DNA of 64,000 nt from Chaetoderma sp. LZ-2023a (lineage: Eukaryota > Mollusca > Caudofoveata > Chaetodermatida > Chaetodermatidae): NCBI GenBank assembly GCA_034401795.1, contig CM067370.1, positions 67,887,188-67,951,187 on the forward strand, in the 5' to 3' direction. Below, in pieces: positions 1-64,000 of the stretch. Every line of letters begins with the position of its first letter. The first letter of the stretch is position 1. Position numbers and translations under genes: made by a program. Below the pieces are notes generated by a model, which had not been told where the DNA came from, ran no database searches, and saw only the letters and a program-made list of their open reading frames with translations.

Positions 1-1444
1 AGGTAATCTGGTGATCCAGACACCAACAAAGCAGTTTCCATGTCATCATACAGAGACTGGGCGACTTCGTTCCGCCCTGGCGGTTTATGTAAGTCACAAC
101 TGTTGAGTTGTCTGAACGAATAAGAACAATCTTGCCCTGAACTTTCTGTAAGAAATGTTCCAGGCCCAGGACTACTGCTCTTAGCTCCAGTAGATTTATA
201 TGTTCCTGTGACTGTTCCAGATTCCAAAGCCCTGATATCGTGGATTCTTCCAGGCAAGCTCCCCAGCCCTCCATCGATGCATCTGTATACACAGTCACCT
301 GAGGGTGGGGAGGGGTTAGCAAAACCCCCAGCAAGAGATTCTCTGTATTCAACCACCATTGCAGGTGGTGAATCAGAGGCGCCAACACTGACACATTCGA
401 GTCCAGCGAACCTGTACTCTGGGTCCATTGTGTCATGAGAAACAACTGGATCGGCCGCCTGCGTAAGGCGGCCTGAGGAATGACTGGTTCCAACGAAACC
501 ATCAACCCCAGCATTCTCAAGTAAACCCGTGCCAGGACATGACGACTGTCGCACACTGACTGAATCAACGAGATGAGTATTTGAACTCTCTCCTGAGTAG
601 GATAAACATATCCTGTCTCCAGATCGAAGAACATCCCCAGGTAAACAAACTTCTGGGATGGAGTCAGCTCTGATTTTGGGAAATTGATCATCCAGCCCAA
701 GTCTGTGAGAATTTTCAAAACAATCTCCAGATTGGCGGACAAACTTTCCCGGGTGTGCGCTTTCAACAGCCAGTCGTCTATGTACGTGTGGACTGCTATG
801 CTTCTCCTGCGGAGGTATGCTGTGATCGCAAGAACCACACGGGTGAAAACCCGAGGAGCCGTGGAAATTCCGAAGGGCAACACCCTGAATTCCCACTGTC
901 TGCCCTGGAAAGCAAATCTCAGGAAGCGACAGAAACTCCTGTGGATGGGGATGTGGAAATAAGCGTCCTTCAAATCTATCGACGCCGTCCACATCCCCCT
1001 CTCCAACCCCGCCAACACCGAGCGCACCGTTTCCATCTTGAAACTGGGCGTCTCGATGAACTTGTTCAATGGCTTGAGGTTGAGAATCGGTCTCCACCCA
1101 CCGGTGCGTTTTGTTACCAAGAACAGGGTTGAATAGAAGCCCGGACACCTTTGTGCCGGCTGAATAGCTCCTTTCTGTACGAGGGAATTTATCTCCTCCT
1201 CGATACACAACCTTTGATCTGGATCTCTCGGAATGGGAGTCCAGACTGGCACCAGAGACAGTCGCGACGGCGGGCCTGTCATCCACTCTGGATGATACCC
1301 CACGGAAAGCCATCGCAAGACTAAACGGTCCTGAGTTAACCGTTCCCACTCTTGCATGTGGTCGGCTAGCCGGCCTCCCACCGGTCCACCTAGGGACCGC
1401 GGTGGACACAAGGCATGCAAGAGCGGCACTGTCTCCGTCGCCAT
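1..1444 (-). CDS. DIRS-A reverse transcriptase / RNase H ORF, 3' end outside window
   Basis: This frame is open on the minus strand from a stop at 1592-1594 down to the left edge. The first in-frame ATG is at 1444, 38 bp after the gag stop. Translation shows the RT order typical of DIRS elements: a GGWRPILNLKPLNKFI block, motif A IDLKDAYFHIPI, LPFGISTAPRVFTRVV, and catalytic YIDD followed by WLLKA. RNase H follows with YTDASMEGWGACL, HINLLELRAVVLGLE and SDNSTVVTYINRQGG. I saw no stop or frameshift in about 480 codons, so this is the best-preserved RT in the window. The RT copies element RNA to DNA and RNase H removes the template. The rest of RNase H and the tyrosine recombinase would lie to the left of base 1. 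The family assignment is strong because copy E pairs the same RT with a recombinase. Confidence 0.88.
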   Translation of the reverse strand, partial: MATETVPLLHALCPPRSLGGPVGGRLADHMQEWERLTQDRLVLRWLSVGYHPEWMTGPPSRLSLVPVWTPIPRDPDQRLCIEEEINSLVQKGAIQPAQRCPGFYSTLFLVTKRTGGWRPILNLKPLNKFIETPSFKMETVRSVLAGLERGMWTASIDLKDAYFHIPIHRSFCRFLRFAFQGRQWEFRVLPFGISTAPRVFTRVVLAITAYLRRRSIAVHTYIDDWLLKAHTRESLSANLEIVLKILTDLGWMINFPKSELTPSQKFVYLGMFFDLETGYVYPTQERVQILISLIQSVCDSRHVLARVYLRMLGLMVSLEPVIPQAALRRRPIQLFLMTQWTQSTGSLDSNVSVLAPLIHHLQWWLNTENLLLGVLLTPPHPQVTVYTDASMEGWGACLEESTISGLWNLEQSQEHINLLELRAVVLGLEHFLQKVQGKIVLIRSDNSTVVTYINRQGGTKSPSLCMMTWKLLCWCLDHQIT

Positions 1445-1481
1445 ACACACCGGCGTGGTCCTTACCGCGGTAAGCGCCCTG

Positions 1482-3545
1482 TCAGGAACGATAACCACGC
1501 CCAGATCCTCGCGCGACCCGCCCCGCCCCGCGCGCACCTCGGTGCACGGGCGGCTGCCTGGCTGACGGCGGCTGAGGAGCCTGCGCCCCCCTCACTGCTG
1601 GCCGAATCGCACGCGGCCGAGGCCGGCGCTGCGACGGCGGCTGGCCTCTGACTTGGCCAGCACCACCTCGAGCCTGCAGGGGACGATACGCAGGGGCCGC
1701 GGCGCGAACGTTAGCACGACGCAGCACCTCAAACTGTTCGCGCAGCGCCCTCTGGTTATTCACCAGGGTGACCGTCTCCTGGAGGTGGCGACATCCCTCA
1801 CCTCCAAAAAGACCAGGACCCGTCATAGGCGTACGGAGTAGCCTATTATACAGGTCCTGAGACGGGCACAGATTGTCCAGGGCAAATGTGCGTCTTGCCC
1901 GGACACTCCTGGTCACCGCCCGCGTCATACAGTCCAGCGCCAGGTTAATACCATCCTGGATGGTTCGCTGGACCGCGAGCGGGCCTGGCTGGCGCGATGC
2001 GGATGCCGTTACTACCCCCTGTAACAGCTGGGAGACGTGGGACAGAGCGGCAATCGAAGCCCTCCCACTCTCCTCCGCATCACGCAACGCGGTATTCGCC
2101 GAACGCAACGCGTTCGCGCACAAGACCCCCGCGTCAGAACGGGAGCCTGGCCGCGTATCCTCACCCAAAGCCGCGCGGTCATCCACGCTGGGCTTGGGTA
2201 CCACACCGTACCGCTGGTAGTCCAGGGGCACGATGCGACAACGCCTGGCCACCTCGCGAGGGGCCTTCGCGAGACGTCCACTCGTGTTAATGGACGACTC
2301 CGCCGCCTTGAACATGTCAACGACATGCTCCGCCAGCGGCAGAGAAGGCATAGCGTTAGCAGTTGGTTTCCCAGCTAACCACGGCGTGTGAACACGGTGG
2401 CTAGCCGACTGCTCCACGGGCAGATCAGGCCTAACGCTCACCAACCACTGGCAAGCGTCATACCAATCCTCCTCCGTGGCTAACTGCGAGCGCTCTACAA
2501 GACGGGGTCCTTCGTCTTCCTCCTGAGCGCAAGCAGTAGAGCTTGACGGCGGGTACGCTGATACACCTGGCAAGCCAGGGAAAACATGCGGGCCTGACAG
2601 CACCGGCATGAGAATATCACTGGTTTGACCAGGAGCAGGCACCGCGGTAGAGCGCGGGGTATATATAGCCCTACCACGGGCCCGGCCAGCACCAGCTACA
2701 CTCTCGGCAAGCCGAGGTATGCGGTACCGCTGGCCATCAGCAGCGCCCTGGGCCACCACCTGAACCGCGGACCTTACTCCAGGGTGAGTAATACCGTGGA
2801 AAAAAGCGCCTGTATTCCCCGCGAGGGGTGCACAAACGTCTTCATCCATGTCCACGTCGTCAGACGGCGACCATAGCAGGTAATCCTCATCACCCTGGTC
2901 AGAAAGATTAGACCCCGGGTCAGCAAAGAGAGCTAACCCGGGCTGACCAGGAACGGTGCCATAGGAGGTACTGGCCACCGCGGCGTGCGGATACCCCTGG
3001 ACTGATAAGCAGCCAGCGGGTTCCAGCGACAACCGTCCACGGTCCCCTATCGGCGCGGCAATAAGCCTGCTGCCAGGGCCGTGGAACGCCCCCTCTAATG
3101 GGGCCACCTCTGAATCGTCGGACAACGGAAGCGGACTAAGGAAAATCGATCCAGAGGCGGGGATTACCTGCTCCGAAGCCGATGATGAGGACAATAAAGG
3201 ATCTGGTCCAGGAAGCATGCCACGAAGCAACCCTGGAACCAAATCTTTTATTGTCCTCTTCATCTCTCCCAACATCTCGGTCCGGAAGGTCTCCATATCC
3301 ACCGCGGACGAGACCTTCCCCTTACCCTTCCTACTTACAACCTCTCGTTTCCGCTTCTTCTTCTTCTCCTCCTCTACCACCTTGTCCGTCGCCTGTAAGC
3401 AGCACAAGAATTCGGACATTAACTCGCCCCCCCAGTGCTTACATATGTCACAATTAATCAATGGACCACAAGGGCTACATCGATAACACAGATGCGGCCA
3501 GAACTTTACATGCATAAAACGTCCACAGGACGCGCAACCCGGTCC
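1482..3545 (-). CDS. DIRS-A gag-like protein, main exon
   Basis: This is an intact gag-like ORF, 687 codons from the proposed acceptor at 3545 to the stop at 1482, or about 704 residues with exon 1. Without splicing, the same frame could start at an ATG at 3611. A zinc-binding motif of pattern C-x2-C-x10-H-x-C-x2-C-x2-C-x5-C-x2-C lies at the N-terminus. A Lys/Arg-rich coiled segment (KKKKRKRE) follows, probably nuclear targeting or nucleic-acid binding. Then come a low-complexity acidic/proline middle, a conserved block (REVARRCR...RYGVVPKP), a second conserved block (LLRTPMTGPGLFGGEG) and an Arg/Gly-rich tail. Copies B, E, F and G share these blocks. The role (structural, nucleic-acid binding) is inferred from position and composition. 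No database family was checked. Confidence 0.8.
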   Translation of the reverse strand, partial: GPGCASCGRFMHVKFWPHLCYRCSPCGPLINCDICKHWGGELMSEFLCCLQATDKVVEEEKKKKRKREVVSRKGKGKVSSAVDMETFRTEMLGEMKRTIKDLVPGLLRGMLPGPDPLLSSSSASEQVIPASGSIFLSPLPLSDDSEVAPLEGAFHGPGSRLIAAPIGDRGRLSLEPAGCLSVQGYPHAAVASTSYGTVPGQPGLALFADPGSNLSDQGDEDYLLWSPSDDVDMDEDVCAPLAGNTGAFFHGITHPGVRSAVQVVAQGAADGQRYRIPRLAESVAGAGRARGRAIYTPRSTAVPAPGQTSDILMPVLSGPHVFPGLPGVSAYPPSSSTACAQEEDEGPRLVERSQLATEEDWYDACQWLVSVRPDLPVEQSASHRVHTPWLAGKPTANAMPSLPLAEHVVDMFKAAESSINTSGRLAKAPREVARRCRIVPLDYQRYGVVPKPSVDDRAALGEDTRPGSRSDAGVLCANALRSANTALRDAEESGRASIAALSHVSQLLQGVVTASASRQPGPLAVQRTIQDGINLALDCMTRAVTRSVRARRTFALDNLCPSQDLYNRLLRTPMTGPGLFGGEGCRHLQETVTLVNNQRALREQFEVLRRANVRAAAPAYRPLQARGGAGQVRGQPPSQRRPRPRAIRPAVRGAQAPQPPSARQPPVHRGARGAGRVARGSGRGYRS

Positions 3546-4307
3546 CTGAAACAGGGCAAAGGACAAGGAGTATGAGCAACTAGTTAAGCTTAGAAACTCA
3601 ATCCAACTCAAGGAGAAGGAAAACGATCATAAAGATCAATATACATCAAAAACCAGCATAGCGCTTGAATTGCTAATAAATACATAGCCAGCTGATTATG
3701 ACGTCATGAATCCCGTGACAGGAAAAATTCGATCCCAACAAAACATCCAAGTGCAAAGACGAATTGTATGCTGAATGGATAAGTTGACTACACAACCATC
3801 AGATACATATAGATAACTCTTTTCTGGCAAAAATGTTAATTATCTCCCTTTGATTGTTTACAATAATTAACATCACCACATTATCAATAACTAGATACCT
3901 GACACTTTGTATAGACAAACCATCCAACGTGACGAACCGGAAACTCCACCATCTGCACGCCTCTTAACTCTCTCCACCTCATGGGGAAGGAATTGGATCA
4001 AGAGGGCAAAGTGAGAAGACCTTTATACCAGGCCTCCAACTCACTGGACATAATTTTTCATTTGGTTAGATAACCTAACAGTGTTAGTAGGAAATGGAAC
4101 CATGGTGGAGAGAATACTAATTCTCTGGTACTGTGACGTCACCACCTAGCGTCATACAGACCTGTGGACATAAACAGAAAGAGAAATTAGTCCTAGGTAG
4201 CACCGAGTTGATATAACCCAACCAACCAAGGCGCTTATCACGGTAAACGCGAGTCCCGGAAACACAATACACCGGGAAGAAAACTCGCTAATTTTACTAG
4301 AAGTCAC
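3546..4307 (-). other. Predicted intron of DIRS-A gag, with CRE-like site
   Basis: On the minus strand the interval starts GTGACTT after CAATCAG-type exon sequence and ends in a pyrimidine tract plus TTTCAG before the zinc finger, giving 762 bp. A perfect TGACGTCA (CRE/ATF consensus) is at 3699-3706, inside GATTATGACGTCAT. The same GATTATGACGTCAT block is at 27719-27731 in copy G, and degraded forms occur in copy B near 6074 and 6110. Nothing coding was recognised. Confidence 0.6.
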
Positions 4308-4358
4308 CTGATTTAAAGGTCCTCCGTCCTCCTGTGGCGACGTATTCCTATCCGCCAT
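4308..4358 (-). CDS. DIRS-A gag first coding exon
   Basis: This is a 51-bp exon encoding MADRNTSPQEDGGPLNQ. It starts at ATG 4358 and ends CAG|GTGACT, phase 0. The main exon at 3545 also begins in phase 0, so splicing gives one continuous reading frame. Copy F has an exon of the same length with related residues (MSDAAKSPEDAPGPSHQ), and copy B a 48-bp one (MADAKMSEEPSSSSSK). This three-way agreement in position, phase and acidic Ser/Pro composition is the main support. No transcript evidence is available. Confidence 0.65.
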
Positions 4359-4479
4359 CCAAAAAAGTGACTAACACTCCAAACAAACACCACTTAAACA
4401 GTTTAAGAGAGCGAAAAAGCTATTGAACAAAAAAACATGTGTGATCTCTTTGCCAATAATCTAGCAAAGAGGAAGTGCT

Positions 4480-4636
4480 AGTCTGCGCATGCGCGGTGGT
4501 GGGGCTGGCATCCGCCAGACTACGCTCTGACTCCCTGCCCAGTAGGGGCACCTAACTGTTTTAAATCTGAGTGTTTATTGAGTGAAAGCCAATATTTAGC
4601 AATATCAAAAGTATTAGGGAGGTAAGTATACTCTTG
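4480..4636 (-). promoter_or_regulatory. DIRS-A 5' terminus and promoter region
   Basis: On the minus strand this block starts TTTCACTTCAAGAG, then ATACTTACCTCCCTAATAC, an AT-rich stretch, GTGCCCCTACTGGGCAGGG, and a TGCGCATGCGC palindrome near 4487-4498. It precedes exon 1 of copy A. Homologous blocks lie upstream of exon 1 in copies B and F, and alone at 33620-33790. Its join to the truncated gag of copy B at 4636/4637 marks the insertion boundary. TGCGCATGCGC matches the NRF1 consensus; promoter function is inference. Confidence 0.65.
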
Positions 4637-5794
4637 AAGTGAAAAGAGCCGTGCTGGCCAACGGCTTCGCCTGTAACCACGCCCGCGGGTTACCGGCGAC
4701 CGTCTCGTCCACGGTGAGCTCTGGTCTTACAGCGAGGAGCCACGCACACGCCTCTGAGCAGTCTTCATCCGTGGCTACCTGCGAACTGCCGACGAGCAAC
4801 GGGCCCTCGTCATCCTCAATGGCATTCGCAGGTATGGCCGAGGAGGAGGCTATAGACGAACCTGGCTGCCCAGGGAACGTATACGGGCCCGCGAGGGCCG
4901 GCATAGCATTCTCCATAGGCAAACCAAGCTCCAAGGCCGCGCTTGTGCGATGGGGGTTACACACACCAGCGCGGCCCGGAACGTCCGTGTGAGACTCCAC
5001 GTCCAACCGTGGAATCTTATACGGCCGGCCGTCTGCTCCAAAGCGGGCCACAGGCTGAACCATGAAACCTGCTCCCGAGGGAACAGTGCCATAGGTGCGA
5101 GCGTTCACGCTCCCCAACAGAGGAGTGTAGGCGCTCACATCCATGTCTTCATGATCCACCTGTGGACCGAGCAGGTAGTCCTCATCATCTTCCTGGTCAG
5201 GAAAGTTAGGCTCTGGATTAGTAAGGAAAACTAACCCAGACTGACCAGGAGACTGCTCAAAGGCAGATGACGAGTTTACTCCGCGAGTGATCGTGGTCAG
5301 GCCCGTTGGTCGGGTCCCGCCTGATGCTTCTCGCGCCGCTGGCACCCCAGGCGATGCGAACATTAAGCCTGGGTCCAAGACGGCCGCCCCTGGATCACTA
5401 AACGCATTGTCCGAGCTAATAGGCCATGATCCAGGGACGGGGGCTACCTGCACCGAGGTCGATGCGCAGGAAGTTGAAACACCTGTGCCAGGCAACATGC
5501 CGCGAAGCATGTCAGGCATCAGGTCTTTCAAAGTCCTGCGCATCTCACTCACCAACTCACTCTTGAAGGGCTCGAGACCACTCTTCTCCGAGGCCTTCTT
5601 CTTACCGTCCTTCTTTGGTTTCTTCCCCTCCTCTGCCATCATCCTCGCCTGTAAAGAGAAGAATTCAGAGGTTAGACCCCCCCCCCCCACTTTTCACAAA
5701 TAACACATTTGTTGGACAGCCTACAAGCTGAACACAGATGGCAAGGGTGGGGGAAGAATCTAGCCTTCATAGACTTGAGGCAGGACGGACACTT
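4637..5794 (-). pseudogene. DIRS-B gag-like main exon, truncated and frameshifted
   Basis: This is a homologue of the DIRS-A gag exon. After an acceptor (CTTTTCAG) at 5795 it encodes the same eight-ligand zinc finger (CPSCLKSMKARFFPHPC and following CxxC pairs). The frame then shifts at a 12-bp C tract on the plus strand (5677-5688). The second frame continues through the lysine-rich segment and the conserved middle to about residue 350, where the copy stops abruptly at the 5' end of copy A. The missing C-terminal part presumably lies beyond copy A, outside the window. The shift at a homopolymer could be genuine slippage or an assembly error. Confidence 0.8.
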
Positions 5795-6726
5795 CTGAAA
5801 AGACGGATACAAAGACAATGAGTATGACAGTCTCAAAGCCTTGATAATGGATCTTTTAAGAAGAAACCAAAACAACCACGAGAGAAGACATCCACTATTA
5901 CGACCACCCTGACGGGACAGGCGACTTCTCTAGTTAATAACTCCAAATACAACCAGAACCCCATTCTTTTTAGATTAAGAGAGAGAGAAAAAGAACATGA
6001 CTATCTAGATATCTCTCTACACTTCTTAATAAACAGGGGATGAACACATCACCGACTTCTCCAAACTAAGATTATGACATCAAGGAAAGAGAAACTCTGG
6101 TTGATTATGACATCAAACCTCACTATGCAAAAGCTCCTACCAGGAGAGGGGACGTCAGATTTATGTAAGAAATATCTAGATCTCCAGACATTCTCAGCTC
6201 TCGACTAATATAATATTAAATTATATATACTCGAGAACCCATGCACACGCAAGAGAGAAAATAGTGCAATAGCAAACGGCAGCAGAAAATGTAATTATTT
6301 TCAAATAATCATGCGCCATAATTAATAACTCCCTTAGCCTGGGCACAGGCAACCATCCTCTTGTGCAGGAAACACGTCCATCCATCCGCCGAGACTCCTC
6401 TTCCAGAAGAACTGATGAGGGGGGATGGGACAAAAGGAAGGAGATATTTTATTTATTAATATATTATATCTCCAACCCTTAGACATATCACGATGATAAG
6501 TCATCCTGGGACGTGAACACCTTCCAGAGAAGACCAGGCAACCTTGTATAGACACAAGACCGACCTGTAAGCATAAAACACAAGAGTTTATTAGCCCTAG
6601 GCGCTGGGAAAAAATTTACAAGGATTCCCAGCGCCTGAAAACGCGGTACCGCCGAAAACGGCCGCTACGAAAACCGGTAACACACGAAAGTTACAAGTCT
6701 CAAATAAAAGCCAGGAACAATGTCAC
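5795..6726 (-). other. Predicted intron of DIRS-B gag
   Basis: This 932-bp interval has a GTGACA donor (minus) at 6726 and a pyrimidine-rich TTTTCAG acceptor at 5795. It contains two GATTATGACATCA blocks that look like decayed versions of the CRE-like block in copies A and G. No coding sequence was recognised. Confidence 0.55.
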
Positions 6727-6774
6727 CTTGGATGATGACGAGGAGGGCTCCTCTGACATTTTCGCATCAGCCAT
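6727..6774 (-). CDS. DIRS-B gag first coding exon
   Basis: This 48-bp exon encodes MADAKMSEEPSSSSSK from ATG 6774 and ends AAG|GTGACA in phase 0. It matches the position and phase of the first exons of copies A and F. The downstream main exon is broken, so it belongs to a dead copy. Confidence 0.55.
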
Positions 6775-6859
6775 GATAGATTTGGATGTATTGTTCTCTT
6801 ATGAATTCAGAAAAGCGCCTGTAAGGAATTTCCACCAGTTGCTTCCAGCCAATATATTA

Positions 6860-7040
6860 GAAAACGGAAGTACCGGTGTGCGCATGCGCAGAGGGTGGTG
6901 TTTGTCATGTGCATGACTGTGTACTTCCACCTGCCCATTAGGGGCACCTAACTTTTTATAATTCTGAATATTATTGAATTTAGAGCCGATATACTAGTAT
7001 ATCAAGAGTGTTAGGGAGGTAAGTATGTTCTCATGATGTG
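6860..7040 (-). promoter_or_regulatory. DIRS-B 5' terminus and promoter region
   Basis: Minus-strand homologue of the DIRS-A 5' block: TTTCACATCATGAG, ATACTTACCTCCCTAACAC-like core, GTGCCCCTAATGGGCAGG and a perfect TGCGCATGCGC palindrome at about 6881-6892. The plus strand reads GGGAGGTAAGTATG at the end of the element. Confidence 0.6.
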
Positions 7041-8005
7041 AAATCAGTCATTCCTATGTTGAATTTTCAAAAGTAATTAATTTTATGCCATAATTCAATA
7101 CATTTAAAATTTGGAATGGATAGAGTTAAAGATAGACCACCCTTCTGTCAAATAAATGCATGTTTTTATTTATTTTCAAAACTTTGGGACTTGCTGAATA
7201 TTAGTTTGACTGTTTGCATCAGTCTATCTGAAGGGTGTTAGTGTGCTATGCCAAATTGTTTTCATAATATTACTGTAGTAAAGGTATTCAGGCAAGAGTA
7301 TTTCTGAAAACCCTGGGTTGCAGAAAGTATAGGGTTAAGCAGATCATTGTGTGTTATTTCTAATCTTAAGCCAGCGCCCTCACAGGCCAATTATCACACC
7401 TATACCATTGAATTGTAAAGAGGCTCAGCATGTGATTGTGGTTATCAGAGATTATCAGACCTGGCTCTATTACTAGCGTGGCAAAGAGAATAATTAACTC
7501 AGGTATCTGAACTAAAGGTGAGACATCCTGTTGATAACCCCTATGCGGCCAAGACAATTACAGTGAATAGTAACCGTACCTACATTGTACATTATGACTT
7601 TTAAACACGACTTAGCACAAATTTTTGAAAATTTTTCACTGAAATGACTGGCTTAGTAAAAGCGGCAGTCATTTCACGAGTAAATTTGTTTTCCAGCCAA
7701 ATTAGTTTCAAAATATTCTGCAGTTTTCTCACATAGTGTCCTTGAAAATGATAGCTGAGGAATTCATTGGTGAAAGGGTTAAGGCATGTATTAGCTATAT
7801 TTGACTCCTAGCACTCCAATGTCAACAAAAAACATTTTTCAAATAAAATTAAAAGATACTGTTTTTTTATTTTCAACAAATTTGTCATTGCCCAACAAAA
7901 TTGTTGAAAAATGAAAACCAGTTTCCTTGGTATAGTCACAATAAAATATAGAATTTTTAATTATTGACATTAGAGGGCAAGGGGTTAAGCATTAATTTTA
8001 TTTAC
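7041..8005. other. Intronic or intergenic stretch, no gene recognised
   Basis: AT-rich sequence without convincing coding potential. It holds a decayed core of the fold-back MITE at about 7622-7690 (ATGACTGGCT ... CAGTCATTTC arms), and near 7708 a short copy of the dispersed repeat that reads TTAGTTTCAAAATATTC. Confidence 0.5.
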
Positions 8006-8212
8006 CTTCAAAATCTTGATGTCTTTGCTGATATGTGTGTCTGCACTGTCTGTATCAGCCTGTTCAACAGGACTTTCAGTAGACTTCTCATGCTTCTCAT
8101 AGTGTATTTTCATCCTTGCTACCTTGTTGACAACTGTGTACTCACATTCTCTACACTTAGCCATTTGTTTGCCATTAATCTTAACTTCCAAAAAGTGCTT
8201 CCAAATTGGATC
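8006..8212 (-). CDS. Possible BED-type zinc-finger exon (hAT-derived?)
   Basis: This minus-strand open segment lies between an acceptor (CCTAAG at 8213) and a donor (AAG|GTAAATAA at 8005). It encodes DPIWKHFLEVKINGKQMAKC and then a CxxC pair, spacing residues and H-x4-H (HYEKHEK). The W..F, KCxxC and H...H pattern is that of BED zinc fingers, found in hAT transposases and in host genes derived from them. A Ser/Thr/Asp-rich tail follows. No transposase core was seen nearby. It may be an exon of a domesticated ZBED-like gene or a remnant of an element. Confidence 0.45.
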
Positions 8213-9430
8213 CTTAGGAACATATTAACTATTTCAAATACCATCAACACATAAATATTCAGGACAACAGAAGAATTCAAAGATTAATGTAGCACAAGGA
8301 TATCTTTTTACTAATTGTCTAATTGATATCTAGCATTAACTGAGGATAGATGAAAACTTGAAGAATCTAATTTATATTCTATCAGCTTAATGCCTTAATC
8401 CCAAATTTGGATAAGATCTTATGTAAACATAGCTAATGTGTGTACTGAGTAGTGCATTCTAAAATAGCCTTAGAGAGCAAGGGTCATCAGTTAATTGTTG
8501 AAACAACATCTTAGCAGACTATATTTTCTCTATGAGTTTAAGATTCTTCCATAGGCCATGAACATTTTGCAAGAAATAGATTTAGACACAGAGACAGTTC
8601 TCAATAATATTAACATCTAGCTGTACATAGGTAGTCTAATATGTTTACATTATTGATTAAATAGGGTTTCTGTGGGTTTAACACAACTGGTCGAAATATA
8701 CAGAGTTAAAACATTTAAGACAAACAAAAGTTGAAAAAAATTAACCCATGGATTATAGAAAGAAGCAAATAAGACTCCTAATTTATTGAAATCATATGTG
8801 TCCTTTTAGATTATTATTATTATTATTATATAGCAATAAAGTATCCAAAAACACATGTAGATAACCATCCATCAATATGTACATGTACCTGTATGTGTCT
8901 AAATGCTCTATAGTTGTTTTAAGAAAATTACATTTCAGAAAAATATTTTTTATACCAATATTTTAGGTTTTGGACAGTTTTGGACAATTTAAGGTGTCCA
9001 AAACCTATTTTGGACGGACGGTTTAAACCATGGTTTAAACCACGGTTTAAACCACTAGTGTCCAAAACTTGCCAACCCTGATTTTAATTATCATTAATGA
9101 TTACACATTTATGGTAGTCTTCTAAGACAAACTTTATTTAATTTTGGTGAGCTTTCACACATAAATGCGATTTTGTTTCACCCTCGAAACCTTCCAACAA
9201 CAATGTTTCGTTTTAAGTAGTCCAAGCGCATCTGACTAGTCTGCCAAACTATTATGATGTCTGCTGACCATGTTAAACGAATCATCTTTCGCTATACATG
9301 TTCAGATGCCTACCCTCCTACATGTCCTAGGGCTCTTGTAGCAAAGTTTTGTTCAAATAAGTTAAGTGGTTCAGCTTTTAAAGAACTTACTGAAACATTC
9401 AGAAAACTGTAAGCCAATAGTTCCATTGGT
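8213..9430. other. Non-coding stretch with small palindromic cluster
   Basis: Nothing coding was recognised. There is an (ATT)n run near 8814-8831. At 8966-9081 there is a compact element-like cluster with TTTTGGACA and TGTCCAAAAC repeats in both orientations, around a 12-bp tandem of the palindrome GGTTTAAACC. Confidence 0.5.
9020..9053. repeat. Three tandem GGTTTAAACC palindromes
   Basis: The 10-bp perfect palindrome GGTTTAAACC begins at 9020, 9032 and 9044, a 12-bp period. Inverted TGTCCAAAAC motifs flank it. Confidence 0.85.
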
Positions 9431-9434
9431 GATT

Positions 9435-9800
9435 TCTCAAATATTCTTCTCTTGATCAGCAAATGGACATTTCTCAAGCACATTGTAGAAGCTTTTTTTT
9501 ATCTGTACTGACAATTAACCCTTGAAATTAGAGTCTCAATTTGAAGATGACTATACAACAACTGATCTGATTTACATTAGTTTCAAAATATTCAACAGAA
9601 TGTACATTACAGGATTTTTTCTCTGGTCTGTGAGGGTTATAGGGTTTAACAAATAAGCAATTAACAATATTTAACAATTTACTGGCCAAACCAGCCAAAA
9701 CCTGCATGTGCAGTGGTCTTGAGGAATGTCCTTTTGCAGGCCAAGAGATTATTTTTGACAATGGACCACTGAAATGCATGGCTCAATAACACAGGCAGTA
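9435..9800. mobile_element. Fold-back MITE fragments (TTAA/CCCTT family)
   Basis: Two half-copies of the dispersed fold-back MITE. One reads TTCTCTTGATCAGCAAATGG near 9450. The other contains GTCCTTTTGCAGGCCAAGAG near 9730. A TTAACCCTTGAAAT end lies at about 9516. Between them is a copy of the TTAGTTTCAAAATATTCAAC repeat. Confidence 0.6.
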
Positions 9801-11224
9801 ATGCAGGGAATATTTTGAGCGGTATCGCATCGCAACATGCGATGCAAATGAGTACCTGTTGCTACACATTTACAACTTCGCGTAGCTATTTGCTGCGATA
9901 CATAATTTTGATGTAAAATTCAGTCAATTCACTTAATTTTGAAATATTTTTGATAAAAAGTCACTAAAAGTTGCAAAACGATTGTCAAATTTAGTAAGGA
10001 AGCGAGATGCGCATGTGTTGGAGACTGATTTCCGGCATAGCCCATAGACATATATAGCTATAGAGCGCATGCCTTCATACCTTCCTTCACTACGGGACAA
10101 ATGACCGCCGGTGAAGCGAGTTCAGTATGCGCTCCACAGATCAAAATTCTAAAAGCTAGCGATGCGCGCATGCGTTAGGGGCTTCATTCTTCCGGTATAA
10201 TAATAAACTGTTACAAGACTTCAGTTTTGAGTTTGGACACCAGTCGGAAACTCGCAATATGTATTACGGGGTATTCACGGTCGTCGACATATTGCTCGTA
10301 ACAGACTCTCTGTAAATCTAAATTCTCCTATAGGGGGTATGGCTATTGATCATTGCCTCGTCATTAGTTAGCGTTATGATAAACTTTAAAATTACAAGTT
10401 TATCTAGGCTGATTCTGGTCGATTTAGACAATGTTTGTCTCAGAAACTGAGTTATATCATCGCGAATGCTAAACTCCTGTTAGCGCATCCCCAAATTAAG
10501 GCCGACACAGTATAGTTAGCCATGCTACGGCGGCGTATTGCACTTGATTCGCGTAAGCGACAGATTTAGAATGGCATGTCGCCAACATCAACGCATGCGC
10601 GAGAGTGTTCTCGAGTACTCTTCTCCAAAGTCGGGAACATACTTTCTCGCAAGATTATTGGTTAATAAATATAACTATATAGAGCAACCAATGAATCGCA
10701 AGGAAACTACCGACGGTAAAGAAAATAAACAATGTTTTACGTGATAATTTTATGAATGACATAGTAGCATATATATATATATAGCATTCGTAGTATTCGT
10801 AGTAAAACTAGTAACACGTGAGCCGATTAATACATGCTGATCACAGTAAAACTTTTTATCATTCACTATTTAAGCCAGAGAAAACAACCATTAGTAATTT
10901 TTAAATAAAAATTGTTAACTCTTTCAACTGAAGTCATAGTATCGCAGAAACTCAATTTCATCTTAATAAGCTGTTGAATATGTTGCAAGTTTTTAAGGGG
11001 GACCTGTTGCTCACAGCTGCCATAGCCTGCAACAGCTTCCAGTTAAGCACTAACACTATTCAGCCTTCTTACATTGTATTGAATGATGTGTACTTTGTTT
11101 AGCCTACCAGTTCAAAGGGATATGTGATGTAGGTTGGCAAGTTACAAAATATATGTTAACCCTAGTCAATGAAATCACAGTATTCATGGGAGGTACATTA
11201 ATGATTTTTTTGAAAATAATTTGA
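9801..11224. other. Non-coding stretch; 30-bp block repeated at 13851
   Basis: No gene recognised. The block at 10711-10740 (CGACGGTAAAGAAAATAAAC and ten more bases) recurs exactly at 13851-13880. Several GCGCATGC-type motifs occur at 10010-10160 and 10590. A short (AT)n run is at about 10771-10784. Confidence 0.5.
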
Positions 11225-11232
11225 CCGGGATG

Positions 11233-12358
11233 TAGGCTTGCGCGATTTTTCGATTTAATCATGAAGTTCGATTTATTTTTAAAATCGCGATTTTTACGAT
11301 GTAATTGAGGAAAGATCGGAAAATCGTCAAAAATTTCATGTTTTTACAAAATCTGAAGTGTGTTCTTTTCCGTCGCATTATATCAGTACATGAGTACACT
11401 TAAAATCGATTCACGCCTGTCTTCATCGTGTGTATATCCCGCCGTGCCATGCATGTGTCGAATAATTACGAATCACAACACAAAGCGCTACAATAAACAA
11501 GCCAACAATAGCGAGGTAACACCTTTGTCATTCAGAAAACCAGCTAGTTACTCCGGCAAATCGCCATATAATTTTCTTTCTTTCGCTGCAGACCCCGAGT
11601 CTGTTGGGAAATGTCAAGTATATACAGTTTCAGAGTGTTAGGCAATCAGTGAGCATAATTCTGTTTAATTCTAAAGTTAGCAATTTCAGACGGTCTAATA
11701 ATTTTTCCTTTTTGATTCTGTTGTCATGTCAAATTAAAGAAAATAAAGCAACAGCAATCCAGATTGTTTGATTTTGAACTGTGCGTTATGTTGATTACTC
11801 TTAAATGTAAATCGTACATTCTGAAAGCAACTATAAACCGCACTACAGGACGAGTTTACGCCGTTACACTAGTACCTACTCAAAGCTACCGTCCTATGTA
11901 TATGAATTGCGCAGTATCTCTCGCGCTACTAATATTAGCGTCTTCGCGTTACTCCGGTAATTACCTAAACTCGTCCTACAAAGGGAGGCTATAAGCGGAA
12001 GCATCACGTAATTTATATTTTTTTCTCGGCGACATTTTATCTCAAATTTTGATGAATTAAATAATGTTTATTAAACTATACGCAATATTTAGGCGGTCCC
12101 AATTAATAATTTCACGCCCGCGATGATGGATATAAGATATACATTAAGCATAGACGTAGGATGGGAAGAATTCGTCGCATGAACATCATGTGCTCTAATC
12201 TCGTGATATTTTTGTATGATTTATTTAAACTTTCTAGAAACGAGTCACATTAACCCAGTTTATGCTTTTGGGAATTTGGACCTACGATTTAATCGAAAAT
12301 CACGATTTTTTTCATAAAATCGATCGCGATGTTTCAAATCAAAAATCGTGCAAGCTTA
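11233..12358. mobile_element. Non-autonomous hAT-like element
   Basis: The left end reads TAGGCTTGCGCGATTTTT. The right end is its inverted relative (TAAGCTTGCACGATTTTT on the minus strand). Flanking 8-mers CCGGGATG and CTGGGACG agree at 6 of 8 positions, as expected for an aged hAT 8-bp target duplication. No transposase was recognised inside. A block at 12010-12160 (TTTATTAAA, ATTTAGGCGGTCC) recurs at 43930-44060. The related element at 47082-47560 has a perfect 8-bp duplication. Confidence 0.7.
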
Positions 12359-12903
12359 CTGGGACGTGTTGCTGCCTTAAGCAGCAACAACTTCTAATCA
12401 ATGTAATTGCCAAATCTGCCAATATGTATTATTTTAGGTTTCCTAAACTCCCTGACCTTGGCCAGAGCCAGTACATGCATATTCTGAATCTGGCATATGT
12501 TATACATATGTTATGCATTCCATAGGGAAAACGTTTTGCGAAATCGGAAAATTATACTTTTCGGTTGTTTTCAGATTCGCTTGCTCATAGCATGTATAGA
12601 CGAAAAAAGCCGTTTTTGATCATGCAAACATGTTTTGAAAGGTTTCCCTGTTGGAACACCAACCAGTTTCAACAGTTTGTTTGTTATGCAAGTGCTATGA
12701 ACTGCTATGCATTATTCGATTTGTTTAGCAGACTGCTACGCAATTTTTTCCAAACAAAATATTCCCTGTAATGCCAGTGGTTAATTTGCAAAGAGTCTTC
12801 TCATAGCCTGTAAATTGTCATTTAATAAGCAAACAGTTAGATTTCTTTAACCAAATTTGACCATTAAATGGCTAATCACTAATTCAATCAGTGTAATACT
12901 TAC

Positions 12904-13042
12904 TTTTGCCTCTTGTAATGTCACTCCAGTAAATCTCTTTGTCATAAGAGTCTCAAAATTTGTTGTTCTCTGTATCGCAAATAGCAACAGTTTGACATCA
13001 ATCTCTGGCACACGCTTATTCATGATACGCGACAACTCACGC
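12904..13042 (-). CDS. VPS53: VPS53 exon (eighth seen)
   Basis: This 139-bp exon has acceptor TTTTTTCAG at 13043 and donor GTAAGT at 12903. It completes the split Arg codon of the previous exon and encodes [20 protein letters not shown], then [19 protein letters not shown], closely matching the metazoan Vps53 region with [14 protein letters not shown]. It ends in phase 0. The following exons, which would encode the rest of the protein, were not found between here and base 1. That interval is filled by DIRS copies A and B and other repeats, so they probably lie further left. Confidence 0.93.
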
Positions 13043-13404
13043 CTGAAAAAACCGCATACTGATGGTATCATTATTAGTTTTTCTGCCTAATCAATGCAGA
13101 GTTTGCGCTAGAGAGCAACTCCGGCTATAATTGGCAGAACCTGTGTATGATGTATGAAATTACTCACTATTAACAACTTCACTATTTAAGAAAATACATT
13201 AACCTCAATATCAAGATAACCATAGAGAAAAGTTGTGGAATATTTTTTAAATAATCTGAATGCCAGCTTGGCTTTTGATGCATTGGGTTCCTGTTTTAAA
13301 ATATGACATGTAATATATCTTACATTGTAAAGAAGTTGTTGTATCAGGTCTGTAGCACCATTACTAGTCAAATTTAGTTAAGACAATCAACATTTTTGTT
13401 AAAT

Positions 13405-13575
13405 GAATGTTCGTTTGCAGGCCAAGAGAGTATTTTCGAAAATTTACTACTAGAACGACTGGATCAGTTATCAGGTCAGTCATTCCAGTGGTAATTTTTT
13501 TTAATGGTCTTCTCTTGGACATTTCCCAGGAACACTGTAAAAGCTGTGTTTAGCCGGCTTGATCATTAAAGGGTT
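13405..13575. mobile_element. Fold-back MITE copy
   Basis: Arms contain TTCGTTTGCAGGCCAAGAGA and, inverted, a GGTCTTCTCTTGG-type right arm. The centre is CGACTGGATCAGTTATCAGG-like with GTCATTCCAGTGG. An AAAGGGTTTAA end is near 13570. Confidence 0.7.
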
Positions 13576-13880
13576 TAAAGATGATGTCACACATCACTAT
13601 CATGTCATGACATATTACTACAACTATAGATAGTGATAATGTTCATGATTTAGTGATACTTTTTAAATCAAAAAATAATAAAGTCTTAAAAGGTATCCCC
13701 TTTTGAATCCTGTTACAGCTACCACAAATTTTAAAAGCGAATCAAAAAAGGATCCGCTTTTGTTTCTATTTTTTTTAAAAACATATTTTATTGTACTGAT
13801 ATTACAACAGGATTGGGCACAAGTTCTATCAACTTAGCTAGGCCCTCTCCCGACGGTAAAGAAAATAAACAATGTTTTAC

Positions 13881-14172
13881 TTTGTTTCTACGAGAATTGT
13901 GTTAATACTTACCAGATATACTATTATGATAATGTCTATTATCTAGTCTAGCTCAAAATAAACAATTAAAACTCCACAATCTCCATGGTCCTGCCCATAC
14001 TATGTCCAGGAATTACCATAGCCTCCAGGTAGCGAGTCAATTCCAACAACAGTCAGATTCATCTTATATTTGTCTTGACAAACAGCGAAAGCAGCTCAGC
14101 CTCACCTCAGCGGGGTGGCTGAGGGAGGCCATAGTACATCTGGTAAGTATTAACAATTCTCGTAGAAACAAA
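13881..14172. mobile_element. Short DIRS-like terminal module (type C)
   Basis: A 292-bp unit. Its ends are about 43-bp near-perfect inverted repeats: TTTGTTTCTACGAGAATTGT at the left, with AATACTTACCAGATATACTA next to it; ATAGTACATCTGGTAAGTAT and the inverted partner at the right. The inner 70 bp after the left end match the 5' end at 31005-30935. It has no coding capacity, so it is a non-autonomous derivative or an end-to-end deletion product of the C-type DIRS element. Confidence 0.7.
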
Positions 14173-14855
14173 AGCGGATGATTTTTTTTATTCTACTTCG
14201 AATAATACTTACCAGATGTACTATTATGATAAACTCCGGATTTCGACAGCCAAGAAACTCCGATGGGAGGAGGCGAGGCTCAAAACAGCTCACATCTACC
14301 ATCCGACAGAGAAGGTTGTGAAGAGACTGGAACCCGAATATATGTTTGGGCCCCGCCATCTGACTCATAGAGTGCTAAACTTTCATGGTCTGACCGCGCT
14401 CCCCCCCTCATTTGTCCACACAACTTCCAGACGGCTGCCAAAAGAGGAGGCAACACCCACCAGACCCGTTTCAGGCCCAAGTCTTGACTATGGCTCGGCT
14501 CGGGCTTGGCTCTCCTAGCAGGAGAGTGCAAAGCAGCTACCACAACTTCTAATTTTGAAAAAAACTATCAGTATATCGATTAGATTTTCAAATTGGAATG
14601 AGTCTATTGTCTGTTGCAATGAATAAGATACTCTTGAACCAGACTTTTTACTTAATCAGTCTGGGAATTTGACTAAGTAAATTAATATTGGTCACTTAAA
14701 CTAAGAAAACACTCGCCATTCTGAGTGCTTGGTCTTTTTGATCATCGCAAGAGCTTCGCCCAATCCATGGTCGTTCACAGATCATGTGCATCACCAGTGT
14801 TAGTGCATGTGGAAGAACCCTACGATGTATGCGTAAACAGTGGTCGGACGTGGCT

Positions 14856-15840
14856 TTAAGTGAGATTCGATAAATTGGCGACGACTACCGGATTATGTGC
14901 GCTGGAGATATCGCCTAAAGAGACACCCTTATAAAGGGCCGATGCTGCTGCTAGTGCTCGGACTTGATGGGCGGTCGCATGATCAATCTGCTTACCTGTT
15001 GTGATTTTATGCGACATCTGAATAGCATCGAGTATCCAACGAGAAATGGTGTCTTTCGAGGCGCGAAGATGAGGGTCATCTCTCCACTCCTCAGTACGTT
15101 TCTTATACATCTTCAGACATCTGACAGGACACCAAGCAGAAGAGCTTGGGTCATACCTAATTAAACTTGGCAAATTGATTGGCTGTCCTGGATATTTAAT
15201 TGACTGATTCTTTGCCAGGAGACAAAGACGTGGTAACAGTTTTAAACCTTCACCTGTAATGACAAAATGGTCTTGTTCGGCAGAAAGCGCATGAATTTCG
15301 CTTCACATTCTTGCTGACGCTGCTGCAACCAAGAAAACTGACTTAATAGTTAACACTTTAATATCTATAGATCTAATTGGTTCAAAGGGAATATGCCCTA
15401 AACCAGTAGAACAAGAGATAGATTCCATGCTGTGATAGGAATTGGCTGTCTAGGTCGCAGATTGCTCACTCCTTTAATAACTTCATTTAGTGTTGTTCTC
15501 CGCTCCTACAGCGGCCGGATTGGAAACGACGGAAGCTAATGCAGACTTGTATGCTGCTAGGGTTGAAGGTACAAGTTTGTCAACCTCGTATAAATGACAA
15601 ATAAAATCTGCTATGTGTTGAACAGATGCAGAAAAGGGACTAATATCTCTTCCCTTATACCACTCTGCAAATTTGTTGATTCTATAATTATATGTTCTGG
15701 TGGTTGGTCCCCTTCTGGCTGGAGCGACAAACTTTGCCGCTTGCTCAGAAAATCCACCCTCAATTGCTCACTGCTTGATAACATCTATGCAGTCAATTGG
15801 AACATCTCCGGTCTGTCGTGGTGATACAGACCTTTGTTCT
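14856..15840 (-). pseudogene. DIRS-C tyrosine recombinase remains
   Basis: The C-terminal part reads DTISRWILDAIQMSHKITTG and ALAAASALYKGVSLGDI. An H-x-x-R pair (HQVR) is in the place of the catalytic HDVR of copy E, but the block with the catalytic Tyr (SSFTDYY in copy E) is gone. More N-terminal recombinase sequence lies up to about 15840 and is interrupted by stops and shifts. Cannot be functional. Confidence 0.75.
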
Positions 15841-17106
15841 GAAAAATCAGATCCCTTCTGTCAAGAAGAGGGATTGGATTGCATACCAGAAGGTCCAGCA
15901 GATCCGTAAACCATGATCGGGCTGGCCAATGAGGGGCGATCAGTAGTACTTGGCATATGCCCTCTCTTATCTTTACCAGAACTTTTGGGATGAGAATTGT
16001 TGGAGGATACGCGTACGTGTACATTCCTTTCCAAATTATCGCCAGTGCGTCTACTGCTAGAGCTAGTGAGTCCGAGAACGGTGACACCTATGTGACTATC
16101 TTTGCATTTCCTTTCATCGCAAATAGATCCACATTTGGCTTGCCCCAATGTTTGAATAGAACCTCCGCTACCGACTGGTGAGCTGCCATTCCGTCGGACG
16201 ACAAACCATCCTTCGACTGAGAGCATCCGCTAGGATGTTCAATCTTCCTGGAATGTGTGCTGCCGGAAGAATAACATTCCTCTCTTGGCACCACAGCAGA
16301 AGGTTCCATATTATCATACACAACTCCGGAGATCTCGTCCCGCCTTGGCGGTTCAGATAAGACACAACTGTGGAGTTGTGTGTCCCAATTAGGACAATCT
16401 TGTCTCGGACTAAGTTCTCAAATTTTCGAAGTGCTTATGCCACCACTAATAATTTGAGAACATTTATGTTTCTGCGCATTGGTCCGATCCCATTCACCTG
16501 ACCCTAATAGATCGTCCAATACTGCTCCCCAACCCGTCGTTATGCATCTGTTAAGATGGACATCTGCGGTTGTGGCGGTTGTAGAGGAACACCTCGCAGG
16601 AGATTCTGTACTGATAACCACCACTGCAGATGGAATGTCAATGGTTCTTTTACTGGAATCCTCAGAGATAACAGATCCGTTCTCTGAGACCAGAATGACA
16701 TCAAGTACACCTGAATTGGCCTGCGCCTGAGTGCCGCATAAGGTACCACCTTCTCCAGAGATACCAGTAAACCCAGTATTCTGAGAAATTGACGCGTTCT
16801 CAGATAGGCTCCTAGAGAAATTGACCCCAGAACTGAAATCACTCTCGAGTCTGTTCTCCGCCGGAAAAGATACACCGTTCTTGAGATTGAAAAGAATTCC
16901 CAGATACACAAACTCCTGGGATGGAGCCAATGCTGATTTCTCTAGATTCACAATCCATCCTAGGTCCTTTAGTAAGGCCAGGACTACCTGAAGATTGTTA
17001 CGCAGTGACTGGATTGCCCGCCTTCAGTAGCCAGGCATCTATGTAAGTATGAACAGCTTTGTTTCTCCTGCGAAGATAAGAAGTCATGGCGAGAACCACT
17101 TTGGTG
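15785..17106 (-). pseudogene. DIRS-C RT / RNase H remains
   Basis: RNase H fragments are clear: LNRCITTGWGAVLDDLLGS, SYLNRQGGTRSPELCMIIWN and HIPGRLNILADALSRR. They are followed by the LAISWEGMY/YPPTILIPKVLVK block shared with E and M. RT fragments with MNLEKSALAPSQEFVYLGIL follow in several frames. The polymerase box reads YIDA instead of YIDD, so the catalytic second Asp is lost. The copy ends before the finger region at 17106. Confidence 0.8.
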
Positions 17107-17198
17107 AAGACCCACATTGATCTAATTATAAAGCACTTTATTAAACATGTTGAAAGCACTAGTTATGATAGTGTGTAAATACTGTTAATGTATATATA

Positions 17199-18854
17199 CA
17201 CCTGTGCAAAAGTTAAGCACCACCCTATTTTTACGCACATGCGAGGGTATATTCATGTGCTATGAAGAAAGCAATAGCATAAACATTTATGTACCCATCC
17301 ATCTTAGTGCAAGAGGTAATAATGCAACTAGAGGAATGCTGATTATGATGGTGGGGAAACACTGTATGTTTTTGTTTGAACTTGAAAACGAGGCCTGAAT
17401 ATGGTTACGTTGACACAACTGACAACTATTGCCCTACAGTTGACACACGTGGCTAGATTGTCATTAATGGTGTCTGAAAACGAAGTTTAACATCTGTGCA
17501 CGAGTTTGAGACTGTCATTATTAATACCGGGTATATCCACCTTGTGCCTGGATAACGGCCTGGACACGACGTCTCATGCTGGTCACCAACCGACTGATAC
17601 GCCATTGTGGTATTCGTTGCCATTCAAGATGGAGTACGTCTGTTAATTCCTGTAGGTTCTGCACAGGAGGATCCCTCCTTCTCACCATGTTTCCCAGAAT
17701 GTCCCATATATGCTCAATAGGGTTCATGTCAGGGCTCCTTGCTGGCCATGGTAGGGTTTCGATGGCATTCTGGCAGAGGTATTCATGCACAGCTCTAGCA
17801 CGATGTGGTCGGGCGTTGTCATCCATGAATATAGGGTGGGTTCCAGGTGCATGATTTACAAAATGAGGGACCACAACTCTATCCAGTATGGAATCTTGAT
17901 ATCTTTGTCCATTTAGTGTTCCAGGTACAGTCAACAGATCCAGCTTACAATCAAATGAGATGCACCCCCCATATCATAACGGAACCTCCACCAAATGGAA
18001 CTTCTTCCATGATGTTACGTTGGTCGTACGCTGTGCGTCTGGACCTCCATACACGAGTTCGACCATCTGTGGCATGAAGCAGGAACCGACTTTCATCGGA
18101 CCAGTGTACCCGTCTCCAGGATCTCATGTTCCAGTGTCTTCTTTCGTTGCACCACCTCAGACGCTCCTCTTTGTGGTGTGCAGTGAGGAGAGGACGTCTG
18201 ACAGGGCTCCTAGCTTTCATGCCAGCAGCATAGTCTCCTTTTGACGGTAGACATTGACACTCTATTGCACGTTTCCCATTGCTGGCTGAGCACTCTGCTG
18301 TTGGTGAATGGAGATCTCCTAACAAGGCGTACTGGGGCTCAATCATCACGGGCAGTAGTCTTCTTCGGTCTTCCAGATCTAGGCCTGTCCTTCACCTCGT
18401 TAGTTTGCCCATGTTTTGCAATCAAACGACTGATTACAGTATGGTTAATGTTCAGCTGTCTGCCAATCTCTCTGCATGACATACCAGTGGTATGCATGCC
18501 TATGATTTGCCATTTCACACGATCACTTAACCTTCGTCTTGCCATAGCGGTTCACAATCAAGAGCTAATTCTCTCTGTACAAATAAACCACGGTCATGAA
18601 CACAAAATTCCTAATCTTGTCGCCTAAATCTGTATGTAATGTTCTACACCTCAAACTGGACTTTTACATAACTGAACACGTGTGCTGTTTCCCGCCACGC
18701 ACGAACATCAAGCGACGTGAAGGCATGCATGCATGTGCATTTCGTACTTGGAATTATGTCAGCTAACGCGGGGACAAAAAGTATGGCAGCCTAGTTGTAC
18801 CATCATGTTTCTACGTTCTATTGTTTTTGCTGGTGCTTAACTTTTGCACAGGTG
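17199..18854 (-). mobile_element. Complete Tc1/mariner element, inactive
   Basis: This 1656-bp element has perfect 24-bp terminal inverted repeats (CACCTGTGCAAAAGTTAAGC plus four bases at 17199; its inverse ending at 18854). The flanks are TATATATA on both sides, consistent with TA target duplication. It encodes a Tc1-type transposase on the minus strand, broken by frameshifts. Perfect TIRs with a broken gene suggest a fairly young copy that moved using enzyme from elsewhere. Confidence 0.93.
17521..18545 (-). pseudogene. Tc1-type transposase, frameshifted
   Basis: The N-terminal helix-turn-helix part begins MARRRLSDRVKWQIIGMH and ends near SGRPKKTTARDD in one frame (18545-18339). The middle, with KARSPVRRPLLTAHHKEERL and catalytic Asp in HWSDESRF, is in a second frame (to 17951). 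The C-terminal part, with FMDDNARPH, SPDMNPIEHIWDIL and the final Glu, is in a third (17934-17521). The spacing fits D,D34E. At least two shifts break the 340-residue enzyme. All catalytic residues persist. Confidence 0.92.
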
Positions 18855-18889
18855 TATATATAGAGAATATTAACTATCCATAGTTTATT

Positions 18890-19060
18890 AACCTTTAGCA
18901 CTTAACATTTTTGGCCACCATTGTAGATCACCAAAATACCTATTTTTGAAAGTTTAACACTAGAATGACTGGCTCTAAACAGTGCCAGTCATTCCAGTGG
19001 TAAATTTTCAAAAATATGTATTCTGTGATCTACAATGGTGGCTAAAATTTATCTATTGAA
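18890..19060. mobile_element. Fold-back MITE, variant outer arms
   Basis: Near-perfect fold-back with arms containing GGCCACCATTGTAGATCACC and, inverted, GATCTACAATGGTGGCTAAA. The core ATGACTGGCTC ... GCCAGTCATTCCAGTGGTAA is the same as in the TTAA-flanked family. The outer arms differ, so this is a sub-family. Confidence 0.75.
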
Positions 19061-19169
19061 ATGGCCCTTGTATATTTAATTAATAACATTTGAACTGCAT
19101 GTCAATAAACAATAACTTAAAGCACTGTACTTGTTTGTTGTCTGATTTTGTGGCAAAATTGAATACATT

Positions 19170-19910
19170 CCACAATCCACCTAGATATAGTGTCTTTTGA
19201 CGCCCTGCCATGGGGTTCAATATAAGACAACCATAATGAGGATCAGTCCATCCACCATTCCTGTGTACGTTGTTTGTACCCGTTTAATGTGCGGACTGGA
19301 CACCATGCTTTTGAATTAGGATTAAACCTAGTCAAAGCTGTTAAACAATTGGTTGACCTGGATATTTCAAAGACGGGTTCTTAGTCATGAAATTTATCCT
19401 AGGTAGAAGCCTAAGGCCGTCCCCTGTAACCACATAACGGTCTGCCTTGGCGGATAAGGCATGAATCTCGCCGCAACAATTAGAAATACAGTCTTAAGTG
19501 TCAACATTTTCATAGAAATGGCACTTAGTGGTTCAAAGGGTTTGTCTGCTAGCACTTGACGTACTAGAGATAAACTCCAAGACGGAATCGCTGGTGGATT
19601 TCTCGGTCTTAGATTACCCATGCCTTTTTTACTAAAGTGTTCAATGAACAGACTTCGTCACTTCCCCTATCAGCCAAGCAAGGGATAACTGACATCAAAG
19701 CTGACTTGCAGCCAGCAATAGAGTTAGGCTTGACGCTATAGGCATCATACAGGTCACAGAGGAAATTGGCCACTACCTGAATAGATGCATCCATTGGATT
19801 AACATCTCTGTTTGAGCATCATTCTGCAAATCGATTGATTTTATAGTTATATGCTCTGGAGGTTGACACCCCCCCCCCCCCCCCCCCTTCTGGCTTTTGC
19901 CATAAACATG
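19170..19910 (-). pseudogene. DIRS-M tyrosine recombinase remains
   Basis: Fragments match copy E's recombinase: NLRPRNPPAIPSWSLSLVRQ, KMLTLKTVFLIVAARF and VANFLCDLYDAYSVKPNSIA, in different frames. A 19-bp C tract on the plus strand (19869-19887) disrupts the segment that in copy E reads RRRSTFKSYNNKVNRFAD. The catalytic C-terminal part is missing. Confidence 0.75.
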
Positions 19911-21723
19911 GCTGCTTGCTCAGAAAAGCCCTCCTTAACTTTAGATTCCTTGACAACATCCACGCAGTCAATTGGAACATTGACGGGTTGTTTTGAAGGG
20001 ACTTGCCCTGGAAAATAATATTGTCCATCAAAGGCAGATGAACCAGATTGCAGACCAGAAGGTCCAGCAGATCCGTAAACCATGATAGGCGTGGCCAATT
20101 TGGGGCGATCAGAAGCACCTGGCACTCCTCCTGCCTGATTTTCTGAACGACTTTTGGAATCAGGATTGCTGGTGGGAATGCATATGCATACATTCTCTCC
20201 CAGCTGATAGCTAACGCGTCTGTTGCGTAAGCGCTTGGATCTGGAATCGGAGAGATGTACATCGTCATCTTCGCATTCTTGTTCGCTGCGAACAAATCTA
20301 TGTTGGCTTTCCCCCAGTGGTCGAACAGACGATCCGCCACACATTGATTTAGTTGCCATTCTGTAGGCAAAACACTAATCCTTCGGCTCAATGAGTCTGC
20401 TAACAGATTTAGCCTTCCTGAAATGTGAACTGCCTTCAAGGTGATCATATGATCTAGACACCATCAAAGCAGTTTCCAAGTCATCATACAGAGACTTGGC
20501 GACTTCATTCCGCCCTGGCGGTTTATGTAAGTCACTACTGTTGAGTTGTCTGATCGAACTAGAACAATCTTGCCCTGAACTTTCTTTAAGAAATGTTCCA
20601 GGCCCATAACTACTGCTTGTAATTCCAGTAGATTTATATGTTCCTGTGACTGATCCAGATTCCAGAGCCCTGATACTGTGGCTTTTTCCAGGCAAGCCCC
20701 CCCCCCCCCGCCCATCCATCCATTGATGCAGCTGTGTACATCGCTATTTGAGGGTGGGGTGGGGGAGCATGACTCCCACCAGGAGATTCCCTCTCTTCAT
20801 CCACCATTGAAGGTGGTGAATAAGAGGTTCCAACACTGCCACCTATAAGTCCAGGAAACTTGTCCTCGGTCTATACTGTGTCATGAGAAATAACTGGATA
20901 GGCCGCTTGCACAAGGCCGCCTGTGGCATGACCGGTTCCAGAGAAACCATCAACCCCAGCATTCTCAGGTAAACCCGTGCCAGTACATGATGACTGTTCC
21001 ACACTGACTGTATTATTGAGATGAGTATTTCTACTCTCTCCTGAGTAGGATAAACATACCCTATCTCTAGATCGAAGAACATTCCCAGGTAAACAAACTT
21101 CTGGCATGGAGTCAGCTGATTTCTGAAAGTTTATTATCCAGCCTAAGTCTGTGAGAGATTTCAAAACTAACTCCAGATTTGCTGCCAAGACTTTCCCGAT
21201 TGTGTGTTTTTAACAGCCATTCGTCTAGGTAAGTGTGGACTGCTATGCTTTTCCTGCGAAGGTATGCTGTTATTGCAAGAACCACCCTGGTGAAGACCCG
21301 CGGAACAGTGGAAATTCCGAATGGTAAAACTTTGAATTCCCACTGTCGGCCCTGGAATGCGAATCTCAGGTACCGACGAAAACTCTTCGCAATTGGAATG
21401 TGGAAATAGGCATCCTTCAGATCTATGGACGCTGTCTACATTCCCATCTCCAACCCTGCCAACACCGTTTTGACTGTTTCCATTTTGAAACTCGGTGTGT
21501 CTATGAACTTGTTCAATGGCTTGAGGTTGAGAATTGGTCTCCACCCTCCAGTGCCCTTTGTCACTAGAAACACGGTTGAATAAAAGCCTGCGCAATTTTG
21601 CACTGGTTCAATTGCTCCTTTTTGTATGAGGGAATTTATCTCTTCCAATGGACCAGCGAAGCAGTTTCGTTGGCCAGATAGGTCTGACAAATGTGGGATT
21701 CCGGAGACAGACATCTTGTTCAT
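19911..21723 (-). pseudogene. DIRS-M RT / RNase H, mutated
   Basis: The order is as in copy A: GGWRPILNLKPLNKFIDTPS near 21540, a TAG stop replacing the Trp of GMWTASIDLKDAY, motif A, then a polymerase box that reads YLDE instead of YIDD. RNase H follows with a 13-bp C tract (20697-20709) just before the GACLE block, then NLLELQAVVMGLEHF, SDNSTVVTYINRQGG and HISGRLNLLADSLSRR. Frameshifts separate these parts. The YLDE box alone would abolish polymerase activity. Confidence 0.85.
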
Positions 21724-21735
21724 TGCATAGAAGCT

Positions 21736-22419
21736 CCCACACTTACCTCATCCGTATCCAGAAAATATAAAATCACTAAACATGATGAAGACAAGATAGT
21801 GGCTGCCTTCAAGAAAAACTCAATGTAGAATAAAGTGAAAGTTTGACATCAGAAACAGGCAAAAACCTTATTTCTTGATTTGTTAGTAAGTCTACATATA
21901 AGTTTTACTCAATAATGTTGCATTTTCTTTTCATATCTGCATGACAGCCTATATTCAATTACTTATTCTAAACAAATGAAAGAAAAAACACCTTAGCTTC
22001 TATATGTTTTAGCTAACTTATCAGACAATCTACAGATGTAAATTTCCTTTTCAGATCACGAGTTCTACAAGGTCATTGCAAAGGTCAAAAGGTCATTAAT
22101 GGTCATAATTGTCGGATTTCAATTGTGAAAACAGATTTGGAATCCTTATGACATTAGCTTTAAGACAGCATTTATTCCATCAAAATCGGGTGGATACTTA
22201 TTGAGTTACAGCTTGCCCAATAATGGCGGTTACACCCATTTTTGCAATTTTTTAAAACATTTTTAAAGGGTCATAACTCTTGTTCCCATTGTCAGATTTC
22301 GGAAAAATTAAAGGTTTTGCATTTTTAACCTCAAATGACCATACACACAAAGTTTGGTTGAAATCTGTGATGGTGATGTGTTAATCAGATAATATTTTGA
22401 GTGATTTGAGACGGAATGA
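21736..22419. other. Spacer between DIRS-M and DIRS-F
   Basis: About 680 bp without coding content. The part after 22050 resembles the tandem-type sequence seen elsewhere (TTTGGTTGAAATCTGTGATG, GGGTCATAACTCTTGTTCCC), probably an old repeat unit. Confidence 0.5.
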
Positions 22420-22474
22420 CCCTACTACCTGAATAGATGCATCCATTGGATTAATACATCCTTTTGAGCACCAT

Positions 22475-24200
22475 TCAGCAAATCCTTAACTGCTGATTCC
22501 TTGACAACATCCATGCGGTCAATTGGAACATTGATGGGTTGTTGTGCAAGACCTTGCCCTGGAAGATTTTATTGTCCATCAGTGGCAGAGGAAGAGGATT
22601 GCAGATCAGAAGGTTATGTTCGTCGTATACCATGATTGGCTTGGCCAATTTGGGGCGATCAGAAGCACTTGGTATTCCTGCTGCCTGATTTTCTGGAGAA
22701 CTTTTGGAATCAAGATTGCTGGCGGGAATGCGTATGCATACATTCCCTCCCAGCTGATAGCTAACGCATCTATTGTGATATCTTTCGGATCTGGAAACGG
22801 AGACACATAAGTTGTCATCTTCGCTATCTTGTTCGTTACGAATAAATCTCTGTTGGGCATGCCCCCGTGGTTGAATAGACGGTCCGCCACACATTGATTT
22901 AGCTGCCATTCTGTGGGAAGAATGCTCATTCTTCGGCCCAATGAGTCTGCTAATAGATTTAGCCTTTCCGGAATATGAACTGCTTTCATGGAAATCCCAT
23001 GATCTAGGCACTAGCAAAGCAGTTTCCATGTCATTATACAGAGACTGGGCGACTTCATTCCGCCCTGGCAGTTTATGTAAGTCACTACTGTTGTATTGTC
23101 TGATCGAACCAGAACACTCTTGCCCTTGACCTTCTCTAGGAAGTGTTCCATGGCTAAGACTACTGCTCGCATTTCCAGCAGATTGATATGTTCGTTTGAC
23201 TGATCTAGATTCCAAAGCCTTGATACTTTGTTTTCTTCCAGGCAAGCTCCCCATCCCTCCATTGATGCATCTGTGTACATCGTTAACTGAGGGGTGGGAG
23301 GTGACGTCACTGCCGCCAGAAGATTCTCTCTCTTCACCCACCATTGAAGGTGGTGAATAAGAGGTTCCAACACTGACACTTTTGAGTCCAGGAAACCCGT
23401 ACTCTGGGTCCACTGTGTCATGAGAAATAACTGGATCGGCCGCCGGTGTAAGGCTGCCTGTGGAATGACTGGTTCCAAAGCAACCATCAACCCAAACATT
23501 CTCAAGTAGACCCGTGCCTGGACATGACGACTGTTGCACACTGACTGTATGACAGGTGAGTATTTCTACTTTCTCTTGAGATGGGTAAACATACCCTAAC
23601 TCTAGATCGAAGAACATGCCCAGGTAAACAAACTTCTGTGATGGAGTCTGCTCTGATTTTTGAAAGCTGATTATCCAGCCTAGATCTGTAAGAGTTTTCA
23701 AAACTACCCAGATTTGCTGACAGACTTTCTTGATTGTGTGCTTTTAAAAGCCAGTCGTCTATGTATGTGTGGATTGCTCTGTGTCTCCTGCGGAGGTATG
23801 ATGCCATAGCTTGGACCACTCGAGTGAAGACCCGAGGAGCCATCGATATACCAAATGGGAGAACCCTGAATTCCCATTGGCGGCGCTGGAATGCAAATCT
23901 CAGGAACCGACGAAAGCTCTTCGCAATGGGAATGTGAAAATAGGCATCTTTTAGATCTACTGATGCTGTCTACATTCCCGTCCTCAATCCTGCTAACATC
24001 ATCCTTACAGTTTCCATTTTGAAACCTGGTGTGAGGATAAACCTGTTGAGAGGTTTGAGGCTGAGAATTGGTCTCCACCGTCCAGAGTTTTTTGTCACTA
24101 GGAACATGGTTGAATAATAACCCGGACATTTTTGTGCGGGTTGAATTGCGTGTAAAATTAGTATGAGGGATTGAATTTCTTCCTCTATACACAACTGTTG
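22475..24200 (-). pseudogene. DIRS-F RT / RNase H, with stop and frameshifts
   Basis: This starts at CIEEEIQSLI. The RT contains the TAG stop at the Trp of the GMW/TASVDLKDAYFH region, the same site and codon as in copy M. It then has an intact YIDD box (HTYIDDWLLKA). A frameshift follows near 23705, then KFVYLGMFFDLELGYVYPS. RNase H shows YTDASMEGWGACLEE, SDNTTVVTYINCQGG and HIPERLNLLADSLGRR. The alternative frame is also open for about 300 codons (22475-23550). Confidence 0.85.
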
Positions 24201-26324
24201 ATCGTGATCTCTTGGAGTTTGAGTCCAGATCGGAACCAGAGAGGCGCGATGGCTGATTTGAAATCCAGTCTGGATGGTAACCGACTGAAAGTCATCGCAA
24301 GACTGAGCGGTCCTGAGTAACCCACTCCCACTTTTGCATGTGCAAGGCCAGACGGCCTCCCATGGCTAGAACCCTGTGCTCCTCTACCAGCGCCACGCGC
24401 ACCTCGGTACGCGGGTTGCGCTGGAGGAGCCTGCGCTTCCAACCACCCCCCCCATAGCTGGCTTACGCTGGCATTGCCGTGGCCGACGCTGTGTAGGTGG
24501 TTGGCCTCTGACTAGGCCACCACCACCTCTAGCTTGCTGAGGGTGGATAGCAGGGGGCGCTGCTCGAACACGCTCCCTGCGGAGAACTTCAAACTGCTCT
24601 CGCAGTGCCCTCTGGTTGTTCACCAGGTTTACGGTTTGTTGGAGGTGCAGGCATCCTTCACCTCCAAACAACCCTGGACCTGCCATCGGTGTCCGAAGAA
24701 GCCAAGTGTACAGGTCCTGCGAGGGGCACAAATTGTCAAAGGCAAATGTGCGCCTCGCCCGTAAACGCCTGGTTATGGATCTCATCATGCAGTCCAGAGC
24801 CAGGTTAATGCCGTCCCGGGTGGCTCTCTGGACTGAAAGAGAAGCTTGGCGGGCCACGGATGCTGCTACTACCATCTGTAGCAGCTGGGAAACGTGCGGA
24901 GAGAGCCGAGATGGCTCTTCTCATACTTTTCTCCGTGTCCCGCAGTGCAGAATTTGCATTGCGCAGAGCGCTAGCGCACAAGGGCCCCATGTCAGACTGG
25001 GACCCAGGCCGCGTGTCTTCGACCAAAGCCACACGGTCCTTCGTGCAAGGTTTTGGGACGATGCCGTACTTCTGATACAGATCAGAACTTATATGGCAGC
25101 ATCGTGCCACCTCGCGAGGGGCCTTCGCAAGGCATCCTTTCGGCTGAATGGACGTCTCTGCCGCAGCAAACATACAGCAGAGATGGCATGGTGCTCGTCA
25201 GCCGTTTCCCTCCTAACCATGGGCACTGGCCCCACTGGGAGGCCGGTGGATCCACCTGGAATTCCGGCTTGATGCTCACCAACCATTGGCAAGCATCCAG
25301 CCAGTCCTCCTCGGTGGCTACCTGTGAATGTTCGACGAGCCTAGGCCCTTCGTTGTCCTCAACCACATTCACAGGTGGGGTAATGGCCGGAGCTGAAGAT
25401 ACTCCTGGATAACCAGGGAAGCCATATGGCCCCGCAAGGGCCGGCATGGCTTGCGCCGTGGCTATTCCAGGAGCCGGATCTACAGCGCCATGGGGGGGGG
25501 GGGGGGCGCGCTAAATGCATGACGTCATAGTCCGGGCCTTCCTCACAGTAACTCTCGGCAAGCCAATGGATACGGTAGGGACGGCCATCGGCTCCCAGCT
25601 GGCCTAGCCATTGAGCCGTGAAACCTACTCCAGAAGTAGTTCCATGGAAAAGGTTACCCATAGGGCCCCTGTGGGGGCCCATGGGTATCCGCTTCCGTGG
25701 CCATCGGCAGGCCATAACAGTGTCCTCGTCTTCCTGTCCAGAAAGATTAGACACCAAACTTGAAAAGGGATCAAGCTCGGCCTGGGCAGGAGGGGTATCG
25801 CATGAGGTGCTGATACCTTAGCCTTAGGCTGCTCTAGTGAGCGCCCGAGGCCATGGCTTTCGCTCCCGGGTCCACGGGCGAGGCAAGTCTCAGCGCCAGA
25901 CCAACAGGAGCCGTCTCTGGGTCTATAACGAAAACTGGCTTACTAAGAGAACCAGACCCAGAGACGGGAACACTCTGTCCCGGAGCAAATGAAGAAGACA
26001 ATGACGAACTTGAACCGGGAAGCAAGCTGCGAAACGACTCTGGGACAAGATCCGTGATTTCCGTGTCTTCTTCATTTCTCCCATCATTTCAAGATGGAAG
26101 GCCTCCATGTCTGGCATGGATGCCTTGCTTTTCTTACCACACTCGTTTTCCAGACGCCTCTTCACGTCTGCTGCCCTGTCCTTCACCTGCTGATTTAAAA
26201 AATCAGTCATAACCTCCACCGGCCATGAATCACACACATGGCAATTTAGAATTGTGCAGTCATGAGAGAAAAAGCGGGCCTTCACGAAATGGTGGCAGGA
26301 AGGGCATTTGTTCTCAATTACCCT
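24185..26324 (-). pseudogene. DIRS-F gag-like main exon, multiple frameshifts
   Basis: An acceptor (CGTTTCAG) at 26325 precedes a shortened zinc finger (KCPSCHHFVKARFFSHDC...NCHVC) that lacks part of the CxxCxxC segment. Downstream pieces in several frames match copy A: AKAPREVARCCHI...KYGIVPKP, RRTFAFDNLCPSQDLYTWLL, GPGLFGGEGCLHLQQTVNLV and an Arg/Gly-rich tail. A 15-bp G tract on the plus strand is at 25492-25506 and an 8-bp C tract at 24446-24453. Confidence 0.85.
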
Positions 26325-27069
26325 CTGAAACGACACAAACGGAAACAATTAGTTTTTAGTTATGACGAACCAAAAAACCAATTGCAGAAGGCTAATAAGT
26401 TCCTATAAGAAAAACTTTGACCATCAGATGAAAGGATAAGCCAGGGCCATAGAGATAAACTATAGGCCTGACTAAAGGTAAACAAATCCTAAAAACTTCT
26501 TACTCTTCTTTAAGAAGACAATGGCGACATTAGAATTTGAACTTGAATACTTGAGACGCACATTTTTGACTCCACAGTTCACACAATGAACCTATGCAAA
26601 CCATCAAGAGAGATAAATAACTCAACACTCCGTCATAAAATTTCTAAAAATTTTGAGAAATAAAATGACTGAACATTTTTCTCTCCAAAATAAACCTCAG
26701 AAGATGACTCCTGAGGACGAGTGAAGTCTGATGAACAACAACACGAATGCCTGATCCTGAATCCAAACCCTGTGGTGGGGGGGGGGGAGAAAGCGGAAAG
26801 ATTACGTATGGTAATAATTCCCTCAGCATACTCATAATAAATTAGATGGACCCAGAAACCAAGTATAAATATTGTTCAAATAAAGGATACACTTCAAATA
26901 TCAGCTCATGTGTCTGAAATACAAAGCACAACATGCGCTAGCTAATATATAGGCCTCCCCCCAAAAAGAGCTAGCCTAATAAAAACGTATCCACAAGTTA
27001 CCGCGAATCCCAGAAACACCATCCGAGACAACAGGCAAATTTTCTATCAATAAATTTACTAAAGTTCAC
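26325..27069 (-). other. Predicted intron of DIRS-F gag
   Basis: 745 bp from donor GTGAAC (minus, 27069) to acceptor TTTCAG (26325). It is AT-rich, with an 11-bp G tract near 26775. No coding content. Confidence 0.55.
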
Positions 27070-27120
27070 CTGATGGCTTGGACCGGGGGCATCCTCCGGC
27101 GACTTGGCAGCGTCAGACAT
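27070..27120 (-). CDS. DIRS-F gag first coding exon
   Basis: This 51-bp exon encodes MSDAAKSPEDAPGPSHQ, ending CAG|GTGAAC in phase 0. It has the same length and phase as copy A exon 1 and keeps the SP-E-D-x-GP core, although the two elements differ strongly elsewhere. Confidence 0.6.
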
Positions 27121-27239
27121 ACTAATGTCAGTCAAAATCAAGTTGCAAACCAACTTAAAGCTTCAAAAAGATCAAAAGCAAAAGCAAGGCTAGAAAGCAT
27201 GTTGCAATGGCAGGTCAATATTTTAAGAAAAGGATGTGC

Positions 27240-27405
27240 CAGCCCCGCTCATGCGCGAGTTTGGGCCGCACATCCGCTAGACTGTCAGTTGAGTAACCTG
27301 CCCAGTGGGGGTGTGTTTCTTTTTAATTCTGAGTATTATTGAAGCTAGGTCGATATTTAGGAAATATTATAGAGTATCAGGGTGGTAAGTATACGCTTGA
27401 TGTGA
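27240..27405 (-). promoter_or_regulatory. DIRS-F 5' terminus and promoter region
   Basis: Minus-strand block TTTCACATCAAGCG, TATACTTACCACCCTGATAC, AT-rich spacer, CCCCCACTGGGCAGG and a decayed NRF1-like palindrome (CTCGCGCATGAGCGG). The plus strand reads GGTGGTAAGTATACG at the terminus. Confidence 0.6.
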
Positions 27406-27552
27406 AATAAGTCGCCCCCAACCACCCCCACACCCCCTCCACTGTTTACAGACATCACATTTTAATAATGGTCCGCAAGGTGAACATTTTACACAGAGGT
27501 GAGGAGCAAACTTTGATTTGATAGATCGGTTACAGCCGACACAAGAAGGCTT
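27406..27552 (-). pseudogene. DIRS-G gag-like exon fragment (zinc finger only)
   Basis: An acceptor (CTTTTTTCAG) at 27553 is followed by the complete eight-ligand zinc finger (PSCVGCNRSIKSKFAPHLC and CxxC pairs to CDVCKQW). The copy is cut off by the 5' end of copy F at about 27405. Confidence 0.75.
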
Positions 27553-28285
27553 CTGAAAAAAGGGACAAGACGTCGACAATGAGTTAAAGATTCTTTAATA
27601 ATTTACATAAATTAAATAACTCATAAAGGAGAAAGAAATCACCTATAGACCTATAAAGGACAGTGAAAAAGATGAACAACCAGCCTCAAAGAGGATATTA
27701 CAAAATAATAATACGATTGATTATGACGTCATAATCTCCAAAAAGGAAAACAGACGAACAACATCCCTGTTAGACGAATTGTATGAATACAAGAGCACGC
27801 AATGTGAACACAGTAATAGTGCATGTTTTCTATAATGATACAGATAAACAGGATGACTGAAAAGAAAATTGGCAGCAAATAATTACAAATATTTTCAAAT
27901 ATTTTAATGTGCCATAAAGCATAACTAGAGTACCTGAATCGTTAGCAAAGGCCTACCACCACATCCAGCTCTTGGAAGCTCCACCAGGTAACCACTTTTT
28001 CATCACCACTCACTTATTTATTAAAAGGGAAAGGTGGGACCAGAAGGCAGAACGACAAGCTCTCTCTTATGGGAGCTTATATCATTTTGGGCATCTTAAT
28101 AACAATGTAGACAAATGATATTCAACCAATATATTGAATATAGCCTGACGCTTGGATGCAATTGTGAATCCAGAAGCCTGAATGGTCTGAGGCTGTTTTT
28201 TCAGCCCCTTTTATACCTTCCTGGGGTGAGCCGGTGGATTGACTCACAAATGCCCATATTAGGGTAAAGAAGTGGATTTGCCAGT
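27553..28285 (-). other. DIRS-G intron/5' remnant
   Basis: Carries the GATTATGACGTCAT block (TGACGTCA at 27724-27731), as in the intron of copy A. Exon 1 of this copy was not recognised. The far part (after about 28000) shows nothing I can name. Confidence 0.45.
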
Positions 28286-28289
28286 TTAG

Positions 28290-28565
28290 ATGTTCACCAT
28301 TTTATGGCGGTTGTAGCCTTTTTTACCGGTTATGGACTTTACCTGTTCTGCTGTCATGGCGGCTCGGATGTTTTTTACCGGTTGATAATTTTTATCGGTT
28401 GAGACTGTCATGGCAGTTAAATTTTTGGCGGTTATTTTTCTACCAGTTCTTGGTTTTACCGGTTGTATATGTTTTTACCGGCTCATAAATTTTTGGCGGC
28501 TCTGTTCATATTTTTTGGCAGTTGAGACAATAAATTAGAATTTTGCCGGTTGTGGCGATTTTATG
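28290..28565. repeat. Degenerate ACCGGTT / GGCGGTT array
   Basis: T-rich DNA in which TTTTTACCGGTT and TTTTTGGCGGTT-type motifs recur about every 20-40 bp, at least eight times. No coding content. ACCGGTT resembles Grainyhead/Myb-type sites, but a simple-sequence origin is as likely. Confidence 0.6.
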
Positions 28566-28703
28566 TTGTAAATTAGCGGGGATTATGAACCAAAATTATG
28601 ATTTTACAGTGTGTGACAGTCATCGTGATCTTTCTGGCGGAGAGGAGGGGGTTTGTTGTTAGGTATGACGTGGATAGTCATCACGTGTTAATATTGATTC
28701 AAA

Positions 28704-28760
28704 CTTATGGCATTTCGTCCCTTAAGTGGGACTCATCAGAGGCGCATGTTGGTATGCCAG
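28704..28760 (-). ncRNA. Hammerhead-like ribozyme core
   Basis: On the minus strand the order is TGGCAT-A, a spacer, CTGATGA, the hairpin GTCCC-ACTTAA-GGGAC, then GAAA and TGCCA. CTGATGA and GAAA are the invariant hammerhead core. The GTCCC/GGGAC hairpin is stem II. TGGCAT pairs with ATGCCA as stem III and gives an AUA cleavage triplet. Stem I between cleavage site and core is not convincing. Hammerheads of this kind are known in Penelope-like retroelements. A GIY-YIG fragment of such an element lies 1.7 kb upstream on the same strand. Confidence 0.6.
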
Positions 28761-28893
28761 TTTGAGCCCTAGGTTTGGGCCCATGATTCTATCATGATGT
28801 CAGGTAGGCCTAGATGTCATGGAAAAAAGGGGGATATAAGAGAAATGGGAGTGGGAATTGAGGCATTGGGAGTGTAACATATAAAAGAAATAA

Positions 28894-29150
28894 AAAGCAA
28901 AAAATTCCAGGTGAGCATTGTTGCTCTTTGTTATTTCTTCGTGAAAAATGATGAACAAGAGGGTTGAATATGAAAAGTAATATTTAAAAGAGGAACACAG
29001 AGAGAGAGAGATAATAAAAATTAAAAATGGTAAAAAAACCCAAAAACTTCCAGGTGAGCATCGTTGTTCTTTGTCATTTCTTTGTGAAAAACGATAAACA
29101 ATAGAGTTCAATATAAAATGTAAAGTCTAAAAAGAGGAACACACGTAAAG
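28894..29150. repeat. Two-copy direct repeat, 143-bp spacing
   Basis: Blocks starting TTCCAGGTGAGCATTGTTGC at 28905 and TTCCAGGTGAGCATCGTTGT at 29048 are about 80% similar over roughly 110 bp, both ending near AAGAGGAACACA. Probably part of the Penelope-like region. Confidence 0.7.
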
Positions 29151-29204
29151 TCCGAGAAGGTGGTGCACTAGCTGCTGATGCGCGTGGTAGGCAAGGTCGT
29201 GACA

Positions 29205-30276
29205 TTAATGGATGTGGTCGTAATTCCAGTCGATGTGTGCGCACATTTCATCCATCATTTTGAGAATCTTGACCCATTTTGGATCTGGTGCGTGTTTGTT
29301 TTCCGTTCTGATGGTGACCGCACAGTGGTGGCAGTTTAAATTAAATTTATGTCCGGAAAAAATGTTATTTATAAAAACACATGCTGATTTAATGTTGTGT
29401 TTCTCCTGGTCACCACGTCTGGTGTGGTGAGTTAATGCACGAGTTGTAGAAGCTGGAGGTGTAGTGTGTGTCAAGTGCGCTGAGGTTGTTTTCAGGCGAA
29501 TATGACCCTTGGATGCTACTGATGGATGGTGAACGTAGTGGTGACATCAAAGGTGGGAGCTCTGGTGACCGCGCAGATGGAGAAAGTCCCCAGATTCCGT
29601 GGAGACTGGCAGCGGGATGTTGAGCAGTGGTTCCGTCTGCTCTGGATGGCTGTCATCCTTTGGAGGTGTGGTCATTGTGTGGCCTGTATAGAATGGTGTT
29701 TCTGTTTCGGCAGTTTCACTGGACTGTAGGGTCCAGCGGTGAAACATTGAGCTATCAGTCTGGCCATAAGAGAAATTGTCTATAGGCTGACACAAGTCGG
29801 ATAAAATGGTATCCATGGCCCGATGGTCGGCCTCGCTACAGTGTTTGCATCGGATTTTTGTTAGATATTTTTGGGATTACATACCTGGTAATTTCTGGCT
29901 TGTAGATAGGTTTTAGTGCCGCCGGGATCTTCCACTTGGTCTGGATGGTTTTTGTTGCTGGTTTGTAATCATAACGGCTGCACCCCCGTGGTTTTGTGAG
30001 GGGGCAACCAGGGTCTACTATTTTGACCCCCTCAATAATGCGAAGTTTCTCCATGATGGACTGGATCTTGGTGTCACTTAAGCCGCATCATTGTAGATGG
30101 CTTCTCATATATCCTGCCCTTTTGAGGAGGACTAAACACCAGTCGCATGTCCAGGCTGGAAGCGCGGAGTGGCTGCTCTTCTCATGCCTTTTTAAACTAT
30201 TCTCATATGCATAAACTCGGTCACATTTCAGGCAGTAAAGTTCCGACATTATGAGCTGAGTGAAACTACTTGACAA
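29205..30276 (-). pseudogene. C2H2 zinc-finger ORF of unknown family, broken
   Basis: The reading starts at MSELYCLKC (ATG a little inside 30276). It has one clear C2H2 finger (C-x2-C-x12-H-x4-H: CLKCDRVYAYENSLKRHEKS) and a second CxxC-x12-H (CDWCLVLLKRAGYMRSH). A stop at 30088 follows, then the same frame continues with KIVDPGCPLTKPRGCSRY and KWKIPAALKPIYKPEITRY. A shift near 29830 leads to a Ser/Thr/Pro-rich part (29816-29547), then weaker coding-like sequence to 29205. I do not recognise the family. It lies between a Penelope-like endonuclease fragment and a hammerhead core on the same strand, so it may be an accessory ORF of that element or an unrelated gene piece. Confidence 0.45.
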
Positions 30277-30488
30277 ATGATAGAGAATCTTGGTATGTGA
30301 TGCCTACGTTTATGACGTCATTTTGATGACGTCTTGTGGCGACCGTGGTGATGTCATAAGATGTATGATTGTATTACAAATGTCTGAAAAAATGAGCCGG
30401 GGAGTCACCTGTTTAGAAAAGGATAATAACAACTTACTGGGTCAGTCCGTGTATGGTGCGTGTGTCGGCCCAGGGGAGGCAGTGACTC

Positions 30489-30834
30489 TTACCCTGCTAG
30501 GTTGATGCCTATAGGCTCCATTGTGTGGCGCTGATGTATCCAATAGCATTCCTTATGTTTTCTCCATTTAGTGGAGACTTCGTCGTTATGGTCTGAGGAC
30601 AGTACCTGTATTATTCTGAATTCCATGTTCATTCTAGAATGTCCAGGTTTGTTGAAGTGTCTTGAAACTGGGGTATTGTATCTCTCATGTTTATAGAGAT
30701 TCGTGATTGAGCGAAGGTTCTCTTGGATGCATATCTTGAATGTACGTAATGTTTCTCCTACATAATGTTTCTTGCATGTGGTGCAGGTTAGTAGGTAGAC
30801 GACATTTCTTGTTTGCTCTCATCAAGGGCACCTA
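30489..30834 (-). pseudogene. Penelope-like element GIY-YIG endonuclease fragment
   Basis: The open minus-strand frame (no ATG) encodes NVVYLLTCTTCKKHYVGET, then YKHERYNTPVSRHFNKPGHS, then FRIIQVLSSDHN and WIHQRHTMEPIGINLAG-stop. The Y-L, C-x2-C, YVGET, HFN..GHS and final P-x-G-x-N pattern is the C-terminal GIY-YIG domain of Penelope-like retroelements, here about 110 residues. The RT is absent: upstream at 30835 the sequence changes abruptly to a DIRS 5' end. It is therefore a 5'-truncated copy inserted into DIRS-G. Confidence 0.8.
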
Positions 30835-31008
30835 TCTTTTTTAATATGGGTTTATTGAGGCAAGGTCGATATTTAGGAAATATCAGTGTTAGGGAAGTAA
30901 GTATATCTCTTGAAGTGAAATGCGGAATTTTAATTGTTTATTTTGAGCTAGACTAGATAATAGACATTGTCATAATAGTACATCTGGTAAGTAATATTCG
31001 AAGTAGAA
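30835..31008 (-). mobile_element. Nested DIRS 5' ends (G inside N)
   Basis: From 31008 down, the minus strand shows the C-type 5' end (TACTTACCAGATGTACTATT and about 70 bp identical in layout to 13908-13980). At about 30932 it switches to an A/F-type 5' end (TTTCACTTCAAGAGATATAC, TTACTTCCCTAACAC) up to GGTGCCC at 30835, where the Penelope-like sequence begins. This records two successive insertions. Confidence 0.7.
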
Positions 31009-31220
31009 AAAATAAACTCCAATTGTACGGAGTCATGTTTGCTATGATAGCGAATGAGCTATGCATAGCAGCCTCGCCACAATTATAAAGAACAGATGGT
31101 AAAAGAATGCAATGTCTTAACATGATAACCAATTAATGTCTAACAAGGTGCTGTTACTTATTAGTATTAATGCGGGTGTTAAATTGAGACTGTTAAGCTG
31201 CACAATAAATACACACTGAC

Positions 31221-31363
31221 CGTGTAGTATGACAAAACTCAACACAGATACGTTCACTGATCTCCCAATCTGTGGGGAACAAGTGCCCAAACTTCTCTTC
31301 AAAGTCTACCAATGTGCGTTTGATCCATGCATAGCGTCGATCTATTTTGTCCAGCCATGCAAC
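31221..31363 (-). CDS. VPS53: VPS53 exon (seventh seen)
   Basis: 143-bp exon, acceptor TTTTCAG at 31364, donor GTCAGT at 31220. Encodes [40 protein letters not shown] and VEFCHTT, then the first two bases of an Arg codon completed at 13042. Highly similar to the metazoan Vps53 segment with [20 protein letters not shown]. The following intron (13043-31220) is 18 kb and contains DIRS C, M, F, G, the Tc1 copy and the Penelope-like fragment. Confidence 0.94.
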
Positions 31364-32795
31364 CTGAAAAATTAATGATAAATAATGAAAGTATCATCTC
31401 ACAGTCCGTAATCATATCAGTAACTCACATTTAACACATTCGGTTGAATTCCATCCAACGGTTTAGGAGATAATTGAGTGACTGACAATTTTTAGGATAT
31501 CTGACCTTTTGACCCAGCTCCCCATGGCATGGCACCAAAGATAGATGCTGCATCGCAGAGCATAACCATGTATGGGTAACCCACATACCAAATTTTGTTG
31601 AATTCCACCCAATGGTTTGGGAGGATAGCGTGACAGACAGACGGATGAACAGGCAGACGGAGGAAATTACAATATCTATAACATTTTTTTTAAATGTGGG
31701 GAAAACAATATTATTTGTTCACATTGCTGTGACTGACACTCAGAGAGGAAAAATTAACTGATATACATACATAATTAACAGGTAATATCATAAAAATATA
31801 CTCACAAATGGCAAAAATACCCCATTTTGTCCCAAAAAATTTGATGGAAGGAAGAATGGAAGAAAATAGTATTTTGGATATGTTGTAGAGCACACCTAAT
31901 GCTTTATTGTCTGTAAAGCACAAGTTTTTTCCACCTATCCCACATCGTCATCCTGACAGTTGAATATGGGATCATTTTCAGGTTGGGCCAATTTCAAGGG
32001 CCTAGACTGAAAAAATGTTAAGAACCACATATTTTTTCTTTTATGTATAAACTAACAAATATATATGTAATTGACCCATCAAGTATTAAGTTTGTAACTG
32101 TAATAGTTTTAAAATAATTGTGATCACAAGTGGGTCCGAAGATTTGTCACTTTGAATAAATTTTCATTTTTAATGTTACCAAGGTTACCAACACGGGCAC
32201 AAAAATTATTATGCCATGCATATTTCAAGAGGGTACCTAGATGTGACAAAGCACTGAGTTTTATTGGAATTGGATGTCAGGTTAAGAATTTGCAGAGCCT
32301 TGAAAATGCTACAAAATGACAATTGCATCACATGTGGTGGACATTTCCTAAAACATACTACTGTAGCACCACACAAAGAATCTTGGAAATCTGAATTGGT
32401 CATGCAACACCCATCGGTTGTCTTGACACGGAATGACCTTTCTATTAGTGTTAGTGTTAACGAACTCAGTATTTTCTCTTGCCTTGTAAGGGGAAGAGGG
32501 TTTGCAATCGCGTCTGTCTGTCTGCAGAGCTGTATCTCAAGAAATGCTAATCCGATCTGGTTCAAATTTTAACACAAGAAAGGGTGTGACCATACACTAG
32601 TATTCAACAACTTTGGGCATATGAAAGACAGGAAAATCTATTTTACACTTACTTTTATGTTTAAAAAATTTGCTAAATGTCTGATTTTCATGAGCAAATG
32701 AAGAACAATTCAGGTTAATGCAATAAAAATTTGCCTACAGCACGCCGCAAAAATAACTTTACTAGAAAACGCAAAAAGATTGGACCATAGCGCCA
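31364..32795. other. VPS53 intron part, no gene recognised
   Basis: Non-coding. It contains weak copies of the sequence class with TTTGGTTGAATTCCATCCAA near 31440 and 31590. Similar text (CAAATTTTGTTGAATTCCAC) recurs in the 157-bp minisatellite further on. Confidence 0.5.
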
Positions 32796-32799
32796 AAAA

Positions 32800-33600
32800 G
32801 ACGGGACAGTTTCCGCGCTGCGTCAACTATAAGATTCTCCAAAATGGAAATTCTACCACCACTGATCATAGGATCATTTTAGCCAAGTTTGATTGAAATT
32901 GCTCAAAGTAGTAAGAAGAAGCAATTTGACTATTTCCAGTAAATTTGTAATAAAATGTAAGATTTTTACCCCAAAAATTTGATGAAACAAAATTCTGAAT
33001 GCAAGTTCTAGAGCCTATGATTATAGGATCCTTTTGGCCATATTTGCTTGAAATCCGTTAAGTTGACAAGCAGAAGAAGCAATTTTACAATTTCCAGTAA
33101 ATTTGTCATAAAATCTAAGTTTTTCAACCAAAAAATAGCTCAATCAAAATTCTGAACGAAGGTTCGGGAGCATACCACCATAGAATCCATCTAACCAAAT
33201 TCGGTTGAAATATGTCAAGCAGCTATGGAGGAGTAACATTTTGAACATCTCCGGTAAATTTGTCATAAAATCTACGATTTTCACAAAAAAAATAGCTCAA
33301 TCAAAATTCTGAATGTAGGTTCTGGAGCCTACCACCATAGAAGCCATCTAACCAAATTTGGTTGAAATATGTCAAGCAGCTATGGAGGAGTAACATTTTG
33401 ACCATCTCCGGTAAATTTGTCATAAAATCTAAGATTTTCAACCAAAAAATAGCTCAATCAAAATTCTGAACGGAGGTTCGGGAGCCTACCACCATAGAAT
33501 CCATCTAACCAAATTCGGTTGAAATATGTCAAGCAGCTATGGAGGAGTAACATTTTGAACATCTCCGGTAAATTTGTCATAAAATAAACGAAATCTAGGA
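32800..33600. repeat. 157-bp minisatellite
   Basis: Three well-conserved units with ATAGCTCAATCAAAATTCTG at 33135, 33292 and 33449, an exact 157-bp period. Two more decayed units start near 32820 and 32975. Each unit contains CCAAATTCGGTTGAAATATG and CTCCGGTAAATTTGTCATAA. Confidence 0.9.
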
Positions 33601-33619
33601 TTTCTTTTTTCACGAGAGA

Positions 33620-33800
33620 GTTGATACTTACCTCCCTAATACTTTTGATATTGCTAAATATCGGCTTTCACTCAATAAACACTCAGATTAAAACAGTTAG
33701 GTGCCCCTACTGGGCAGGGAGTCAGAGCGTAGTCTGGCGGATGCCAGCCCCACCACCGCGCATGCGCAGACTAGCACTTCCTCTGACTAATTTATTGGCT
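33620..33800 (+). mobile_element. Solitary DIRS 5' terminus, plus orientation
   Basis: TACTTACCTCCCTAATACTT is followed by the same 5' block as copy A, including GTGCCCCTACTGGGCAGGG and GCGCATGCGC at about 33759. It is the only DIRS end on the plus strand. It breaks off near 33790, just before the perfect palindrome. Confidence 0.75.
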
Positions 33801-33833
33801 GATACACATGCAACTATTAAGAGCCTGAAGACT

Positions 33834-34060
33834 AGCAACATTTCTCTGTAAAATTAGTTTTAAAATACGCAATAGACTGTTTTCTTATAATGAATTTGTC
33901 AGAATTGGTCTATGGAAGTGAAAGGATTAACATGGACCATTTGCATTTGGACTTTGGTCCATGTTAATCCTTTCACTTCCATAGACCAATTCTGACAAAT
34001 TCATTATAAGAAAACAGTCTATTGCGTATTTTAAAACTAATTTTACAGAGAAATGTTGCT
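33834..34060. repeat. Perfect 106-bp palindrome with 15-bp spacer
   Basis: Left arm 33834-33939 and right arm 33955-34060 are exact reverse complements over 106 bp, with spacer 33940-33954. No mismatches found. It lies in the VPS53 intron 29 bp from the donor end of the exon at 34090 and directly after a truncated DIRS end. Confidence 0.95.
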
Positions 34061-34089
34061 GTTTACAGGTATGCTCTTTGGTTTCTTAC

Positions 34090-34233
34090 CTCTTGATCTT
34101 CTGAGAAAAGAACAAGATATTCACCAAGCTGAAGTTTGACAAACCAGATCAGCAAGTCTTTCTTAACACGAGGTTCCAGAACATTCACTACCAAACATGC
34201 TTCAGCAAGCAGCTTCTGATTACTTGGTCCATA
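34090..34233 (-). CDS. VPS53: VPS53 exon (sixth seen)
   Basis: 144-bp exon, phase 0 at both ends. Acceptor TTACAG at 34234, donor GTAAGA at 34089. Encodes YGPSNQKLLAEACLVVNVLE, PRVKKDLLIWFVKLQLGEYL and VLFSEDQE, matching the Vps53 segment with [20 protein letters not shown] and EYLVLFQENQD. No disruption. Confidence 0.94.
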
Positions 34234-34299
34234 CTGTAATGTAAAACATATAATGTTGCTTAACCTTTTAATGATTAAGTCCGCCAAAACAAGTTACTG

Positions 34300-34440
34300 C
34301 AGTGGGCTTAAAGAATACCTATTTGTAGGCCAAGAGAAGTCTATTTTTTAAATCAATAAAATTGCGCCAGTCATTACACACATTCCAGTGTTAAAATTTC
34401 AAAAATAGGCTTCTCTTGGCATCCAAACTGATATTTACTA
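34300..34440. mobile_element. Fold-back MITE copy
   Basis: Arms with TTTGTAGGCCAAGAGAAGTC and the inverted AAAATAGGCTTCTCTTGG. The centre has GCCAGTCATTACACACATTC. TTAA-rich flanks. Confidence 0.7.
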
Positions 34441-35306
34441 AGCAACCATTTCAATTTTCAAGACAAACCATGAACAAATTACAGATATTACTGGCAAACA
34501 ACTGCAGTATCAAGAATGTTAAAATATATTTATTAATGGAAAATATATCATTTTATAATAAGATCAGAAAATGACAATTACCCTTTAGAGAAACACTGGG
34601 CACTTAATATGCATATGCATGTATATGGTACAGCTCAGAAATAACATGTCAGTTAGTAAGAAATGTTCTGCTGAATATTTTGAACACAATTGGACTGGAA
34701 ACCATCTTCCAATCAAATTATATTAAAAATATTCAACAGTACGTTTTATTTTATTTTGGAAATATGTTAAATTATTTTTGAGCTGGACTGTGATCAGATC
34801 GATTTTAAAAAGTGATATGTCACATTATCCAACACACCCTCATTGATAGAATCTTTAATCAATAAAACAAGAAGACTAAATAAAAAGTTTCATTTTTCTT
34901 CTAAAATTTACATGGACAGTCAGTCAATTGCATAATGTGTGAATCAAAAAAAGCATCCAGTTTAAACTGTTTATGTCAAACTTTGTGTTTGAGTGACGCC
35001 ATTTGACCGTGATGCCAGTGATCAAGTGATGGCTTTTGATTTGCGACAACAATTAAATGTTAAGCCTTCAGAGTGACAGATCACATCCATGATATGAGTT
35101 GTGTGCTTTGTGACAAAATTAAACATTTCTAGCAATAGCATTAAAACAAACTACCTAACCATAACTGCCAGCGACCAGGACACAATATAAGCTGCGAAGT
35201 CATTCAAATACGCCATATAAAGTTATCATTGCTCACTCGCATAAGATAATCAAATATGAATAGAATGAATCTATGTCGAGCTTATAGGCTTTGCTTGATA
35301 ACAAAC
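34441..35306. other. VPS53 intron, no gene recognised
   Basis: AT-rich, non-coding. It includes a decayed copy of the dispersed repeat AAATATTCAACAGTACG near 34725. Confidence 0.5.
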
Positions 35307-35385
35307 CTTAGCCGCTGGTCCTTGGAAAGCCTCCTCAAAATCTGCAGTGATCTGTTGAGCCAGTTCTCCCTGAATCTGCTTTACT
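35307..35385 (-). CDS. VPS53: VPS53 exon (fifth seen)
   Basis: 79-bp exon, acceptor ATTGCAG at 35386, donor GTTTGT at 35306. With the two bases from the previous exon it encodes GVKQIQGELAQQITADFEEA and FQGPAAK. This matches the Vps53 stretch with ELGQQILADFEEAFP. Ends in phase 0. Confidence 0.92.
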
Positions 35386-35454
35386 CTGCAATAATGCCAT
35401 AAAACCAACAATTAATGAACTATCACACCTAACCCTGTAACCTGTGAATTTGTT

Positions 35455-35650
35455 CAATAGAAAATGTCCATTTGCAGACCAAGAGAAGACTATTTTTGAA
35501 AAATTTATCAATTGAATAACTGGCTCGTTTATCGAGCCAGTTATTCCAGTGGTAAGTTTTCAAAAATAGCCTTCTCTTGATCTGCAAATAGGCATTTCTC
35601 AAGACCAATGCAGAAGCTGTGTTTTTGGCTGTTATGAGTGTTAAAGCTTT
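35455..35650. mobile_element. Fold-back MITE copy, well preserved
   Basis: Arms GTCCATTTGCAGACCAAGAG and inverted CTTCTCTTGATCTGCAAATA. Centre TAACTGGCTCGTTTATCGAG and CCAGTTATTCCAGTGG, forming a long hairpin. Ends with GAGTGTTAAAG near 35644. Confidence 0.8.
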
Positions 35651-36312
35651 AAGCTGGCTGACATTCTATATATAGTATCAACATCAAATACAGGTTTACT
35701 ATCTAACTAATTAGAAAACAAATAATAGTTTCATGTGGCAGAGAAAATGTACCTGTATAGGTACTATGCTTTATAATATTTTATAAATACATTATTATAC
35801 ATATATATATATATATATTAGTATGAGATGCAGCATCAACTCTGCCAAATATTGACAAAACTGATCAGATTTTAATTCATCATCATGACTGTTGCTATTT
35901 TAAAAATTGTGATCAAATCCATTTAATCTAATCTAATACAGATTATTGAATGGAAAGAATATCTAGATGTATGCAACACTGTGAAACAATTACAGCAACT
36001 AACTCTGTCAAATATGAATGACAGTCAAAAAAAGTTTGACCTCAGTATTGCTACTAATAATTAATTTTTTTGAATTTGATTCAGATATGGTCAGTCTAAC
36101 ACAGTTTTTGAATGCAAATATTACTTATGCAATACTCAAGAGTCAATGAAGTGAAATATTTCTATCAAACATGGCTCGACAAGGATTGTTTCTATAAAGC
36201 TTTAACTTGAATTTAAATAAAATCTGTTTTGTATATAACAAATTATTTGGTATAAATGATATGTATGTTAGTCTGTTTACAATAAGTATTCCATCTTCAC
36301 TAGAGCATATAC
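35651..36312. other. VPS53 intron, no gene recognised
   Basis: AT-rich, with an (AT)n run at about 35801-35820. Nothing coding. Confidence 0.5.
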
Positions 36313-36432
36313 CCGCTTGCAAGCTGTTTGATCTGTGGAATATCAGTATACTTCTCAAAATGCTCCAGGACATTTAGAACACCTTGCAAGAGGTTACTAA
36401 TCTCTCCATACTGGCGGCGGCGGATCAGTGAT
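36313..36432 (-). CDS. VPS53: VPS53 exon (fourth seen)
   Basis: 120-bp exon, acceptor CTTTCAG at 36433, donor GTATAT at 36312. It completes a Gln codon from the previous exon and encodes [39 protein letters not shown]. This is nearly colinear with the Vps53 region [20 protein letters not shown]. Intact. Confidence 0.94.
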
Positions 36433-37490
36433 CTGAAAGTGAAGGAAATACACCTTTTAAAAGAATATAGGATTATTTTATTCTCTTTATATAAACGATT
36501 AATTGGAAATGTATCTATAAACTGTCAAGTACAAAAACACACCAGATGGTGACCAGTAACCAAACTGGAAGAAGAAAAAGATATATTCAGAATGTCAGTC
36601 AAATTGTCTATAAATGATCACTTAAACAGAAGCAAAACATGTTCAAAATATAGGATACATGTAGGTGGTATCGTAACCAGAATTCTACGGAATGGCCCAG
36701 TCTGTCATTATCAACAAGAAACACAGAGCTATGTGACGCTCACCTGGACCATCAGCATATCAAAGATCAGAAGCGTATCACACAGCAGTTCGTCCAACCA
36801 AGTCTTGTCGAAATCAGCCAAATGATGAATGAGTCTTTTATTTGACTTACAATACACGTTTGGAAAATCCAACAGGGTTACCCGAAAGATCGACCAAAGA
36901 GATTTCTGTATACAAGTTCAGATGCCTATGATAATAGCCACGTTTGGTTAAAATCATTCAACAGGTTAATAACATGTACTTTTTAATAGATTTCTCTTTA
37001 AATCGTCAAAATATAAGAGCGATAGTCTACCAACATAGGGCCATTCCAAGCTTGTTTGTTTAGAATAAGCCTAGAGGTTCAGGAGAAGTACTAGTAGTCT
37101 CAAACAACAATTTCATCTCTGTTTGGAAATCCAAGGTAGCCATTAAAAAAATGACCAATAAGATTTTTGTGCAGAAGTTCTTCAGTCTACCACTCTAGGG
37201 GCCTTCCAGCCAAGTTTGGTTAAATTTGCCAAGTGGATAGTGAGGCAGGCCCTAAAGTCTGTAAAGTTGGACAGTTAAATTAGTTTCAAACTATTCAACA
37301 GCTTACATGTATATAGTTTTCTGGAAATTGAGATTCAGAGCAGGGATCGATCGAAACACGGGCGAAGTGTGGGTAGAGCATAGCTAGAGATGGGCGGGGC
37401 ATAGCTAAAATTGGATTTGTCCATTGTTGTGGTTACTCGTGATAAATAATGTACACAATATCTGACCATTCATATGCTCTGATTACTTAC
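36433..37490. other. VPS53 intron with old repeat copies
   Basis: Non-coding. It contains sequence related to the minisatellite class (TTTGGTTAAAATCATTCAAC near 36945) and a copy of the dispersed block TTAGTTTCAAACTATTCAAC at about 37279. That copy is followed by TGTGGGTAGAGCATAGCTAG, which recurs near 50805. Confidence 0.5.
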
Positions 37491-37606
37491 TGAAGAGTAT
37501 CTATACCACCCACAAGCATATGTAAGTGGTTCAGTGTGGTAATTGAACTAGTCAGATGCCGCTTAGCATAGTCCAACTGTTTGATGTCCCGAGTGATCTC
37601 TTTCAC
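37491..37606 (-). CDS. VPS53: VPS53 exon (third seen)
   Basis: 116-bp exon, acceptor ATCTAG at 37607, donor GTAAGT at 37490. Encodes [38 protein letters not shown]. Near-identical to the Vps53 core segment [20 protein letters not shown]. Phase 0 in, two bases out. Confidence 0.95.
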
Positions 37607-37829
37607 CTAGATATAAACGATAAGTTAGATAGTAAGTAATACCAAGAGCAATCAGAGACTCCGGACACTTGGCATCCTGCCTTTGTCACATTAAGATTTT
37701 TTTACATTCCGCATTTTCCAGATTTTTCACACCACACTCAAAAGTGTGGAATCCTAGTGTACTGACACACCATTTTCAAAGTTATAATTTAAGCTTATTC
37801 GGGCCGGTAGTTTCTGATATTTCCATAGA

Positions 37830-37940
37830 TGCAGATATATTGAGCCAGGCATTCCAGTAATAAATCTTCACAAATTGCCTTCTCTTGGCATTGCAAATGG
37901 TCATTCCTCAAGTCCATTGCAGAGGCAGGTCTTGGCGGGC
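37830..37940. mobile_element. Fold-back MITE, right half
   Basis: GAGCCAGGCATTCCAGTAAT and TTGCCTTCTCTTGGCATTGC match the right arm of the family. The left arm is missing. Confidence 0.6.
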
Positions 37941-38242
37941 TTGTCCAATACAATACACAAACAGCTGTATACATTCGCCAAAGAAATTGCTGTATTACTC
38001 GCATGTGACCATCCAATAAAAACTGTATTGGACTCTAAACAGCTAAACTGAACCATGGACATCTAGATAATAACATCTGGACTGGAAGCTCGCTCAGCAC
38101 TAATTAATTTCTGTACCACTTGAGGCTGAGTAGAGCCTCGTTTTGAGCTATGCTGAGAGCCGCTAATTTTAAAACAATATGGCGTACATTGTTAACATTT
38201 TCATGCGTTTGTTTATTAAAATTTAGTTTCACACAACTAATT

Positions 38243-38510
38243 ATGGTGAATAAATGTGCTGCTGTTGGATGTAAAAGTGCGTATGATAGTGCAGAAACAC
38301 TGCGTGATGTTACATTTTTACAAATTTCCATTACAAAACCTGGATTTACTTCGTTAATGGATTAGCAAATTATCGAGGGAAAACTTTACACTGTCAACAC
38401 ATTTCAGATTGTGTTCGATTCATTTTGATGAATGCTGTTTTGTTCAGGCAAGGACTGACAGTAACCCACGGAAATTGAGCTTAACACCAAAGATGGTGGC
38501 AATAACATAA
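38243..38510 (+). pseudogene. THAP zinc-finger exon of P-type transposase, broken
   Basis: Starts MVNKCAAVGCKSAYDSAETL, the N-terminal C-x4-C part of a THAP domain. The frame is then lost at the FxFP motif. Another frame carries KFPLQNLDLLR-stop-WISKLSRENF and CSIHFDECCFVQARTDSN, the C-x2-H part. At least one frameshift and one nonsense codon are present. THAP domains bind DNA at the N-terminus of P-element transposases and THAP9. The matching transposase lies 1 kb downstream, where an exon opens with the LKPDAVPSIF end of the THAP region. The donor of this exon was not located. Confidence 0.8.
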
Positions 38511-38839
38511 AGGAAAAATGAGCTCGCCCGACTTTTCAGCTACTCATAGCTGCAGTGCCACAAATTATTAAGATAAAAACATGAGAAAACACACAGAGAA
38601 ATTACACATCAACTGTGTTGAAAATCCTTATAATTAACCACCTTCATATCCCATTTCTGTGTCAATTTCTAAATTTGAAAGCTACCATGTATTACAGATA
38701 TCGCATATTTTGAAATGAATTTGCTTGGAAACTGTTGCTGTGCTAGGCAGCAACAGTATGCAGTCAAAGATTTATGCTGAAATATACAGAAAATCACATA
38801 TAAGTCATATAAGTTGAATGGTATAATATCCACTTTATC

Positions 38840-39080
38840 TAACCCTTTCATTGACAATTATTATCAATAAAGTACAGAAATTTGCTCAACAAATGTCCAT
38901 TTGCAGACTAGAAGAATATTTTTGAAAATTTATCAATGGACTGACTGGTTTGGCTATCAAGCCAGGCATTCAAGTGGTAAATTTTCAAAAATAATATCCT
39001 CTCAGTGTGTAAATCGACATTTCATTAGACCACATCAAATCTTTATTTTGGCTGGCTTAACCATTAAATGGTTATTAAGA
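38840..39080. mobile_element. Fold-back MITE copy inside P-element intron
   Basis: AACCCTTTCATTGACAAT at the left, GTCCATTTGCAGACTAGAAG and GGACTGACTGGTTTGGCTAT in the arm, with CAAGTGGTAAATTTTCAAAA at the right. Confidence 0.7.
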
Positions 39081-39312
39081 TTATGGGATAAAAGTAACTT
39101 GTACTTAGATGCAGGTCATTGACTGGTGAATTCTCCATTTAATTATGCTTTAACTCTTATAATACTGCCATGATAGAGGTGGGTGAATGGTTGCAGTTGC
39201 AACTATTTATTTGTTTGTTCTTTGGGGGTGCATGGGTGAGGAAAATACAAAACCATTTTGTCCAGCAACAGCCTCAATTAATATCTTTGATTGTTGTGGA
39301 TGAGAGTTAAGT

Positions 39313-39452
39313 GTGGTGGTCGATGGTATTGCGTGCGCGCGTGCATGAATCTGTGTACGTGTATTTGTTCACGAACATGTGTGTTGTATCTAGGTGTGTC
39401 TGTGCATGCACGTGTGCATATGTATGTGTGTGTGCGTGCATATGTGTAAGCC
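39313..39452. repeat. TG-rich simple sequence
   Basis: About 140 bp of irregular GTGTGTGTGCGTGC-type sequence immediately upstream of the transposase acceptor at 39485. Confidence 0.8.
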
Positions 39453-39485
39453 CAAGCAATGACTTATGTCTCTGTTTTATTTCAG

Positions 39486-41982
39486 TCAGCTGAAACCAGA
39501 TGCAGTGCCATCTATTTTTCCAAACTCGTGTAAACTGGCTTCTCCACCTGGACCTTCACGTGCTGCAGAGGCCCGGCGTATACACGAGCAGCAAAGACTT
39601 GTAGAAGTGTGCGATTCATTTTGGGCAGCTGATGAAACAGTCGATGTGAAAGACACTGTGCAGAGGTTGAAGGCGAATGAAAACGTGCCACAAGGATATT
39701 CGTATATTGAAAAGGATAACAAACTTTTAATATGTGTTATCAATCTTACTGATCAAATTCCAGATATTCCAATATCGATCAACATCGAAGACGATCTATG
39801 TGTTAGTGTTGTTATAAATGGCAAAGTGATTCCCAAAACCTCTTATGCACACATTATAAAGAAGATAACAAATCTTTGTCAAGTTCGCAATATAATGGCA
39901 GAATCTAAGGCCTGGAATGGTAGGCCTACATCTAAACTGGCTATGTGCTCACTTGATATGGCGATATCATGTCTGGAAACATATGTTGCTGATACAGATA
40001 GTGATAACATAAAACATGTTCAGTTCTTGCTGGAACAGTTAAAACTGTGGCAAGATGTGCGAGGCGCTATTCACCCGCATGTACAATTTTTTCATACATC
40101 TTATATTCAACCAGCCCAAGTGCATATAAGGAAATACAAAGGCAAGCAGTGTTATGTCTTCCCATAGAACGGACATTACGGGATATAATGCGCACAGTAG
40201 ATTTTGACAATGGAACGACTGACCATAGCTATTTGAAACTTAGATTGACAAAGTTGAATGAGTTTGACTCAAATATTGTGTTGATGATTGATGAGATTTA
40301 TACAACCAAGCGCCTTGAATATTCTTCAACTGAAGGTCGGATCTTGGGTGTGACATCAGAAAACAAGACTGCAGGCACCATTCTATGCTTGATGATTAGC
40401 TCTATTGCTGGGAAATACTGGGATGTGGTCGCGCTCTACCCCATGAATCATCTGAATATTGGTAAAACGGATACCTGTTTGTAAGAGGTTTTACAATTCT
40501 TAGACAGTGTTGGATTTAATGTTCTTGTAGTGTGCGTGGACAACCATTCTGTCAATAGGTCACTGTTTACCAACCATTTATGCAATGGCAGATTAAGACC
40601 AGACGTAAAGAATGCAGTGAATGGGAAGCTGCTTTTTCTACTATTCAATCCTGTACATAATATAAAGAATGTATACAACAACTTTCAGTCAAAGGAGGTG
40701 TTCCAGTGCCCTCCATATCACAATCATCAGGCCAGTACAGACACTATTCCAGTTGCTTCAGAAGAAATTACTGCCGGATTCCATGATATTTCCAATTTGT
40801 ATGCTCTGGAAGCGGCAAAACCAGTACGGCTGGCCCACAAACTCAGCATCCGATCACTTGAACCCAAAAACATCGAGAAACCCTCAGTGAAATTGGCGAT
40901 GGCGATCTTTGATGAGAGCACACTAGGAGCTCTAGAGTTCTACTCAGATAATGACAATAAGGAATGGCATGATACTGCAACATTTATTTCCCCGATTCTC
41001 AAGCTCTGGAAGATTATAAATATGAAGACAAAGACAGACGGGAAACACAAACGTGATATATGTAAAGACGTAGTTCGTTCATCTGCTGACTGGAAACTCA
41101 CATTTCTGAGGGAGTTCACTGATTTTCTGCAGCGCTGGTCTTCAAGTGGATCTCCTGGCTTGACGAAGAAAACCTTTACTTCACTTACTCAACTGTGTTT
41201 GACGCTTCCAGCTATCGCGAGCTATAGTATTGATACTCTAGGATTTAAATATGTTCTTCTTGGAAATCTTCAATCTGATGACATAGAGGCCAGATTTGGG
41301 TGGTACCAACAGCTGTCTGGTGCCAATTATTATGTTTCTGTCTGGGCTTTCGATCAGTGGTCAGTAATTCAAAAGGTGATTGCACTTCTTGCCACACGAG
41401 TAGACCAAGGACAGGTGGATCTAGTAATAAAAAAACTGTCACAACTTGAACCATCAAATCCCAATCTGGCAGATATGAATGTTGTGTACTATGTAGCAGG
41501 AGCATTAACGTGGTCAGAATCGAGACAACGATGCTGTACCTCATGCAGTGACATTTTGGTCGAAAAAGACCGGTCCATTGATCTTCACGAAGAGAGTTTT
41601 GAGGTAGTGGATGACAATGCGAGACTATTCATGAAACAAATTAATAGGGGCGGTCTTGTTTCACCTAGCAATACTGCGTATTCCATATGCCTTAAGTGCT
41701 TCACGATGTTCACTATTATAAAAGACAACACAGAGTTGATGGACTTGTTCATGTCAGTCAAATATCAAGTCATCTTTCCAGACCTTAATATCTGACATCA
41801 TAGACAGTGATGATGTAGCAACTTGCCTAGTGTCATGTGAAAATGGACATCAGTATAGGAATGGTATCGTCGCTCATTTCTTTAACTGCATGATGAAGAA
41901 CTTTGTTAAGGATTTGTTCAAGCCAGAACCAGTTGCCAAGAAGACGAAGATAGACAAGCTATCTGGTAAAACAGCCTACTGA
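39486..41982 (+). pseudogene. P-element-type (THAP9-like) transposase, broken
   Basis: An acceptor (TTTTATTTCAG) precedes QLKPDAVPSIFPNS, the end of the THAP region. The coiled and insertion part runs to about 40070. A frameshift follows, then AYKEIQRQAVLCLPIERTLR and the conserved block LMIDEIYTTKRLEYSSTEGR, with AGTILCLMISSIAGKYWDVV: the P-element RNase H-like core. A TAA at 40482-40484 interrupts one frame that is otherwise open from 40047 to 41795 (VCVDNHSVNRSLF, FNPVHNIKNVYNNF). The C-terminus (NGIVAHFFNCMMKNFVKDLF) is in another frame and ends at 41982. Antisense to VPS53 within its intron. No terminal inverted repeats were found. Confidence 0.87.
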
Positions 41983-43200
41983 GCCATAGATCGTTGTATC
42001 GCACGTGCAGGTAAGTACCATTAATAAGTAAAATACTATGATATTAATTTTTTGATAGTTGCCACTAAGAATTTGTAAATGTGCCAGTCATATCATTGAA
42101 AGAATTTCCAAAAAGTCAGCAAAGATTTTTAGAATTATGGTTCAGCATGATGTTAAGTACTATATGTCCTCTTCTTATAGCCAGAATTAATTCTTTAATA
42201 GTCAAGAAATCGAAATATTTTATTAGTGAATATCCATTTGCAAGCTGAGAAGACTATTTTGAAAAATTTTAACAATTTAACATTCCATTGCTAAAATTTT
42301 TAAAATAGTGTGCTTTTGGCCTACAAATGCACATTCCTCAATGCGCCAGCCTGAAGTTATTTTTGTCCAGAATGACCATTAATCTATTGACATTGTCCAT
42401 GCCATGTAAGCATAATTACAGCCACTACAATGTACTGAGCTGTAAAACCGTTCAGCAATTAATTAGACTATTTATTGTCCATTATAACATATTTTAACCC
42501 TTTACTGACAGGGGAGATAACTCTTACAATGAATAAACAGCCATGTATGTGACTGCTTTTGAAAACAGTTCTCTGATATAAGTACGTTAAAGACTTGTTA
42601 AAGACTCGGTCATATCAATGCAAAGCTGTCAACACACTCCCTGCATGTACACATATATGTATTCTCCATGCCCAACGAGTTATCTCCCTTTGTACATGTG
42701 ACTTGTGAAGTCTAAGAAGCATTATAGCATTAGCAGATACACAGAGATAGGTTGGTGGTAAAGTTTCAATGATCTTAGCTATCAGTTTATGTGCGACACC
42801 TTAAAAACCTATATGGATTAGTCAGCCTCATGTGGTACGGCCTCAGCTGGCGATTCCAGTCCAGATGCTACTATCTAGCCGATGACTGAACTGTCTAAAA
42901 CCAGTATTGGGGTAAGGATTCTCGAAACTATTGCTACACATGTACATCATACGTGTATGAACATTGCATCATTATGGCTTCTGATGTCATTTGCAGTGGC
43001 ATAATTATAGTATGCAAATGCCATGTAAAAATATTATTAATGCCTTACACATTAGGTCATTATTGGTTATACCTGTTGACCTGCATAGTTTTGCAAAATA
43101 TTTTGATTTATTAATGGTAATTAGCAAAGGCCATAAATACAATGATACATTGAATGATTTTTTTCCTTATTTTTGCAACTTATGTGTATAACATGTGTAT
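41983..43200. other. VPS53 intron, MITE copy and non-coding sequence
   Basis: It holds a fold-back MITE at about 42225-42380 (ATCCATTTGCAAGCTGAGAA / GTGTGCTTTTGGCCTACAAA) and a TTAACCCTTTACTGAC end near 42495. The rest shows no gene. Confidence 0.5.
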
Positions 43201-43204
43201 AATA

Positions 43205-44170
43205 AATACCGTAAAAATGTGACTAAAGGACACAGTTCTTTTGTCAAATTACATGTTCTAGGAAGGGGGGGGGGGGGGCCACGTCCTATAATCGAGAACA
43301 TTCCTTGAACACATTTTTGGCTCAAATTAAAAAAAATTATACCACGGAAATTGAACTAAATGTTACGGTAGATAATTCGCGCCGCCTGACGACTATGTTT
43401 AATGTATACGGCAAAAACACCAAGCGGAAGCGAAATTATTAAATTGGGGCACCTAAATATTGCTTATTCTTTAATAAATATCACTTATTACATCAAAATT
43501 ATAAGCTTATGATCATGTCAATAGTCACTTACAGGACTGGCGGTATGATCAGCGAACGAAAAGAAGAAGACATCAAAATTACTCCAGAATTTGACATAAC
43601 ATGGCGTCGAGAAAAGATACATGTATAAATCACGTGATTCGCCTCCAATCGCAAAAGATCTTTATTCTAATTAGAGCGAGTACTCGGATCTAAATATTCT
43701 GGACTCGGAAATTGCTATATATCATCATTGCGTGACAGGAACTGAATGTTCCTGTACCCGTTTGATAACCAACTCCCGTTAGCACATAAGATTACACAGC
43801 GCCTCCAATCGCAAAAGAGCCAGATAACCAACTCCCATTAGCGCATAAGATCACAGAGCGCCTCCATATGCAAAAGAGCCATTACATTCTGATTCTGTCA
43901 CGTGATTTCTATATTTTCAAGGCGATATTTCATGCCAAAATTAGATTGATTTTGATGTAATAAATGATCTTTATTAAAGATACGCGATATTTAGGCGGTC
44001 CTATTTAATTTCTCTTCCACCATGATATTTTTAGGCATACATTAAACATAGCGCTGAGTGATGGTAATATTGGATACCAATTTTCGATTTTTTAAAGGTA
44101 AGTTTTTTGGGTGGAGTTTGGTCAAATTTGGGACAGTGTCCTATATTCGAGGGCAGCCTTTAGTCGAGAA
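43205..44170. mobile_element. Possible non-autonomous DNA element
   Basis: A 13-bp G tract lies at 43266-43278. Inverted arms GGCACCTAAATATTGC (about 43447) and GATATTTAGGCGGTCC (about 43987) flank a central part with direct repeats (CGCCTCCAATCGCAAAAG at 43639 and 43800). GACTAAAGG and CCTTTAGTC lie near the outer edges. The block around 43930-44060 is homologous to 12010-12160 in the hAT-like element. Exact ends uncertain. Confidence 0.45.
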
Positions 44171-45044
44171 ATGATGGTAGATGATTTTACATGTCCTGTA
44201 GGCATTTCATCCTGTACATATTTTAACACAACGTGGACGAGTACTATAAAGGTACATATTAGACTCGGAAATGTAAAACACCCTAATTATATTAGGCAGA
44301 TTGCAATTTCAATAGCATTTGGCTAATGGGTACACTACAGCTCAGAAATAAGTTAACATCTTTCCAAAACAAAAATATAAACATATTTATTAATACCATT
44401 TTGAACACGAAAAAAGAAATGTTCTGTTAATATTTAACAGCAAACGGTTTGAAAAATAGAGGGGATATTGCAATCGCCTCTGCATATCTGTTCCGAAACC
44501 CTTTGGTGGAATTTAATCAAATTTGCTATGTGAGTTACCCATATGATTGGGGACCGTAAGACAACATATTTGTTAGGCTCCAGCCCCAGGGAAGGGGTGG
44601 GGGCAGAGTGGAGGTGCTGGGGGGGAAGAGAATGCCAAAGCTGAAGGAATTCAAGCAAATTTGGTATGATCGTGGATTGTGAGGCGATCATTACATTAGG
44701 CTCTGTCCCCAGGGTGTGGTGTGGTAGGGGATAACGGCAAAGTTGGCAAAAGTGTGACGATTTGCGATGCATTGCCATCGACTCCACCTTCTAGTTTGGA
44801 CTTAATATGATTGGAAGCTTTAAGCAGCAATGGCTTCCAAACAAATTAGGTCCAAATTATCCAATAGTACATTTTGTTTTCTTTTGGAAACAGTTTCACT
44901 TATTTGTGAGATGTACTATAGGTCAGTCCAAGATTAAGAGATTACTTATCCACACTAACCACTTCTTGTTCTTCCTAATGGAGCTGCCCAAGACAGCTTT
45001 ATATATAGGATGCAAGACACCTTTATATATATAAAATATCTCAC
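44171..45044. other. VPS53 intron, no gene recognised
   Basis: Non-coding. It includes a repeat-like segment (GGTGGAATTTAATCAAATTT near 44505 and AAGGAATTCAAGCAAATTTG near 44643) of the same general class as the minisatellite sequences. Confidence 0.5.
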
Positions 45045-45198
45045 CATCTCCTCAGATTTTTCTGCTTTATCTTTGATATCCTTGATATTAGAGAAGAGTT
45101 CTTGGATTGCAGCCTGAGCTTCCTCCAAAGCTTGACGTCCAGACTCGGCCACGTTTGTTTGACCACGTACCACTCCACGGATATCATCATCAAGGCGC
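45045..45198 (-). CDS. VPS53: VPS53 exon (second seen)
   Basis: 154-bp exon, acceptor TTTCTAAG at 45199, donor GTGAGA at 45044. It completes an Arg codon and encodes [40 protein letters not shown] and [11 protein letters not shown]. This is the conserved coiled-coil N-terminal region of Vps53 ([27 protein letters not shown]), used in GARP/EARP assembly. Intact, phase 0 at the end. Confidence 0.96.
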
Positions 45199-46179
45199 CT
45201 TAGAAATCAAAATAGAGTAAAATTACAATGTAAATATTTATTGAATCCCATGAAAATGCTTTTAGAATGGGTCTGATTGGATCTAAAGAACAGGCCCAAG
45301 TCCTGGAGCTTACAGGCCTTAGGTGGTCAGAGCAACTACTAACAGATAGTTAGTAACTGTGCAATACAGTGCAATGCAATAACCTTTACATGTGTAGTGA
45401 TTGTTATAATAGATAATCTCAGTAACATCAGGTCATCACTAATCCATGCATATTATACAGGTATCCTGCTGGTCAAATACCACATATATGTACTGAAGAA
45501 TTCTCATAGAGCATGCCATACCAAGGCCATGTAGCAAATTTGAGGCCAATCCGATCGCAAGTGTCGATTAATTATTAATGTAATAATTAAACATACGTGT
45601 TTATGATTATCGATTAGCGTTATTTTGGAGTCGATTACGTACACAAGTTGGGTGCTGGGGAAAAGAGGTAAATAAGGAGTATTCAGTATTCATTTAAAGA
45701 AACATTTGAGAGCTGAATGAGAAGTGGATGACATGGCATGTAATCTCATGCGGCCAAAGTTGGCAATTTCCTGGGAAATACTAGTATTTCCCAGGACAGT
45801 GGGAAATATCGGGAAATACTGGGAAATACTCAGATATCAGATGGCAAGTTTATATATTTAACCTCATGGTTGCTTATCATGCTTAAGAAAACACTGACAA
45901 GCATTAGTAAATATCATCTAATGACATATGCATAAGTTGCAAACCTATACATAAGGAACATAGTCTTCTAAATGCTAAAAAGCAACACTCCATCAGACAA
46001 AACTGAACATTTGATGGATATCTGGATATTTGACAGTAAATCACTGCCTATAGATCTGCATGGGGTTCAGTAGATATATACAATTACCTATCCAATAATA
46101 AAAGGCTTTGACTACTGTCAGAATGTTCATTCAATGTAAACTTACTTCTGAGGTCTGTATCTATTGCTGTGTACTTGTT
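45199..46179. other. VPS53 intron, no gene recognised
   Basis: Non-coding. GGGAAATACTGGGAAATACT-type short repeats occur near 45775-45830. Confidence 0.5.
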
Positions 46180-46183
46180 TTAA

Positions 46184-46397
46184 CCCTTTAGGAACTCGTC
46201 GTCAAAAAATTACTTCTGCAGTGGTCTTGATAAAGGTCCATTTGCAGACCAAGAGACTATTTTTGGAAATGTACCACTGGAATGACTGGCTTGATAACGG
46301 GGCCAATCATTCCAGTAGTAAATTTTTAAAAATAGCTTCTTGATCTGCAAATAGATATTTTCTATTGAAATGTGCTTTCAATTTGAGTGTTAAGGGG
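46184..46397. mobile_element. Full-length fold-back MITE with TTAA target duplication
   Basis: TTAA at 46180-46183 and 46398-46401 flank a 214-bp element. Its ends read CCCTTTAGGAACTC and, inverted, CCCCTTAACACTC. Inside are GTCCATTTGCAGACCAAGAG and the inverted CTTGATCTGCAAATAG, with a central TGACTGGCTTGATAACGG hairpin. TTAA plus CCC-starting TIRs is the signature of piggyBac-type elements. This copy defines the family ends. Confidence 0.8.
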
Positions 46398-47081
46398 TTA
46401 AATAACTAATTCACTGTCTGGGATGTCATGATATCTAAGTTAGTGCTATGATGACTGAATACATTTCATTCTGAAGTTGCAGAAATGTTAAAATTGTAAT
46501 TACTATTTAAACCTGAAATCTACAGAATTTGTTGAAAACATTGTGAAAGTCTGTTTTCACTCAGTAGCATGTAATTTAGTATAAATAGTAAACATTACAT
46601 AATATTCATATACATGTATAGTCATATATATAACAGAATGAAATGTGTTGCCATCTGAATCAGTTAATCCCGAATTACACCTTGCTGTCTTTCCATTGTG
46701 AGACAATATCACACCTGTATATGAGCTGAGTGTGAGAGACAGCCGAGCTCAGAGAATTGATTTACATAGAAATCTACTGAAGGCTATCTAAATAACCAAT
46801 ACTTGTACATGTACAGAGCAGTTTGGTAATCTAAGCTTAGATCTATTTTAAATCAATATTCTGATAGGCCGAGTAAGAATTCAAGGCAGTATAATGGATT
46901 TGTACAGCATTGTATATAAGTTTAAGTAACCCATTCATGACATGAAAGTTTCTTAATATTTTGAAACTCTTACTGGAAGGTGTTGTTGATACACATGTAT
47001 AGAGATAACATTACAAATATGTGTTACATAAAATCTAAACGGTAGGTCCAACTAGTCAATTGCCCGTGTACTTATTCAATG

Positions 47082-47560
47082 TAGGCATGCACGATTATTG
47101 CGTTGAGTGATCGCGATCGATTATTTAAAAATACATGTAATCATGATTACTCAATTAATCAGCTTGGGTACAAATTACCAAGACATAGCAACAAACGAAT
47201 GTCAATAACGAAAGCTGCAATTGTGTTGAGAAAAGTTCATTTGCAGGGAAAGAGTAACCTATTTTTGAAAATGTATGAGTGGAATGGCTGGCTTGATTCT
47301 CGATTCTAGAGCCAGCCACTCCACTCATACATTTTCAAAAATAGGTTTCTCCTGCCCTGCAAATGGATATACATTCACTAAGAAAAATGTCATTTTTCAT
47401 GAACGATCGCATTAAAAAGTAATTAAAAGTTAGCTTTTGAAATATTTTATGCAATAGAAGATATTCACGATTATTCGATTATTTAATTTTTAATCATATA
47501 AATTCACGATTTAAAACACAATCACGATTTTCGATTTAATCACGTAATCGCGCAAGCCTA
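47082..47560. mobile_element. Non-autonomous hAT element with perfect 8-bp target duplication
   Basis: TAGGCATGCACGATTA at the left and GCAAGCCTA (inverted TAGGCTTGCGCGATTA) at the right. ATTCAATG occurs directly before 47082 and after 47560. A fold-back MITE (47225-47370; CATTTGCAGGGAAAGAGTAA arm) is nested inside. Same family as 11233-12358. Confidence 0.85.
47225..47370. mobile_element. Fold-back MITE nested in hAT element
   Basis: Long perfect-looking hairpin: AACCTATTTTTGAAAATGTA at the left arm and its inverse near 47325, central GAATGGCTGGCTTGATTCTC. Confidence 0.8.
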
Positions 47561-47929
47561 ATTCAATGGAGAAACTAGCATAAAATTAAGACTATAGTGA
47601 ACTATTGATAACGTCCAACTATAACTATTGATGCCGGATATATGTCCATACACAACTAGCTAGAATGGATGGATCCGATCTGCCACTCAAGTATATGATG
47701 TCATAATCAATTACGTCACATGTAAGCTGATGTCACCATCATAATTGACAGACTACTCTGTCATGAAGCTGGAAAAGTCTGTCAGGTGTACAAATTCTCT
47801 TTGAAGGATATATATTATATAATAAACAAGAGCTTCGCAAACGGCGCATAATACCCCGCCATGATGACAAACCAATGAATGAGAGCTATCAGATATATAT
47901 TTCTTCCTCAGCCCCATCAGACCAGTCAT

Positions 47930-48365
47930 CCTTATGAAGTGTCAAAGCGATCCGTTAAATGGTCAAGGAGGTATCGTCCGGAAACCAATTTTCAAGATGG
48001 CTGCCGCTGACTGGCGGCCATATTAGATTTTGGAGTATCATAAATTTCGATACGTTTCTTCACCAGACATATTCCAACGACCGTAGGACGTGATCCAATA
48101 AATGAAATCCAGAAACCAACTTTCAAGATGGCAGCCCATGGCTGGCTGCCATCTTGGAGTTCGGATCATCGTCAATTTCGATAGGTTTCTTCTCCACACC
48201 TGGTCCAACCACCCTATGAAGTTTCAAAGGGATCCGATAAACGGTAACAAAGTTATCATTTGGAAACCAATTTTCAAGATGGCCACCGGTGGCTGGCAGC
48301 CATCTTGGAGTTCGTATCATTGTCAATATTGATAGGTTTCTTCCCCAGAGGTAGTCGACCCACCC
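47930..48365. repeat. 151-bp minisatellite, first block
   Basis: GAAACCAATTTTCAAGATGG-type starts at 47981, 48112 and 48263. Units carry AAGATGGCC and GGCCATCTT hairpin arms. The block is interrupted at 48366 by a DNA element. Confidence 0.88.
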
Positions 48366-49527
48366 GCAGAGCTGCCAACCCCCAGGTTCAAGCAATCAGT
48401 AGTTCCAGGTGAAAACACCATGATTTTCAGTAGTTTCACACACTCTTTCAGTAGTGGATTTTCAGTAGTTTGAGGAACCTTTCAGTTGTTCAGTAGTGAT
48501 TAAAAAGGTAGCAAAACACATGATTTTAAACAAGGCGAGAGAAGAATATCTATGAAATTTTACCACTGGAATGATTGACTGTTATCGAGCCAGTCATTCA
48601 GGTGGTAAAATGTAAATATAGTCATCTAATATTGTGTGAGTTCATTTACCATTACATTTTTGGATAGAAATTTATTATTGATTTCCAATGTGCATGTACA
48701 TGTATGTATCACCCTTCTGTTCTTTAAAACCGGTCATCTTTCTGTATATTCTCGCTTATACATATGCCTTGTGAACTGTTTTTTTTATTGGTATTGCATC
48801 ATTATAAGATTGCGCTGAGCACTTCCACGAAGTTTGGTGATTATTTTCCCAAATTGGAAAACAAAGACCGAAATCCGCTGTGCCCAAAATCTCATACCGT
48901 GATCGCGCAAATATATATTACCATGAAATTCATGTTACAGTATTTCGGCAAAGACTTATTATATTAAAATATAAAGATTTTTTTTGAATTTCTCATGCTT
49001 TGAACGGATGATTTCCGATTTACATCAGTATATTTATATAGTTGAATTGCATATCTGTAGCCATCATAAACAAACAAATGTCCAGGATTCTCGCGTAGTG
49101 TTAACTTTCACATTCCATTAATCTAGCACTTTATTAAGACGAAAAATGCTGATTAACGAGATTAGAGAATCGTGGCAGACTGTTTCATAGATATAGAATA
49201 GCCGTAAAGCGAGAATTGAGTCCCTTTCGTATATAATATGTCGAAATAAAGGCATGAGCATTAGCACTCTACTGCCATCTTAACTCAAGGGTTATTTTCA
49301 AATGTCGACTAGATTGTGCAATTATCACATCCTGACATAATGGCAGACGACATGTTTTGATAAGCGGTCATCATTTTTATAGACCCACAAATGGAAGTTC
49401 ATAATTTTACCACCTTGTCCGTATTACGTATTTGAAGAATCTTTTATTTCCGTATTTTCATGTACATGCATAGTTCGGATGCTATTTCCGTACAAACTAC
49501 GGACACGCCAGTGGTTGGCAGGTCTGC
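48366..49527. mobile_element. 1.16-kb non-autonomous DNA element inside minisatellite
   Basis: Ends are GCAGAGCTGCCAACC and, inverted, GCAGACCTGCCAACC (14 of 15 match). ACCC flanks both sides. Inside are several CAGTAG motifs near the left end, a nested fold-back MITE (about 48535-48625) and TCCGTATT motifs near the right end. No transposase was recognised. It cleanly splits the minisatellite, so it is younger than the array. Confidence 0.75.
48535..48625. mobile_element. Fold-back MITE core nested in 1.16-kb DNA element
   Basis: ATTTTACCACTGGAATGATT and GAGCCAGTCATTCAGGTGGT arms form the central hairpin of the family. The outer parts are lost. Confidence 0.7.
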
Positions 49528-50205
49528 ACCCTATGAAATTTCATAGCGATCCGATAAACGATAACAGAGTTATCATCTGGAAACCAATTTTCAAGATGGC
49601 CACCGGTGGCTGGTGGCCATCTTGGATTTCGGATCATTATCGATTTCCATAGGTTTCTTCCTCAGACCTAGTGCAACCACTCTATGAAGTTTCAAAGCGA
49701 TCCAATAAATGATAACGGAGTTATTATCTAGAAACCAATTTTCAAGATGGCTACCGATGGCTGGCGGCCACCTTGGATTTCGGATCATTGTCAATTTTGA
49801 TAGGTTTCTTCCCCAGTCCTAGTCCAACCACTCCATGAAGTTTCAAAGTGATCCGATAAACGGTAACAGAGTTATTATCCAGAAACCAATTTTCAAGATG
49901 GCCACCAATGGCTGACGGCCATCTTGGATTTCGGATCATCGTCGATTTCGATAGGTTTCTTCCCAAGGCCTAGTCCCACCACCCTATGAGGTTTCAATGC
50001 GATCCGACAAACGGTAACGGAGTTATCATCCAGAAACCAATTTTCAAGATGGCCGTCAGTAGCTGGCGGCCTTCTTGGATTTCGGATCATCGTCGATTTT
50101 GATAGGTTTCTTCCCAAGATCTAGTCCAACCACCTTATCAAGTTTCAATGCGATCCGACAAACGGTAACTGAGTTATCATCCGGAAACCACTCTGCCGCC
50201 TGCAC
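49528..50205. repeat. 151-bp minisatellite, second block
   Basis: Unit starts at 49580, 49731, 49882, 50033 and 50184, all exactly 151 bp apart. Each unit contains the AAGATGGCC ... GGCCATCTT hairpin and TTTCGATAGGTTTCTTCCCC-type text. Short open frames in the units arise from the repeat and are not genes. Confidence 0.93.
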
Positions 50206-50259
50206 AGATGGCACCATTACATAATACCCCGCCAAATTTTTTGGCGGGATATGAAAATT

Positions 50260-50599
50260 CAGGGTTTGTACCCCTCTCTGTGTTTGAAATTTCATGACTT
50301 TTCATAACCAAAATTAAGAAATTCCATGACATCCAATAATAAATACATATAGATTTGCGTTTATGATGTAGATCCATAAATTATGATCTGACATGTCTGA
50401 GTTATTCTGCAAAACGTATGACTATTGCATCTTGCACAACAAAGTCGTAGCCTTGTTTTGTTAAGCTGTTGCCATAATTCTTAGTGCGTAAGAGGTGATG
50501 ATGGAAATTTATGCCAACAAATTAATTTCTATTTTGCATGGTAGATTTAAACTTTCACATTCTGAGTTTCCAGGATTTCCAAGACCAATACGAACCCTG
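50260..50599. mobile_element. 340-bp element with CAGGGTT ends
   Basis: Begins CAGGGTTTGTACCCC and ends CAATACGAACCCTG. It shares AATTTCATGACTTTTC and TTAAGAAATTCCATGAC with the 1466-bp element at 62374-63839, so it is an internally deleted relative. No clear target duplication. Confidence 0.7.
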
Positions 50600-50963
50600 A
50601 AGCATTTTGTTGAATATTTTGAAATTACTTCGAGTGGGAGATGTTGCAGCAGTAGGCTGGCAGCAAATGGACAGTCAAATTAGTTTCGAAACATTCAAAG
50701 CATAACCATATAATTATCTTGAAAATAGGAATCTGAGAATTTAGAATTCAAAGTATATACATGTAAATCGACCCCAACACACACACACAAACACACACAA
50801 AATGTGGGTGGAGCTCAGCTAGAGATGGGCAGTGCATAGTTAGACATTGATGACTCTATTGTTGTTTTGATACCAAAAGAATTAGATGTCTATCACTAAT
50901 TGGTGTTTCATTGAGATTTACAATGAGAGAATGGTACTATCAAATGTGCACATTATGGATTAC
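50600..50963. other. VPS53 intron with dispersed repeat
   Basis: Copy of the GTCAAATTAGTTTCGAAACA repeat at about 50674, a (CA)n run at about 50779-50800 and the TGTGGGTGGAGCTCAGCTAG block. No gene. Confidence 0.55.
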
Positions 50964-51094
50964 CTTGTTTTTACTTTGATTTTATGAACGACATCATCAA
51001 TGCTTGCTAGCGATTGCTCTGTTGGAAAGAGGGAATTAATATATTCAACAGCATTGAAGTTTGGCCTGTCCAGTGGATCTGTAACTGGCAAAAC
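50964..51094 (-). CDS. VPS53: VPS53 exon (first seen)
   Basis: 131-bp exon, acceptor GTTTCAG at 51095, donor GTAATC at 50963. Encodes [40 protein letters not shown] and VKT plus two bases. This matches the N-terminal Vps53 segment [20 protein letters not shown]. Vps53 is a subunit of the GARP and EARP complexes, which tether endosome-derived vesicles at the trans-Golgi and recycling endosomes. The start codon exon (about 25-30 residues) was not found between here and 51950; it may lie to the right of the DIRS elements. All eight exons keep frame across their junctions, so the gene appears functional. Confidence 0.95.
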
Positions 51095-51950
51095 CTGAAA
51101 CAACAATAATCACATAGTACCATTCATACCAGCGGTGAGAGACAATAACCTTCGCATAAAACACAAAGTTACACAATATTTGTCAAGAAATTTAACTTGA
51201 AAAAGACGTTAAAAAGATCTGTGTGAGTTAGTACATTGTAGTGAGTGACATACAGACAGACCTGTGTCAAAAGACCACTGAACATTTCTAAAACGAGCAG
51301 GATATGTCCCCTTGAGCTTAAATTACTGAGCTTTCCAATAGGCTATGTACATTAGCAAGGCTTCTTAAAGTAATTATTATCGATAATACTGAGATAAATA
51401 TAAGCGAAGGTTCAAAAAGCTTTGCAGGTGACCTTTAGTGGTCAGGAAAATCAAATTTGCTTATTGAACGTCCATTTGCAGGTCAAGAGAAGGCTATTTT
51501 TCAACTTGAAAAATTTGTTACTGATATCGAGCCATCCCAAATTTTGACAATCGTCAAGGGCCTGAATTGCTAACCTGTATCATACGCATTTCAACTAGAA
51601 AGGCCATAGACTATGTGGTTTCAGAGAAAAAGATGTTTCTAAAAATTGGCCAAAATCACAGATGGCTGCCTACCAAGATCTAGGTCCCTTTCAACAAAAT
51701 TTGATCTCTATGTCATAAGGATGCTTCCTGCCAAATATAATTGAAATCGGCCCAGTGGTTCTTGAGAAGACATTTAAAATTTGCTATTGCTTTAAAAGTA
51801 TTTAGAAGTTTTTGGAAGGAAAAAGAGCCAAAATGGCTGCCAAACCGACATTGGTCAGATGGTATAAATAAACCATAGGACGGGGAAGAATTTCCAATAT
51901 CTGAAACAGAAAATTTACGTTTTTTATTATCGATAATACTGGAAATTGAA
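51095..51950. other. Upstream VPS53 intron, no gene recognised
   Basis: Non-coding. A left-half MITE is at about 51470-51535 (GTCCATTTGCAGGTCAAGAG) and a minisatellite-like stretch (AATATAATTGAAATCGGCCC) at about 51735. Confidence 0.5.
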
Positions 51951-52518
51951 GGAAATTTCAATTTCCCTTTCTCCGAGATCTAACAATACTTACCATTATA
52001 TTACTCTTGATAATACAAGCTAGCTAGCTAGCTGCTCTAGGAATTTAGATTTAGAAAGCTTTACCAGCTCCTGGAACCGGTTACCCGGTTACCAACAAAA
52101 GGGTACCCATCTGCCAGTGAGGCTCATATTGTTTGCTACCATACACGAGAACACCTATGCCTTGCCTCTGTGGGGCTGGGAGGCAGGGTCCGTAATAGAA
52201 TGAAGGAAATGTCAATTTCCCTTTCTCCGAGATCTTACAATACTCACCATTCTGTTACTTCTGATATACAGCTGGCCTTGACAGCGGCTCTAGGATTATA
52301 GACTTAGAAAGCTTTACCGACTCCTGGGAACCGGGTACTCGGCTCCCAACTGCCGAGTACCCGTTTACCATAGAGCTCATATTGTTTGCATAGCCACCAA
52401 ACAAGAGAAAACTATGGCTTGTCTCCGTGGGGCTGGGAGGCTGGGTCCGTAACAGAATGGTGAGTATTGTTAGATCTCAGAGAAAGGGAAATTGACATTT
52501 CCTGCATTCTCCTTCGAT
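51951..52518. repeat. DIRS inverted-terminal modules, two units
   Basis: Unit X (about 51951-52204) and unit Y (52205-52502) each start GGAAATTTCAATTTCCC or GGAAATGTCAATTTCCC, then AGATCT and CAATACTTACC or CAATACTCACC. They continue with the 5'-end sequence of DIRS E2 or E. Unit Y ends in the inverse (GGTGAGTATTG, AGATCT, GGGAAATTGACATTTCC). So Y is a nearly 300-bp palindromic-ended module made only of DIRS end sequence. It also holds a GGGTACTCGG/CCGAGTACCC hairpin (52333-52362). Unit X has lost its right terminus. Confidence 0.75.
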
Positions 52519-53054
52519 CAATACTCACCATTCTGTTACTTCTGATATACACCAGATTTGATCAGTAACCTGGTGGGAAGGGGCAAGCCATAAATGCTAA
52601 TTTTGCCCCTTGGAGAAAGATTTTAGACTTCAAACTTGACTAACGGAGACCTAAAAGGACCGTCAAGTTCACGGAACCGAATCACATTCGCATCACCGCC
52701 CCCCCCCCCCACCCTTTTTCCTCCTAAGAAAAGGGAGAGAACTCACGAACATGTATCTCGCCTGAAACACAAATATGCCAAGAGGGTTAACTGCTCCCTG
52801 CATATTCCATGTATTAGCCTGGGAATGAGCATGAATATATAAGATGAATGAACATGATACACATCCATAATACAAAAAACTCTCACTATTGAATTACCTT
52901 ATGATAATTGGACTCCAGACGTACCGCCTCCAACCATTCACTGGTTCGGCCATCAGTGACACAATCTGGTTGTCATCCTCTCGCTTGACCATGCCTGCTT
53001 TAGGTTCTTTTCTTACCGAAGTGAAAAAAGGGTGAAGAGCAGTCTGGTCACTAA

Positions 53055-54160
53055 CTATCGTTTCAAAACAGCTAAAGCGAGTGGATTGGCTGAGTCTGAC
53101 ACATCCCTCATATAGTAATCCGTAAATGAGGACTCACAGTGCCATTGTGCAACGGCCATGATGTCCTTTAACGGAACACCATTGTAAAGGGCGGTCGAGG
53201 CGGCTATTCCTCTGACATCGTGTGCCCTTACGCCTTGCACCTGGTGCCCAGTCGCCATCTCGTGAGTAGTCTGAATGCATTCGACCACCCAACGAGAGAT
53301 AGTATCCATGGATGCGGCGCCATAAGGCTTTTTATGGCAGATCCACAGATGTCTATCGTTCGACCGTAACGAGTCAGGCCGTTTCTTGTACTTAGTCAAA
53401 GCACGGACCGGGCACCAGACACTGGCATCACGATCAAACCTAGTTAACTTCGGTATAATGATCGGTTTGCCGGGATATCTCAAAGATTGGTTCTTTGACA
53501 TAAACTCTGCTCTTGGCAGAAGACGCAGACCTTCTCCAGAAACAATAAATCGGTTCCTCTCTGCCGAAAGCGCATGGATCTCACTGCGCCTTCTAGCTGA
53601 GGAAGCTGCCAATAGAAAGACCGCCTTTAGAGTCAAATGCTTTAGACCAGCTGAACGCAACGGTTCGAAAGGGTGCTTGGCCAGTACATTAAGCACTAAA
53701 GATAGACTCCAGGCTGGAATGACTACCGGTTGTCTCGGCCGGAGATTGCTCATTCTCTTCAACATCACATTTAACTGGGCCACCTCTGGACTTTCCCTGT
53801 TGGCTAGACAAGGGATAACTGATGCCAAAGCTGACTCGTATCCAGCAACTGTGACGGGAGCTAGTCCTGAAAAGAACAGCTCACAGAGAAAGTCTGCTAT
53901 TTGCTGAATAGTGGATTGAAAGGTATCAATACCCTTTTCTTCACACCAGTCTGCAAATCTGTTAACCTTGTTGTTATATGACTTGAAGGTTGACCTCCTT
54001 CTCGCAGCCGCGATGAAATCAGCAGCCTGTCGAGAAAAGCCTTCCGACGTGGAATGTTGTTTGATAACATCCACGCAGTCAATTTGAACATTTCGGGACG
54101 CTCGTGTAGGAAGTGTCCCTTGGCCTGGGAGATTATGTTCGGAATCTCGGGCAACTGCAC
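53055..54160 (-). CDS. DIRS-E tyrosine recombinase
   Basis: Intact recombinase reading to the stop at 53055. The N-terminal core-binding part has EGFSRQAADFIAAARRRSTF, YNNKVNRFADWCEEKGIDTF and ADFLCELFFSGLAPVTVAGY. The catalytic part has Arg in SSARRRSEIHALS, then His-x-x-Arg in RAHDVRGIAAST, and Tyr in SSFTDYYMRDVSDS: the R-H-R-Y tetrad complete. It would integrate circular cDNA, so such elements make no target duplication. The frame stays open upstream to an ATG at 54983, overlapping RNase H by about 820 bp, and the true start is unknown. Of all recombinase copies here only this one is intact. Confidence 0.9.
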
Positions 54161-54166
54161 AGGATT

Positions 54167-56061
54167 TTACACCAACAGATCTAGAAGATCCGTGAACCAC
54201 GCCCTGCTCGGCCAATACGGCGCTATTAGCAGGACCAGACACGGTTCCTCCCTGACCTTCACCAATACCTTCGGTAGAAGAATGGTGGGTGGGTACGCGT
54301 AAGCGTGCATCCCTCTCCAGCTTATCGCCAGAGCGTCTGTATCGACGGCATTTGGATCTGGAATTGGCGAGACATATGTCATGATTTGAGCATTTTCCTT
54401 TGTGGCGAACAAGTCCACGTTGGGTTTGCCCCAATGCTCGAAGATCCGTCGCAGAACCGGAGGGTTGAGGGACCATTCTGTTGGCAGAATTCTCTGTCTG
54501 CGAGACAAAGCATCTGCCAGAATGTTCAATCGGCCAGGAATATGAGCTGCTTTCAAAACAACCGAGTAATTCCTGCACCATTGAATCAAGTGCCACACTC
54601 TGATACACAGAGTGGGCGACCTGGTCCCGCCTTGGCGATTTATATATGATACTACTGTCGAATTGTCTGACTGTATCAATATCACCTTGCCCCTGATCAT
54701 CGGAAAGAACTCTTCCAACGCCAGTTCCACTGCCATCATTTCCAACAGATTGATATGCAGCTGACTCTCCGGGAGAGTCCATGTGCCCGAGACCTGGTGT
54801 TCTCCCAGGCAGGCACCCCACCCCTCCAGCGATGCATCCGTGTACACGGACAGCTGGGGGTGGGGTAGGTGCAGCGAAACCCCTACTAGGAGATTCTGAC
54901 GCTCCTTCCACCATACAAGATGCGACATTATCGGCTCCAAAACTGGTACCAGTTTTGACAGGGGTTCTGTTCTCTGTTTCCACAGAGACATCAGATACAA
55001 CTGGATAGGCCTTCGCATTAGAGCAGCGTACAGGATAACCTGCTCCATGGAGACCATCATGCCCAGCATCTGAAGGAACCGCCTCGCCTGAATGTGGTTT
55101 CCCACTCGAAAACTCCTGAGGATGGCTAACAGAGACACCACTCTGGGCTCTGACGGGTACACCCTGCCCTCCTCGAGATCAAATCGCATTCCCAAATAAA
55201 CGAAATGTTGAGTGGGCGTCAACTCGGATTTCTCCTCGTTGACTATCCAGCCTAGATCTGAAAGTAACCTCAGAGTCAGAGCAGTATCCACGTTCAACCT
55301 GGCTGCCGAGTCTGCCTTGATCAGCCAGTCGTCTATGTAGGTGTGTAGCGCCACGTTCTCTTTTCTGAGAAACGCTGTCACCGCAAGGACCACTCTTGTG
55401 AAAACCCTCGGAGCTGTCGACAGGCCAAATGGGAGAACAATAAACTCCCATACTTGATTCTGAAACGCAAATCTCAGAAACCTGTGACAACTCCTGTTCA
55501 TCGGAATGTGGAAATATGCATCTTTCAGATCGATCGATACACACCACATTCCTTTCCTCAATCCCGCCATTACCGACCTCGGCGTTTCCATCTGGAACCG
55601 AGGCGTATGGATAAACCAATTTAATGGCCTGGCCTGAGATTGAGTATGGGTCTCCATCCCCCTGTGCTCTTGGGGACAAGGAACATGTTTGAATAGAAGC
55701 CTGGAGTGTTCCGGTTTGCTGGTTTTATTGCTCCCTTCAGAAGCAAACCCGACACTTCCTTTTGAACAGCTTCTAACTTGTCTGGCTCCCTTGGTACGGG
55801 TGTCCAGACAGGTGCCAAAGACAGATTTTGTGGTGGAAAGTCCCACCACTCCGGCATGTAACCCTGGGATAACCATCCCAGGACCAGACTGTCTGACATC
55901 ACACCTCGCCAGGCCTCGACGAAACGCATGAGCCTTCCACCCACCATAGACGCCTCGACGTCTAACGGGGTTGTCCGGCTCGCAGTCCGCTCCCCCCTCT
56001 TTCTTAACGAGAGAGAGAGAGAGAACCATTTCGTTCTAGGCACGACGGGTATAACTGGCAC
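54167..56061 (-). pseudogene. DIRS-E RT / RNase H with a 5-bp duplication
   Basis: N-terminal RT part (56061-55621): SLAPVWTPVPREPDKLEAVQ, GWRPILNLRP. A 5-bp tandem duplication (GGCCA twice, about 55627-55636) then shifts the frame. The rest is open in the next frame to 54167: IDLKDAYFHIPM, LPFGLSTAPRVFTRVV, YIDD box (HTYIDDWLIKA), VYTDASLEGWGACLGEH, HINLLEMMAVELALEEFF, SDNSTVVSYINRQGG, HIPGRLNILADALSRRQ and a final LAISWRGMHAYAYPPTILLP block. All catalytic residues are intact, so the duplication is the only damage seen. The gag and the first RT frame are the same frame, separated by one TGA at 56119-56121. Confidence 0.88.
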
Positions 56062-56118
56062 CGCTGTTCCAGTCGCACAGGCGCGGTCCAGACGGATATG
56101 AAGGGAGCTCTCGTACCC

Positions 56119-58215
56119 TCAGGTACGATCCGGCCCCTTCTGTCCGCCCTTTGAGGACTTACCCGTACCCTTCCCCTTGCCGCCTCTAGGGCGGTCAGGA
56201 GCAACCTTGGGGAGGGTAGGCGCCTCTACAACCTTCCTGGCTTTCTTCGCCGGTGGCGGCTGAGAAAAGCCAGCTGAAGCAGAAGTTGCAACAGGCTTAG
56301 CTTTCGCCTTGCCCTTATGCTTCATCTGCTTCTTTGAAGGTTGTCCCGCTAGCGGTTTCCCTACAGCCCCTAGTGCGTGCGCTTGCCGCACTAGCTCTAG
56401 CTGCAGGTTGACCGCTAACCGATTCTGCGCAATACTGGCTGTATCCTCTAAGATGGCCCGCGCCTGGCCACCGAAGATGCTAGGCCCTGTCAGGGGCGTC
56501 CCAAGAAGACGCTCCCTGACTGCCGTAGCCGGACGCATATGGTCAATGACCATTTGCCTCCTGGATTTAGTCACTCGCGCTTGCACCCTTGCCAATGCGT
56601 CCATAGACAGCACCAGGCCGTCATTTACGCATGAAAGCGCCACAGGTGGCACAGGGTGGCCTGCCCCCGCTTCAGCCCACACCGACTGAAGATGAGTTGT
56701 TGACAGCGCTCATAGCTGCCCTCACACCCTCATCGCATAGGGACAGGACTTCCTCTTGGTGTACCTGAGCCTTGTCCACAAGTGCCGGACCGGGGCCACC
56801 CGCCCCGGCACTCTGAATGCCCAGTACCCATCGGTCATCCTCGGTGACCGACGGGACTACACCATATCTGTCGTATTCCCCCCGCGGAATACGACATCTT
56901 TCCCGCACCTCCCTGGAGGCCGCAGGGAGCTGACCCTTGGTCATAAGTTGTTTGCTATAAATAGCCTCCAACAATTCTATGAACCGTGGATCCAGTCCCA
57001 CAGACTGGATCCGGGTCACGGGCAAAATCCCCGCCCTAATCGATGCAACCGACGGACGGGGCGCATCTTCATCGGCCGTGGCCGAAACCACAGACGGGTC
57101 AACCCTGGCTAGCCACGCCAGAGTCTCTGACCAATCTATCTCCGATGAAGACACACCCGCAAACACGTCACCCGTTGACGTGTTCACGGGCCTGCCAGCC
57201 ACGGCCTCCCGGCAAGGAGCCACGGCTGACACGCCAGGCACTCCGGTACCACACGTTCCGCCGCCACCCCATGAAACACTCCGGTCCATGGGGTAGGTCC
57301 GCACGGAAAACCGTACGGACCCGTAGCAGTCGCGGAACCGTAGCCAGACACGGGCGCCAATGGCACCCCACGTCCGACTGCCGGACCCGGCGAGATAGGT
57401 GAGTACCACGCCCGGCCCGGCCGACCCGTTACCGTGTCGGCTGGTGCCAAACCAACCATCATGGAACCGGTGCCCGGTACCAGATTAGCCTCAGCCACAG
57501 GCGGAGCCACTGCCCTGGCTTGCGCCAAGCCAGACAAATAGAGGCCGGTTCCGTCCGGTTCCGTCCAGGACGGAATCGACCTCCATATTCTCCACCTGCG
57601 GCATCACAGGCCGCAGCAACCTCTCCTCCTCGTCTTCAGACTCAGAAGAGTCATCGCTAGACGAGGAAACCGTGGAGCACCTGACGGACCGGCCACCGCT
57701 ACTGGACCACCCGGAGGTGGCCGCAGAGAAACAGAACCTGTCTGGCCGGAGCCAGATGGGACTGCCAAGGGTCCGTACAAGACGGCCCCCTCGGAAACCA
57801 GTCCAGAACCCTGTCCGAGGACAGGGTCCGTACCAGGCATGGGGAGAAACTGCCCCCCAACATTTGGTAGCAGGGACGACACCAGCGTGGGCAGAACGCT
57901 ATGCAGAAAACCCTGCATAGCCGGACCAAACCACGCCAGCGGTGCCATCTCCGCCACCTCCAGCTGGGGACGTGGAGCACCCCCACCGGCCGAACCGGGC
58001 GCTCCACGATTTACTCTCGGACCGCCTGACCCCGTGTCAGACCCAGCCAAGTCCTTCTGGGCAAGGAACTTAACCATCATATCCACGGACCACACTGCGC
58101 ACACATTACACCTATGGTCTAGGTTACAGGGCGAACACCTAAAACAGACATGGTCCTTGAATACGACTCGTACAAATTTATGGCACTCGTCACATGATGG
58201 CGGGGTTGGCTTGGC
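56119..58215 (-). pseudogene. DIRS-E gag-like protein, frameshifted
   Basis: From an acceptor (TTATTTATAG, 58216) it encodes AKPTPPSCDECHKFVRVVFK and the complete eight-ligand zinc finger (CFRCSPCNLDHRCNVC). An acidic segment (SSDDSSESEDEEE, about 57640) and YGSATATGPYGFPCGP lie in shifted frames. REVRERCRIPRGEYDRYGVV is in a third, and the C-terminal TPLTGPSIFGGQARAILEDT block plus a Lys/Gly-rich tail (KHKGKAKAKP) are in 56682-56119. At least three frameshifts. The tail is Lys-rich rather than Arg/Gly-rich as in A. Confidence 0.82.
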
Positions 58216-59262
58216 CTATAAATAAGCACAAACCTACAATTACAAGCGGAACGAGACCCTGATGGAAGGCAGACAATTAATTTTCAAATAATTTGACTCA
58301 TAAATTAACCGTATCCCTCCCGCACCCCACCACGTTACAACAAAGATCGCATTGATTATAACGACAAGAACGAAGCGGGCATAAAACACACCCATATTAG
58401 ATCCTCCAGGATGTGTAACGGCTCCAGGAATCATATCGCATAGCATTCGGGGTATATTTACCAATCAATATAAATTATACTCCCTAACGAAAGCCAAACG
58501 ATATGTGAAGAAAACAACAAAATGTATAACAAACTGCTGTATCACACGGTAAGACCGCAGACCACGCATCTACTCAAGAATTTTGAAACCACCGATCATT
58601 GCAAACCGATCGTGATCGCACGTAAACTTGAACATTCTAAAGTTTCCGGTACCATTTTTAGTACGCAGCACCCAGAACGAGATGCGCGAATTAATGAAAA
58701 TTTTTCTTCACATAAACATCCGAGCGACCGGGTGTGACGTCACCCGCTCGGATCCTACGGAGAACGACGTCAGCCGATATTCGTGTTAGAAATACCGTAG
58801 CAAACACCTATTTTCATATCTGCCGATCGCCTGTTGGGGTTTAAAGAAGGCGATCGTCTGGCATATATCGTTGTTAGCACACGTCCCAGATTCTCTGGGG
58901 TCAGAAATCGGGACATGCGACACAGCGAAATTTAGAGACCTAAGTCTTTTGATACAACCTGGTTTTCATCGGCGGTATTCTCCATAGTATCCAGTTAAAT
59001 CCTTCAAGAACGCACAAACTATCACTTTACAGACAAAGACTTAGATTTCTTTAACAAAAGACACTAAAATCCTCTCCCTGCAGAAAGCATGTATTGCTCT
59101 TGTTGCTATGCAAACAAGAATGAGTTCTATGGTAAACGGGTACTCGGCAGTTGGGAGCCGAGTACCCGGTTCCCAGGAGTCGGTAAAGCTTTCTAAGTCT
59201 ATAATCCTAGAGCCGCTGTCAAGGCCAGCTGTATATCAGAAGTAACAGAATGGTGAGTATTG
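58216..59262 (-). promoter_or_regulatory. DIRS-E 5' region with CRE-centred hairpin
   Basis: No coding exon 1 was recognised here. A TGACGTCA site at 58735-58742 sits inside nested inverted repeats (ATCCGAGC and GCTCGGAT outside, GGGTG and CACCC inside; 58718-58753). GGGTACTCGG ... CCGAGTACCC forms a 10-bp-stem hairpin at 59139-59168. The outermost 32 bp are the inverted terminal repeat. Confidence 0.6.
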
Positions 59263-59318
59263 ATCGAAGGAAAATGGTAAATATTGTTAGATCTCGGAGA
59301 CCTTCATTCTCCTTCGAT

Positions 59319-60127
59319 CAATACTTACCATTATATTACTCTTGATAACACCAGATTTAGACGGCAACCTGGTGGGAAGGGGCAAGCCATACATAGCTTC
59401 TTTTGCCCCTGGAGAAAGAACTTAGACTTAAACTTGTCACACGGAGACCTAAAAGGGCCGACAAGTTTAGGGACCGAATCACATTCACATCACCGCTCTA
59501 ATAAGAAAAGGGAGAGAACTCATGAACATGCATCTCGCCTAAAACACGAATATGCTTAGAGGGTTAACTGTTCTTTGCATATATTAGCCTGGGAATGAAC
59601 ATGAATATATAAGATGAATGATCATGATATATAAACATAATACAAAAAAACTGTCAAACTTGATTTACCTTATGAATATTGGATTTCAGACGTGGAGCCA
59701 TCAACCAAGCACTTTTTCGACCATATGTGGTCCTCTCGCTTGACCATGTCTGTTCCATAACTTTTGTTTTTTCAAGTATCAAAAGGGAGAATAACGGTGT
59801 GGCCATTTAACTATCATTTCAAAACAGCTAAAGCGAGTGGATTGGCGCAGTCTGACACATCCCTCATACATTGTATAGTAATCCGTGAATGAGGACTCAC
59901 AGTGCCATTGTGCAACAGCCATGATGTCCTCTAACGGAACACCATTGTAAAGGGCGGTCAAGGCGGCTATTCCAATAAACATTGTGAGCCCTTGCGCATT
60001 GCACCTGGTGCCCAATCGCAATCTCATGGGTAGTCTGAATGCATTCGACTACCCAACGAAAATAGAATCCATGGATGCGGCGCCATATGGCTTCTTATGG
60101 CAGATCCACAGATGTCTGTCATTTGAC
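59319..60127 (-). pseudogene. DIRS-E2, recombinase 3' end only
   Basis: Second, related DIRS copy whose 3' end (CAATACTTACCATTATATTA at 59319) lies 57 bp from the 5' end of copy E. The 3' region parallels that of E. Recombinase C-terminus: ALYNGVPLEDIMAVAQWHCE, SSFTDYY then frameshifted CVRLRQS. The HxxR segment has been replaced by frameshifted sequence (LTMFIGIAAL). The copy is cut at about 60127 by the LINE. Confidence 0.82.
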
Positions 60128-60444
60128 CGTCAACCCCTGTTTAAGACTATATGCTCGGCCTCAACATGGCACAGGGGTGTAACCCACTGGGTGTCAATCC
60201 AGACATTTGGAGGGGCTAACCAGAGCATTATGCACAACGCTAATGAAATGACACTTGGAGATCGAATCAACCGAAATGGTGCTCGCCCTGTGAGGATCTG
60301 CCAGGCAGGTGCAGCGCCGGGCTCCACGCCTCGAAGGAGCTCACCCTCGGCTACTGGAGGTCCCATCAACTCGTCTTGTGGAACCAGGGGATGAGGATGG
60401 AGAGCTACTGGCCAACCGAAAGAGAAGACCAACCCCAAAGAGAA

Positions 60445-61090
60445 CCCCAGTATCAACATCATGCACTGGAACGCAGAAGGGGTTACCAACAAGAAATCAG
60501 ACCTCGAACAGTTCCTGTACGAAAACAACATTGATATCTGCTGCATCCAAGAGACACACCTGCAAGAAGGAAAACCATTTAAGATCAGAGGTTACCAGAT
60601 TTTCTGGTGTGATCGAAGAGGAAGAAAGGCGGGGTGATCACCTTGGTCCGAAACAGCATGAACGCCAGCCAGATCAAAACCTTTATGGAAGCGGCAGAAT
60701 ATATCAAGATCAAGGTAACAACCAGCAACTCTGTGATTGACATTGTCAATTATTACTGCGCTAATGACAAGAATCTCTCACTTGACACAATCCAGGTCCC
60801 GGACTGCCACTCCCTCATTGCGGGAGACTTTATAGCCAGTCCAAGAGCTGGGAGATACAGAACATTTAATAAACGAGGAGAAGACATTGAAGCATGACAA
60901 GATGAAAAGCACCTTTTACTTGTCAACGATCCCAGAGATCAGCCTACCTTCTACTCGCGCCGGGGGCACTCGACAACAACGCCGGACTTGGCATTTTGTA
61001 CAGAAGACATTCACAGAAACCTCAGTAGTGGTCGGATCGCAGTTAGGAGGAAGCGACCACCGCCCAGTCCTCCTCTCTCTTTCTGGAAGT
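60445..61090 (+). pseudogene. LINE endonuclease domain, frameshifted
   Basis: SINIMHWNAEGVTNKKSDLE, NNIDICCIQETHLQEGKPFK and GYQIFWCDRRGRKAG match the APE-type N-terminus. A missing base near 60632 shifts the frame to GVITLVRNSMNAS. A TGA at 60895-60897 and another shift precede the C-terminal GGSDHRPVLLSL motif. The catalytic Glu (QET) and SDH remain. Confidence 0.82.
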
Positions 61091-62373
61091 ATTTCGACAA
61101 GTACACCTCAACATCCAAGATGGAACTACAAAAGGGCAAATTGGAGTCTGTTCGGCATTCGTTCCAGTGAGCTTACCCAAAATATAGCAGTAGAAGGGAG
61201 AAACATCAACAATGTGGTCAAGGAATTTAATTCAAGTGTCCTCAAGGCTGCCAACGAAGCGATTCCTCGAGGGTTCAGGAAAAACTACTGCCCCTACTGG
61301 ACAACAGAACTGCAAGCAGCACATGATAAACTAGACAAGGCCAGAGAAGATGCAGAGGGTAATCCCTGTCATGAAAACCACTTCACGCTACAACAAACTA
61401 AAGCCAGGTATCTAAAGACCAGGCTGGAGGCCAAAGGAAGAAGCTGGAGGGAAAAGACGGCAGGGTTTAATTTAGAGAGAGACACCACAAAGCTATGGAG
61501 ACTGACTAAAGCACTGAATGATGAGGGTGTCGGGGGAGAGAAGATTACTATTGAAGGAGATGGACAAACACTGACAGGAAAGATGGCTGCAGATGCCTTT
61601 GCGAAGGCATATGCAAAAGAAAGCAACATTTCTATACCACGGATGCGTCAAAAAGAGGTTAGAAAAGAGCAAAAGGAAAGAACAGACACCAACACTCACG
61701 ATGCAATGAAAGTTGACATTAGTTTAGCAGAACTGAAGAAGGCTATCCGCCAACTGAAGAAGAAGAAGAAATCTCCCGGGCCAGATGGCATTACGAATGA
61801 AATGATCCAACACCTTGGTAACGCATCGCTCCGCAAGTTGCTAGACATCTTTAATCTCAGTTGGACCAATGGAGAGGTTCCTCAGTGCTGGAAGGAAGCC
61901 AGAATGACTCCTATTCTGAAAAAAGGGAAGAACAAGACGAAAGTCCTGAGCTACCGTCCTATCAGTCTTACAAGCTGCATATGCAAGACCATGGAGCGCA
62001 TCATCAACCAGCGGTTGCAGTGGTACCTGGAGTCGGAGAACATTATAGTTTCAGAGCAGGCCGGCTTCAGAAGATACAGGAGCACAGAAGATCAAACAAC
62101 ACATCTTGCACAGGTCATAGAGGACACTTTTCAAGCCAAGAAGGTGATGCTAGCTGCCTTTATCGATCTGCAGAAGGCATTTGACAAGGTGTGGAAGGAT
62201 GGCCTCCTCGTGAAGCTCTGGCGCACAGGCATCGGTGGCAACATGTTCCGATGGACCAAGTCGTACCTACACAATCGCAGAGCTAAGGTGCTGGTGGATG
62301 GACAATCTGGACAGAATGTATTGCTGAGACAAGGGGTGCCACAAGGCGGAGTATTATCACCAACTCTGTTCAT
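61040..62373 (+). CDS. LINE reverse transcriptase, N-terminal part up to insertion
   Basis: Open from the SDH motif to the DNA-element insertion. RT signatures: KKKSPGPDGITNEMIQHLG, WKEARMTPILKKGKNK, YRPISLTSCICKTMERIINQ, motif A FIDLQKAFDKVW, GVPQGGVLSPTLF. No internal stop in about 440 codons. The catalytic YADD lies after the insertion, so the copy is now inactive unless the element is removed. Confidence 0.88.
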
Positions 62374-63839
62374 CAGGGTTTGTACACCTTTCAGTATTTG
62401 AAATTCCATGACTTTTCCATGACTAAAATTAAGAAATTCCATGACCTCCAAGAATCAATAGCTAGGTCAAAGACAGTCAAATTAGTTTCAAAATGTTCAA
62501 CAGCATATAGTGAATCATATGGAATTCACTTTATCTAGGGCAAAGGGTGAACATGTGAGAATATCCGGTACATTTAAAATAAAATCTGAGGTTTTCACAT
62601 AAAAAATTGACGAATAAAAATTCTGAATGGAAGTTCTAGAGTCTAGTAAAGATTTTGACCCGAAAAATTGTCTATTAACCCTTTAACACTCATATCAGCC
62701 AAAGCCGGCTTCTGTCACGCGTGGTCTTGAGAGATGTCCATTTGCAGACCAAGAGAAGACTATTGTTGAACATTTTTTATAAAATAGTCTTCACTTGGTC
62801 TGCAAATTGACATTTTCTTTGAAATTTCAAAAAAGATTTGAACAAATTTAAGGCTTAGAGCCGAGGCTTCTATTTGGACAAGGTGTTCAAGAAAAAATTG
62901 AAATCCAATCCCTAAAATTGTTACTTTCGCAAATATGTTGCGCACTAATAGATAACACGTATGGGAAAATTTGACAAAATATGAGCCAAAAAAGCCTTAT
63001 ACATGTATATAACACGCAATCAGAGTTTAGAAATATTGTAAAACATATATTTTTCAGACGAACAAAAATTGGTAACTTTACCGCTAGATTCAAAATAATA
63101 ATAATCCTTTATCGGCTAAATATCTTGTTATTCTTTTAATATTACCAAGTTTATTTCATACTTTAACCGTAATAGAACGCATAAAACCATCTTTGAGCAA
63201 GAAATACGTTCAATATACAGGGGAATCTCCATACGCTAGCGAGACCGAGATATCATCGCCATCTAATTATCATAATGTAACCAATTCGGCCGGGACGAAA
63301 TCGCCCAAATGAACAAAAATCTACTGCCGAATGCATACGCTGAGTAGGAAATAGTGAATTTATTGCTCAAATTGTTTTAAAAACATTCTCTTCTGTACAT
63401 ATTTATTATTAATTTGGGATATTCGCATTCGCGGCGTTACAAAACCCGTTTTTATTTGGGAGGCCTCCTTCCAGTCCAGATATAGTTCAGTGGAATGTCT
63501 CCAATCACAAGAGTTTAATATGGCCTACCAACATAAGAAGGGATTTAACCTCATTTTATTTCTTACGTTGTTTTGGGTCATTTTATTTTGGTTGGACATA
63601 TGACTTTGATAATGAATGAAATCATGTGATCGCCGCGATAAAGATATGGAAATACATTTCCGAGCTTTATTTCCCCATTTCACATTTGTATGCCATCAGA
63701 TTTTATTTTTATTTATGGAGATTATCATTTTCCATGACTTTTATCAAATTGACAAAATTTCCATGACTTTTCCAGGCCTGGAATTTAGATTTTCAAATTC
63801 CATGACTTTCCAGGAATTCCATGACCCGTGCGAACCCTG
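62374..63839. mobile_element. 1466-bp DNA element in LINE, 6-bp target duplication
   Basis: Ends CAGGGTTTGTACACC and GTGCGAACCCTG form imperfect inverted repeats. GTTCAT is duplicated at 62368-62373 and 63840-63845, and its removal restores the LINE frame. It holds TTCCATGACTTTTC motifs near both ends, a fold-back MITE (62679-62830), and a TTAGTTTCAAAATGTTCAAC repeat at about 62480. No transposase ORF. Ends resemble hAT, but the duplication is 6 bp, not 8. Confidence 0.85.
62679..62830. mobile_element. Fold-back MITE nested in DNA element
   Basis: TTAA at 62675-62678, then CCCTTTAACACTCATATCAG, GTCCATTTGCAGACCAAGAG and the inverted TCTTCACTTGGTCTGCAAAT. Its CCCTTTAACACTC end agrees with both ends of the copy at 46184. 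Confidence 0.8.
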
Positions 63840-64000
63840 GTTCATACTCTTCATTAATGACATTGTAGCAGAGCTGCCCAATGGGATCCAAGCAGCCCTC
63901 TATGCAGATGACTTCATACTCTGGTGCACCGAGGAGTACACGACTGCCACGTACAGAATGCAGCTCGCCTTAGACAGAATTACAGCTTGGGCCAATCGCT
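63840..64000 (+). CDS. LINE reverse transcriptase, catalytic part after insertion
   Basis: In frame with the part ending at 62373 once the insertion is ignored: FILFINDIVAELPNGIQAAL, then the catalytic YADDF box and ILWCTEEYTTATYRMQLALD, running off the window edge. Confidence 0.88.

Follow-up and report, generated by a model that had tools for sequence, protein, structure and literature searches.

Divergent DIRS retrotransposons in the genome of the caudofoveate mollusc Chaetoderma sp. LZ-2023a share a nine-base sequence at their ends that resembles a 5' splice site, which raises the question of what this sequence does there. The analyzed window is a stretch of 64,000 nucleotides, in which the sequence GGTRAGTAT, here called the core, occurred exactly 14 times on both strands. 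In 100 dinucleotide shuffles, the mean was 0.76 and the maximum was 3. Thirteen of the 14 exact cores fell within the terminal repeats or the internal complementary regions (ICRs) of DIRS1-like elements, which agreed with the preliminary description of the 9-mer as overrepresented at DIRS sequence. Its statement that nearly all copies coincide with a DIRS terminus held for these 13 when terminal repeats and ICRs were taken together, but five of them (14142, 14205, 52459, 52521, and 59321) were ICR copies and not outer termini. Most of the sites that it listed were exact. The exceptions at about 30895 and 30985 were one-mismatch forms, AGTAAGTAT at 30896..30904 and GGTAAGTAA at 30986..30994 (both plus strand), which sit at the left ends of an A-type and a C-type element, respectively. 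In addition, an exact copy at 23555..23563 (plus strand) was absent from that list. It was the sole non-terminal case and was flanked by two reverse transcriptase matches on the opposite strand. Because a complete DIRS1-like element holds four cores, one in the left repeat, one in each ICR arm and one in the right repeat, the cores of the window are not independent. Their enrichment therefore reflects the abundance and anatomy of the elements and not 14 separate events. Among 30 loci found via the E-type reverse transcriptase, all four cores were also at ends or in ICRs.

An E-type element of the variant E2 (52199..59275, minus strand), whose ends at ATT junctions and coding matches were identified, was nested inside another E-type element. 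Its core, GGTGAGTAT, was found in the left terminal repeat at 59252..59260 (plus strand) and in the right terminal repeat at 52240..52248 (minus strand). Its 71-bp ICR (52459..52529, minus strand) had a core at each end (52521, minus strand; 52459, plus strand), and an E-type ICR of equal length (71 bp) from the genome-wide pattern listing folded as a single hairpin. Features of the DIRS1-like class were assessed as follows. The terminal repeats were inverted (52238–52410 versus 59262–59094, 94.8%), and the ICR arms of both the E and C ICRs in the window were complementary to the left and right termini and met at a 3-bp junction. Elements ended at ATT, in keeping with the NTT (often ATT) ends of the class, without target site duplication, none being seen by eye in ten A elements. 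One open reading frame (ORF) of E2 (54167..56029, minus strand) encoded a reverse transcriptase and an RNase H (RVT_1, 7e-20; RT_RNaseH, 2e-5). Another open frame (53055..54983, minus strand) was assigned to a tyrosine recombinase from a weak N-terminal match to Phage_int_SAM_1 (E value of 1e-3, under the curated cut-off) and from the catalytic residues R, HDVR (HxxR), and the Y in WHCESSFTDYY, which were picked out by eye from the translation; Phage_integrase gave no match in this ORF. No Pfam match to a methyltransferase domain was found in ten scanned ORFs. The outer E-type element contributed a core in ICR arm 1 (59321..59329, minus strand), a decayed core, GGTAAATAT, in ICR arm 2 (59276..59284, plus strand), which adjoins the ATT used by the E2 insertion, and a core in its right terminal repeat (51986..51994, minus strand).

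The remaining exact cores at DIRS ends in the window belonged to types A, C, and F. A C-type ICR (14142..14213, minus strand) had cores at both ends (14205, minus strand; 14142, plus strand), and another C-type core was at 13905..13913 (minus strand), in a right terminal repeat. Left-end cores of A type were at 4621..4629 and 27384..27392 and that of F type was at 7018..7026 (all plus strand), and an A-type right-end core was at 33624..33632 (minus strand).

Paired cores 40–70 bases apart, the pattern expected of an ICR, were present at 25,226 places genome-wide, versus 7 places for the reversed pattern. The 50 listed places with the ICR pattern, all near the start of contig C1, were of A (16), C (6), and E (28) type, and 48 of them were full length (71–73 bp). 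Among these 50 places, the spacings from core to AAT and from AAT to core were 12 and 38 bases in 27 of 28 E and all six C cases and 13 and 38 bases in 14 of 16 A cases. A hand-read spacing of 15 and 40 bases was obtained for family F. The boundary between element and host is an ATT located 12–15 bases (left) or 38–40 bases (right) outside the core, and the right extension, taken as the difference between these distances, is about 23–26 bases. Left ends terminated at GGAGAA or GTGAAA, with single-base variants occurring, and right ends at CCTKCA or CGTTTA; one of ten fetched E right ends was degraded. When sites were located through exact matches to probes outside the core, the exact core accompanied 17 of the 20 E sites and 19 of the 20 A ends that were fetched.

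All four families, A, C, E, and F, carried the 9-mer, which confirmed that divergent end types share one core. In a comparison of one inner 60-base sequence each from A, F, C, E, and E2, the core was invariant at eight of nine positions, the remaining position being A or G, and the invariant columns of the inner sequence were TATCA and one further A. TATCA was located thirteen bases inward of the core in the four families; exceptions were the core at 27384 and the two exact cores of ICR arm 2, where TATCA did not have this spacing. For A, F, C, and E, the longest uninterrupted stretch of invariant positions measured 9, a length that none of 20,000 letter shuffles attained. This control takes no account of shared ancestry, and the four-family conservation may partly reflect common descent. 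E and E2 had only 6 of 42 inner terminal bases in common and both kept the core. What is new in this study is that one 9-mer and TATCA persisted in four families while most of their inner terminal sequence was replaced, together with the 25,226 places that show the ICR pattern.

The core is not common to all DIRS elements of this genome. It was absent from all ten loci of three other lineages, G1, G2, and G3 (1.7–1.8 kb fetched for each), which carried different boundary sequences. Termini lacking the core, which the preliminary description had named as evidence against its proposal, thus exist in the same genome, and a universal DIRS end motif is ruled out. The loci came from 16 of 122 recombinase matches, which were taken from the upper ranks on large contigs with four in between skipped; this choice favors lineages with a match to PF00589, and A, C, and E have no such match. 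Among the other fetched loci, L095 was a G1 relative whose ends were lost, and L097 was assigned to no lineage. The G1 locus L089 retained its ICR, and its right end was gone. Four loci (L082, L083, L086, and L088) had direct repeats beside the recombinase match and were put aside as direct-repeat types; L088 contained one ATACTTACC away from its repeats. No DIRS relatives were confirmed in viral contigs.

The joined ends, as found in the ICR, folded as one imperfect hairpin, in which the core formed the basal stem and the right extension held an apical stem that was centered midway between the two cores. The z-scores ranged from -5.9 to -8.6 (0 of 200 shuffles each; one sequence each from E, A, C, F, and lineage G1), and the outer stems arise partly because the terminal repeats are inverted repeats. 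When 11 bases were cut from each end, the fold was weaker, and the numbers of shuffles as good among 300 were 7 for E, 8 for A, 1 each for C, F, and G1, and 6 for G2. The trimmed ends of G3 failed, with 136 of 300 shuffles as good. The apical 6-bp arm was at most 0.5 base from the midpoint in E, A, C, and F, which occurred in 16, 30, 37, and 45 of 5000 shuffles, respectively. When arms of different families were paired, the apical stem still formed 2–5 and the middle stem 4–6 of its 6 pairs, for helices that were chosen by hand from the folds. Column-based pair counts on an alignment were discarded, because the aligner had shifted the F-type 3' core. The non-core stems of the hairpin, including the apical one, swap letters among families and the core is constant. 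A crossover at ATT would lie about 11 bases away from the dyad axis, an offset that is not expected of a simple symmetric recombinase site.

From these sequence comparisons, the core is best read as a site, specific to this clade and of an ordinary kind, for recognition and joining of the ends. GGTRAGTAT is probably the form that the DIRS1-like boundary sequence takes in this clade, located in each terminal repeat and each ICR arm, with TATCA-N13-GGTRAGTAT read by the putative recombinase of the element and a hairpin or dyad joining the ends. The bipartite sequence would be recognized by the element's own tyrosine recombinase, the hairpin or dyad would draw the left and right ends together into a circle, and the circle would then recombine at ATT, 12–15 bases past one core and 38–40 bases past the other. 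The crossover proposed at the core by the preliminary description is replaced by a crossover at ATT, and the core is kept as a candidate part of the recognition site. More tentatively, the folds raise the possibility, about which we are doubtful, that the right extension is a fold-back hairpin acting as a built-in splint, which would set both DNA ends side by side for circle joining before ATT recombination. In that case, the right end would pair through its core and inner box with the left end to nearly the last base of the latter; the core would be a basal stem read by sequence, and paired changes would maintain the apical stem in different families. An account in which structure and inheritance suffice, the core being just the most stable basal stem of an end-pairing hairpin or panhandle and its shared letters being ancestry without sequence-specific reading, appears unlikely. 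The ICRs do fold well (one sequence each from the four families and G1), and in the published model the left and right repeats must remain complementary to the ICR for the ends to be restored, as presented in the available parts of PMC3266345. However, the core keeps its letters from family to family, other stems of this hairpin having changed theirs, and the core of E and E2 survived the turnover of their inner terminal bases described above.

If the core is a recognition site, its full complementarity to U1 would be coincidental in this clade. The three host U1 genes that were fetched (of 36 matches) begin with ATACTTACCTG, whose nucleotides 1–9 pair at 9 of 9 positions with GGTAAGTAT, so that the reported complementarity to the U1 5' end is in fact perfect. 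The core could instead be kept for binding of U1 snRNP, as a real 5' splice site or as a U1-dependent block of premature polyadenylation in element RNA, where ICR arm 1 and the right terminal repeat carry it in the sense orientation. Besides the pairing, the tolerance of A or G at donor position +3, which donors permit, and the retention of the core in all four families would fit. But exon positions -2 and -3 vary between families, the ten loci of other DIRS lineages are without the motif, and TATCA and the near-constant ATT distance need a separate cause. Moreover, the suggestion that the core is a donor used to splice out of the element found no support among 29 E2-type places in which the donor G is replaced. 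None of them showed a GT-AG product, in a search that excludes places with an A at its final position, would miss a next exon starting with G, and detects only RNA copied back into DNA. Twenty-six of the 29 ran on as small variants of the unspliced sequence, two shared a deletion bounded by direct AGAATG repeats and lacking GT-AG borders, and one differed. We consider maintenance by U1 very unlikely, although U1 could act there without splicing. Less credible still, and close to dismissal in our judgment, is that the core or the adjoining ATT is a preferred integration target at which copies accumulate. The E2 element of the window was indeed inserted at the ATT beside an ICR core of another E element, and a preference of DIRS-1 for its own copies is published, according to the available text of PMC5633606. 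Yet the E right end was joined to that site at only 9 places genome-wide, one of them in the window, versus 21,933 matches of the right-extension probe, in which ICR copies are counted along with right ends. Core-adjacent ATT is thus rare as an insertion site and was rejected as an integration hot spot. As the core lies inside the element, 12–15 or 38–40 bases from ATT, it is neither crossover nor target. A target preference for splice-donor-like sites also conflicts with the copying of the core in the ICR and with its absence from all 20 flanks (at most 25 bases each) around ten A elements.

A core common to four families, beside a hairpin whose stem changes letters and keeps pairing, offers concrete mutation sites for an assay of circle formation or integration. 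For annotators, the approximately 50,000 cores of this genome (two per ICR-pattern place) have the look of strong splice donors, but transposon sequence accounts for them better. In the literature, a search on DIRS inverted terminal repeats with splice donors gave no match, a search on GGTAAGTAT with retrotransposon gave no matching title on DIRS (titles only), and no title among the matches listed concerned a DIRS terminal hairpin. The available parts of PMC6387122, PMC2685390, and PMC4157794 contain no terminal motif, and the string "splic" has no occurrence in the available main text of PMC3266345. The circle end-joining model of DIRS is described as "experimentally not fully proven," with circular DNA seen, in the available text of PMC5633606.

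A boundary sequence as such is already known for DIRS1-like elements. The available parts of PMC3266345 (Piednoel et al., 2011) describe a short sequence (at least 10 nt) that the two terminal repeats and the two ICR arms have in common, where conserved and divergent portions meet, and suggest a role for it in circle formation. Similar to the elements described there, those of this study have inverted terminal repeats, two ICR arms, ATT ends, an AAT circular junction, and a right extension, whose length of about 23–26 bases is inside the published range of 9–75. Different from our results, section 10 of that source, as far as available, describes no cross-family boundary sequence, TATCA partner, or right-extension hairpin. 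Compared with metazoan 5' splice sites, the core is likewise a perfect complement of host U1 nucleotides 1–9, but it differs in being part of an inverted repeat that recurs at each terminus and within the ICR, with a nearly fixed spacing to the recombination junction, and the retro-copies examined (E2 type) gave no sign of its use. PAT-like and Ngaro-like retrotransposons also have a tyrosine recombinase; different from their split direct repeats, the termini of A, C, E, and F are inverted and accompanied by an ICR. Finally, in a comparison of anatomy that leaves terminal letters aside, the elements of this study resemble Dictyostelium DIRS-1 (Cappello et al., 1984, 1985, as presented in the available text of PMC5633606 and PMC4482531) in their terminal repeats with a right extension, their ICR, their recombinase, and their insertion into their own copies.

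The 64 kb window contained 14 copies of the core GGTRAGTAT, which resembles a 5' splice site, where 0.76 copies were expected. Thirteen of these copies were inside DIRS sequence, at outer ends or at internal copies of ends in the internal complementary regions (ICRs), while one (23555) was outside both. Two of the 15 sites listed in the preliminary description were one-mismatch copies. The recurrence is real and of a known kind. As the copies share descent, the enrichment measures abundance, not independent gain.

Pattern searches over the whole host assembly (2.44 Gb) found facing core pairs 40–70 bases apart at 25,226 places, compared with 7 for a reversed control pattern. Of these, 50 were listed, all from the beginning of contig C1; 28 belonged to family E, 16 to A, and 6 to C. 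A fourth family, F, surfaced with a pattern requiring G after the core, together with a few A and E strays. Probes for the E right extension and for inner A-type sequence matched 21,933 and 20,482 places, respectively, with at most two mismatches. Twenty E sites and 20 A ends were chosen by exact match to these core-free probes, a choice biased toward young copies; the exact core was present at 17 and 19 of them, respectively. Two of the 20 E sites (L048 and L049) had flanks in common and are probably one copied event.

Among one sequence each of A, F, C, E, and E2 (an E variant), the core was invariant apart from A/G at one position. In the inner 60 bases, the only invariant columns were those of TATCA, at -18 to -14, and a single additional A; E and E2 agreed at only 6 of 42 inner bases. 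The earlier proposal that divergent end types keep one core is borne out. TATCA was at the expected spacing in 10 of 13 terminal or ICR core sites of the window; it was missing from both exact ICR arm-2 cores and departed from this spacing at 27384. Reverse transcriptase segments of E were 50–62% identical to those of A-like stretches and 51–70% identical to those of a stretch upstream of a C-type ICR, assigned to C by position. For recombinase segments, the identities were 28–67%.

A recombinase-domain search gave 122 matches, of which 16 loci were fetched. Ten were ICR-bearing DIRS loci of three other lineages, and GGTRAGTAT was absent from their fetched stretches, which excluded the outer left ends. 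The ICR arms contained GAATTTGATTANGGTATAAT in G1 (six loci, five with the right end), GGAATTTGNCTGGAT in G2 (one locus), and GGATGGAATTA, with variants, in G3 (three loci). G1, judged from L098, is a retrotransposon, with reverse transcriptase segments 32–33% identical to that of E. The preliminary description had named termini lacking the core as evidence against its proposal, and these ten loci are such a case; as far as sampled, the core is therefore a feature of one clade. The remaining loci were a G1 relative without ends (L095), the unsorted L097, and four with long direct repeats after the recombinase matches in a PAT- or Ngaro-like arrangement (L082, L083, L086, and L088); the repeats of L082 and L088 contained GGAGYTAATAAATTTATTTACGG-like sequence. 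Strong bacterial-type integrases were also found on C18, on small contigs C2617, C2518, C2384, and C2618, and on others, several as sets of three neighbours. C18 extends at least 4.65 Mb, carries both COX1 matches of the assembly, and looks like a bacterial genome, perhaps of a symbiont, assembled together with the host.

Three functions had been suggested for the core: recombinase crossover, target preference for donor-like sites, and a donor used to splice out of the element. E right ends continued to CCTKCA (L056 was degraded) and A right ends to CGTTTA before diverging, and left ends continued outward to GGAGAA or GTGAAA before diverging. The ICR junction is AAT. On the left, the distance from AAT to the core was 12 bases in E and C, 13 in A, and 15 in F; on the right, it was 38 bases in E, C, and A and 40 in F, the F values being taken by hand. 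Of the 50 ICRs listed for A, C, and E, 47 kept the main spacing of their family; two others had a deletion and one A was at 14/38. None of the 20 flanks of ten A elements (each at most 25 bases) contained the core. The end positions and distances thus indicate that the core, lying within the element, is neither the crossover nor part of the target.

The U1 complementarity was even perfect, since the three fetched host U1 genes start with ATACTTACCTG. A U1 gene array was at C15 37.80–38.02 Mb, partly at 1,709-base spacing and interspersed with diverged copies scoring 73–89 bits. Donor use in RNA that is copied back into DNA should leave recurrent processed copies. Among 29 E2-type places with the donor G replaced, 26 continued unspliced with small changes, two shared a deletion between AGAATG repeats that was not GT-AG, and one other differed. 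No spliced (GT-AG) retro-copy was found among them by this pattern, which is blind to exons starting with G. This speaks against common donor use in template RNA and leaves use in host transcripts unaffected. The likeness to U1 was a fair reading, but the resemblance is probably coincidental. The role best supported for the core is that of a clade-specific site for recognition and end joining in the DIRS recombinase cycle.

The ICR, folded from one sequence per family, is predicted to form a single imperfect hairpin with a core stem, an internal loop, a six-pair stem, a small loop, and an apical stem, with AAT at the top of the middle stem. DNA fold z-scores were -6.4 (E), -6.5 (A), -5.9 (C), -8.5 (F), and -8.6 (G1). 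The core stem follows trivially because the ends are inverted repeats; the apical stem has no such origin, being confined to the right extension. The apical stem was six pairs long in E, A, and F; for C, the DNA fold gave three or four pairs and the RNA fold six. Its centre was no more than 0.5 base from the point halfway between the cores in each of the four families, and in hand-chosen helices both letters differed between families at 5 of 6 pairs. With the outer 11 bases cut on each side, the hairpin had modest support, and the trimmed fold of G3 had none. The right extension may keep the two element ends side by side for joining; of the whole picture, the hairpin most deserves a test.

The window also contains C-type ends with an ICR, A-type ends, a single F-type end, and an outer E-type element (about 51947–60130 or more) that hosts an E2 insertion (52199–59275). 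The insertion point is the ATT adjoining a core in the outer element's ICR; nine E right-end joints of this kind were found genome-wide. In addition, a near-perfect inverted repeat (33824–34069; 93.5% over 248 bases) is just inside an A-type right end, and an ORF at 40530–41795 on the plus strand matches TNP-like_GBD, the GTP-binding insertion domain of transposase-like proteins (E 1e-6).

The E2 insertion, which extends from about 59275 to 52199 on the minus strand, is the clearest element. It codes for a tyrosine recombinase, in whose open frame R, HDVR, and WHCESSFTDYY were picked out by eye, and for a reverse transcriptase with RNase H. The inverted terminal repeats of this element share 95% identity, and a 71-bp ICR precedes the right repeat, with the left-end complement as arm 1 and the right-end complement as arm 2. 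The core occurs four times because both terminal repeats and both ICR arms bear a copy. This layout is that of the published DIRS1 plan, for which a sequence of 10 nt or more at the boundary is described as common to all four places (PMC3266345, section 10).
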